Source of the DNA: Tetrahymena thermophila SB210
Taxonomy: Eukaryota; Ciliophora; Oligohymenophorea; Hymenostomatida; Tetrahymenidae
Direction: 5' to 3'
DNA length: 64,000 nt
Assembly (NCBI RefSeq): GCF_000189635.1
Contig: NW_002476188.1
Coordinates: 682,001-746,000, forward strand
The position numbers were made by a program, and so were the translations under genes. Numbering within the stretch: position 1 is the first letter of the stretch; the number at the start of each line of letters is the position of its first letter. Below the pieces are notes generated by a model. The model saw nothing but the letters and a program-made list of their open reading frames with translations, did not search any database and was not told where the DNA came from. This document shows, one piece after another, positions 1 to 64,000 of this stretch.

Positions 1-3000
1 TCATTAGAATTAAGAATAAACTACTTTAAAGCAGCTTAAATACCAATATGAAAAATAGCTTCTCCTTATTTATTGTTTTCGTTTAATAACCTTAGAGATT
101 TCTTATTAAAAGTGTCTTATAATTAGCACGAGCTTTCATTAAAAGCAGATTAATTTTTAATAAAATTATAATTTTATTAAACCTAATCTTAATTATTTTT
201 ATTATTTTCTTAAGATATATTTAAATTATTTTTTGTTTACTTAGAGAATATATATTATGAATTTGTAAGACTGTGATTAAAGGCCGGAGATTGACAAATT
301 AAACTTTCATGGCTGAAGATTTAATTATAATCATTATTTTATATAGAATTTTCATTACTAGGGCTCTCTAAAGAGATGTTAAATTAAAATTGATTCTTAA
401 AAGAATTTGAGCCACCTAATATGCTATGCTTAACTATTCTTGGAGATTCTAAGATTTTTGAGAATTTTTAAAAAACTTAAGAATATTTTGACTAATTTTT
501 ATTATGTAACTAATTAATTCTGTTGCTAAAATTATTTTTTAGGTTTTAATTATGTTAATCAGAATTATTTGAGTTAATAATTTCAATATTTTAGTCTAAT
601 TTTTTATTATTAGAATCGTGTCTTAACTAGGAATTATTTGGACTGAAATAAAAACTATTTATCGAAGAAGTTTTTTGTGGTAATTTTATGCTCTCAGGTT
701 ATATTTTACTAACTTTTTCAATTATTAATCCTTAAGATTTATATATTTCCTCGTCAATTTATTTAACCTATAGCCTGTTATTTTCATCTGATTACTTTGT
801 CTCCTCTTATAAATCTCTCTATTTAGAAATTAAACATAATTCTACTTAACTATTAATTTATTCTTATAAAGTGTTTCTCTATAAAAATTATCTATTTTGA
901 TCTAAATCAATTTGATCATTCAACTCTATTTTCTTACTATATTCTTGTTGAAATTTTGATTTACTTTTTTAAAATGTTTCTTACTCTGATGATTATTTTA
1001 ATTTAATTTATTTTTTTATTAATTTAGAAAAAAGTTTTTAATTAGACTTTAAAATTTGAATTTTTGTGAACTAAATTTGTTAAATGAATTATTGATCGTC
1101 AAAAGAATAGCTTGATAAACAAAATTAATCTTTATCTTTGAACAAGATATCATTAATTAAATCACTTTAGACTGCATATGATCTAAGCTGTGAATAAGTG
1201 CTTTAGCAAGCAGATAATAAGCACACATTGATATTAGAGTTAGGTAAAGTCTGTGCTTTTCTTAAGATTTCAGATAATTGTGGATTAGGGATCTTGCTAA
1301 TTTTGAATATCTAAGCGAGGGTATTTAATGCTTGCATTCTTAAATGAGGAAGATAATAAATGCTATTTTCAAAATAATTTGTTAGAATTTAACATGCTAA
1401 GTAGTAATTTTATAACTTAATTTAAAAATTCGCTTATTCAAGTGCATAAAATGAAAAGAAAATATCTGAACTATATTAATAACTACAAAGCTTTTCTTAG
1501 GATTTAAACTTTCTCACTTAGAAGTACGGAATATATTTCTAAATATTTTCCTTTCCATTTTTTTAAACGTATTTATTCCCTTAATTATTATTATCATCAG
1601 GCATTTCTTATTTGTTAGTATATAATCTTTTGTACATTTATTATTACTTCTTATTAGATTTTTTGCTTTTTTATATTTTTAATTTCAGCAAAAAAAACTA
1701 TTTTTGAAACTAGCTTCTCCACTTCTTCCTTAGAGTATTTAGCTTGTCTCTTTAAATAGGTGACATTAATATATTAAAGGTGCTATTCTAGTAAACAAAA
1801 CTTTTATAACCCATTTATTGATCACTCTTTATTTAATAATTTGTAAGCAATGATTAATTATTCTATGAAAAAATAGAATTTTTTTTATGAGACTCAGGCT
1901 TTATAAAACTGCATTAACTTTTTTTCTACTCAAATTTTTATGTATAAAGGCTAATTAAGTTTTCCAGTATGTTAAAAGATTCCCCATAATTATTTTACAT
2001 TTTGAATGAAACTAGCTTTATGTAATAATTTACCATATCTCTCTTTGCAGAAGGTGGGAGATGTTGATTGCTAACTTAAATTAACTATTTGATACATCCA
2101 TAAAAATCTTCAGCTAAGTTAAAGCATTTATGTTGGTATATATATGATCCTAATGCCTTTATTTGATTCTACATTCTATTGTATAAGCTCCAGTAAAGTT
2201 ATTACTTTTCTTAATCAATTAATAATTTACTATGATTAGATCTTTCTCCGAAATCTCTTTGAGATTTATATTTATTTTGAATTCCTTCAGCTTGCTGAAA
2301 TTGGAAAAATCTCTACTCTGTTTTTTCACAATAACTAAATGTGTAATTAGATTTGTAGCTGTTATCGTGACTATAAAAATCTAATTCATACTTTGCATAG
2401 ATTATTGACTTTTAAAAGTTCTCTATTGATTCTAAAAATCTTCCAGAATTGTAATGAATAACACCAATATTGTTAAAGCAGACTCCAAGTGCACGATTAT
2501 TCTTAAATTATTCAAAGTGTTAAATTTCTAGACAAAGATTAATTAAGTTTAAACTAGGATCTTCCTTAAATGTATTTTTTGTTGTGAATCTTAATAATTT
2601 AAAAAGGTTTTGAAGGCTACTAAAAAGTTCTAATATCTCATAAGAAAGTGAGTTTGCTTTGATGTAATTTTGAATAGACTCATCGATTTACAGCTTATCA
2701 CCATTTAATTGATTTTTTTCTCTATCACCAAAACTATTTACAAATCTTTCAGACCTGTAATATTTGTTAGAGATTTTATCTTATTTGTCATTTTGCATAT
2801 TTTCATCAAAGGCTTGGTTTAGAATATCTGTTAAGTGAGTAATAGGATCAATAATGCTTTTTAAAAAATTTTTACAATACAAAAATTGTAGGATTAAAAT
2901 AATTAAAACTGCTATTAAGCTTACGATTAAAAAAATAATATTGCATTTATTTATTGTATTATTTAAACTATCAGAAAAAGCAACCATTTTTTCATTAGAG

Positions 3001-4558
3001 ACAATATCAATTAACATAAAGATATTCTTTATTTGATATTTAGCAGAAGAATTTGTTAATTATTCAGAATGATAAAAGCTAGGCATTTTGTCAACCAATG
3101 TAATAAGATTTTAAATCACATAACAATCAGAGTTATTTATACTGTAATGAAATTAATACTACTCGTTTTCCCTATTGAATCCAATAATATTGATTTTGTT
3201 TAGATTTTCAACAATAAATTATTAATTATTTTAAATTTATTTTAAGAAATTAAAATCTGAACTTCCATCTTGCAAATATTTTATCTCAAAATCTTGTAAA
3301 GTTGGTAGTTGAGACATTTTTATTTGTTTAAGTAATGAATTATAAATAACCGATTGATATTCAGAACTTAAAAGAATTTAAAGTTTAGAATTTTAGCCAT
3401 AGTTATTAAAATATAAATTAGTTAGGTCTAAGTCTAATCTTAAGCATAAGATAGAACCTTTTTCATTTCTTGAATAAATACTTGAAGAGTTAAAAATGAA
3501 ACTCCTTTAACAAAATGTTTAAGTTACTTGTTGAGAATTATTTAATGCAAATACCTCTGGAGAAAAAGCAACTAAAGAGCTATTTCCAGTAATCTAGCTA
3601 AAATTGTAAATACATCTTAAGTCTGGAGGAAAATAACCTTAGTATTAACAATTAGGCTAAATTTTTTAATTGTAAAGAGTAATATTTTAGTTTGTGCTAT
3701 AAATTAAACCATCATAATCAAATTCTAAATACATTTCTTTAAATTTCAAAGGTCTTTATGAATATTAATATTTGTTTTCGTACTGTAGAGGTTTCCAAAG
3801 AGAATCAACAAGAAATGAATTATCAACATTCTATAATTCTATTTGATCCAAATCAATTATGTGCGATTTATTTATTTGATGCCTAAAAAATATATTAATT
3901 AGTTCAAATATAAATAAATAGCTTTGAAAAATTAAATCAACTTTTAGCATAACAAAAAATATATTAAAAAAGCTAATTAAATTAATGTTTATAAATGCTT
4001 AAGTTAAAATTTTCTTAAATGAAATCCAATTCAGCTTTAATTTTAGTTTTTAAATTAACTTTTTAAAAAAATAATCCAACAAAATAAATATTTTTATTAC
4101 CATGCACTTGTATAGATAGAATTTTTTTAAAACAGTTGCATAATAGTTGGGTCTTCTTTATTGAGATTTGCTCTATCTATATTATAAATAGCTGGTATGT
4201 GATTATAGTTTTTGATTACCTTGCCTTATAGTATTTTTCTAAAATACTAATTTGTTTGATATATTTACCAGCTCATTTTTTAGATTTGAGAACTAATTTA
4301 AAATACTACTGCCGAATTAAACAGCTTTGAATTTTCTAATTAGTCTTAAAGCAAATTTGAAGACATATTTGATATTATTTAAAAAGATAGATATTTGATA
4401 TAAACGAATCCAAACGATATCTACAATATTAAAACAATAACTGGTAATATTATAATTAGCAACATAAATATGTACGTTTTATCAGTTAAATAAGCATTAG
4501 TTTTGGAATTCTCTTACTTTTAAGAAGGTAATTTATCTTCTATAGAAATTCTTTTCAT
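1..4558 (-). CDS. dCache-TPR-VWA receptor paralogue 1 (C-terminus beyond window start)
   Basis: This gene reads only with TAA/TAG as Gln. Exon 1 is 4101-4558 (ATG at 4556-4558) and the intron is 3883-4100 (218 bp, GT..AG). Exon 2 runs from 3882 down past base 1, so the 3' end is missing. The N-terminal tail MKRISIEDK is followed by membrane helix 1 at about residues 28-52. The extracellular region has the family Cys motif in divergent form (CxYxGYFPPDLRC). Membrane helix 2 lies near residues 463-487 (plus 2880-2950) and is followed by PITHLTDIL, resembling the start of a HAMP linker. A TPR-type motif (NNIGVIHYNSGRF) lies near residue 620. The first half of the VWA-like domain is near residues 1040-1100, with SDLINDILFKDKD. 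This is the most divergent member of the array. It is separated from the next paralogue by the RING-YEATS gene. The gene call is firm; ligand and function are unknown. Confidence 0.85.
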
Positions 4559-5984
4559 TTACTCTAAATAACTAGTTTTTATTACTAATTTAAGTAGAAT
4601 TAATTAATTTTTGATTACTAAAATAAAAAATCTAATAATTAATTGTCTCTAATTCATTTGTAATTCAAATTAACTACCCTTAAAAAAAAATTTTCATTTA
4701 ATTTATTTTTAGTTTAGCAAATAGAAAATGTAAAGTATTTTAACTAATCAATGAAATAACTTAAATAAATTTTATTTTTACTTTCAAAAATATTCATAAA
4801 TTTAGTTAAATAACAACTAAGAACTACCATCTTATATCAGGAATTCTTTTATTAAATAAGCTTTTACACTTATAATGTAATAACACATGAGTTGATATGG
4901 ATAAAAATGATACTGAGTGGTCATATTGTCATCAAACTCATAAATTATAAAATAGTATTATAAAGTGGAAACATATTTTTTAAAACCGTAAATCCCTTTC
5001 ATCAAAGGAAATACATTTTTCACAATATTAATATCAATCAAATAAAGGCTAATAAAATAATTATAATAATTGCCATTTAATTTCTTTTATTTAATGGTCT
5101 TAACTAAGTTTTATTAACTGAATTAATAATGACTACTAACTATAATATATAATATACTGATTATATCATTCACAATTTAATTATCATGCATTTATAATTA
5201 AATATTATTAATATTTAAAATTGATTAAGTTTATATTTGCTATATAATTGTGTATGAATGTTTAGAAATTTACATCTATTTGAAATTACAAAATAATTTT
5301 AACATTAATTATCAATCAATTTTAATTTAATAAAATTAAAAAAAAAAAAACCATAAAATATTGACTCTGAAAATAGTTAATATTAAAAATTAAAATTTTA
5401 AATATTGAATTTTTATCAGAAAATAATTGTGAATAATTAATTATAATCTACTATTTTTAGTTTTTTGCATATATGTTTATTTTGGATTTAATACATAGAT
5501 TTTTATCAATATGATTTCATACAAGAAAGAAGATTAATTTTTGATAATTGGATTATATGAATAAAGTTGTTAATTTTAAACATATTTTGTGATAGAATAA
5601 AAAATATTGAAAAATAAATAATACATATTTGTAAATTTTATTAGCAGAAATATAATTGATATATTTCTTAGCTTATTTTGTATTATATTGGTACTAGCTT
5701 AATTGATTAACAATATCGAATTAATTTTAGATAATTAAATTATATGAATAAAGTTGTTAATTTTAAACATATTTTGTGATAGAATAAAAAAATATTGAAA
5801 AATAAATAATACAAATTTGTAAATTTTATTAGCAGAAAGAAGATATATAATTGATATATTTCTTAGCTTATTTTGTATTATCTTGATCCTCTTAATTGAT
5901 TAGTAATATTGAATGCATTTTTACTAAAGAAAAGTACTAATTGTTGCATATAATATTATAAATAAAATTATTACTATTTTAATT
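4559..5984. other. intergenic, A+T-rich, with tandem repeat
   Basis: This spacer lies between the start codon of receptor paralogue 1 and the stop codon of the RING-YEATS gene. It is almost pure A+T with poly-A/T runs. The only structure seen is a two-unit tandem repeat at 5534-5912. No reading frame of substance appears on either strand even with TAA/TAG read as Gln. The part near 4559-4700 should contain the promoter of paralogue 1, but no element could be identified. Confidence 0.6.
5534..5912. repeat. tandem direct repeat, two units of about 190 bp
   Basis: Unit 1 (about 5534-5720) and unit 2 (about 5721-5912) are adjacent and share nearly the whole length. Both contain a stretch around TATATGAATAAAGTTG, then TTTTGTGATAGAATAAA, then TTTTATTAGCAGAAA, then TTCTTAGCTTATTTTG, in the same order and spacing. 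Differences are single bases and a small insertion (AGAAGATA) in unit 2. The repeat is noncoding and lies just downstream of the RING-YEATS gene. Its function is unknown; a recent local duplication is the simplest explanation. Confidence 0.85.
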
Positions 5985-6665
5985 TCATTTATTGACTGGT
6001 CTGTTTTTTAAAATATCTTAACTTATTTTTAATTTAAATATTGATTTTTTTTCTGGTTAGCTGAATTATAAATTCCAATTAAGCTCAGTAGGCTATTGGA
6101 TTTATAACCAATTTTTCCAGTATATTTTTATAGGGATTTAAAATGTTCCCCAACCTAAGCGGCTAACTTAAAAAGGGGCTTTGTTGGTAATAACAAGAGG
6201 TTATTTAAATGTTTCATGAAGTTTAAATTCAACTCTTTCTATGTAATCTGATTCTTTTCCTTCTAGATTACTTAACTTTACAAAGCAGCACCATCTATGC
6301 TAGTTTTATTTAGAAGGATTGCTTTAAGACTATAATGGATTTTATTCATACTCATGGCTATTTCCATACTCTATAATTAAAAATACAGAATTTGCCTTGA
6401 GTTATTCTTACCTTTTAGCTTCTTCTAATCTTTTAGCGAATTCGGTAGGAAACTATTAAGCTAAATATTGTTCTTTTTGTTTGTCTACAACTAAATTAGC
6501 AATATTTTTAATTTCTTTCCTGCAGAGAGGACACACAACTTTTTACTCATATTCAACTAACTCTTCTAAGCACATTTTACAATATGTATGACTACATTTA
6601 GTAGTAACTGGGTTATAAAACAAACCGAGACAAATAGAACAACAATGATTGATAATGCTATCCAT
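5985..6665 (-). CDS. RING finger-YEATS domain protein
   Basis: This is a single-exon gene of 226 residues, ATG at 6663-6665 and TGA at 5985-5987, with UAA/UAG as Gln. Residues 9-48 form a C3HC4 RING: C9-x2-C12, C24-x-H26-x2-C29-x2-C32, C45-x2-C48. A helical linker rich in K, E and Q covers about 60-95. Residues 96-205 look like a YEATS domain: EYGNSHEYE, HRWCCFV, then VEFKLHETF at 145-153, APF, and GWGTFQIPIKIYW at 171-183. HETF (150-153) and GWGTF (171-175) correspond to the loops that form the acyl-lysine pocket in AF9 and GAS41, where the motifs are HESF and GYAGF or GWGEF. RING domains usually act in E3 ubiquitin ligases and YEATS domains read acylated histones. A nuclear E3 recruited to modified chromatin is therefore an inference. 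A possible splice site after residue 85 was discounted because the frame continues unbroken into the YEATS start. Confidence 0.85.
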
Positions 6666-7532
6666 TTTTTATTTGAAAATTGAAATCTACTTTCTTTTTT
6701 GTTTAAAATTGTTGTAAAAGTTAAACTTATCTAATTCTTTTAATTATTAAAAACTTTAGCTTAAATATATCTAAAACTGAAATATATAAATTTTCTTTAT
6801 AGTAGAAACAATATTTTAAAAGAATATTGAGTTCTGATGAAATCGATTAGAAATTTTTCTACATCAAAACTCCAAATTTATGAATTATATTTGTATGTAT
6901 GTACAACTAATAAATAATAAAATGATTTTTTTAAATTTTTAATAAAATAATTTAATTGAAATTTTTTAGATAGGCAAAGTTATAAATTTTATAAATTTAT
7001 ATTAAATTAAAATAAGATAATATTTTTTTAAAAGTAAGATAAAATAAATATTGTATAATTTATTTAAAAATCTTACTTACAATAAATAACTTAAAAATAT
7101 TTATTTACTAATTTACAAATTTATTTTTTGAAAATTAGCTTTTAAATAAATAAATAAATAAAATATTTTAGATTAAATTAATTTTTGATTTATTTTGTAT
7201 TTTAATATTTCAATGTTAACAAATAATAAATTTTTATTTAAATATTTTATTTTAATCTTTTTTATTAAATATTAAAAACATATTTTGATGTGGCTTTCAC
7301 AATTAACAATATCACTCACATCTATTAAAATAAATTTTATGAGAAAATAATAAATAAATAAAGAAATGAAATAATGAAACCAAATTGAATAAAGAGTGAA
7401 AAGAGTGAATAGTATATATAATAATTAAAAAATAATCAGAAATTTTATTAAAAATAACCTCAAATGTAATTTGAATAAATTTTAAAATATAATTTGTAAA
7501 TCATTTTAGATTAATTTTAAGATTTTTTTGTT
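6666..7532. other. intergenic, A+T-rich
   Basis: This spacer separates the RING-YEATS start codon from the stop codon of receptor paralogue 2. An imperfect inverted repeat lies at 6829-6839 (gagttctgatg) against 6862-6872 (catcaaaactc), with one mismatch and a 22-base loop. It is about 165 bp upstream of the RING-YEATS start. The rest is poly-A/T-rich sequence in which no gene or RNA was recognised. Confidence 0.55.
6829..6872. repeat. imperfect inverted repeat upstream of RING-YEATS gene
   Basis: Two 11-base arms (6829-6839 and 6862-6872) pair with one mismatch around a 22-base loop. It stands out because the surrounding spacer is almost featureless. It could be a factor-binding palindrome or part of a 5' UTR structure. 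Chance cannot be excluded in such A+T-rich DNA. Confidence 0.4.
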
Positions 7533-10500
7533 TCAAAAGTGCTCAAGGACCATAGGCATTAAATAATTTTTGAGATGCTCTCTGTTATTGTAGATATATT
7601 ATAGTAATTTTTCTTCTGTATTGAAAAAACCTATAACTTATATACCATCAATTGATATATTTTCTAATTTACTGCTTTCATCTTGTTATTGAGTATCATT
7701 TAAAATCAAAATTAATAACTCAGTATCTAAATTGAATAGAAGCTATGTTAGTTTATCCATTAAATTTCTATTTTTGATTTGAAAATATTAATCAGTTACA
7801 TAGATCAAATAGTTTTGTATGGTTTTTTAGGACACATATTTTTTTTTGCTTTAATTTAAATATTTATTTTAAGAGAGATAAATATTTAATTTTTTATCTG
7901 AATTTAATATGAATTGTTTGAGAGACACGTGAATTCCTAAATGAAATAAATATTCACTTGATTTTGTTTTTATATTTTTATTTTCATCATTAATTTGCTA
8001 ATTATTTCTTTATTCATCAGTGAATAATATATCATTTAAATTAAATAAAGTTAGTTTATCTTAGTGGACTTATATTTGAGTGTTTTGGTTTGAATGATTA
8101 GATTGATTTAAGTTTTAATCACTGTGAAATTCTTTTAGTTTAAATTAAAAATCATTTTCAATTAAGGAATAGGGCTAATTTTAACTTGTTGGAAAAAGAA
8201 ACAAATTATTTTAACTAGTTTAATTTGCTAACCTGTTTTATACATTTTGGAAAGGTATTTCTTTTTAACTTTAGCTGTTAGATTTAGATTAAAGTTTACT
8301 AGTTTCTGATTTTGAAGAAGTACCAATTTTGTCATTGTTGCTGGTTTCTTCATCGTTCTCTAAAATTTAGTTAATTTCATATTATAATTTCTTATGATTT
8401 TTTAAATTAGGTGAGCTTATCTTAGTACTGCTTTTGTTTAAAATTTTCTATTCTTAAAGTGAAGCTTTTTACTTTTAAAAATCTTCGAAATATGATTTTT
8501 TTAGGCTTTTGTTTCCATAATCATTTTAGCTTTAATTACTTTCAAATCCATTTGAAGATTATTAAGAGTTAGATATATCTTTATAACTTTAAATTTTTTT
8601 ACAATCTAAGCATTTGTTTGATGAAAAATGCAAAATATTGGTAGAATCGTCAATTTATTCATCATGTATAATTTTATTATTTATTTTGTCTTTATCATTC
8701 AAAATCAAACTTAATGATTATTCCTATACTTATTTATTATTTAAACTGTTTATATGACATAAAGTTTTATAATTTTCTAGATCTTTGATACTAGTTTAAT
8801 TGATTTATACAACCTTCTTTTTATCCTATTTATGCTAATCAGAGTCTAATCTGAATGTTTCAATTTAAGAATCTTAAGAAGACTCTAAAGAATGTTAGAA
8901 TATTTAAATTTGTTCCAAAAAGTAATTTTTTAAGGAATTTAGTTTTTGGCTTGCAAGTTAAATATTCAGAGTTTCATGCCCTTTTAATTCTTTGTGAGGT
9001 TTACTATTTAATACTTTTTTGCTCAGTTAAGGACTTTCAAGTTTACTAAAAGAATCTATTTTAAGATGATGAGTTAAATTTATAAGTGAATGGAAATTCA
9101 TATCCTAAGAAAAATATTTGTCTTAGCTGATAGTTGGAAGATTATGAAAATTGTTACTGTGGTCGTGAGTGCTTTTTAACTAATTCTAAATTTAATTATT
9201 CAATATTTTATGGGCATTATACTGTGGATTATTAAGTAATAAAGAGAGGAAAATTTATTCGAAGAGCCGTGGATTTGACTATATTAATTTTATTGAAGTA
9301 GTAGCTATTTATTGCATAAATATTTGCTCTTTGAAATTGTATTATATCATTCCAAAACAGTCATCATCTTTAAAGAGAATTTCATTAATAAGATCATTAC
9401 ACATAGCAAATAATTTTAATTTGTTGGATTGCTTTTAGCAAACAGATATAACAGAAATATTAAAATTATAATCTGTCATTTAATTATACCTTTTACTTTT
9501 TACTTCAAGATCTTAACTTTTTATCTTTTATTTTTGAAATATTTCTAATAATAAATCCAATATTAATTTTTTTAAATGAGGAAGATACTATTGACATTAC
9601 TCTAAGGAATTAGTTAACATCAAAGCTGCACTATAGAAATTTTATTATTTTACTTAGAACTAAGCCTATTCTAGTGAGCAATATTGAAAGTAAATGTCTG
9701 AACTATACTCATAGTTTCTAACCTGTTCGTTATTTTTATGCTTTCTAACATGATAGAAAATTACATTTTTAATTTTTTGGTTTTCATTTGCTGTATCTCT
9801 TCTTTTTGCAAAAAATTTAGCATGCTTATTTGATTTCTAGCTAGTTGTCTTTTAAATTTCTAAGTTTATATTTTGCATACTGCTATTTTGTAATATTGAT
9901 TTTCTAGGTTTTTAACTAATATTCTAAGGGATTTCTAGATGTTGAGAATGAGTTAGCTATTATTTGAATTAGATTTATTTGCAATTATTTTATTTTGTTG
10001 TTTTTTCTTCGGATTTATTTTTAACATCAGACTACAAAATGAGTGGACTTAAACTTGATCTAATATTTACTCCAGATCTAATAGGACTAAAAATATTTTA
10101 TTCATTTAAAATCAATTTATTATCACTTTCTTAATTTATTTTATATGATTATTTAATATCTTCTGTTGGTTTGTTATTGCTATATTAGAAAAAAATAGAA
10201 TTTTATTGCTTCTGTTAATTATTTTTTTAATCTAACCTTTTTTCTTATTTGTTTGGAGTATTCAAATGAATGGCTTGATGTAAACTATTATTAATTTAAC
10301 TTATGTATTGCATGTTAATTAGGCTCTAAATTTTATATTTTATTTTATTTTATACACTTTCATTTTAGTGATTTGTTTTTATTTTTTAGATTGGAGATAG
10401 TAAGATAACAGAGTCAGTAATATGATTGTTGTTATTGCAGTTATTTACAAGTATTTTATTCGAATTAATTAAATAATCTTGGAATGTATTTTATTCTTAT

Positions 10501-13309
10501 TTCTTTGGAGTATCAAAATCATTCTTATAGAAATAATTAGGACACTCTTGAAATAATCTACCATATTTAGCTTCATAAACGTTTATGTAAAGCTAGCTTA
10601 GCTTGTTAAGGACTATTGATTCTTTGCTAGAATTTTAGTTAAGCACACCTTTTGACAAAGCATAGTAATTAATAATTTCTCTTTTGTATGAAGGAGGTAA
10701 ATAAATCTAACTAATACTTAGGTTTTCTAATGCTTGATCCTCTAGAATATCCCACAAATAAGATTTGCTTGTTTGTATGAACATGAGCATGGCTTTAAAT
10801 AAATTCGTTTTCCTATTATACAAGCTCCAGTATAGTTCGACTTGCTAATTCTAAATATATTAATTTTTATTACTTTTGCTATTTGATTTATCTTAAATGT
10901 TATTAGATATTTTAAGATGATTTGTGGAGGTGGTCAAATCTTTAGAAGATGCATTATTTTATAAAGAACTTCTTAAATGTAAAGTAAATCGCTTAATGCT
11001 ATAGGAAAATTAAGCTCCTTCGCCTTGGTGGGAGTATAAATTTAATTCGTAATTGGCATAGATAACAGCTTTTTGAAAATTTTCTAAAGCTTCCTAAAAT
11101 CTTCCACAATTATAATGGATTACTCCCATATTATTGTAGCAAACTCCCAAAGCTCTATAGTTACCGAACTATTAGAAATGTTGAATCTATTTAATAAGAT
11201 TTAAAAGTTGTGTGCTAGCATCTTCTTTGTAAAAATTTTAAGTGGTAAATCTGAGCATCTTAAATAAATCTTAAAAGCTATTTAAGAGGTCTTGAGTATC
11301 TCTGGAATGACAAACTCCTTCAAAATTAGCATCAATTTACTCATCGATGAGAATTTAGTTATCTTGGTCAGTTGAAATTTCACTAAACATACTTTACGAC
11401 ACATGTAATGAATTAGCTACCTTATCAATCGGGGTTTCTTTTGCATTTTAACTCTATTTTGAATTTAATACTTTAATTTATTTTAGTATTTAAGTAAGAT
11501 GGATTACAGGATTGAGAATATACCTTCCCATTTTTATAGAGTAATAAAATTAAATTCCTAAAATAATAAAAATTAATCCCCAGCTTGTATAAGTAAATAT
11601 GTTATTATAAGTGTAAATAGTATTTTGTAAATTATTAGAGTAAATCTACAAATTTTCTTTAGACAAGACATCTAAAAATAAGAACACACTTTTTAATTAA
11701 AATTTATCAGCTGGATTTTCTCGCCTAAGAGTTTCTACCCTTGGTACTTTATCAACCATTGAGATAATGTTTAACAAAACAAAACAATCAGTACCGTTTC
11801 TGTTATACTCAAATACTTTCTAGCTGGTATCTAACTAATAATTAAACTAATAATTACTTGAATTCATCATTATAAAATTTGAGCTTTCAGTTAAATTTCC
11901 AAGAAATATTTTAGCTTGGGATTTATCTTAGAGATAGTCCGTTTCCACCTACATTATAGTATTTGAAGTCAGAAAAGACTAGTTTTTTGTTTAAGAATTA
12001 TAGACTAGTGAAAAAGTTTGTGGATCTATAAGCATTTGAAATTTAGAATTTTATCCAAAATTTTAAAAATAAACGGGGATAACTTAAAGATTAAGAGTGA
12101 TACACAATATTGAAAAGATATCATTTTCTTATTTGGAGCTCAAATCAACTCTCCTTTAACAAAAATTGCTAGAATAATAAGGGCCATTTGAACCAAAATT
12201 TAGAGAAGGAGCAAAAACCTAGGTAGAAATATTACTTACAGTTGGTTGATAATAATATCTACATCTCAAATCTAATTTATAAGGTCCTTAATAAGGACAA
12301 TCCTTAGATGGTACGTAAGTAGCATAAGTTGTGTTGTTGCTTGTCATATATATCAAGCCATCATTTACTAGTCCTAAATAAATTGATTGTATTTGCATCC
12401 ATCTCGCAATTTCATGCTAATTATCATATTTAATTGCTTTCCAGATTGTGTCCAAGGATGTTGATTGCTTAAGCTAATACAATTCTGTTTAATCTAGCTA
12501 TTCTAAATAACCTTTAGCTACTTAATGCCTATAATTAAAAATATTTTGAATGTTTAGTAGATAGATTTAACAATATATTTAAATATATTTTAAGTATTCA
12601 GCATATGTAACAAAATAACTTAATATATTTTGAGTATTTAGCAATTAGAAATTAAGTAGATTTTTCTATTTTAATTAATTTATTTAGTGGCATAAAATTA
12701 AAAAGAATATTTATTTTATTTTTAGACTCTAGAGCTTGTAAAAACATGTAAGCTTAGCTAAAATAAAACTAATTCCTATCCCATAAAATAAAAATAAAAT
12801 CAAATATTTTAATCATAAGCAGCTAAACAAAAAATAATTTACCAAACACTAGTAAGAAGTGAGTTTTATTAAAACATCTTTAAGACAGTAGGGTTCTCCT
12901 AATTTAAATAGGTTCTATCAACATTATGAATAGCTGGTATATAATTATTATTATTCGTGACTTAATGTAGCAATTATTTCCCTAAAAACTCATTCAACAT
13001 GTTCAATTACCACGAAATCTTCTATACCTGCTAGTTTATCTAAAATAAAACTGCATAATTTTATAATTTTGAGTTACTAATCTGATCTTGATACATTTGA
13101 TCAGCAAATTATTATATAATTTTTATACCTTCTTTCTCCATATAACTAAGGCTGATAAAAGTAGAGACAATCAAAATGATAGAAGGTAGTAGTCCAATAA
13201 AAATAATAGTTATCTGAGTTTAATTTTTTTAAAAAAATCCATAATTTTTGGATAGACATTTATTATTATTATCATCTGTTGTTGTATATTATGCTTTATC
13301 TTAATTCAT
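7533..13309 (-). CDS. dCache-TPR-VWA receptor paralogue 2
   Basis: Exon 1 is 12843-13309 (ATG 13307-13309), the intron is 12529-12842 (314 bp) and exon 2 is 7533-12528, ending at TGA 7533-7535. Both exon lengths fit the frame exactly, giving 1820 residues. The tail MNQDKAQYTTTDDNNN leads to membrane helix 1 (about 33-57, with LLPSIIL). The intron splits the Trp codon of SVW|HQV. The extracellular domain carries YDGLIYxTS-type and CPYxGPYKLDLRCRYYYQPT motifs plus NGTDCFVLLNI. This is the pattern of a Cys-stabilised double-Cache sensor. Membrane helix 2 is near 463-485 and is followed by PVIHLTQILKQI. The TPR core NNMGVIHYNCGRFQEALENF lies near 610-635. The VWA-like front half (ISVCQKQS, then NDLINEILFKDDD) is near 1175-1240. 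The back half (YLIYVTDQ to MVLEHF) is near 1730-1820. The linker between the two halves, about 485 residues, is low-complexity. Confidence 0.88.
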
Positions 13310-14743
13310 TTGCTTCTTTTTTATTATAATTTACACAAAATAAAAGTCTTATTTTTTTCTAATTTTTCAAAAGTGTTTATTTAATAAATACATAACGTAA
13401 AGCTAGCTAACTAACAAACATGTATATTTTTGAAATACATAAATAGGTTAATAATTAATCAAAATCATTTGCATATTTTTAAATTTAATAGATGGCAAAT
13501 CAAATGTCTAATACATAATTAATTAGGAAATAAATAAGTGATTTGATTTATATGCATACCTACTTTTATCTCTACTTAAATAAATATTCAAGTATATCAT
13601 TTGTTCTTACACTTATTTTTTTTAAACTATACCACTTAATTCATTTCATTCTTTAATATAAATATTATTTGGTTAGAAAAATATTATTTGAACAAAATTC
13701 AATAAGTATGAATGAATCATGCTTAAAATAGATTGAATCAATTTCTTAAGCAAATTTTATTTGTCTGCTTAAAAAACGCAAGGCTACTCAAAGTTAAAAT
13801 TGTTTAGTTAAATCCTCCAATTGATTAAGCTTAAGCATAACTTTTCATAAACTAGAAAAAATATACTAAAATAACGAACATAAATTTTTTGGCATAAATT
13901 TCATAATACTCAATTATTAAAGTTAGTATGATAAATAATGCAGACAATAATTTATTTCTGTCCTCCTGCTTTTATATATGATTGAATTCAATCAATAAAA
14001 AATAAATATAAATATATTATTTCAAATAGAAAAAATACTTACAGCGGAAATGTTTGAAAACTTTGAATTCAGCTTCTTTAATTAACAAATAAAAAAACTG
14101 ATTTAAAGTAAATTTTCATATCAAAAAATTCAAGATTAAAAAATATTTATCATAATTTTGGCTTATTTATTTGCTCATTTTTAATTCAAAAATGAACAAA
14201 AATATATAATTTTATAATATTCATTTTTAATATTTTAATTAAAAATAAAAAAGAAGAACTGTAATAATATCAGATTTTATTATACTTAGACGTAAATTAA
14301 AAAATTGCTTGATTAATAAATATTGATTAATTGATTACTAAATATTTCAATTAATTTACTGAAGCGATGACGTAACTTATGTTTTCAATTATTTTATTTA
14401 AAAATAATGAATTAAATTACATTTTAAAAATAATACTGTTGTTTAAAATATAAATTAGCCATTTTAATAATAAATAAATAAAAAGATAAATTTCGATATT
14501 ACAATAATATTTTATAACTTAGTATACATAAATTATAAATAAATAAATTTCGATATTACAATAATATTTTATAACTCAGGTGAGTTAGTATATATATGTA
14601 ATGAATTAATATATATTTTTTATGTATTACTGTTGTTTAAAAATATAAATTAGCCTTTTTAATTATAAATAAACGTAGATATTAATTATAAAACACACAT
14701 AAGTTAGTAAACAAAGATATGTATGGTAAATATTTTAAATCAT
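13310..14743. other. intergenic with clustered direct repeats
   Basis: This spacer separates receptor paralogue 2 (start) from receptor paralogue 3 (stop). Its downstream third (14433-14710) is made of interleaved direct repeats, listed separately. The remainder is A+T-rich without a supported frame on either strand. A pyrimidine-rich stretch near 13960-13975 stands out slightly but matches no known element. Confidence 0.55.
14433..14710. repeat. interleaved direct repeats near the 3' end of paralogue 3
   Basis: Two motifs each occur twice. One includes ACTGTTGTTTAAA followed by ATATAAATTAGCC, at about 14435-14460 and 14629-14655. The other includes AAATTTCGATATTACAATAA followed by TATTTTATAACT, at about 14486-14519 and 14543-14576. 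A decayed third copy of the second motif may start near 14671 (GTAGATATTAATTATAAAAC). The order A-B-B-A-(B) suggests stepwise local duplication. The cluster ends about 35 bp before the stop codon of paralogue 3, so it may lie in its 3' UTR. Confidence 0.8.
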
Positions 14744-17700
14744 TCAAAAATGCTCTACAACCATTGGCGAGAAATTATTTTTGATATGTTCTCTATTATT
14801 ATAGATGTATTGTAATAGTTTTTCTTCAGAATAAAAAAAAGTAATTATTTATCTTCCTTTTTCATGAATATTTTGCAAACCTGAATGCTCTTCTAAATTT
14901 TATGTTTCATTTAAAACTAATACAAGTAGCTCAATATCCAAATCAATCAGTAGTTTACACAACCTTTAGAATTTATTTCTATCAATAAAATTCAGATTTT
15001 GATCTGTGTAGTATATTAGATAAGTATAATAGTTTTTACAAAGATAAGACTATTACAAACAATTTTGGTTGTATTTACTTTAAGTTACAAATATAGTTTA
15101 CTTTTCACTTGAATCCAAAATAAATTATTGTATGCAAGTCTATACTCCTTACAAAAAGACCTATTCGCCAGTTAAGCGCTTTGCAGTGTTTTAACATTAT
15201 ACTTGAGTTGTATTTTTATCTTAGCTACTTTCTCTTTTTTATATGGGTAATTCACTATTGTTAATGCTTTTAGCTCTTTAATACTTATTATGAATATTGT
15301 ATTCGTTTTAGTTCTTTATTTATAAAAATGATTTTTAATTTGAATTCAACATCGGGCTTTCGTGTAAAGCATTGAAATAAACTTCTTACTCAGTATCACC
15401 AATTAATTCTAGTTGATTTTTAGCTGCTTAAAAAATATATTATGCTTTGTTGTTATCATTAACAACATTAATTTAGGATAAAGATGTCTGTAATGTTTCA
15501 TTTTACATATTATTACATCCATTTTGTGTGATTTAACTATTTAATCGTTTTTTTTAATTATTCTCAAGTTATTATTAATTATAATTATAGCTACTAATAT
15601 TAGTATTATTATTGCTATTGTCTTACTACACTTCACTACTTTCGTAAATAGGTAAAGTAAAAACAGAATCAAAAGAATATTCAGTAAATTAAGTCTGTTT
15701 CAGAACATTTGAGGTTTCGTTGTATGATTAAATATTATTGTTTATGAATTTTTTGCTGGTTAAAGAAAACTTTTTTTTATAAGGAGTTTCTAAAAAAAAG
15801 CTATCTAACTTGAAATTTTAATTAGAATCTTAATTTTAATTAAAATTATTATTCTTTAGAAAATGTCTTGAGTTTTATTTGTCATAAGAATAAAAATTAT
15901 GTTTTGAAAATACTTAATGATTACTAGTTTGGTTTTCTATAATGTTATATTTGTTTAAAGGAGATACAGTTGCTTGTTTGCTTTTGAACTGCTTCGTTTA
16001 TCCAGTATTACTTCTTAAATTAAATTTTTCTGGTTAATTTTTAGCTTTTTTTAAAAGTAGTCCCATAAAAATCTCAGAAAAAAATGAAATGTTGGACTAG
16101 ATAGTTTTTATTGAAGTTTTACTTAAAAATTGACTATATATATTCTCTTCAAATGAATAGAGTAAAATTCCAAACGAATCACTTTGTTTAAATAGGACGT
16201 GATTTACAAAGTCATTGCACAAGGCGTAGAACCTTTTTTTGAAATAACGATTGTAACAGGTGGATATTATATAAACATTGAAGCTGCTATCCTTTTATTG
16301 ATTATATTTATTAATTTTATCATCTAATTCTGTACTTTAGATATTATTTTCTCTGAAAATTTGTGAGAGTAACATCATTTCCATTCTTTTTAAGTAAGGA
16401 AGATAATATTTACATTATTCTAATGAATTAGTGATTATTAAAGCTGCGTTGTAATAATTTTTTTATTGTATTTAATGCTAGGCTTGTTGTATAGTGCAGT
16501 ATTAAAAATAGATATCTGAACAATAATCGAATATGTTTTACTGATTTACTTTTGTCTCTTTTCTAATTTTGTAAAAACCCTCTCTACTCTACTACTGTAA
16601 TTATTATACAAACTATTACTCTTTTATAAATTCTTATTGTTTTTTATTATGGTCATGTTATGGGTAGTTATCAAAAGATTCTTCCTCAATCAATTAAATA
16701 TTTTTTATTTGTTATTTGCTGTTGTTATTATAATATAATTATTCAACTAAAAATTAGGATTTGTTATTTATTGACATTTAACTTTATCTATTTATTAAAG
16801 TGTCATCCTTTTTCTCAATATGTAAATCCTTTTCTATTTTAAATTTTTAAAAAGAATAACGGTTGTTTGTTTATTGATCATTTATTTGCACTTCTTAAAT
16901 GCTCATTAAATTTTTATCTTCATCGTCTTTTTATTTTTTAATTTAATGCGATTTAAATATTTTATCAGATTGGACTTTTTCACAAGTATTTACTTTATTA
17001 ATTTCAATTTCTTATTTAAAAATTTAATTTTTTTAAGAACTATGAGAGTTGAACAACAGAGTCCTATTGTAAGTTGTTTTTGATCTTAAATTGAAATCTA
17101 AATTAATGTGATTTTAGAATTTTAAAGAAAGCTATCTTTACCTTCTTTTTGCTCCATTTATGCTGAATCTTTATATTGGAGATAAAAGAATTAATGACTC
17201 ATTGTTGTTATTGCTACTTACTAAAATCTTATTTTACTAAACTAGGTAATCTTTTAACATCGTTCCATTTTAAATTTTTGCCTGAGAAATATGAGAAAAT
17301 GATTAAAATAATTCAGGTTTTTTAGATTTTTTTGCTTCATAAATATTGATATAATTCTATGTTAAAATATTTAAAATAAAATTAGTTTGATTATGTGTTT
17401 TGCTTTAAAATCTACCCTTTAAAAGATTATAATAATTAATAATTTCTCTTTTGTAAGAAGCAGGCAAGTAGAGTAGACTGACAACTATATTTTCTAATAC
17501 AATATCTTCGAAAACATCCCAGAGATTGAATTCACTTTATTTAATGTAAAAAGATAATGCGCTTTGGTAGTTTAAACTTCGGTTAAATAAATTCCAAAAA
17601 AGCTGTTCTGTTTCTTAACTCATCTAATTATTAAAATTATAAAATTTAGTCTCTTCTAAAAATTCATTTAGAACCATTTAATTTTCATTTTTATTAAATT

Positions 17701-19861
17701 TATTTTAAAATATAGCTCTTAATTTAGCTGTGTAAGTGTTTAGTTTACCTTAAATGTCTAAATAATTATTTTCGTGTGAATATATACCCAACTCATATTT
17801 AGAATAAATTATAGATTTTCCAAAATTTTCTAGAGCTTCTTAGTATCTTTCACAATTATAATGAATAACGCCCATGTTATTATGACAAACTCCCAAAGCA
17901 CGGAAATTTCCAAATAGTTTAAAATGCTAAATTTAGTCATTTAAATTCAGCAAAGAAGTGCTTTCATTATCTTTAAAAAATTTTTATGTTGTAAATCTTA
18001 AAATTTTAAATAGATTCTAAAAGCTATTTAAAAGCTCTTATGTATCTTTTGAGAAACATACGCCTTCAAAATCATTGTCTATTTACTCATCTATTTAAAC
18101 TAAATTATTATACTCACTTTATATTTGATTATTTATAGTTTTTACCATTATAATTGAAGTTATGTTTTTTTGTGCTTAAAAATTAACATTATGAATTGAA
18201 TTTTCTGCTTATTTTGTATTTAAAAAGCGAATTTATTTAAGAAGCTATGTCAGATGAATTACTGGGTGAAGCAAATGTATTCCGAGCTAAATTGAATAGC
18301 ATATTTAAACAATTAAAATGATTATAAATATGCACCAACTCATGTAAGTAAATATTTAATCATAATAATAAATTTTATTTTTGAGATTTTAAGCATAGAC
18401 TAGCATATTTTCTTTTGAGAGCACGTCTAAAAAAAGATAAACAGTTTTAATTTAAAATTTTTTAGATGGATTAATAGATTTTAGAGTTTCGTAGCTTGGA
18501 ACTTTGTCTACCATGGTGATAACATTCAATATGGCAAAACAGTCAGTGCCGTTACTATTATACTCAAAAGTTTTTTAAGTATTTTAAAATAACTAAATCA
18601 AATCTATTTTATCGGTTTCCAAAAGGATATCACCAGAATTTTAGCTAATTTATTCCAAAAATATTTTGGCTTCATTTTAATCTTGCAGGTATTTAGTTTC
18701 TATGTCTTTAACATTCAAAATTTCTGAGTAGGATTATTGAATTTCTGAAAAATAAACTACTGTCAATTATTTTGGATCTAAGAGCATTTAAAACTTAGAA
18801 TTTTAACTGAAATTTATGAAATAGCTAGGTATAACTTGTAAATTTAATGTTATACATAACAGCGCATAGATATAGTTATCTGAGTCAGGATTTTAGTTTT
18901 CATATTTAACTCTTCTTTAGCAAAAATTTGTGGCAAAATACTATGATCCATTCCCATAGTTTATTTAGGGGGGGAAAACTACTGTTGAAATACTATCAAT
19001 AGTTGGTTGATAATAAAACCTGCATCTGATATCTAATTTATATGGCCCAACATATGGACAATCTTAAGGAATTTAATAATATTGAAAAGTAGTATTTGTG
19101 CTTGTATCGTATATAAGTCCATCATAATTAAAGCCATAATAAATAGAGCCAATTTGCATCCATCTAGAGCCTTCAACTAAATCATCATATTTTATTGCTT
19201 TCCAAGTAAAATCTACTAGACTAGCATTGTATATTTGTTACAATTCTGTTTCATCTAATAAATCTAGAGTTGCTTTGCTAACCTGGTGCCTAATTTTGAA
19301 TATATGCAAAAATCATTTATTTTTATTCTAGATAAAATTCCTAATTTAGCTTTTCAAAAATAAATTCTTCTTCTTTTAATATGTTTGATAATAAAAAACT
19401 TACCATACGCTAGTAAGGAGAGGATTTCTCTTAAACATCTCTAAAACTTTAGGGTTTTCTTAGTTAGTGTATGTTCGATCCATATTGTGAATTGGAGGAG
19501 TATAATGTGAGTTTTGTTTAACTTTATTCAAAATTTATTTCCCAAATAATTCATTTAGAAGATTAATTTACCAAGCAATTTTTTAAACCTACTAATTTAT
19601 CTAATAAACAACAGCCTGATTCTCCATTTTAGAGTTTTATATTTGATCTTAATACAAATCATTCGCAAATTTTTGAATTATATCTTCACACGCAATATTA
19701 AAAAACAGGAAACTAATAAATGTAGAAAGTATTAAAATTATTGTAGGAAATAAAGATAAAGCAATTATGATGATTTATGTTTAATTATCCTTAAAAATGT
19801 CTAAGCATTTGTAGTTTTTTTTTTAATTTTATTCTAAATACTGGTTAGAAAACTAAATCAT
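14744..19861 (-). CDS. dCache-TPR-VWA receptor paralogue 3
   Basis: Exon 1 is 19404-19861 (ATG 19859-19861). The intron is 19290-19403, at 114 bp the shortest in the array. Exon 2 is 14744-19289, TGA 14744-14746, giving 1667 residues. The tail MIQFSNQYLEQNQKKNYK leads to DNQTQIIIIALSLFPT and membrane helix 1 (about 37-60). Exon 1 then encodes a long amphipathic stretch ending NRNPLLTSVW-like. The Cache core has CPYVGPYKLDIRCRFYY. Membrane helix 2 is near 469 and the TPR core near 622. The VWA-like front half (IISTCYNRY, NDFVNHVLFKQSD) is near 1150-1180 and the back half starts near 1575. DNA related to its exon 1 and C-terminal linker reappears in the pseudogene at 27252-28440. This gene therefore contributed one parent of that chimera. 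Confidence 0.88.
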
Positions 19862-20334
19862 ACTAACTTCCTTATTTTATCTCTCTATCTTTAATCAAAA
19901 AACCAAAAGATTAGCTTTTATCACAAATTAATTTCTAATTCTAATTAATAATCCGGTTTTTCTTTATGTTAATACAAGTAATAATGGTAATAATATATTT
20001 ACTCTTTTTTGTATATAAAAATTCTGATTTAGATATTTTACACTTAGAATTTGAGTTTTTTATGTAAATAATATTTCAATTTAACAAATATAATTTTGTT
20101 GATAAACAAATAATTCTGGTTTTTATTAACATTTCTTATAGTTTAAATAAAAACTGATTTTATGGTAATTGCTTTAGATTTAAGAATTATAATTTTTGCA
20201 AATACTTTTAAATAAGTTTCTGGTTAATACCAAATACCATTAATTCTAATGGGTATCATAAATTATAAATATATCAAAATCTTAATTTATTTCCATTATC
20301 GGTAATATTACTATCAGTATTTAAATGATTATTT

Positions 20335-20358
20335 AAACTATTTTTTTTAAAATAGTTT
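20335..20358. repeat. short perfect hairpin, duplicated at 28562-28585
   Basis: The arm AAACTATTTT pairs perfectly with AAAATAGTTT across four T. The copy at 28562-28585 has nearly the same sequence, with one A/T shift in the stem. Its preservation may reflect only the recent segmental duplication. It lies far (about 460 bp) from the stop codon of paralogue 4 and is not an obvious terminator. Confidence 0.6.
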
Positions 20359-20532
20359 TTTAACATTATTCAAATACACTCACTTTTCTAGATTTTTAGG
20401 TTCCATTTAATTAACAGGTAAAATTATTTTTTTAAAGTGATTTAAATATGTAAATATAAGAAGAAAAGAAATAGGTAGAATACAAAAATTAGCTTATATA
20501 TATTTAAAAAATAATGATTTGTGTAAATAAAC

Positions 20533-20669
20533 ATTTGAGTTACAAAGCATATTTAATTTATTTAATTAAATAATGAAAAAAATAAGAAATTGCATAAAAG
20601 AAACTTAACTTTTTTTTGTAAAGTTCTTCTTTATTAATTAAATAAAAAAACATATTTTGTAACTCAAAT
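20533..20669. mobile_element. MITE-like foldback element, copy 1
   Basis: The ends are inverted copies of each other: the left end starts ATTTGAGTTACAAA and the right end finishes TTTGTAACTCAAAT. Pairing continues inward with gaps through TTTATTTAATTAA against TTAATTAAATAAA, and AAGAAACTT against AAGTTCTTCTT near the centre. A noncoding near-palindrome of about 137 bp with 14-bp perfect ends is typical of a nonautonomous foldback element. No target-site duplication is clear. Only one other copy exists here (28711-28848), and that one is explained by the segmental duplication. Mobility is therefore not shown. Confidence 0.5.
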
Positions 20670-20820
20670 ATTGATTTACTAATATTTTTTAAATCAAAAT
20701 AAGCAAATTTTTTTCTTCTGGCTATAACTATAATTATATATTTAAATAATTGTAAAGGGAGAAAAAATTTAAAAGATTATCAAGCACAAATATGTAATAT
20801 GTGAAAAAAAAAAAACATAT

Positions 20821-23800
20821 TCAAAAATGCTCTACGACTAGTGGAGTGTAGTAATTTTTAACATGCTCTCTATTATTATATATATATTGTAAGAGCTTTT
20901 CTTCAGACTAAAAAAATGTGATAACAGATCTTCCATTTTAAATATAATTTTGAAAATCAATGAATTCTTATTAATTTTATTACTCATTTAAAACTAAGAC
21001 AAGCAATTCTATTTATAAATTGCTAAGCAACAAACATAATTCGTTTAGTAAAAAGCTGTTCTAAAAATGCAATTACTGATCTGTGAAGTATATTAAGAAG
21101 GTATAATTTTATTATAATTGTTTTGGTTTGTTTTTGTTTGATTTATTTTGTGCAACATAAATTGCTAATTTTTCATCTGTATTTAGAATAAATTACTTCA
21201 AACAACTATTTACACCTTAATGAAAGATTTATTCTTGGGTTGGAGTGAAGGTATTTTTTTCTTTGACTTCATCAAAAATCCTTAAATTTTTCTAATTTTA
21301 TTGATTTGAATATGGCGATTGTTAACCTTCATTTTTAGATATGCTTTAATTCATATTATAATTATTTAAAGAATTTTAAAATATTTTTTAAGTTTAATAA
21401 AATGAATTTTCTTAAGAGTTTAAAATATTTAATTTTTCTTATTCGGTTGTATTTGAGTTATTGAATTTATTTGTTTAGATATAATTTTGCATATTATAAC
21501 TTTGCAAAATTTATTCTGGTGTATCTACTTAACTCTAAATGTTATAGTTATTATGAGGGCTTTAAGCTACATCTTGCTAAAGGGTGGAGTCAAATGATGA
21601 TAACGAAGATTATTAAGAATAATTATTCATCAACTTTTCTTCTGTTTAACCGTCGTTTTAGTTATTCATATTGAATAAAAATTTCTAATACTCAAATTTA
21701 GAATTTTAAGGAGTTACATTATGTTATATCAAATCTTTATTTAATTAATTTTTATGGAAGGTATGTTAGAAATTAGTTGTTGAATTTTAGTAAGATGCAT
21801 TCAAGGATTCTTAAATAACTGTTTTGTTATTAGGGCTGAGAGTCTACTATTCTTTATAGTTTTGCTTAATCTAACTATCTTATAGTTAAAAATTTTACTG
21901 TTCCATGCTAAACATTTACTAATTTTGTTTTGAATGCTTCCTATTTGAAAATATTTAGAATAAAATATCTTCAAAGAGATTTAGGTTCGATTTAACTGAT
22001 TTGATTCCTGTTAAATTGGCAATTTAATGGAATATTTTTTCTTTAAATGAGTATTAAATTAATCCAAAGCTATCACTTCCTTTGAATAGTATCTCATTAA
22101 TGAGATCATAGGATAAAGCAAATAGTCTTTTTTTAATTGAATGACTACGACAAACTGATATCATACACACATTAAAATTACAGCGAGTTAAAAATTTATA
22201 TTTGCAATAAGTCTCTTGCAAGTCTTAGCTTTTTATTTAATTTTACTCAAATATTTCTCTTAGAATTTTTAATTGTGTCTTTTTTAAATACGGAAGATAA
22301 TAAAAGCATTTTTCTAAAGCGTTTGTCAGAATATAAGCTGCATTCTGATAGTTTTGTTGCTTAATTTAAAATTAAGCTTACTAAATTGCACAAAACTAGA
22401 AATAAATATCAGAACTGAAGTTATAAATGCTTAACTTATCAACTTTTTGAATCTTCCTGACTTGATAAAAAATTGGCTTATTCTTTCTTAAGAAGCTAGG
22501 AATGTTGTGCTTTTATTTAAATAGAATCTTAGAGAAATTTTACTTAGTGCTATAATTACAATTCAAAGCAGTAATATTCTACACACTATTCTCAATTAAT
22601 TCTTTATTGGTGTTTTTAGATTTTAGCAAAGGATCTCTATTTGAACTTTTAGGGCTAAATAGGGTTTAAGAAAAATTTTTCTCTCTTTGTGAGTATTAAA
22701 AAGTAAAAACTTCATTTTATTGTTTAAAAACAGGAGAGTTTTTTGGTTATTGATGAGCTTTATTAAATTAGCTTTTTATTTAAGTTTTTTCTTTATGTTG
22801 AAACTAATTTAATTAATCATTTTAACTTAGATAGTTTTAAGCAGTTTCTTTTTGATTTTAATCATCATATTTGACTGATTCTTACATATCATAGGCCATA
22901 TTTAGAGTTTGCTATCTTTGAATTTAAGCTGGATTTCTTGATTAAGAAATAGTATTTCTTTTTTATAAAATAATATCTTCAACTCTATTTTTTAGGTAAT
23001 TGCTAATAATTTAAGACTGATTTTTATCTCTTATTTTTTAAACAGGTGCCATCAAAATCACTGATTCATTCATATTGTCTACCTTTATTTCTATTTATTT
23101 TTTATCCTTAGTAATTTTATGATCGTTTTCATCCATATTTGATTAATTAAGCAAACAAGATTAATAAAGACTTTTCAACCCTATACTCTATTTATTTTCA
23201 AAGTTTTGCAAATATAGAAAATTTAATTTATTCATAATACTATCAACTTCCTTTATTTAATTTTTATAAAGCTTTCCTTTTGATAAGGCATAATAATTTA
23301 TAAAATCTCTCTTTAAAGATGGAGGAAGATAAAGTTAGCTCAAACTCATATTCTCTATAACTAAATCTTCATACATATCCAATAAATAATTATCGAATTA
23401 TTATGAATATTAAAACAAGGAATCATAATAATTAGAACTTCTGTTAAATAAATTCCAATAAAGCTACTCTATTTCTAAGTGGAGTTGATAATTCTCATTA
23501 AAATAACTTTTAGCTTTTGATCTTTCTAAATGTTATAAAGCCTGCTTGCTCATATCTCTGTTGCCTTAAAATGATATTCTTTAAGAAACTGTATTTCTAA
23601 GATGCACTGTTTGTCTTTTTATATTGTCTTCAATATTTTTTTCGTTTTTATCTTATGAATAAATTTCTAATTCATATTTAGCACAAATTATTGCTTTTTA
23701 GAAATTTTGTAGAGCTTCCAGAAATCTTCCACAATTGTAATGAATAACACCCATATTATTATAACATACTCCTAGCGCTCTTTGGTTACCAAATTATTTG

Positions 23801-25966
23801 AAATGTTAAATCTAAATATTTAGATTTAATAAAGATATACTCTCATTCTCATTATAAAAGTTTTAAGTTGTAAACCTTAAAATTTTAAATAGATTTTAAA
23901 AACTATCTAAAAGCTCTTATGTATCACTAGAATAGCACAAGCCCTAAAAGTCTGCATCAATCTATTCATCTATAACTACTTGATCCTACTGAGTATGATT
24001 CTCTGTCGTTGTAAAACTGGTTTGTGACTCTACTAATTTAAAGCTTTTTTCATTAGTTTGAACTACTTTATCTTATTGCATTTATTTTTGATTCATAAAT
24101 TTTATCTACTTGAGTATATAAGTTAGGTGAATAACAGGTTACAAAAGGAATGATCCAAGCTAGATAGAATAATAAATTTGAACAATTAAAATGATTATAA
24201 TTAAACCCCAGCTTATGTAAGTAAAAAGTTAATTATAATAAAGAATTATTTCTTCTAGATTTTTTGCATAAATTTGCATATTTTGTTTAGAAAGAACATC
24301 TAAAAATAGGTAAACGCTTTTCAATTGAAATTTTTTAGCAGGATTAATTGATTTTAAAGTTTCAAATTTTGGTACTTTATCTACAAGAGTTACAATATTT
24401 AAAATAGCAAAACAGTCTGTACCGTTTCTATTATATTCAAATGTTTTTTGAGTATTCTGATAAGGAGTAAGTATATCTATTTGATCACTACTTTACAGAA
24501 TGTAGTTTTTGTATGGGCTAACATTTTCTAAGAATATTTATGATTGTGTTTAATCTTGCAAGTATTAAGTCTCTATTTGTTAAACAGTAATTGATTGAGA
24601 TTGTTGCACTGATGACAAAGAGCTATAAACTACTGTTAGTTATAGTGGATCTAGCAGCATTTAATATTTAGAATTAGAACTAAAATTGTTGAAATACGCT
24701 GGTATTACAGATAAGCTTAATGTGATACACAGCACGCAATAAGGACCACTTGAAGAATTAGGATCTGAAGTTGCGTACCTCATAGTCCTTTAGCAAAAAT
24801 TACTGGCAAAATAATAAGTTCCAAATCCAAAATTTAGCTAAGGAGAAAATATTACTGTTGAAATGTTATCAATAGTGGGTTAATAGTAGTATCTACATCT
24901 AATATCCAGCCTATATGGTCCAATGTAAGGGCATCCAGGAGGAATTTAGTAGGCTGCATAAGTAGTATTGTTACTCGTTACATACATCATCCCATCATAA
25001 GAAAACCCTAAATAAATTGCTCCAATCTATAACCATCTAGAACCTTCTTTGGAGTTATCATATTTGATAGTTTTCCAAATATAATCTAAATGTGTTGAAT
25101 GGTACACTTGTTCTAATTACTTTTAGTCTAAATCTTCTAAGTGAGCTTTATTAACTTAATGCCTATATGAATATTTTAAATTAAAATCAATATGATAAAC
25201 AAATTTTTGAATTTTAACAAGCTAATTATAATATTCATAAATGACATAATTCATATTAAAAATGATTAAATTTTTTAATTTCCATACAAACTAATTAAAA
25301 TTATTCATTTTAAAAATAATTTTATTCTGAAGAATTTAAAAGTTTTATTATATTTATTAATAAAATAACAATTGATATTTTTTAATTAAATTGATTAGTT
25401 GTTTGAAATGAATAAAAATACTATTGAAATTTTAAATTAACAAGAAAATAAATTCATTCTTTATTGAGTTAGTGATATTTTATATTAAAAAAATGTAATT
25501 ACCAAACACTTGTATAAATTGGGTTCTTCTTAAAAAGTGCAAGAACTGCTTTATTTTCTTAATTAGTGTATGTTCTATCTATATTGTGAATTGCAGGAAT
25601 GTATTTTTTATTCTTTCCAACTTGGTTAAGAATCTCTTTTCCAAAAAACTAATTAATCAGATTTATTTGCCAAGCAATTTTTTAGGCTTGCTAATTTATC
25701 TGAAAAAGAACTGCTGAGTTTTATTATTTCGAGTTCTAAATTTAATCTTGATAAAGCTAATCTGCAAAATCTTCAATTATGCTAATGCTCATCTTTTAAA
25801 AAACCGTTAAGCTAACAAAAGTAGAAGTAATTAAAATAAAAGTTGGAAATAAAGAAATGAGGATAATAACTAGCTATGTCTAATGTTATTTTATCCAGCT
25901 TTGTCTCACTTCTTTTTATTTCTATTTATTTGCTTATTTATCTTATAAAGGTCCTGAAAATTACAT
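20821..25966 (-). CDS. dCache-TPR-VWA receptor paralogue 4
   Basis: Exon 1 is 25503-25966 (ATG 25964-25966), the intron 25163-25502 (340 bp) and exon 2 20821-25162 (TGA 20821-20823), giving 1601 residues. MQFSGPLQDKQANKQK precedes HQTQLVIILISLFPT and membrane helix 1 (about 33-56). The Cache motif is CPYIGPYRLDIRCRYYYQPT. Membrane helix 2 lies near 465-485 (SWGLIIIILIVQIYY) and is followed by VTVIHLTYILKQI. The TPR core NNMGVIHYNCGRFLEALQNF is near 620, followed by more paired helices to about 900. The VWA-like front half has MISVCRSHSIKKR, then SYDLINEILFKGSDSFGLIQY near 1150-1175. The back half has FLIYFTDQQLHF, ELLVLVLNEQ, SEEKLLQYIYNNREH to the C-terminus (about 1510-1601). Canonical VWA domains have DxSxS where this protein has SVCxS, so metal binding is doubtful. 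It is the near twin of paralogue 5. Confidence 0.9.
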
Positions 25967-27251
25967 TTTCTTGTTTACTTTAAAAAAAGAAAATAATTAT
26001 CTTGTTTTTACTTTTTTACTATTTTTTGTTTTATTATTTTTGTTTAATATAATATTTAGATCTCTACTAGAATTTTTTTAAAGCTTTAATGTATGATAAA
26101 CTGACTTATCAAATGAATTAAAAACCTAAATAATAAACTTTTGATTGATTTAAAATTTTTTTCGGGGTAATATACGAACAAACATTTTTAAAGTAGCTTG
26201 CTTTTTGCTTTCATAATCAATTAATGTAATAAACAATTATTTATTGGTAATTGTTTTGTCAAAAAATTGTATTTATTGATTATTTTATAATCAACATTGA
26301 AATAATAATTTATTATTAAATGTCAAAAATCAATTAAAATCAGTTAGGATAATTATGCTTTAATATTAAGTTTTATAGTATTTATCTAAATAAAAGTAAA
26401 AAAATATAAAATACCAAATAATACTACTTTTTAATGTTGACTAAAATGATAATTATTAAAAAATTATAATGTTTATCTCATTAACGAATAAGTAAAGGAA
26501 CAAAATCAACTTGGGAGTTCCAGAAATGAAATATTACTTTTTTATTTTTTTGAGCAGATACTGTAACAATAAAATAGAAAGGGCAAAATTCGTTCATTCA
26601 ACTTAATAGGATATAAAATAAATTAACTTCGAGTAAAGAATTTTTAAGTTTTTCAAATATTTTACATATTTTATTATGAAAATAAGAATCTTGTTTACGT
26701 CTTATTTATACAAACAACAAATAGTGATATAAATGCAAAAATATACGTTCAAATTGTAAATTCTTGTTAACAAATTTATTATAATAAATAGAAAATAATT
26801 AATTTCACTCATAAATTAATTCTAAATTTTATTTAAAATAAAAATTTTTTTATATTTGAAAATATTGATTTAGCTTAATGAATGTTGGCCTTAAATAAAT
26901 ACTAATGAAATAAAATTATTCAATCAAGAAATTTATTTAAATTTATTAAGAAAAACATTAGATTAATACAAGAATCATCATTTTTATATAAGAAAATATC
27001 AAATCTTCACTCCCCACAATAAATAGATTTAATAAGGATGGGGGCTAAGATGAAACCAATATTATTCCTTTAACAATAATTGATTAATAAATAAAATTTG
27101 CAATTTTTAAACAATAAAGATCATAAAAAAAGTAAAAAATAATCAAATTTAAGCTTTTTTTATCATCTCGCATGCAAAAATTTAACCAAATAATCATGTA
27201 ATAATTTATCCATCGATTAAATTTTCGATTTATAATTTTGTAAGTAAAAAA
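25967..27251. other. intergenic, with a copy-specific block
   Basis: This region lies upstream of paralogue 4. Most of it is collinear with 34106-34968. The block near 26815-27215 has no counterpart there. Inside that block, around 27008-27052, is a short unusually G+C-rich pocket (ACTCCCCACAA, later GATGGGGGCTAAGATGAAAC). No reading frame was supported. The pocket could be part of a small RNA but matches nothing I can name. Confidence 0.5.
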
Positions 27252-28440
27252 TCAGAAAAATTCAACAGCTATTGATACTAAAGAACTTTTAATATGTTCC
27301 CTATTATTTTAAATGTACTGAAGCAATTTTTCTTCACTGCTAAAGAATAGGACCAAGGATTTATCATCTTATTAAATATTCTCATGGTTTTCTAGATCTT
27401 CTATAAACATTTTTTCATTTACTGCTAGAATGAGCAACTAAAAATCTAAGCTAATTAATAAGCTACACAATTCATTTAAAAGATCTTAATTGATCAATTA
27501 AAAATATTTATCTGTAAAATAAATTAAAAATCCCTATTAATTTTTAGAAGTGCTACTAACTTTTTATTTTCTTTGAATTTACTTGTGATTTTTGTATGAG
27601 AGGTATGTTGATAATTTTTCATCTGAATTCAATATATATTTATTCAAAGCAGCTTTAATGATTAGGTGAAAGAGTTATTCACCCGAATATTAATTTGCTA
27701 CAATTATGAATTATTTATTTTTTTATTTATAATTCTTGCTATTTAATTTAAATCTATTTCTTAATTATTATTTGAGTGAGATGTTAAAATTAATTATTTT
27801 TATTATCTTTAAATGTAGGAGATAGTAAATAGTCTAGTGCATTTTAATTTTCGCTACAACCAAATAAATGATTGAAATCAAATACCTTTATTCATCAGTT
27901 TGTTAGTTCAGCTAATTATCTTTCAATTTTCTGTTTTTTATATGGGTAATTTACTATTGTTAATGCTTTTAGCTCTTTAATACTTATTATGAATTTATTC
28001 ATTTTATTTCTTAATTTATAAAAATAATTTTTAATTTTAATTCAAAAATGAACTTTCATGTAAAGGATTGAGATAAACTTCTTATTTAGTATCAAATATT
28101 AATTATAGCTGATTTTTAGCTGCTTAAAAAAATTATTATGCTTTTTTGTTATCATTTATAACATTAATTTAGGATAAAGATGTCAGTAATATTAATTTTA
28201 TTTACCAAATAATTCATTAGACAATTAATTTTACAAGCAATTCTTTAATCTATTAATTTATTTAATATACAACAGTTTGATTCCCCATTTTAGAATTTTA
28301 CAAATCATTTGTAAATTTTTGAATTACATCTTCACAAGCAACATTAAAAAACAGTAAACTTATGAATGTAGAAAATATTAAAATTATTGTAGGAAATAAA
28401 GAAAAAGCAAATATGATTATTTATGTTTGATTATTCTTAA
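27252..28440 (-). pseudogene. chimeric, internally deleted receptor paralogue
   Basis: Reading 3' to 5' on the minus strand, 27252 to about 27930 matches the C-terminal VWA back half of paralogue 6, including its NREHIKSSL and VEFF ending. From about 27935 to 28197 it instead matches the linker of paralogue 3 (15233-15497). From 28200 to 28440 it matches exon 1 of paralogue 3 (KNNQTQII, FPTIIL, membrane helix 1). The remaining body, about 4 kb including the intron, Cache, TPR and VWA front half, is gone. The start codon is also lost: homology jumps from the region before helix 1 straight into spacer sequence. A frameshift in exon 1 leads to an in-frame TGA at 28214-28216. It is therefore dead as a receptor, though a tiny peptide cannot be ruled out. 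Confidence 0.85.
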
Positions 28441-28985
28441 TCTGATTAATACAAAATACAATTAATTCAATTCTATTGGGTAGTTTAAATCTTAAATATA
28501 TCAAAATTTTAATTTGTTTCCATTATCTATTATATTACAATCAGAATTAAAATTATTATTTAAACTATTTTTTTTTAAATAGTTTTTTAAAATTATTCAA
28601 ATATATTGAGTAGGTAAAATTATTTTTTTAAAGTTATTTAAATATGTTAATATAAAAAGAAAAAAGAAAAAAATAGATAGAATACAAAAAATTAACTTAT
28701 ATAATTAAACATTTGAGTTACAAAAAGAAAATTTATTTATTTAATTAAATAATCAAAAAAATAAGAAATTGCATAAAAGAAACTTAACTTTTTTTTGTGA
28801 AGTTCTTCTTTATTAATTAAATAAAAAGACATATTTTTTAACTCAAATATTGTTTAAATCAAAATAGGCAAATTTTTTTTTCTGGCTATCATTATAATTA
28901 TATTTTTAAATAATTGAAAAATGACAAAAAATTTAAAAGACTTTCAAGCACAAATATGTAATATGTGAAAAAAAGAAATATATAT
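28441..28985. other. intergenic, duplicate of 20218-20820
   Basis: This spacer separates the pseudogene from the stop codon of paralogue 5. It repeats the hairpin (28562-28585) and the foldback element (28711-28848) of the upstream copy. No gene is supported. Confidence 0.6.
28711..28848. mobile_element. MITE-like foldback element, copy 2
   Basis: It starts ATTTGAGTTACAAA and ends with TTAACTCAAAT. This is the same foldback as at 20533-20669, with a few substitutions that weaken the outermost pairing (TTTTTTAACTC instead of TTTTGTAACTC). It sits at the same position relative to the neighbouring receptor gene as copy 1. It was therefore carried along by the segmental duplication rather than by transposition. 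Confidence 0.5.
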
Positions 28986-31900
28986 TCAAAAATGTTCTAC
29001 TATTAGAGGAGTGTAGTAATTTTTAACATGCTCTCTATTATTATATATATATTGTAAGAGCTTTTCTTCAGTCTAAAAAAATGTGATAACAGATATTCCA
29101 TTTTAAATATAATTTTGAAAATCAATGTATTCTTATTAATTTTATTACTCATTTAATACTAAGACAAGCAATTCTATTTATAAATTGCTAAGCAATAAGC
29201 ATAATTCGTTTAGTAAAAAGCTGTTCTAAAAATGCAACTACTGATCAGTGAAGTATATTAAGAAGGTATAACTTTATTATAATTGTTTTGGTTTGTTTTT
29301 GTTTTATTTATTTTGTGCAACATAAATTGATAATTTTTCATCTGTATTTAGAATAAATTACTTCAAACAACTATTTACACCTTAATGAAAGATTTATTCT
29401 TGGGTTGGAGTGAAGGTATTTTTTTCTTTGACTTCATCAAAAATCCTTTGATTTTTCTAATTTTATTGATTTGAATATGGCGATTGCTGACCTTCATATT
29501 TATTTAAGCATTGATTCATATTATAATCATTTAAAGAATTTTAAAATATTTTTTAATTTTAATAATATGAATTTTCTTAAGAGTTTAAAATATTTAATTT
29601 TTCTTATTCAGTTGTATTTTAGGTATTGAATTTATTTGTTTAGATATAATTTTGCATATTATAACTTTGCAAAATTTATTCTGGTGTATCTACTTAACTA
29701 TAAAGGTTATAGTTATTATAAGTGCTTTAATCTATATCTTGTTAAAGGGTGGAATCAAAAGATGATAAAGAAGATTGCTAAGAAACTTATAAATTATTAA
29801 ACAATTTTTCTTCTATTTAGAAGTCATTTTAATTATTGATATTCAATATAAATTTTTTTTACTCAAATTTAGAATTTTAAGTATTTACATTATGTTATAT
29901 CAAATCTTTATTGAATTAATTTTTATGAATGGTTTGCTAGAAATTAGTCGTTGAATTTAAGAAAGATACATTCAAGGATTCTTAAATCACAGTTTTGTTA
30001 TTAGAACTGAAAGTCTATTCTTTATAGTTTTGCTTAATCAAATTATCTTATAGTTAAAAATTTTACTATTCCATGCTAGAATGCTACCTATTTGAAAATA
30101 TTTAAAATAAAAGATCCTCAAAGAGATTTAGGTTCGATTTAACTGATTTAATACTTGTAATATTGACAATTTAATGGAATATTTTTTCTTTAAATGAGTA
30201 TTAAATTAATCCAAAATTGTCACTTCCTTTGAATAGTATCTCATTAATGAAATCATAGGATAAAGCAAATAGTCTTTTTTTAATCGAATGACTACGACAA
30301 ACTGATATCATACACACATTAAAATTACAATGAGTTAAACATTTATATTTGCAATATTTCTCTTGCAAATCTTAGCTTTTTATTTAATTTTCCTTAAATA
30401 TTTATCTTAAAATTTTTAATTGTGTCTTTTTTAAATAAGGAAGATAATAAAAGCACTTTTCTAAAGCGTTTGTCAGAATATAAGCTGCATTCTGATAGTT
30501 TTGTTGCTTAATTTAAAATTAAGCTTACTAAATTGCACAAAACTAGAAATAAATATCTGAACTGAAGTTATAAATACTTAACTTATCAACTTTTTGAATC
30601 TTCCTGACTTGATAAAAAATTGGCTTATTCTTTCTTAAGAAACTAGGAATGTTGTGCTTTTATTTAAATAGAATCTTAGAGATATTTTACTTAGTACTAT
30701 AATTACATTTTGAAGAAGTAATATTCTACACAGCATTCTCAATTAATTCTTTATTGTTGTTTTTAGATTTTAGCAAAATATCTCTATTTGAGTTTTTAGG
30801 GTTAAATTGGCTTTAAGAAAAATTATTCTCTCTTTGTGAGTATTAAAAAGTAAAAAGTTCTTTTTATTCTTTAAAAACAGGTGAGTTTGTTGGTAATTGA
30901 TAAGCATTATTAAAATTGCTTTTTATTTAAGTTTTTTCTTTTTCTAGGTACTAATTTATTTAATCACTTTAGTTTAGTTAGTTTTAAGAATTTTCTTTTT
31001 GATTTTAATCGTATTGTTTGTTTGATTCCTTTATATCATATGTAATATTTAGAATTTGCTATCTTTGAATTTAAGCAGGACTTCTTGATAGAGAAACATT
31101 ATTTCTTTTTTATAAAATAATATCATCAACTCTATTTTTTAGATAATTGCTAATAATTTAAGACTGATTTTTATCTCTTATTTTTTAAACAGGTGCCATC
31201 AAAATCACTGATTCATTCATATTGTCTATTTTTATTTCTATTTATTTTTTATCCTTAGTAATTTTATGATTATTATCACCCAAGTTTGATTAATTAAGCA
31301 AAAAAGGTTAATATAAACTTTTCAACCCTATGCTCTATTTATATTCAAAGTTTTGCAAATATAGAAAATTTAATTTATTTATAATGCTATCGACTTCTTT
31401 TAATTGATTTTTATAAAGTTTTCCTTTTGATAAAGCATAATAAATAATAAAATCTCTCTTTAAAGATGGAGGAAGATAAAGTTAGCTCAAACTCATATTT
31501 TCAATAACTAAATCTTCATATATATCCAATAAATAATTATCAAATTATTATGAATATTAAAACAAGGAATCATAATAATTAGTACTTCTGTTAAATAAAT
31601 TCCAATAAAGCTACTCTGTTTCTAAGTGGAGTTGATAATTCTCATTAAAGTAACTTTTAGCTTTAGATATTTCTTATTGTTGTAAACCATGCTTACTCAT
31701 TTCTTTATTGTCATAAAATGATATTCTTTAAGAAATTGTATTTCTAAGATGCACTGTTTGTCTTTTTATATTGTCTTCAATGTTTTTTTCATTTTTATCT
31801 TATGAATAAATTTCTAATTCATATTTAGCACAAATTATTGCTTTTTAAAAATTTTGTAAAGCTTCATAAAATCTACCGCAATTGTAATGAATAACACCCA

Positions 31901-34105
31901 TATTATTATAGCATACTCCTAGTGCTCTTTGGTTGCCAAATTATTTGAAATGTTAAATCTAAATATTTAGATTTAATAAAGATATACTCTCATTCTCATT
32001 ATAAAAGTTTTAAGTTGTAAACCTTAAAATTTTAAATAGATTTTAAAAACTATCTAAAAGCTCTTATGTATCACTAGAATAGCACAAGCCTTAAAAGTCT
32101 GCATCAATCTATTCATCTATAACTACTTGATCCTACTGAGTATGATTCTCTGTCGTTATAAAACTGGTTTGTGACTCTATTAATTTAAAGCTCTTTTCAT
32201 TAGTTTGAACTACTTTATCATATTGCATTTATTTTTGATTCATAAATTTTATCTACTTGAGTATATAGGTTAGGTGAATAACAGGTTACAAAACAAATGA
32301 CCCAAGCTAGATAGAATAATAAGTTTAAACAATTAGAATGATAATAATTAAACTCCAACTTATGTAAGTAAAAATTTAATAATAATAAAGAATTGTATTT
32401 TCTAGATTTTATGCATAAATTTGCATATTTTGTTTAGAAAGAACATCTAAAAATAGGTAAACACTTTTCAATTGAAATTTTTTAGCAGGATCAATTGACT
32501 TTAATGTTTCAAATTTTGGTACTTTATCTACAAGAGTTACAATATTTAAAATAACAAAACAGTCTGTACCATTTCTATTATATTCAAATGTTTTTTAAGT
32601 ATTCTGATAAGGAGTAAGTATATCTATTTGATCACTACTTTACAGAATATAGTTTTTGAACTGGCTAACATTTTCTAAGAATATTTATGATTGTGTTTAA
32701 TCTTGCAAGTATTAAGTCTCTATTTGTTAAACAGTAATTGATTGGGATTGTTGTACTGATGACAAAGAGCTATAAACTACTGTTAGTTATAGTGGATCTA
32801 GCAGCATTTAATATTTAGAATTAGAACTAAAATTGTTGAAGTAAGCTGGTATTACAGATAAACTTAATGTGATACACAGCACGCAATAAGGACTACTTGA
32901 AGAATTAGGATCTGAGGTTGCGTACCTCATAGTCCTTTAGCAAAAATTACTGGCAAAATAATAAGTTCCAAATCCAAAATTTAGCTAAGGAGAAAATATT
33001 ACTGTTGAAATATTATCAATAGTGGGTTAATAGTAGTATCTACATCGAATATCCAGTCTATATGGTCCAATGTAAGGGCATCCAGGAGGAATTTAGTAGG
33101 CTGCATAAGTAGTATTGTTGCTAGTTACATACATCATGCCATCATAAGAAAACCCTAAATATATTGCTCCAATCTATAACCATCTAGAACTTTCTTTGGA
33201 GTTATCATATTTGATAGTTTTCCAAATATAATCTAAATGTGTTGAATGGTACACTTGTTCTAATTACTTTTAGTCTAAATCTTCTAAGTGAGCTTTATTA
33301 ACCTAATGCCTATATGAATATTTTAAATTAAAATCAATATGATAAACAAATTTTTGAATTAAAAAAGTGAATTATCCTATTGATAAATGACATAATTCAT
33401 GACAAATGATTATATTTTATATTTTCAAAAAAACTAATTATAATTATTCATTTTGAAATAATTTTATTCTAAAGAATTTAAAAGTTTTATTATATTTATA
33501 AATAAAATAACAATTGAATATTTTTAAATTAAATTGATTAGTTGTTAGAAATGATTAATAATACTATTGAAATTTTAAATTATCAAGAAAATTCACTCGT
33601 TATTAAGTTAGTGATATTTTATATTAAAAAAATGTAATTACCAAACACTTGTATAAATTGGATTCTTCTTAAAAAGTGCAAGAATGGCTTTATTTTCTTA
33701 ATTAATGTATGTTCTATCTATATTGTGAATTGCAGGAATGTATTTTTTATTCTTTCCAACTTGGTTAAGAATCTCTTTTCCAAAAAACTAATTAATCAGA
33801 TTTATTTGCCAAGCAATTTTTTAGGCTTGCTAATTTATCTGATAAAGAACTGCTGAGTTTTATTATTTCGAGTTCTAAATTTAATCTTGATAAAGCTAAT
33901 CTGCAAACTCTTCAATAATATTTATGCACATCTTTTAAAAAACCATTAAGCTAACAAAAGTAGAAGTAATTAAAATAAAAGTTGGAAATAAAGAAATGAG
34001 GATAATAGTTAGCTGTGTCTGGTGTTATTTTATCCAGCTTTGTCTCACTTCTTTTTATTTTTATTAATATGACTATTTATCTAATAAAAATCCCAACAAT
34101 TGCAT
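28986..34105 (-). CDS. dCache-TPR-VWA receptor paralogue 5 (twin of paralogue 4)
   Basis: Exon 1 is 33642-34105 (ATG 34103-34105), the intron 33310-33641 (332 bp) and exon 2 28986-33309 (TGA 28986-28988), giving 1595 residues, six fewer than its twin. Exon 1 has the same length (464 bp) as in paralogue 4, but its first residues differ (MQLLGFLLDK against MQFSGPLQDK). The Cache core CPYIGPYRLDIRCRYYY is unchanged. Membrane helix 2 is near 474, the TPR core near 624, the VWA front half near 1160 and the back half from about 1507. Most differences from paralogue 4 are single bases. Small in-frame indels are concentrated in the linker between the VWA halves. Retention of the frame through about 4.8 kb since duplication argues that both copies are, or until recently were, functional. 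Confidence 0.9.
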
Positions 34106-34968
34106 TTTCTTCTTTACTTTAAAAAGGAAATAATTATTCTTATTTTTTGATTTTTATTATTTTTGTTTAATACAAAATTGAAATCTCTACTAGAATTTGT
34201 AAAATCTTTAATGTATTATTAACTAACTATTGTAATACAAAATGATTTAAAAACTTAATGAATAAATTTTCGATTTATTTGAAATTCTATTTGGGTGATA
34301 TGCAAACGAATATTTTTTTAAAGTAATTTACTATAGCTTTGATGAAAAAATATTAAATATAATTAACAATCGTTTATTGTTATTAGTTTTGTCAAAAAAA
34401 TTAGATTTATTCACTAATTTATAATGACCATTGAAATCATAATTTATAATTTAATGTCAAAAATCAATTAAAATCAGTTAGGATAATTATGCTGTAATTT
34501 TAAGTTTTTATAGTATTTATCTAATTAATAGCAAAAAAAATATAAAATTCCAAATAAAACCTCTTTTTAATGTGGACTAAAGTGATATATTCATCATCAA
34601 ATATGTAAAAGAACAAAATAAACTTGTGAATTCTAGAAATGAAGTATTATTTTTATATTTTTTTAGCAGATACTGAGACAATAAAATAGAAAGGGTAAAA
34701 CTCTTTCATTCAACTTAATAGGATACAACATAAATTAATTTAGAGAGAATAATTTTTAAGTTTTTCAAATATTTTACATATTTTATTAAGAAAATAACAA
34801 TCTTGTGTCAACTTAAACAAACAAAAATAATGATATAAATAATATAATATACATTCTAATTGTAAATTCATTTTAATAATAATAAATTGAAAATAATTAA
34901 TTTCACACCCATAAAATGATGTTATAATTCATCAATTGATTAAATTAAAAAATTTTGTAAGTAAAAAA
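34106..34968. other. intergenic, A+T-rich
   Basis: This spacer lies between the start of paralogue 5 and the stop of paralogue 6, collinear with 25967-27251 but about 400 bp shorter. Conserved stretches between the two copies (for example CAAAAATCAATTAAAATCAG near 34457) lie at similar distances from the start codons. They could include promoter sequence, but the recent duplication alone explains the conservation. No gene was seen. Confidence 0.5.
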
Positions 34969-37900
34969 TCAGAAAAATTCAACAGCCATTGGTATTAAAG
35001 AACTTTTAATATGTTCCCTATTATTGTAAATGTACTGAAGCAATTTTTCTTCACTGTTAAAAAATAGGACCAAGGATTTACCATCTTAGTAAATATTCTG
35101 AAGGTTTGCTTGCTCTTCTATAAAATTTTTTTCATTTACAGCTAGAATGAGCAACTACAAATCTAAGCTAATTAATAAGCTACACAGTTCATTTAAATGA
35201 TCTTAATTGATCAATTAAAAATATTGATCTGTAAAATAAATTAAAAATCCCTATTAATTTTTAGAAATGCTATTAACCTTTTATTTTCTTTGAATTTACT
35301 TGTGATTTTTGTATGAGAGGTATGTTGATAATTTTTCATCTGAATTCAATATATATTTATTCAAAGCAGCTTTAATGCTTAGGTGAAAGAGTTATTCACC
35401 CGAATATTAAAATTTGTTAGCAATTATGAATTATTTATTTTTTTATTTATAATCCTTGTTATCTTAATTTAAATCTATTTCATAATTATTATTCGAGTGA
35501 GATGTAAAAAATTAATTATTTTTATTCTCTTTAAATGTAGGAGATAGTAGATTATCAGATACATTTAAATTTTCACCACAACCAAATAAATGATTGAAAC
35601 CAAATATTCTCTTTTCATCGTTTTATTAGTTCAACTAAGTATCTTTCTTATCAATCAATTTTGTTTAATCTAAAATTTCCTTCAAAATTAGTTATTGTGA
35701 TTATTAATTTTCATTATTATTAATTTAAAAGATATTTGCTTATAAATTTGGATATTGATTTTATTTACTCAAAGCCTTTTCATAATTATAATCAAACTCT
35801 ATTTTATTTATTTTATCATTTTATAAATTAGAATCAATTTAATCAACAATTTACTTTGTGTAAATTCTATCGTTTATTACTTTTTCTGTAATTTAATTTA
35901 TGTTAGTTTTATAAATATAATTTTCATTTACGATTTAATTTTATTTATCACTTGTGATGTCTTTTTAGAAAAATGAAAATGATTATGGCTAAAAATTTTA
36001 ATTTGATAGCATTTTTAACTCTTATTTAGATGATATTTAAGTTTGGTCATGCTCTTAATTATTTTGTTAAATAAATGAGTATTCAGCAATTTTATTTTTT
36101 TGAGAATTTAGATCTTGATGTTTCAGTCTACTGCTATTAAGTGTTTAATAATTTTCACTAGAGTTTTCAATTTATTGAATAACTCTAATCATGTTATCGT
36201 TTTTTTCATGTTAATCATTTATTAATTTGTCCCCTTAGTATTAATATTAATTTTATAAATTTTATCTAATGTCCGATGTTGCAGACTATTTTTTTAAGTT
36301 ATCTTCTTTCTGTTAATCATTTTAATAAATTAATAATTAATCTTAAAAAATGCATTTTTCCCTGTTAGAACTTAATTAACAGAAAAGAGAAGCATCATTT
36401 ATTTAATTTAAATTAACAATTTAACAAAATGAGTTAAAATCTGATTAATTATCGTATTAATTGCTAATTTTTCTCCGATTTGAAAATAATTAGCAGGATT
36501 ACTAATTTTAATCATTTTCAATTTTTTAATTATTTTGTTAATTTAGTAATTCATTTTTCTAAAATTAATTTTACATGCTTAAGTTATTATTCAAAGGAAA
36601 CATCTTAGAGTTCAATTAGTAATTTTGTATATTTTAAGGATCATATATTTAAGAATTTTGTCGATCATTTTTTTCAAAAGATTTAGTTATATCTTTTGTT
36701 TAACATTAACTATTAAGTTAATTTATCTTTGATTACTGTTATTATGCTACATCACTTTTGTTGTTCTCGAGTTTATTTTTCTTGTTATTTACAATAGTTT
36801 ATGAAGCCAAAACAGATTCTATTGAAGAGCACGATGAATCACTACATTTTAATACATAATTATTATCTATTTATTCCTCTTATACATTATAAGATGTAAA
36901 AGAATTTTTTAAGATGCCTTCTCTTCCTTCAAGGTTCAGTTTATTCCTATGACCTTTAATTTAAGAAAACTTTTAAGAAACAAATTTTCCTCCAAAAGTA
37001 TGATCTAACTAGTTTGAATCAATTCCATTTAAATTAGCATTTGAATTTTCTATATTATTGATACCATTATGAATTATAAAAGATGTTTTTTTTGGCTAAC
37101 TTGAATTTTTTTACGATTTTAATTTAGTTTCTGTTGAATATATAGTTTATCTGTCAAAAAAATTAGTGCTTTATTTTTTAAATTCTAATTTTTCTTTATT
37201 ATTAAATTAATTTTTATCATTTCTTTACTTTTATTCTTTATCAAAAATTTTTAAAATTGTTTTTTCAAAAAAAAATGGGTTAGACTTGATAATTTTTATT
37301 GAAGTATATGACATTTACTAGATAAAAATACATTCATCAAAAGAATAAGAAAATAAACCAAATTAATCTTCTTCTTTAAAAAGGACTTCGTTAACAAGAT
37401 CGTGAGACAAAGCATAGACTCTCTTTTTATAAAACTTGCTATGGCAAACTGATATTAAGCATACTTTATAAGTAAAGTCAGTGAATGATAAATATTTTTC
37501 ATTCATATCAGTAAGCTCATAACTTTTGATTTTTTTCATCTTGAATGATTCATTTAATAATTTCAAGGCCAACCTTTTTAAATGAGGGAGATAATACTAG
37601 CATTACTCCAGTAAATTAGTTAAAATTAAAGCTGCTTAATATGGATTTTACTAAATTAGTTGATACTTAGCTAGCTAGATTGCATAGTACTGAAAACATA
37701 TATCAGAGTTGAACTCATAGTGGGAAGTTTTGTTATAATTTTATGCTTTCCTTACCTAAAAATACAAATCATTGTGATTTTAGGTTATATGATTACTTTA
37801 CTAAGCAATTCTATAATTTGATACATTTGTTTAATTTGATTAACTTTGAGTTAGGCTTTTTTCTTTTTAAATATTTAGAGTAGTTTTTGATTGATTAGGT

Positions 37901-40900
37901 TTTTTTGTGCCAAAAATATTATAAATTTTATTTTTTTTCAAATCAGAGTATCTATCCAACAGTTTAATAGGTGAATCTTGGTTATTATTAACACTCTTTT
38001 AAGATTATTCACCTTAAGTTTTAAAATTGAAGATGTTATAGATATGAGAGTTGTTATTAAAATTTTTAATATAACTGCTTTAACCTAAATATACATTTTC
38101 TTTTGTAACATTTTCTTAAAGTATCCTTGCTGATCTTTCCTCACTCATTTCTAGAAAAGAAGGAGGATATCTACTATTTTCTGATTTATAATTGCTTACA
38201 TTATTGTTATTTATAGTTTCATTTCTTTAAATTGTCCTAAATTTCTTAATATCAAAGTTTCTGTCAGTAGTACTTTATTTATTTTTCAAATTTTAATTTA
38301 TATTTTACTATTTTATCATTTCGTTGCTTAAAAGCTGGTCAATTTAGCTAAAATTGAGGTTTTGTAAATTTTTGCTAATACTTTTTTTAAAGGATTTTGT
38401 TATTGGCGAGAGCAAAGTAAAACTTTTTAATGTTTCAGAATTATTGCCTAAAGGTGTTATATTTTATATTTACGAGGTAATGTCAAATATCTCACTTTAA
38501 TTCTTACCTGGCGATGATATTTATTTTTTATACAAGCTTGATTAGTTGGTTTAATACTTTTCTTATTCTTTAAAAAATTGTTTTTTTTTCATATCTTTTA
38601 AGTAAAGCTTTGCTAATTTTCTTAGTATATTGCTTGCCTCTTCAAATTTATTTTAGCGAAAATAACCCAACAATATGACATAGTAGTTTATCATTTCTCT
38701 TTTATTAGAATTCTATAAATAAATTTAGCTAATACTTGTTGTTTCTAATGTAATATCCTCAAAGATATCCCATAAATATAAATTTTATTCATCTAAATAG
38801 CAAGAAAGAGCCTTTAAATAATTTTAATTTCTACTATACAAGTTCCAGTAGAGTTAATCTTTTTCATTTATTTATTATTACCTATATATAAAATATTTTA
38901 ATTGATTTTTTTTCAATTATTATTTTTCAGTTGTTATACTTTATTATTACTACTACTACATAAAAGCTGGCATAGACTAATCAATCTAAGAGTTCGTACT
39001 AAACAAACTACTTCTCAAATTAATTGTAAATCTTTTAATTGTATTTGATAAGCTACTACCTTCATCATTATCAGAATACATATCGAGTTCATACTTTGCA
39101 TAAATAATAGATTTTTGAAAATGTTCGATCGCTTCTTAAAATCTACCACTATTGTAATGAAGTATTCCCATATTATTATGACAAACTCCTAGTGCACGAT
39201 AGTTACCAAATTATTAGAAATATTGAATTTAAATATTTAAATTGAGCAAGGAAATACTTTGGTTTTCAGTATAAAGGTTTTGAGTTGTAAATTATAATAT
39301 TTTAAATAAATTCTAAAAGCTGTAAAGCAATTCTTAAGTATCACTAGAGTAACATACTCCTTCAAAATCAGAGAAAATATGGTCATCAATATGAATTTAA
39401 TTGTCTTCATCGTACGAGATATTCAAAAAAGAGTCATTTTAATAAGTAACTTCTTAAAGTTTGGTACTTTGTATTTAGATTTAATTTAAGATATTAGTGA
39501 GATGTATTACAGGTTGCATCAAATATCTTCCAAGTTATAGTGAATAGTAAAACTGAACTATAAGTATACAAATAATGAGTCCCCAGCTAGAATATGTAAA
39601 TAGAATCTTGTAAAATTGCAACGTAGAGTACAGATTTTAAGAGAACTGTTCCATTTTTTCTTTAGAAAGAACATCTAAAAATAAAAAAATATTTTTTAAT
39701 TAGTATTTGCTTTGTGGGTTTACTGATTTTAAAGTTTCTAATATAGGAACTTTATCTATCATTGATATGATATTAACTATTACGAAACATGCTGTTCCGT
39801 TTCTTTAATATTCAAAAGAGTTCTAGTTATAATCATACTACTAAAAAATATCAACTGAGTTGCTGTTATTTAAAATATACTATTTATATTAATTTATGTT
39901 ATCAATAAATATTTTAGATTAATTTTAATCATTTAAATAATCTGTTTCTACTTATTAAATTGTTAGAATTTGATCGTATTTTTAACTTTATTAAGAATTA
40001 TATACAATAGTTTGGGTACTAGGATCTAACAGCATCTAAAATTTAGAATTCTACCCAAAATTTTAAAAATACTGAGGAATTTATTACAAATCTAATGTAG
40101 TGCATAATATTGAATATAATTTGCTTTCTAAATTAGGATTATCTTCTATGAATTTTATATGCCTTTAGCAAAAAGTACTACTTAAATACGATGAACCATC
40201 TGCATATTATATTTATGGAGGAAAAGTGACAGTAGAAATATTATTAGCAGTTTCACTATAATAAAATCTACACCTGATATCTAATTTATAAATTCCATCA
40301 TATGGGCAACCTGGAGGTTTTTAATAGTTAGAAGGAGTTGTGTTATTCATACTGGCCATGTAAATAAGTCCATCGTATTAATGGCCTAGATAAAGTTCTT
40401 TTTAGCTTAGCCATCTTGTAGTTTAAATTTTATTGTTAAACAAAATAGCCTTCCAAATTGAATCGATACGTGTTGCGCCAACCATTTGCTGCAATTGTAT
40501 TTAGTCAAATTCTGATAAATATCCCTGGTTCACAAGATGCCTTTTTATATAAAAATAATTCAGATCACAAATATCATGATTTGCTTTATCTTTGATATTA
40601 TTTCTTCTACTTTTGTATGTTTATAAATACAATAAAATAATAATGATAACTAGCTAGCTACATAACTAATATACAAATAAAACAACTACTCAACTAATAT
40701 TTTAAATTACCAAACACTAGTATAGATTGTATTCTCCTTAAATAACTCTAGAACTTGTAGATTTTCATCATTATAATAGGATCGATCAATATTATGAATA
40801 GCAGGTTTATAATGAAAATTTTATTTTACTTTTTTCTAGAGATTTCTTCCCATAAATTCATTAAGAAGATTCATTTACCATGCAATCTTTTATACTTATT

Positions 40901-41144
40901 GATTTATTTAAAATACAATTGCTTAGTTTTAGAGATAAGAGCTGTTGATTTAATCTTAATATAACTCTTCTGCAAACTCATAAATAATTTAATTGTTAAT
41001 AAAATAGTAAAACCACAGGCTAATAAAGGTAGTTACAACAAGGATTAGAGTTGGAAAGATAATTATGGTTGATATAACTAGTTAAATTTGATTTTATTTT
41101 AGTAGTTATTTTATAAAACTCAACTTATTCAGTTTCTTTTTCAT
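34969..41144 (-). CDS. dCache-TPR-VWA receptor paralogue 6 (longest member)
   Basis: Exon 1 is 40711-41144 (ATG 41142-41144), the intron 40541-40710 (170 bp) and exon 2 34969-40540 (TGA 34969-34971), giving 2001 residues. The short tail MKKKLNKLSFIKQ precedes membrane helix 1 (about 23-44, STIIIFPTLILVV). The Cache motif is CPYDGIYKLDIRCRFYYSET, with the usual QPT replaced by SET. Membrane helix 2 is near 468 and the TPR core near 600. A second TPR-like hairpin (QYYAIQLAKYQL, NPYQAALILTNLLEQ) lies just before the VWA front half (LISVCHSKFYKKR, SHDLVNEVLFKEED, near 1150-1190). The VWA back half (FLIYFTDQYF, LLILAVNE, NREH to VEFF) starts near 1900. The intervening linker of about 680 residues is the longest here and is rich in N, S, K and Q. 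Its C-terminal DNA is duplicated in the pseudogene at 27252. Confidence 0.88.
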
Positions 41145-42683
41145 TTATTTTGTTGTTGGTGTAACTAAGATAATTAGAATGTATTTATTTATTTGTTTTT
41201 TTATTAATTTTAATTTTAAATGCATAAAAATCAGTATTTGGTTTTTTTTACGATTAGCTGATTTTCTGAAAGATTACTAACTTTTTACAAATTATAATAC
41301 AGACAAAATTAAATATTGACCTCAAATAATATTTAAATGCAATCAAACTAAATATCATCTATAATTCATATTTCATAAATGATTTATACTTCCTCTTCCT
41401 TGAAAATTTCTTTTCGCTTTTTTCAATTCAATTTACATATTTATCATCCCTCATTTACATGAAAAACAACTGTGTAATTAAATATTTAATTTAATTTCTA
41501 GCTCACTAAAATATTGAAAAAAATGTAACAATATATTTTTATAATAAAATACAATTATTTTTAATTAAATTTTAAATAAAACTAAATTCTAAATGGTTAT
41601 ACTTAAATGTGTTTTGAATTTTAAAAATAATCATTTTTCAGACAAACAAATTAAGTTTACTACATAGTTAATCAAATTAAAAAAATTAAATATATATTTT
41701 ATTTGCAAAATTTTTATTTTTTTTTTCTAATAAATCCATTTTTATTTATAAAAAGCATAAAATATTTAAAAATTTTATAATTACTATTAAAATACAATTT
41801 GCTATAATAACTATATAACTTCAATAATCTTTTAGTTTACATTCATAGATTTTATCTAAATATTAAATAATTTACTTTTTCAGACTCTCTTTTTTAGCGA
41901 TTTATATTTCGACATAATCTTAGAGATTTTCAGGTATAATATTTAAAAAAATCTAATGTGACCTCATATATAAGAAATTTTTTTTGTGACATTAGAATAT
42001 GAATTAAAGATAGATACTAAAATATTAATATTATACATAAAGTGGTAAATAAATAAATTAGGTAGGTAGTGTTATATAAACTTATATAATAATAAGTGTA
42101 AAATATTCATAAGTTGACCTAAAAATTAAAAAGAATAAATATTTATTTTTTGATCAAATAAAGAAATTAAAATAAAATAATAACTTAAAATAAGTAAAAT
42201 ATTTTCTCAAGTAAAATAGAATTCATTATTTAATAAAATAAAGAAATTGATTAAATATTTAAAGGTATTTAATTTGATTCATTTTATGGAAATAATTGTA
42301 ATTTTTAAAAAATATTTATTTTATGAGAAAGAGTACAATAAGAGATTTTTATTGAAAACATATGAAATAATCTTTATTAACTTACATTTAAGTTGTCAAT
42401 TTTTAAATTAATCACAAAATATTAATATTTTGAATGATAATACCAAAATATTTTTCAATATTATAAATATTCTAAATTCATTTTTATTTGAGAATATATT
42501 CTGGTACATCACTAGTTTTTTTATTTTATTTTGAGATATTTCTTTCTATCCTTGCTTACTGGCTTACTTAATTACTTTATTATTTTATTATTGCTATTAA
42601 AGAGCTGATTTTTTTTAAATGAAATTAATTTATGCAGCCAACATAAAAATTTAATAGATTTTATTAATTATTATATTTAATTT
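41145..42683. other. intergenic, longest spacer in the array
   Basis: About 1.5 kb lies between paralogue 6 (start) and paralogue 7 (stop). An inverted repeat is present at 41952-41996. A pyrimidine-rich patch lies at about 41390-41460 but encodes nothing on either strand under the ciliate code. From about 42645 to the stop codon the sequence matches 56343-56388, marking the edge of the second segmental duplication. No RNA gene was recognised. Confidence 0.5.
41952..41996. repeat. inverted repeat in spacer
   Basis: The arms TCTAATGT (41952-41959) and ACATTAGA (41989-41996) pair perfectly. Pairing extends three more bases inward with one mismatch, closing a loop of roughly 23 bases. It is isolated, noncoding and of unknown role. 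It may be a chance palindrome in A+T-rich DNA. Confidence 0.35.
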
Positions 42684-45600
42684 TCAAAAATATTCTATCA
42701 TCATAGGTATAAGATTATTTTTGACATGCTCTCTTTGATTATAAATGTATTGGAGTAGCTTTTATTCACTGTTAAAAAATTTAATAATATTTTTTCCAGA
42801 AATTATTATATCTTGAAGTTCATCATACTCATAAGTTTGTTGTTGCTAATTAATCACTAAAATTAACAATTAAATATCTAGATTAAGCAAAAGCTGACTC
42901 AATTCATTTATAAAATCATCATTTTTAAATTATAGTTGTAGATCTGTAATATAAATTAAAATGATCTAATTTTATTTTTAAAGTTAAAATTGCTTATTTT
43001 TTTAGCTCTCTTTATATTTTTTCAAAGAAAGATAAATATTTATTTTTTCTTTTGTACTCAAAATGAATTATTTAAGAGCTGCTTGTATTCCTAAATGGAA
43101 TATTTCCTCTGAGTTTTTATTAATCTTTTTATTATTAAACTATTACTAATTTTCTTTGGCTTAATGGTAAAAATCGTTTTCACCTTTAACTTAATTTTCT
43201 TGTTTACCATTATTATTTTAATTATTTTCTTAGTTTTCTGATTAAAATTAACCAGCAATTAAATAATCATATTAGTTTGAGTAAAAATTATTTTTTTAAT
43301 TATTCGTTTAAATACATGGGCTTATATCATCATTTTGAATAGTTTGGGGTTATTAAATTCCATTAAATTAATTCGAAAAGGTTTCATTTAGTATATTAAG
43401 ATTTGTGTTCGAAGAATACTATTTTAAGCTTATATTTGACTTGCTTAATTAATCATAATCTAAATGTTCGTCTCCATTATGTTAATCAATTTTAAAGGTG
43501 TCTTTCTACACATTTGAGAACGAAGAATCTAAACGAAACGTTTAATTAATAATTTATGTTTCGTTTCTTAAACGATCGCCTTCTCCACCGTTTATTAGCT
43601 TACAAGGTGAGGATTCTAACCATTATTGTTAAAAATATTTTTATTGGCTTTCAATTTTATCAAACATTATCGGTGATACTTCTCTGATATTAAATTCTTA
43701 AAAATTCCTATTTTTACTTATTGAGTTAAATGAATTCTAAATATTTTGGTTGAAGTCACAGTTTTAGTTTTGTATATTTTCATTTAATTTTTCTTTTTTA
43801 CTTAACTCATTTTCTAAAGGTCTTTACTTAATTGACAAATCTTTTTGCCTTTTATGTTATCCCATAAATACTGGTAAAAAATTAAACTAATAATTTGGAA
43901 TTATAGATGAGATTGATTATTAAAGCAATTAATTTTATATTTTTTTAATTTATTAATAATTTTTATTTAAAAAATTAGAGATTTTTGAGTTTGTTTAAGT
44001 TTAAATCTTATTATTATTACTGTAAGTATTTTCTTTTATATCTAATGAACGATTAGCCCCATCATATTTAGATTCTTCATTTAAAAAAGAATCTTCATTA
44101 TTTTACTTCACTAGTTACTTTTATATAATACTACTTTTATCTAATTTACACACACTTTATTTATTTCTATTTGATGCTAATGGGCTAATTTCCTTTATAT
44201 CTTCATCTTGTTCTCCTTAGTTATTATTTACTTAATGTTATCGCCCTAAATTTATGTAATGTGAATCATTCTAAATATATTTTTGAGTATAAGAAATGAG
44301 CAATAGCTAAAGTAAATGTGGGTGGGATTTTATAATCTGGATATATATTTAAGCCATAAACTGTTCAAATATACTTTCATAAAAAGAATAACTGATTAAT
44401 CCGAAAGAATCTTAGTCTTTAAATAGAATATCTTTGAGTAGGTCTGAACTTATTTTACAAACTTTTTTGTTGCTCTTCCTTTACTGACAGGCTGTTATAA
44501 TATAAACATGAAAATTGCAATTCATTAACTGCTCATATGAATTTTTCATTTCTTCTAAGTCATCAGCAAAAATATTATTTCTACGAAATATATCAGATAA
44601 AATATTTAAAGCCTACGCCTTCAAGTGAGGTAAATAGTATCTACAAGATTCTAAGGAATTAGTTAAAATTGTTGCAGCTTTATTAAAATTTTAGCTTTAC
44701 GCTAAAAACTAAGCCTAACTCAAAGCGTAATACAAAAAATTCACATCTGAGCTGAATTCATATTTAGAAATTTTATCTGTATTATTGCATTTCTTAACTT
44801 TGTAAAAAGATAAAAACTTCTTTTTTGTGTTAGAGAGCATATTCAGTTGTATGGAATTTAAATAGTTTGATTTCCTTGCCTTTTTGTGATTTACTTATTT
44901 GATTATTAGTGTGTCTTTCTTCCTATTTGTTTTGTATTTTTTTTTAAAAGATGATTCTTTTCTTGTTTTCATATATGGATCTTCTTAGTAAATCGATTCT
45001 TTTTTTACTTTAAGATTAGATTCTTAATTTTAAAAGATTGAGAAAGATAGATTTTTTTATATTTGCTTTGCTTGCTTTTTTTAACTTTAGTGATGCTGGA
45101 TACTATCAAAAACTCCTTCAGCAAGACATGATAATCGCTTTTAATTACTTTAGCTGTAAATTTATTCCTTTTCTTACCCCTCTTTAAATTTTAGTGTTTA
45201 CTTTTTTACTATAGACTTCTTAATAGGAGACATTAAAACTTATGAAGTGTTAATTTAGCTAATTTAATTACTGTATACTGTTAACTTTTTTTAGAGAAAT
45301 AATGAATCTTCGGTATTCTACATGAACAAACTATTTTGAAGAGCTAATAATTTATTTGAAAAGTTTGAGATTGTTTAAGGTTTTTCTGATTATATTTCAT
45401 TTTAGTTATTTTTTTGTTCATAGTTTTTTATATATAATATACTTATTTTTTTTAATATATCCTCAGCATTTACCGTATCTTTAGATTGAAAGTATGAAAT
45501 CAATATTGGATAGTAATTGAACATTTCTCTTTTAAAAGATGGAGGAAGAAATATTTTACTTATTATTGCATTTTCTTTAGCAAGTTCATAATAAATATCC

Positions 45601-48427
45601 CATAAACCAGAATTAGAATTTAAATATTTTGATAGGGATTTAAGTAAATTTTCTTTTCTGTTAAATAGATTCCAGTAGAGTTATTCATTTTCAACTATAT
45701 CTTCAAATTAGAATGGAATTTCTTCTTTTTCATCTATCTGATTATACTTACCAAAACTTAATTTAGAACTTTTATTTTTGTTTTCAAGGATATTCATATT
45801 AAAAATAGAAGTGAGCCTCTTTTTTTATAAAGAAAGTTCTTCTTTTAAATTGTCGTGGGCGTAGATATTTAGCTCGTATTTAGCAAATATAACAGCTTTT
45901 TAAAAATTTTCTACAGATTCTTAATATCTACCACTGTTGTAATGAATTACTCCTATATTATTATAGCACACTCCTAATGCTCTATAATTACAAAATTTTT
46001 CAAAGTACTGAACTTGAATATTAAGATTAAGCAAAGAAGTACTCTCATTTTACTTAAGTATATTAGAGTTAGTAAATTTTAAAATTTTAAACATATTTTA
46101 GAAGCTGTTTAACAACTACTGTGTATCGCTAGAAAAGCAAATACCATCAAAATCTGAATTTATGTTAAATTCAAATTGTATTTAATCTTCAAAGCTCAAT
46201 ATTGAAACATCTGATTAAAATATTTCTTTTTGGCTCTTAAAATTCGTATTTGTCATTTGATATGTAGCTTGTTATGAATCTTTGATTAAATTATTACTCA
46301 ATTGCTAAATGCTTTGGTTTTTAATTTTGATTTACTTTAAAATATTTGTTAAATGAATAATAGGATGGATTAATAATCGCCCTAAGATTATCGAAAAGTA
46401 AAGCTAAAAAATGGTAGCCAATATTATTAAGACCCAACAACAGTAGCTAAATATTTAATTGTAGTATTTTATCTTAATTTAAAGGTCATTAGAATATTAA
46501 GTCATCTTCTCTTTCGAGAGCACATCCAAAAAGATAAATGCGCTTTTGAGCTAAAATTTTTTAGAAGAACTTCCTCTCTTTAATGCTTCAAAGCTAGGAA
46601 TTTTATCAATCATAATGATGAGATTTTGAATTACAAAACACACAGTCCCATTTCTATTATATTAGAATGTTCTCTAAAGTTATTCTGAATCTATCTAAAG
46701 CTCATTTATATTATCTTTCTAGTCTAGAATGTATTGAGACATCAAACTAATATTTTCAATGAAAATCTATGACTAACTTTAATCTTGGAGGTAATCTGTC
46801 TCTGCTTATTAAATTTTTAAGATTTGATCTCTTTTAATATTTATGATAGAAGAATCGTAAATAACCGTCAATTTTCTTGGATCCAAAATAATTTAAAATT
46901 TAGAGTTTTATCCAAAATTTTAAAAATATTGAGGAGTTTAAGTTAAGTCTAAAGTTATGCAGAGTACAGAATATTTTTCTGCTTAAGAGTTGGGATCTTA
47001 GTTAAAGTACCTCAATCTCCTCTAGCAAAAGACACTTGCTAAATAAGGATTAGCATTAGTATAAAATATTTAAGGATCATATAGAATTGTAGATATATCG
47101 GCCATAGTAGGTTTATAATAAAACCTACATCTAATATCAAACTTATAAGTGCCATTATAAGGACACCCTGGAGGAATAGGGTATGTTGTATAAGTTGTAT
47201 TTATGCTTGTCATATAAATCAGACCATCATAATCATGGGCATTAAAAATGTCTTTGATTTTTAGCCACATATTATTCTAATTTTAATTATCAAACTTAAT
47301 TGCTTTCCAAATCGAATCTAATCTATAACCATCATACAATTGTTTAATCTATCTTTCATCTAATTATTCTAAATAGCTAAAATTTACATGGTGCCTATAT
47401 ATTTAAAAATATTAATTTTAATAAGAAAATTAATTCATTCCTTATCATATGTGTTTGATATATTATTTTAATCTATTTTTAATTCTTACTAAATACTTTT
47501 AAAATTTAATTCTCAAAATAATTAAGAATAAAATGTAATTTATGCAAAATTAGTTCTGAGCACTTTAAAATTGTTAAATTATCTTAATATATTGATAAAT
47601 ATTTATTCATTTTATTATGTCAAGAATATTTAATTAGTTTTTTGATTACTACAATGTACTATTATTTTTAATATTAAATTTATAATAAAGATACCTTAAT
47701 AATCATTCATTATATATATTTATGACTAAATAAATATTTTGTTTATTTCAAATTTTTAAGAGTTGTCTTAATTGAATCAAAAATAAGTGACAATAAAATA
47801 ATAATATATTGAATAAACATATATTTATTTATATATTAATCATATGTTGCTTTATAGTAAGCTGATTAATTAGATTAGAAAATAGATTAAGTAAAATTAA
47901 TTTATTCTATAACTCATATGAGAAAATTATTTTAGATTGAAGTTAGTTATGTAAATAAATTAAAATTACCAGACACTCGTCTATATTGAGTTTTTCAAAA
48001 ACATATTTAATACAGTCTTGTTTTCTTTCATATAAAATGATCTATCTATATTATGGATTGCAGGAATATGTTTAGAGTTTTTAATTACTGCACCAAGTAG
48101 ATTTTTGCCTTAAAATTCATTAAGCAAGTTTATCTGCCAAGGAATCTTTTAAACCTGTGATTTTAATTAGAAAACTACAGCTAAATTTTATTACTTGGAA
48201 CTTTCTATTTAGTCTTAAAAGAGCTATTCTGCGAAGTCATTGATTAGATCAACGCTTACATTCTAAGAAAATTAAATGCTTGTAAAAGTTGCGAAGGTTA
48301 TTATTATGGTAGGAAATAGGGTTATAAATACTATTAGAATTTAAGTTAAATTGTTACTTATGTAAGCTTTTAACTAATTAGATATTCTATGCAATTTATT
48401 TTATTTTTTTTAACTTACTTCATCCAT
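42684..48427 (-). CDS. dCache-TPR-VWA receptor paralogue 7
   Basis: Exon 1 is 47970-48427 (ATG 48425-48427). The intron is 47395-47969, at 575 bp the longest in the array. Exon 2 is 42684-47394 (TGA 42684-42686), giving 1722 residues. MDEVSQKKQNKLHRISNQLK leads to membrane helix 1 (about 29-51, VFITLFPTIIITF). The Cache region has DYDGLIYMTS, CPYNGTYKFDIRCRFYYKPT and several N-x-T/S sites. Membrane helix 2 is near 475 and the TPR core near 634. The VWA-like front half (IITACQQRKSNKK, SSDLLKDILFKDQDSFGLI) is near 1120-1150 and the back half starts near 1630. Its closest relative is paralogue 9. The linker between the VWA halves contains a block (about 43830-44010) that paralogue 9 lacks. A small palindrome (AAACGAAAC against GTTTCGTTT, about 43530-43570) also falls in that linker. 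Confidence 0.88.
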
Positions 48428-49467
48428 TTTGCTATCTTTCTTATTAAATTTTAATAGTTTAAAATATACAAATGCGCTAGTTAATTATAAATTATTATTT
48501 CAAAATAGAAAATTCATGTTGAAAACTTTTTCATTATTTTAATAATTGATTTTGATTAAAAATTGATTGATTTTTAACACAATTTGATAAGTAATACTTT
48601 GTAGTACTAGTTTTATTTATTAATATTACAGTATCTCTATTGCCAGAGAAAAAAATTTAAATTAATTGCCATAAAATGCAAAATTTTAATTGCATTTTAA
48701 ACTCGTAATTATTTGATAATTTAATAATCAATTAAAGATAGTAATAGTATTTAAATAGTTATGTAACCAACTAATATTTATTTATTTATTCACAACTATG
48801 AAACAATAATTAAATATCTTTACCTTTTGAAAGACCTACTTTCTTGTGTCTAATTTATTCAAATCAGTATTTTATGAGTATGCCATTTTATCTAAATTGA
48901 TTTTAAGTTTCTGATCTTCTTTTTGTATTTAAAAATTTTATGAAAACTTATCAATCAGTAAAATATTTAAAAATATCTTATCATCAAAGAAAGCTTACAA
49001 AATTTTATAAGTATACATACCTAATTCTGCTTTTTTTTATTAGATTTATAAACCAACTATTTGAGTAAGAAACAATAAATAATTAAATTAATTATTATTA
49101 AATGATAGATAATTGTTAATATTATATTATTATAAAAGAAATTTATTTTTTAAATATTCAAAAACTCATTGTGTAAAATCTTTATTTATAATTCCAATTC
49201 TTGGATATTGTATTATTTTTAAATCTTTAATTTCATAAAATTGCATTTTTTAAACAAATAATTTGAAAAAAATTTTATGAAATCATTTTAAATCTTTGGT
49301 TTTATATATATTGCTTTTGCTAATAAAAGATAAATTATAAATTTAATAAGAATTAAGAAAGAAAAATACCAAAATTGTTTTTTATCAAAAAAAAAATGTT
49401 AATTTTATTTTTAAAGTTATTGTTTATGAAAAAGTTAAAAACATAAATTAGCACAACAAATGCTCAT
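48428..49467. other. intergenic, related to 61798-62841
   Basis: About 1 kb separates paralogue 7 (start) from paralogue 8 (stop). It is recognisably the same sequence as the spacer upstream of paralogue 9, with scattered indels. The stretch near the start codon (ACTTCATCCATTTTGCTATC at 48417) is almost identical in both copies. No coding frame or RNA gene was recognised. Confidence 0.5.
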
Positions 49468-52400
49468 TCAAAAATATTCAATCATCATTGGAAGAAAGTA
49501 ATTTTTAACATGCTCTCTGCAATTATATATGTATTGAAGCATTGTTTGTTCATCTTTAAAAAACAAAATAATTTATTTTCCTTTTATAAAAATATCTTAA
49601 AGATCAGAAAATTCTTCTAAAGATTAAGAATGATTCTTCGAAAGAACTAGAAGTTAGATATCCAAATTATTTAACAATAAACATAATTCCTTCAATAAAT
49701 TTTTATTTTTAAATTGTAACTCATTATCAGTTGCATAGATGATAAATTTTTGTATGGTCTTTGGTAATTTGAACTATTTTGTTTTTATTTAACTTTTAAA
49801 TGCATTCAACTCAAGATAATAATTGATTTTATTTTTTGTGTTTAATATAAATTACTTCAAAGCTGCTTGTATACCCTAATGAAATATAAATTCAGCACCA
49901 TATTTATCAATTTTATTATTGTAAAATTACATTCTTTGTTATTTTTCATTTAAATTATTTTTAATTTAATCATTCTAATTTTTCTAAAAATCAGCTTTCT
50001 AACCATTTTTACTTTTTTATATCTATAATTGCTGTTAAAATTAACTATCCTATTTCTCTAAAATATATGCTTATACATTATCAAAAAGTTAATAATGAGA
50101 ATTCTTCTCCTTAAACCTATTCTTTAGATACCGTTTGATATGATTTTATTTTGAGCAGTTGATAAGCTCAATGTTAATTTTAGATTTATTATATTTGTTA
50201 AAATTAAACTTATTTTTAAACTACCTTGTACAATAATTCATACTAATTTATTCTAAACTATGTATATCATCTGAAAAATTATTACTTAATAGATTAGTAG
50301 GTGAGTTTGTATTTTAGCTTTAAATTCCAAAATCATAATTTGAAAATTTTTATACATTTTTCGTATCACAAAAATTAATATTATTCTCTTGAATTTTTGA
50401 GTTTTCTTATAAATTCTATTGTTTTATAGAGCTCTTGAGATTATCTAGAGTATACTATTGTGACTCAAAATTCGAATTTTCATTTGTATATTCTTATCTA
50501 TTATCAAATAAGCTTTGGTTCTAATAATTTGTGTTTATTTTTTGCTACTTTACTTAAACTTGTCCATATTTTTAATTAATCTAAAATATATTATTTTAAG
50601 TAAATGGTATATTTTTATTTGCTTAAGATGAGGTATTTTAAATTATGTTTTATTAAGTTTAATTCGCTTGTTTGTAAAGCTATTCAAAAATTTTATCTAC
50701 TAGTTAAATATTAGATTGAAGTGTTTTTAATTTTATCTAGGAAATAACTTACTCATAAATATGGTCTTTATACTGATAATTTATTAATCCAAACACATCC
50801 TCCTACTTATGAAGTATATAATTATATAAATCACTGCAAATTTAATATATTTTTTTCTTATTTCTTTTTTTCTAACATGCTGAAATTACATATACATGAT
50901 AATTACACTCTGGCATCTATTCATAAGATGTCTTCATTTCTTCTAAGAATTCGTCTTTTATGTTGCACTAGCTAAATATCCTATGTAGCATATTTAGAGC
51001 TTGCAACTTTAAATGAGGTAAATAGTATTTACATTTTTCAAAGCAGTTTGTTAAGATAGTAGCTGCTGTATATTAATTATTAATTTTAATTTAATATTAG
51101 GCTTGGCTTAGAGCGTAATACTAAAAATAAATATCTGAATTAAATTCATAATCTTCGGATTATTAATTTTTTTTTTTAGTTTTTTTAAGCTTGTAAAAAG
51201 TAATGTTAGTTTATTTATCTTATTTGTTGGTTCTGATTATTCTTGTTTTTTAACTATTTAATGGGTATTAACTAGTATATCTTCTACTATATTCCATTGA
51301 ATATTAATTTTAGCACAAGTTTATAAATTTTTAATGAAACTTTTCTTACTTTCCCTTTTCTAAATTATCCTAAATATTTTCTTCTCTTTATAATTTGCTT
51401 CTGTGCTCTAATTACTTTTTAAATATGGAGTTCACTTTAGGTCTCATATAATACGTATCTATGTTTTAGCTGCTTTACTCTAAATTTAATTAATTTTTAT
51501 CATTGGAGTTTTTCTTTTTACTTTCATATTGAACTGTATCTACTGAGTTATTTTATGTTTCAAAAAAATTTTCTTTTATTTGAAGTGGATCTTTTTATTT
51601 TTCTTGGTTTATTAACTCCTAAAGCAAAAAAGACTCATCTTTATCTTATTTCTGGGAATTATTTGAAAAACTTTATCCCTTTTTGCTTCTTATTGAGTTA
51701 GGGTTTTATTTTTTACTTTCTCTAATAGGTGATATCAATAGTTAACCTACATAACACTCTTTATTTTAATAGAAAATTTCGTTCATAATTTAGAATTGAC
51801 ATTATTCTTATTTTTTATTTTTTTAGTGCTCATTTATTTCAAATTTATTAGTATATAAATCGCTAAGTATATTCAAAGTATCTTTAGCCCTTGACAATTC
51901 ATTAGTAAAGTAAAAACTCTTTAACATTACGTAATGAGTTAGCATTTCTCTTTCTTTTGATTAACCTAAAAAATTCTTAGTCAATTGCAACAACTCTGAA
52001 CCCTTTTCTTAGAAAATATCCCACATACCTGGGTTGTCTATCAAAAAATGAAATAAAGCTTTGACTAAATTTAATTTTCTGTTATACAAGTTCTAGTAGA
52101 GCTACTCAATTTCCTTTAAACTGTAAGTATCTTCACCTTCTTATTAAAAATTTAAATATTCCAAATATGTGTCCTATTTGTTTTAATCTTTTATGTTTTA
52201 ATTTTCAGATTTGTGTTTATTACTGCTGTCATATTTTGGATTATTGTGGGAATAAACATTTAATTCGTAGTTTGCATATATAATTGATTTTTAAAAATTT
52301 TTTATAGACTCCTAGTACCTTTGATTATTGTAATGTATTACTCCTATATTATTAAAGCAAACTCCCAAAGAACTATAATTCTTTATACTTTCAAAGTGCT

Positions 52401-54447
52401 TAACTTATCTATTTAATTTTAACAGCTTGGCGCTTTCATCTTAGTTAAAAAAATGTTTATTTATTGATTGTAAAATTTAAAACATATTTTAAAAGATGAA
52501 TAGTAACTCTTAAGTATCTTGAGAAAAGCAAACACCTTCAAAATCCTAATCAACATCAAAACTGATTTAAATTTAATTAAAACTATCATTATCTGAATAA
52601 TATGATGATTTTGATTTATCAGTAGTTAGACAGGGCGAATCTAAATTTTAAGTGAATTATTTTTTTTTTTAAACTGACTTTTTATCTTTTTAACTCACAA
52701 TCTAAATTTATTTAAGAACATTTGTCAAATGAGCTATTGGATATAAAATTTGGTAACCTAAAATTATAGAATAATAGAGCTTAAAGCCAATTAATATAAT
52801 TAGAAGAGATAAAGAACAATAAATTTGCACATGATTTAAATTTTCAATAGAATCTGTTAGATTTTAAGAATATTGAGTCATTTTTTATTTAGATATCAAA
52901 TCGAGATAGATAAACACGCCTTTGAGTTAGAACTTCTTAGAAGGATTAATTTTCTTAAGTGTCTCTCCTTTTGGTACTTTATCGATTACTGTGATGAGAT
53001 TTTGTGAAACAAAGCATTCTGTTCCGTTTCTGTTGTATTAGAAGTCATTTTATATAGATTTTGGGCTTAAGTTTAGCTCTTTTATAGAGTCTTAGCTATC
53101 TAAAACAAATTAAGACATTTATTTTATATTTTCTAAAAAGTTTTGCCCATCAATTTTATTTTATAAAAAGTCTATCTCAGTTTAATACAAAGTATTTAAT
53201 CCTACACTGGTTATTTTTTATTAAGAATCATATACAATAGTGAGTTTTCTAGGGTCTAAGACAATTTTTGCAACTGAATTTGAGGCAAAATTAAGAAAAT
53301 AATTTGAAACTTAAGAAATATCTAAAGTGATACAGAGCAACGAATATATCTAGCCATCATCGCTTAGGTTTGTGTTTTAATACTTTAATCTTCTTTGACA
53401 AAAGATACTTCCTAAATAAGGTGTTACATTATTGTAAATAATTTAAGGATCAAAAATAGCAATAGATATATTGTTCATAGTTGGCTGATAGTAGAATCTA
53501 CAACGCACATCAAATCTGAATTATCCTGTGTATGGACACCCTGAAGGTATTTCATAGCTATTATAGGTTATGTTTTTACCTGTCAAATAGAATAACCCAC
53601 CTTAGTCATACCCTATCTGAATATCATCTATTTTTAGATACCTTTGATTTTAATTGTCATTTTCATATTTTATTGCTTTCCAAATAGAATCTTATCTCAC
53701 AGCATAATCCATTTATTAAATTTAAATTTAATTAAGATCTTTCAAATATGTTTCATTTACTTAATGCCTTTTTTTTAAAAATTTTCTAAGTTAAAAAAAA
53801 ATTATTTTTTTATCTTTCTAATTAAAAATTGTTACTACTTTAAAAATCTATCATTATTGATTCAAAGAAAATTAAAAAATAAATGGTTCAATTTTCTTAA
53901 TTTATTTTAAATTTAAAATTTTTTTATTGAAAAATGAAGCTGATAGAATTTATCTTGCCAAAATATCAGTAAAGTTAAATTTTATTTACCAAGAGCTAAC
54001 GTATATATCATTTTTCTAAAATAAGTTCATGATTAAAGGATTTTCATCGTTATTATAAGCTCTATCGATATTTAGAATAGTAGGAATATGATTACTGTTT
54101 TTTTTGACTTTATTCTAAATTAAATTTCCTTAAAATTCATTTAAAAGATTAATTTGCCATACTAATTTCTACATTTAAAAGTTAAGCTAAAAAACGATTC
54201 CAGTATTTAAGATTTAAGATGCTTAAATCTGATCTTCAAAAAGTTTTTCAGCAAACTCATCTATTAGGTGTTAAGTAATTAATTGCGATATTTTTATACT
54301 TAAAAATGTAATAATCATGCAAAATACAGTGGGAAGCAGCATCAAAGCTATTATTGTTAAATGTGTTTTATTAGAATTGGCAAAATTAATTGCTCTTTAA
54401 ATTAAAGCAACTATTTTTTCTAAATATTTATTTTATTTCAGAGGCAT
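49468..54447 (-). CDS. dCache-TPR-VWA receptor paralogue 8 (shortest complete member)
   Basis: Exon 1 is 53990-54447 (ATG 54445-54447), the intron 53768-53989 (222 bp) and exon 2 49468-53767 (TGA 49468-49470), giving 1585 residues. MPLKQNKYLEKIVALIQ precedes membrane helix 1 (about 30-52, IIALMLLPTVFCMI). Exon 1 ends SSW rather than SVW, but the intron is in the same codon. The Cache motif is CVHTGQFRFDVRCRFYYQPT-like, with the family CPY diverged. Membrane helix 2 is near 478 and the TPR core near 630. The VWA-like front half (VISACQKKRNKKK, CSDLYNYILHKQEDVFGLINY) is near 1115-1150. The back half starts near 1495 and ends NREH to IEYF. In this member the LFK motif of the family is LHK. Its partner from duplication B is the truncated paralogue 10. 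Confidence 0.86.
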
Positions 54448-55030
54448 ATTTCTCGCTAATCTTTTTTGTTCTACTTTATTGAATAGATTAAGTTTTCTTA
54501 ATATTATGAATAAAATTAACATAAAAAATTTATTCAATGTAAAATAAGGCTTTTTGTTCTTTTTTTAATTTTTCGATTAATTTTTAAAGCTATTCTCTTT
54601 ATTAAAAATTTATCTTCATAAATATGCTTTTCAACAACGTTAAATAAACAAAGCTTTAAAATGTTTGCTCTAATGTTATTTGACTTTAATTTTAAATTAT
54701 TGATGATGCTCCATTCAATTAATAGAATTATTCATAATTTCTCAAAGTAAAAATTCATTGTCTTTTTAAATGAATCCTTGTAATTTATTTTGGTTTAAAA
54801 TTATTAGATTATATTTTCTTGATTAATTTTTAAAATTAATTTAAACAAAATAAATACATAAAAAAAATAATATTTTTTAAAACCAATTTATAAAAATCTT
54901 ATCTACAAAATAAAAAAATTAGTTTATTAATGTTAAAGAACAAATGAAAGAAAAAATGAATGACGTTAATTAATTAATATAAATAGTGATGTTATTATGT
55001 ACTATTTTTAGTTTAATTTTATTATAATGA
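54448..55030. other. intergenic, A+T-rich
   Basis: This spacer lies between the start of paralogue 8 (minus) and the TPR remnant (plus). It is poly-A/T-rich and no element was recognised. It is the only divergent intergenic region in the window and so could hold promoter sequence for both directions. The plus-strand gene has no clear start, however. Confidence 0.5.
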
Positions 55031-56215
55031 ATAGTATTGCTTAAAAATAATAATCATACATAATTAAAAAAAGTTCAGCTTTTTTGCAAATAAGTAGGCA
55101 TTCTCTTTTCACAAAGGGTATAAGAAATTGAATAGGAAATAAAAGACAAAAATAATTTTAAAAGAAAATTAGTAGGAATTAAGAAGTCTAGCCATTTTAT
55201 CAAAATAGAATATAAATTCTAGTATAACAAATAGCAAGGCCTCTAATTAATCAAATAAATCTTATAATTATCGCCATAAGATTTAGATGCTAGAATAGAT
55301 TTGTTATTGATTTAACTAAAAATCAGGGTAGTAAGTAAAGAAGATTAGCTGAAGTTATTAAAATAATGCTTTTAATAAGACTCTCTATATTGGAGGAATT
55401 TCTATGTAGCGGGTATATTATATAATTTCATGATAGATGAGTAATAGTCAAGACAAACACATTTTAGAGGAAGATATAACTCATAACTCTAGTAACTAAT
55501 GGATTTTAAGTTATCTTACTTAAATTTGTTCTTATAAACCCTCTATGAATGAAATAGTAAAAGAATGCTTAAATTAGATTTTAAAATATGACATGTACAA
55601 CAGCGATATACTGAGATACATATCTTATATTTATGAAAGTTTGAAAAATGAAAAAGAATCACTATTTTTCTTAGAGCAATCTTTGAAATTAAATCCTAAA
55701 TCACCTTAAACACTTAATAATATTGGATAATTAATTAGAGCTTCTATGAAAGATCATATAAAATGTATTGAGAAATGTTAAAAGGTAATACTAATGGAAT
55801 TATTTAGATTAAATTTTTAAATTATAAAAATATTTTTTTTAATTATTATTTAAGCATTTTATTTTGTAAGTAATATTTAATAAGATTTATTGCGAATCCT
55901 AATTTATGTTAAGAACTGATTAAAATATGACATTTTGTTTTAAAACATTAGGCCATAAAAATAAATCCTAAGATAGTAAATGCATATTATAACATGGGTT
56001 TAGCGTTTTAGAAATGTTATAAGAATTCAATAGTTGGAAAAAAGTTAAAAACCCCATATCAAAAGTTGTATGCTTTGTTAAAGTAATAAAATAAATATTA
56101 AGAAGCAGAGTATTGTATGATAATTTCAATAAGTTTTTATTTAAAATTTGAATGCTAACTAGCCTTCTTTCTTTTTTTATTTTGTTTTGTTAGAATTTAT
56201 CAGATCTACCTGTGA
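55031..56215 (+). pseudogene. TPR-repeat protein remnant (frameshifted)
   Basis: This is the only plus-strand coding sequence found, again with TAA/TAG as Gln. Frame 1 runs from after the TGA at 55028-55030 to about 55470 and reads as TPR-like helices (LQLIKQILQLSPQDLDARIDL, then LYWRNFYVAGILYNF). It has no ATG before the TPR part. Frame 2 takes over near 55460. It is open from ATG 55437-55439 through YNSDILRYISYIYESL, ESLFFLEQSLKLNPKSPQTL and NNIGQLI to 55784. A GT..AG intron (55785-55951) then joins, in phase, to AIKINPKIVNAYYNMGLAFQ, with TGA at 56213-56215. The TPR array crosses the frame change, so a frameshift mutation is likely. The terminal hydrophobic tail does not resemble a TPR. 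Alternatively, a short protein of about 203 residues starts at 55437. TPR repeats are protein-interaction modules; no specific partner can be named. Confidence 0.6.
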
Positions 56216-56388
56216 TTTTATTAAAAATAAATGAATTCCTTTTAATTTTTTATGAAAAATTAATTTTTTTGGGCACTTTTTTTTGGGCAAAAAAGATACT
56301 TAGTGAATGCCTTAATTAATGAGCATTTACAGTATATAACTAATAAATTTAATAGATTTTATAGCTTGCTAATTATTATATTTAATTT

Positions 56389-59300
56389 TCAAAAATATTC
56401 TATCATCATTGGCATAAGATTATTTTTAATATGCTCTCTTTGATTGTAAATATATTGGAGTAGCTTTTATTAACTGTTAAAAAATTTGATAATATTTTTT
56501 CCAGAAATTATTATATCTTGAAGTTTGTCATGCTCATAAGTTTATTGTTGCTAATTTAACACTAAAACTAACAATTAAATATCTAGATTAAGCAAAAGCT
56601 GGCTCAACTCATTTATAAATTCACCATTTTTAAATTACAGTTGCAGATCTGTGATATAAATTAAAATTGTCTAGTTTTATTTTTAAAGCTAAAATTGTTT
56701 ATTTTTTTAGCTCTCTTTATATTTTTTCAAAGAAAGATAAATATTTATTTTTTCTTTAGTACACAAAATGAATTATTTTAGAGCTGCATGTATTCCTAGG
56801 TGGAATATTTCCTCTGAGCTTTAATTAACCTTTTTGCTGTTAAACTATTACTAATTTTATTTGGCTTAATGGTAAAAATCATTTTCATCTTTAACTTAAT
56901 TTTCTTGTTTGCCATTATTATTTTAATTAGTGTCTTAGTTTTCTGATTAAAATTAATTATTAATTAAATAATTGTATTAATTTTATTAAAAATAATTTTT
57001 TTAATTTTTCGTTTAAATGTATGGGCTAATAAAATTATTTTAATTAGATTTAGGCCATTTAATACCATTAAATTTATTTGAATATGTTTCATTAAATATA
57101 TTAAGATTTGTTTTTGAAGAATGCTATTTTAAGCTTGTATTTTACTTGCTTAATTAATCAAAATCTAAATATTCTTCCCCATTTGGTTAATCATTTTTGA
57201 AGATATCTTTCTATGCATTTGAGGACTAATAATCTAAATGAAAAGGTTAATTAAGAATTTATGTACGATTTCTAAAACGATCACTTTCGCCACTATTTAT
57301 TAGTTTACAAGGAGATGACTCAAAGCATTATTATTAAAAAAATTTTTATTGGCTTTCAATTTTATCAAACATTATTGGTGATTCTTCTCCAATATTAAAT
57401 TCTTAAAAATTCTTTTTTTTACCTATTTGGTTAAATGAATTTTAAATATTTTAGTTGAAATAATAAATTTAATTTTTTTTATTTTCTGTTTGAAAGAAGG
57501 TCTAATAAAAATAATTATTTAGTTTTTCTTCTTTACTTAACTCATTTTCTAATGGCCTTTACTTGATTGACAATGTTTTATTATTCCTGTTAGTATTTTC
57601 ATTTATATCTAATGAGCAATTAAGCAAATTATATTTAGGTCCTTGATTTAAAAAATAATCTTCTAAATATTACTTCGTGTATTACTTATAATAAGAGCCA
57701 CTTTTATCTAATTTATTCTTTATATCTTCTTCTTAAATTCCTGTGTTATTATTTATTTAATATTATAACCCTAAATTTCTGTTATGAGAATCATTCTAAA
57801 TGTATTTTTGAGTATAAGATATGAGCAATAGCTCGAGTAAATGTGGATAGGATTTTATGACCTGAATATATATTTAAGCCATAAACTGTTCAAATATACT
57901 TTCAGAAAAAGAATAACTTATTAATCCGAAAGAATCTTAATCTTTAAACAGAATATCTTTGAGCAGGTCTGAACTTATTTTACAAATTTTTTTGTTTCCC
58001 TTCCATTACTGGCAAGCTGATATAATATAGACATGAAAATTGCAATTTATTAACGACTAATAGGAATTTTTCATTTCTTCTAACTCTTCAGCAAAAATAT
58101 TTTTTCTACAAAATATATCAGATAAAATGTTTAAAGCCTACTCCTTCAAGTGAGGTAAATAGTATTTACAAGATTCTAAGGAATTAGTTAAAATTGTTGC
58201 AGCTTTAGAAAAATTTTAGCTTTACACTAAAAACTAAGCCTAATTCAATGCGTAATACATAAAATTTACATCTGAGCTAAATTCATATTTAGAAACTTTA
58301 TCTGAATTTTTGCATTTCCTAACTTTGTAAAAAGATAAAAACTTCTTATTTGTGTTAGAGAGAATATGTAGTTGTATGAAATTTTAAAAGTTTGATTTCC
58401 TTGGATTTTTTTGATTTTCTTTTTAGATTATCAGTGTGGCTTTTTTATTATTTCTTTCACTTAGTTAACTATGCTACTAATTTGTATTGTATTGTTTTTA
58501 AAAAAATGATTATTTTGTTGCTTTCTTATTTGGATCATTTTAGTAAATTTATTATTTTTTTACTTTAAAATTAGCTTCTTGATTTTAAAGGATTGAGACA
58601 GGTATATTTTTTTATGTTTGCTTTGCTTGCTGTTTTTAAGTTTAGTGATACTGAGCACTATCAAAAACTCCTTCAGCTAGACTTGATAATCGCTTTTAAT
58701 TACTATAGCTGTAAATTTATTCCTTTTCTAACACCTCTTTAAATTTTAATATTTACTTTTTTACTGTAGACTTCTTAATAGGAGACATTAAAACTTATGA
58801 AGCATTAATTTCACTAACTTAATTACTGTATTCAGATAACTTTTTTTAGAGAAATAATGAATCTTGAGTATTCTAGATTAACAAATTATTTTGAAGAGCT
58901 AACATTTTATTTGCAAAGTTTGAGATTGTTTTAGGTTTTTCTGAATTTATTTCATTTTAGTTATTTTTTTTTTCATAGTTTTTTATATATAATATACTTA
59001 TTTTTTTTAATATATCCTTAGCATTTTCCATGTCTTTAGATTTGAAGCATGAAATTAATATTGGATAGTAATTAAACATTTCTCTTTTAAAAGAGGGAGG
59101 AAGAAACATTTTACTAATTATAGCATTTTCTTTAGCAAGCTCATAGTAAATATCCCATAAACCAGAATTATAATTTAAATAGTTTGATAGGGATTTAAGT
59201 AAATTTTCTTTTCTATTAAATAGATTCCAGTAGAGTTATTCATTTTCAACTATATCTTCAAATTAGAATTGAATTTATTCTTTTTCATCGATCTGATTAT

Positions 59301-61797
59301 ATTTATCAAAACTTAATTTCAAAATTTTATTTTTTTGTTCGCTATTGTCATCTAAGAAATTATTTTTATTTTTGTTTTCAAGGATATTCATATTAAAAAT
59401 TGAAGCGAACCTCTTTATTTACTAAGAAAGTTCTTCTTTTACATTTTATTGGTTATAGACATTTAGCTCGTATTTAGCAAATATAACAGCTTTTTGAAAA
59501 TTTTCTACAGATTCTTAATATCTACCGCTGTTGTAATGAATTACTCCTATATTATTATAACACACTCCTAATGCTCTATAATTACAAAATTTTTCAAAGT
59601 ACTGAACTTGCATATTAAGATTCAATAGAGAAGTACTCTCATTTTATTTAAGTATATTTGAGTTAGTAAATTTTAAAATTTTAAGCATATTTTAGAAGCT
59701 GTTTAACAACTCCTACGTATCTCTAGAAAAGCAAATATTATCAAAATCTAAATTTATGTTAAATTCAAATTGTATTTAATCTTCAAAACTCAATATTGAA
59801 GCATTTTAATAATAGGTGTCTTTTTAGCTCTTAAAATTTGTATTTAGTGTTTGATATCCAGTATGCAAGGAATCTTTGATTAAATTATTACTCTATTACT
59901 AAATGCTTTGGTTTTTAATTTTGATTTACTTTAATATATTTGTTAAGTGAATAATAGGATGAATTAATAATCGCCCTAGGATTATTGAAAAGTAAATCTA
60001 AAAAATGGTAGCCAATATTATTAAAACCCAACAACAGTAGCTAAATATTTAATTGTAGTATTTTATCTTTATTTGAAGGTCATTAGAATACTAAATCATT
60101 TTCTCTTTCGAGAGAACATCCAAAAAGATAAAAGCGCTTTTGAGCTAAAATTTTTTAAAAGCACTTCCTCTCTTTAATACTTCAAAACTAGGAATCTTGT
60201 CAACCATAGTGATGAGATTTTGAATTACAAAACACTCAGTCCCATTTCTGTTGTATTAGAATGTTCTCTAAATTTACTATGAATCTAACTAAAGCTCATT
60301 TATATTATCTTTCTGGTCTAGAATGTATTGAGACATCATACTTATATTTTCAATTATAATTTTTGACTAGCTTTAATCTTGCAGGTAATATGTTTCTGCT
60401 TATTAAATATTTAAGATTTAATCTCTTTTAATATTTATTATAGAATCGTAAACAACTGTAAGTTTTCTTGGATCCAGAATAATTTAAAATTTAGAGTTTT
60501 ATCCAAAATTTTAAAAATATTTAGGAGTTTAAGTTAAATCTAAAGTTATGCATAGCATAGAATATTTTTCTGCCTCTGAGTTTGGATCTTAGCTAAAATA
60601 CCTCAATCTCCTCTGGCAAAAAATACTTGCTAAATAAGGTTAAGCACTAGCATAAAAAACTTAAGGATCAAAAAGAACTGTAGATATATCGTCCATAGTT
60701 GGTTTATAATAAAACCTACATCTGATATCAAAATTATAAGTACCATAATAAGGGCAATTCGGAGGAATAGGGTAATCTATATATGTTGTATTTATACTTG
60801 TCTTATAAGTCATACCATCATAATTATGTGCCACCAAAATGTCTTAGATTTATAACCACATATTATTCTAATTTTAATTATCAAACTTAATTGCTTTCCA
60901 AATAGAATCTAATCTATAACCATAATACAGTTGTTAAATCTATCTTTCATCTAATTACTCTAAATAGCTAAAATTTACATGGTGCCTGTAAATTTAAAAA
61001 TATTAACTTTAAAAGTGAACTATTTCCTTATCATATTATATGATGTGCTATTTTAATTTATTTTTAAATTTTACTGAAATTTTTTTAATTTAATTTTTAA
61101 AATAATTTATATCGAATAAAATTTATATTTTGTTTATTTATGTTTTTGAGAGTTATCTTAATTCTATTAATAAAAATTGACAATAAATATAGAAATAAAC
61201 TTTAAATATTCATCAAATGTTGCTTTATAGTAAGTTGATTAATTAGATTACAAAGTAGCTTAAATAAAATTGATAAAATGCTTTAATTCATGAGAGAAAA
61301 ATATTTTAGATTGAGCTTATGTAAATAAATTAAAATTACCAGACACTAGTCAATATTGGATTTTTCAAAAACATATTTAATACAGTCTTGTTTTCTTACA
61401 TATAAAAGGATCTATCTATATTATGAATTGCAGGAATATGTTTCTAGTTTTTAATTACTATATCAAGTAGATTTTTGCCTTAAAATTCATTAAGCAAGTT
61501 TATCTGCCAAAGAATTTTTTAAATTTATGAGTTTAGTTAGAAAACTACAGCTAAATTTTATTGCTTGGAACTATTTATTTAGTCTTGAAAGAGCTATTCA
61601 GCAAAACCATTTATTAGATCCACGCTTACATTCTAAAAAAACTAAATGTTTGTAAAAGTAGCGAAGGTTATTACTAAAGTAGGAAATAGGGTTATAAATA
61701 CTATAAAAATTTAAGTTAAATTGTTGCTTATGTGCGCTTTTAAATAATTCGATATTCTATAAAACTTATTTTATTTTTTTTAATTTACTTCATCCAT
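56389..61797 (-). CDS. dCache-TPR-VWA receptor paralogue 9 (duplicate of paralogue 7)
   Basis: Exon 1 is 61340-61797 (ATG 61795-61797), the intron 60986-61339 (354 bp, about 220 shorter than in paralogue 7) and exon 2 56389-60985 (TGA 56389-56391), giving 1684 residues. Exon 1 is the same length as in paralogue 7. The Cache motif reads CPYYGTYNFDIRCRFYYKPT, so only the variable positions changed. Membrane helix 2 is near 474 and the TPR core near 633. The VWA-like front half (IISACQQWKGNKK, SSDLLKDILFKD) is near 1140-1155 and the back half starts near 1598. Length changes relative to paralogue 7 are concentrated in the linker between the VWA halves and between about 59330 and 59380 (extra residues before the TPR partner helices). 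All keep the frame. Confidence 0.88.
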
Positions 61798-62841
61798 TTC
61801 GCTATCTTTCTTAATATCTTAACTTTAATAATTTAAAATTTACAAATGTGTTAAATATTTATAAATTAGTTATTGTTAGCTATAAAAATATCAAAAGAAT
61901 TTTATATAAAACATATTTCAAAATAGAAAATTCAAGTCAATAATATTTTCATTAGTTTAATAGTTGAATTTGTTTAAAAATAGAGCAATTTTTTAACACA
62001 ATTTGAAAATATCATGAAACAGTACTTTTATAGTACTATTCAAGTTTTATTTATCTATATTGATAGTATCTCTATAGTGAGTGAAACAACTTTTTATAAT
62101 TTAATTGTCATAAAATGCAAATTTTATTTGTATTTTAAACTCATAATTATTTGATAATTTAATAATCATTTAAAGATAATAATAGTATTTATTGGCTATG
62201 CAACTTATTAATATTCTATTATTTACAACAATCAAACATTTATTAAATATGTTTAAATTTTGAGAGACAACTTCTTTCCTTTGTAAAATTTATTCACATC
62301 AATATAATATTTTAGGAGTTAAATATTAATATTTTATTTAAAAGATTATTGAAAAGTTCATTGTGTCAAGATTAATTTGAAGTTTTCTGATATTCTTTTT
62401 TTTGAAAATTTTCTGAAAGTTATCAGTAGTAAAATATTTAAATGTTTCTTAATATAAAAGAAAATTTATAAAACTTATAAAAATGCATAAATACTATTGA
62501 TAGTTATTTATTATATTATTGTTAAAAAAGAAAAATATATATTTATTATGAAATTTATCATTTAACATCTTTATTTAAAATTCCATTTATTGGCCATTAT
62601 ATTATTGTTAAATCTTTAATTTCATAAGATTACATTTTCTAAACAAATAATTGAAAAAATTTTATGAGATCATTTAATTCGATGATTTTACAATATTATT
62701 AAGAATTAAATAAAGAAAAATACCAAAATTGTTTTTTATCAAATATTAAATCAAAAAAATAAAGAAATCTTTATTTTTAAAATTTTTATTTATGAATAAA
62801 AAAAATAGTTAAAAACACAAATTAGCCCTACAAATATTAAT
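61798..62841. other. intergenic, related to 48428-49467
   Basis: This spacer lies between paralogue 9 (start) and paralogue 10 (stop). It is the duplicate of the paralogue 7-8 spacer, with indels. Its best-conserved part adjoins the start codon (ACTTCATCCATTTCGCTATC at 61787). No gene was seen. Confidence 0.5.
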
Positions 62842-64000
62842 TCAAAAATATTCAATCATCATTGGAAGAAATTAATTTTTAACATGTTCTCTTTAATTGT
62901 ATATGTATAGAAGCATTGTTTGCTCTTCTTTAAAAAACAAAATAATTTATTTTTCTTTTATAAAAATATCTTAAAGATCAGAAAATTCTTCTAAAGATTA
63001 AGAATGATTCTTAGTAAGAACTAGAAGTTAGATATCCAAATTGTTTAATAATAAACATAATTCCTTCAATATATTTTTATTTTTAAATTGTAACTCATTA
63101 TCAGTTGCATAGATGATAAATTTTTGTATGGTCTTTGGTAATTTGAACTATTTTGTTTTTATTTAACTTTTAAATGCATTCAACTCAAGATAATAATTCA
63201 TTTTGTTGTCTGTGTTTAAAATAAATTACTTCAAAGCCGCTTGTATACCCTAATGAAATATAAATTCAGCGACATATTTATCAATTTTATTATTTTAACA
63301 TTACATTCTTTGTTATTTTTCATTTATATTATTGTTAAATTAATCATTCTAATAATCTTAAAAATCAGATATCTAATTAATTTTATTTTTTTATATCTAT
63401 AACTGTTGTTCAGATTCGTTATCATATTTGATAAGCTCAATATTAATTTTAGATTTATTATATTTGTTAAAATTAAACTTATTTTTCAACTACTTTGTAC
63501 AATAATTCATGTTAATTTATTCTAAACTCTGCATATCATCTGAAAAATGGCTATTTAATAGATTAGTATGTGATTTTATATTTTAGCTTTAAAAACCAAA
63601 ATATTAATTTGGAAATTTCTATTTACTTTTAGTATCACAAAAATGATTATTATTCTCTAGAATTTTTGAGTTTTCATATAAATTCAATTGTTTCATAGAG
63701 GTCTTTAGATTATCTAGAGTATATTATTGTGACTCAAAATTAGAATTTTCAATTGTATTATCTTATCTATTATCAAATAAGCTTTGGTTCTATTAATTTG
63801 TGTTTATTTTTTGCTACTTTACTTAAAATTATTCATATTTTTAATTCATCTAAAACATATTATCTTAAGTAAATGGTATATTTTTATTTGCTTATGATGA
63901 GGAATATTAAATTGAGTTTTTTTATGTTTAATTTGTTTGCTTGTAAAGCTATTCAAACATTTTATCTACTAGCTAAACATTAGATTGAAGAGTTTTTAAT
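62842..64000 (-). CDS. dCache-TPR-VWA receptor paralogue 10 (C-terminal part only)
   Basis: TGA lies at 62842-62844 and the frame runs off the window end, so only about 386 codons are visible. They cover the VWA-like back half (NREH, MMIEYF ending; TD-containing strand near 63110) and most of the Q/N/S-rich linker. The sequence follows paralogue 8 closely. It lacks roughly 100 bp of linker present at about 50040-50155, the gap falling near 63412-63432. The window stops just short of the VWA front half. Architecture upstream is inferred from paralogue 8. Confidence 0.8.

Follow-up and report, generated by a model that had tools for sequence, protein, structure and literature searches.

The window, a 64,000-nucleotide stretch of the Tetrahymena thermophila genome, carries on its minus strand, when read with the ciliate code (code 6), nine large genes (A to I) and the tail of a tenth (J), all co-oriented, together with a fragmentary eleventh copy in the gap between D and E, in agreement with the at least ten co-oriented tandem members of the original prediction. 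The longest open frame measures 1,906 aa; when the window was simulated 100 times with a first-order Markov model, this length averaged 485 and never exceeded 686. The standard code leaves no frame of 150 aa. A single exon-intron plan serves all nine models A to I, bearing out the common architecture that had been proposed: an upstream exon 1 encodes membrane helix 1, a GT...AG phase-2 intron of 114-575 nt falls inside the same W codon, and a main exon follows whose length after splicing runs from ~1,290 codons (A, truncated) to ~1,860 (F). The array extends past both window edges, and the stretches between its genes were compared with this receptor-like family only.

All coordinates given here lie on the minus strand, and identities are those measured from helix 1 to the HLT motif. 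Gene A (3..4558), which the window edge truncates at the 3' end, consists of exon 1 (4101-4558), an intron (3883-4100) and exon 2 (3-3882), has a possible alternative upstream ATG at 4657, and is the most diverged of A to I, at 32-36% identity to the others, 32% being the lowest identity found among members. Gene B (7533..13309; exon 1 12843-13309, intron 12529-12842, exon 2 7533-12528) encodes 1820 aa and gene C (14744..19861; exon 1 19404-19861, intron 19290-19403, exon 2 14744-19289) 1667 aa, while gene D (20821..25966; exon 1 25503-25966, intron 25163-25502, exon 2 20821-25162) may alternatively begin at an ATG at 26185. The eleventh copy (27186..28440), in which a C-like exon 1 piece and a C-like interior piece adjoin an F-like 3' end, is evidently an internally deleted chimera. 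Gene E (28986..34105; exon 1 33642-34105, intron 33310-33641, exon 2 28986-33309; 1595 aa) is 95% identical to D, and gene F (34969..41144; exon 1 40711-41144, intron 40541-40710, exon 2 34969-40540) has a possible upstream ATG at 41225. Genes G (42684..48427; exon 1 47970-48427, intron 47395-47969, exon 2 42684-47394; 1722 aa) and I (56389..61797; exon 1 61340-61797, intron 60986-61339, exon 2 56389-60985; 1684 aa) share 87% identity, as do H (49468..54447; exon 1 53990-54447, intron 53768-53989, exon 2 49468-53767; alternative ATG possible at 54522) and J 89%; of J the window holds the last 385 codons (62842..64000), the remainder running to about position 750205 of contig C308.

By sequence, helix 1 and helix 2 of each protein enclose an ectodomain of ~400 conserved residues, among them five near-invariant cysteines. 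After helix 2 comes a long C-terminal part of ~1,090-1,530 residues, in which a TPR region precedes a conserved C-terminal domain and both are split by Q/N-rich inserts, the second insert being longest in F (609 aa). The two membrane helices that had been foreseen around the putative sensor region were found in all nine genes by a 19-residue hydropathy scan (threshold 1.5), with peaks of 2.13-3.04 for helix 1 and 1.5-3.26, weakest in B, for helix 2, and both recur in the structure model of gene C; weaker extra hydrophobic segments in six of the nine (A-F; peaks <=1.91, e.g. residues ~292-315 in B, C and E) we take for buried strands. Over 27 alignment rows (26 distinct genes, A appearing twice; W151 and H152, script-supplied in the joined rows of outside members, excluded), 52 columns are conserved in >=90%. 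The ectodomain once called Cys-rich amounts to one with five conserved cysteines, present in 25, 25, 26 and 26 of 26 members and in 22 of 25, and with 5-12 N-x-S/T sequons per member. Its signature CPYxGPYxLDxRCRxYY is exact in B, C, D and E (4/9), and that of the TPR core, NNMGVIHYNCGRF, in B, D and E (3/9), both being too strict for the rest, and the stretch after helix 2 reads P[VI]xHLTxxL rather than P-x-I-x-HLT. Nor was this stretch recognised as HAMP, which gave no Pfam match at E up to 1 in the four proteins scanned; its likeness to the first helix of HAMP would be limited to the helix start at the proline-HLT motif.

TPRs are the best established of the domains. TPR_1 matches gene B at E 4.4e-6, TPR_1 and TPR_2 both exceed the Pfam cut-off in gene F, and the 34-residue helical hairpin repeats typical of TPRs were found, with further support from the fold in the C-terminal model of gene D (20824..22470, spanning the second TPR pair and then the split alpha/beta, VWA-like C-terminal domain), so that this part of the prediction stands. 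Against PDB sequences, the cytosolic profile matched only eight designed proteins, mostly consensus TPRs, at E 0.02 or worse. No enzyme family appeared in Pfam (four proteins) or in NCBIfam, where three proteins gave no match.

The ectodomain had been assigned to the dCache type, and here Pfam profiles gave no match: none of nine ectodomains matches a Pfam Cache family at E up to 10 (HMMER, filters on), and a whole-genome search with PF02743 found four places, none in the receptor-like family. The genome's own dCache genes (three on contig C9 and one on C17; dCache_1 E 1e-6 to 2e-4), one of which resembles the sensor domain of a bacterial MCP (3c8c, E 6e-5), provide a closer comparison. In common with the family they have a membrane segment following their Cache region, and the two align weakly by profile (hhalign, local mode), the best overlap placing DIRCRFYYQPT on ERGWYNNT with 1/60 decoys equal or better; they differ in matching dCache_1, and BLASTP of their frames against the window genes gave nothing at E 1e-3. 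The gene C stretch that was modelled (18191..19861, intron included; from helix 1 through the ectodomain and helix 2 to the HLT linker) has a mean pLDDT of 40.6 and a pTM of 0.21, only residues 21-68 and 488-554 reaching 50, and draws a helix over 27-116 in which pLDDT exceeds 50 only up to residue 68. In the fold comparison of this model, 11 of the best 50 Foldseek rows listed are bacterial dCache-type ligand-binding domains (best E 0.47, none significant), whereas PX domains come top and are commoner (~17 of the best 50 rows listed, best E 0.065). These top PX rows were treated as noise of a low-confidence model, as were the 14-3-3 rows that head the Foldseek matches of the C-terminal model. 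Pfam scans of nine ectodomains and six joined C-terminal domains otherwise returned only single-member matches to unrelated families (best E 0.006), which were set aside. The sole match of the ectodomain profile to PDB sequences, a weak one, was an adherence protein (6pon, E 0.013).

The proposed VWA identity of the split C-terminal domain found no support from profiles: Pfam VWA matches none of six joined domains. The MIDAS motif DxSxS is absent in all nine genes A-I, where the site placed by our reading of the topology has ISVC, ISAC, ISTC, LSAC or ITAC instead. The joined domain found no match among PDB sequences, PF13519 hit 49 places in the genome, none at loci of the family, and against eight genuine VWA domains from the genome 38/60 decoys scored at least as well. 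In the fold search with the gene D model, matches are dominated by the helical part, and only one of the best 50 Foldseek rows listed is of VWA type, a collagen VI chain, a VWA protein (E 0.54); the VIA list, covering only residues 16-97 of this model, holds no VWA or Cache row. A different alpha/beta (Rossmann-like) or family-specific fold, also compatible with a receptor, is a rival reading to which we give somewhat less than an even chance: profiles, decoys, the single VWA-type row and a first half left unfolded in the model all speak for it. Against it, the two halves run strand-helix-strand / helix-strand-helix-strand-strand-helix, the element order of a VWA domain, and the second half is modelled as alpha/beta (helix 412-428, strand 457-463, helix 472-484, strands 487-493 and 514-520, helix 523-532) with block pLDDT mostly 48-76. 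It is from this topology that a VWA identity is suggested.

With gene C as the single query, the genome gave 46 matches that group into 28 genes, 13 of them in the present array; local expansion has occurred repeatedly and formed separate clusters, and the array itself shows block duplications besides its chimeric copy. In the young pairs D/E, G/I and H/J, omega (computed without a significance test) is 0.14, 0.22 and 0.29 for the main-exon ectodomain, 0.12-0.41 for the C-terminal halves and 0.37-1.22 for the inserts, indicating that ectodomain and C-terminal halves are constrained and the inserts looser. Pattern matches among viral_contigs (30) and genome_contigs (46) included no confirmed relative, and nothing on the family was found in the open-licence literature searched.

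Taken together, the two hydrophobic helices and the TPRs of the original reading hold, whereas dCache lacks a Pfam match and VWA fails by profile and lacks MIDAS. The window most likely belongs to an uncharacterised, locally amplified receptor family, and it is on balance probable, by a modest measure, that it covers the central part of a tandem array coding two-pass membrane receptors with a Cache-like sensor outside and TPR/VWA-like docking inside. Both termini, the N-terminal one short and the C-terminal one long, would be cytosolic, and the region between the helices would therefore lie outside the cell (or in a lumen). There a Cache-like (PAS-related) sensor, its long first helix continuing helix 1, could on binding a ligand displace helix 2 together with the proline-HLT linker, in the manner of bacterial two-pass chemoreceptors. 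Docking of partner proteins would then fall to the TPRs and to the VWA-like domain that lacks MIDAS, a role proposed because the members scanned contain neither a kinase nor a cyclase nor any other enzyme domain. Unequal exchange may have supplied new copies, whose differing ectodomains could jointly cover several ligands.

Bacterial two-pass dCache chemoreceptors (for example Tlp1, TlpQ, McpU, PctC and PctD) place a large extracytoplasmic domain between two helices, the second of which is followed by a linker helix. The Tetrahymena proteins share this layout, and dCache-type domains recur among the insignificant fold rows of their ectodomain; they differ in the missing Cache profile match and in carrying TPRs and a split alpha/beta domain, with no HAMP or MCP signalling domain in the four proteins scanned with Pfam. 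In calcium-channel alpha2-delta and CACHD1, Cache and VWA are both extracellular, and the alpha2-delta VWA carries MIDAS. The combination would be common to both only if both domain readings hold here, and the Tetrahymena C-terminal domain differs in sitting after helix 2, split and without DxSxS, no VWA being matched by Pfam within nine ectodomain rows. That these genes represent an undescribed class of eukaryotic receptor, a bacterial-chemoreceptor-like dCache sensor linked across the membrane not to a kinase or cyclase but to a scaffold of TPRs and a VWA domain that is metal-free and split by inserts, in ~28 genes of one ciliate, is a tentative and rather doubtful proposal.

An unlikely alternative is that they are two-pass membrane scaffold or trafficking proteins, with a lumenal structural or cargo-binding module in place of a small-molecule sensor and TPRs assembling cortical or vesicle-bound complexes. 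TPR is indeed the sole domain backed by profile statistics and by fold, known output domains are absent, and ectodomain omega of 0.14-0.29 in young pairs bears no sign of diversifying selection across the whole domain, but repeated expansion into separate clusters and identity down to 32% would suit recognition or sensing better. Quite improbable is a recognition role (self/non-self, prey or bacteria) in which the ectodomain binds macromolecules, like that proposed for the tandem LRR families of Tetrahymena: the block duplications, the chimeric copy and the tandem expansion common in species-specific gene families of the genus, as sections of PMC6564038 describe it, fit this role, but whole-ectodomain omega is low and both fast-evolving inserts are on the presumed inner side. 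The same sections present the LRR families as growing in tandem clusters, a likeness to the present family within one genus, and list TPR as one of the seven top domains found in species-specific genes (PMC6564038); the present members differ in that they have no LRR match (four proteins scanned, Pfam), carry two hydrophobic helices and share a single conserved intron.

On the preferred reading, a receptor family, the array proteins resemble sensors of the cell's surroundings, the identities of the sensing part and of part of the inner machinery being putative. To our knowledge, few ciliate chemoreceptors have been described. GPCRs are among the subjects of PMC3226668 and PMC9960496, and one chemorepellent receptor among those of PMC5497023. 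In a genetically tractable model, ~28 large two-pass proteins would provide candidates for the sensing of food, repellents or other ciliates. Should the ectodomain prove to be a Cache domain, a largely prokaryotic type of sensor would have expanded in a eukaryote that is neither animal, plant nor fungus.

The window has a GC content of 19-24% (per 4 kb) and under the standard code holds no open frame of 150 aa. Read with the ciliate code 6, in which TAA and TAG both specify Q, it contains nine frames of 1,460-1,906 aa, every one on the minus strand; on the plus strand no frame is longer than 446 aa, and chance frames reach a maximum of 686 aa when the window is simulated 100 times with a first-order Markov model. 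These are the main exons of nine tandem genes, A to I (A without its 3′ end), present together with the last 385 codons of a tenth, J. The first membrane helix of the original prediction exists, but it is encoded by a separate short upstream exon outside the long frame. In all nine genes this exon ends in TG, and the G after the intron (GT...AG, 114 to 575 nt, phase 2) completes the same W codon. Because the phase-2 intron, the helices and the main-exon alignment (nine rows, 53 of 372 columns invariant) are common to the members, the family membership of A to I is secure. Genes including introns make up 77% of the window, and the remaining sequence was checked against the A-J family alone. Between A and B, at 5312-7315, lies a 667-aa open frame (code 6) that may be intergenic and shows no similarity to the family by BLASTP at E 1e-2.

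Each protein runs from a short N-terminus through helix 1, an ectodomain of some 400 residues that contains five conserved Cys, and helix 2, to a proline-HLT helix start, a linker and TPR part 1. There follow insert 1 (130-270 aa, Q+N 21-28%), TPR part 2 (96-97 aa), the first half of a VWA-like domain (80 aa), insert 2 (219-609 aa, Q+N 26-35%) and the C-terminal second half (141-146 aa where complete). The results support this linear anatomy and, as predicted earlier, the TPR core and two hydrophobic helices; a hydropathy scan also flagged weaker hydrophobic segments in six of the nine proteins. Constraint was gauged in the young pairs D/E, G/I and H/J by a simple counting method without significance test, giving omegas (in that order) of 0.30, 0.34 and 0.55 for whole genes, 0.14, 0.22 and 0.29 for the main-exon ectodomain, 0.76, 1.22 and 1.21 for insert 1, 0.23, 0.13 and 0.41 for C-terminal part 1, 0.37, 0.43 and 0.70 for insert 2, and 0.20, 0.12 and 0.18 for C-terminal part 2 (H/J on 89 codons only). 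The pattern is less clear in TPR part 1 (0.15, 0.28, 0.55) and part 2 (0.19, 0.77, 0.58). With low C-terminal omegas and a higher insert 2, two constrained pieces therefore flank a looser insert, and the proposed two-part domain is supported as an anatomical statement.

Its identity as VWA fares less well. The strand and helix order read in both halves matches the VWA order, and the model gives the second half an alpha/beta fold with moderate confidence. Against this, the model leaves the first half unfolded, the proteins lack the DxSxS motif, and neither Pfam, a PDB sequence search nor a comparison of profiles with those of eight true VWA domains from the same genome supports the assignment. 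The name "VWA-like" is thus a topological guess. Elsewhere, VWA_2 matches cluster on contigs C51 (229291-237383, four places) and C79 (157208-201378, five), away from the family loci.

For the ectodomain, the predicted Cache domain was not recovered by profile search: none of nine ectodomain rows matched Cache in Pfam, and a genome search with PF02743 found four places, none at family loci. Positions 196-280 of a 26-row ectodomain profile align with the genome's own dCache genes on contigs C9 and C17 (score 22.5, E 0.063 for a single comparison), and one of 60 column-shuffled or reversed decoys scored as high. The gene C model, which spans 557 aa (38 of them translated from the intron) and was built on 15 alignment rows, 12 being single exons, has a mean pLDDT of 40.6 and a pTM of 0.21. 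It attains pLDDT 50 only at residues 21-68 and 488-554, which correspond to the two membrane helices plus the segment that follows helix 2. Foldseek returned no significant row for it; PX domains came best (E 0.065, about 17 of 50 rows listed), and bacterial dCache-type sensor domains took 11 of the 50 rows listed (best E 0.47; 4wy9, 7k5n, three chains of 6fu4, two each of 6f9g and 7prq, 5ltv, 4jgo). Profile overlap and fold rows are suggestive of an ectodomain of Cache type but do not prove it. The C9 genes, three in tandem at about 93,600-110,300 with Cache regions followed by a membrane segment, match Cache better (dCache_1 E 1e-6 to 3e-6) than the window family does, and one of them is similar to the sensor domain of a bacterial chemoreceptor (3c8c, E 6e-5). 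On C17, at about 995,400, lies another dCache-type gene, which has diverged more (dCache_1 E 2e-4).

In the assembly (101 Mb, 445 contigs), a telomerase reverse transcriptase exon agrees with PDB chain 2r4g_A, from Tetrahymena thermophila, at 101 of 102 aligned residues. Across this assembly, gene C retrieved 46 matches, which we grouped into at least 28 loci, a lower bound since 31 of 130 candidates were scored: at least 15 on C308, the contig that carries the window at 682001-746000 (13 in the array, two outlying), three on C51, seven on C31 (five plus two) and three on C91. The loci read were all except the outlying C308:446198 and C308:509801, and both exons were located at each of these 26, including C308:679k, which lacks part of the ectodomain. 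The two outlying relatives (C308:446198-447796 and C308:508940-510565; 29-42% identity), far from the array, are possibly distant founders of the family. In a tree of 26 ectodomains the C31 five-gene cluster groups with B (support 100/100), the C51 trio with C (93/89) and the C91 trio with C308:679k (91/90), and D/E, G/I and H/J pair at 100/100 each; of the 23 inner branches six are open, and long branches lead to A, C308:670k and C308:758k. DNA comparison shows the D/E unit duplicated (6.4 kb, 90.5%) and the G-H block duplicated as I-J, with pieces at 85-90%. A fragmentary copy sits in the D-E gap (27186-28440), an internally deleted chimera in which C-like pieces adjoin an F-like 3′ end. The duplications and the chimera are probably marks of unequal exchange.

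Tandem LRR families have been described in Tetrahymena, and TPR is listed among the top domains of its species-specific genes (PMC6564038). Cache domains are described as less abundant in eukaryotes, with animals (alpha2-delta), plants and fungi named, and the words ciliate, Tetrahymena, Paramecium and protist are absent from the main text of that account (PMC4822843). Within the open-access literature we found no description of the A-J family. Its proteins may possibly be scaffolds, or serve in macromolecular recognition. As receptors, the reading we prefer, they would meet a ligand outside the cell, which would shift helix 2 and the helix after it; the surface that the TPR and C-terminal domains offer for docking would change, so that a partner may be recruited.
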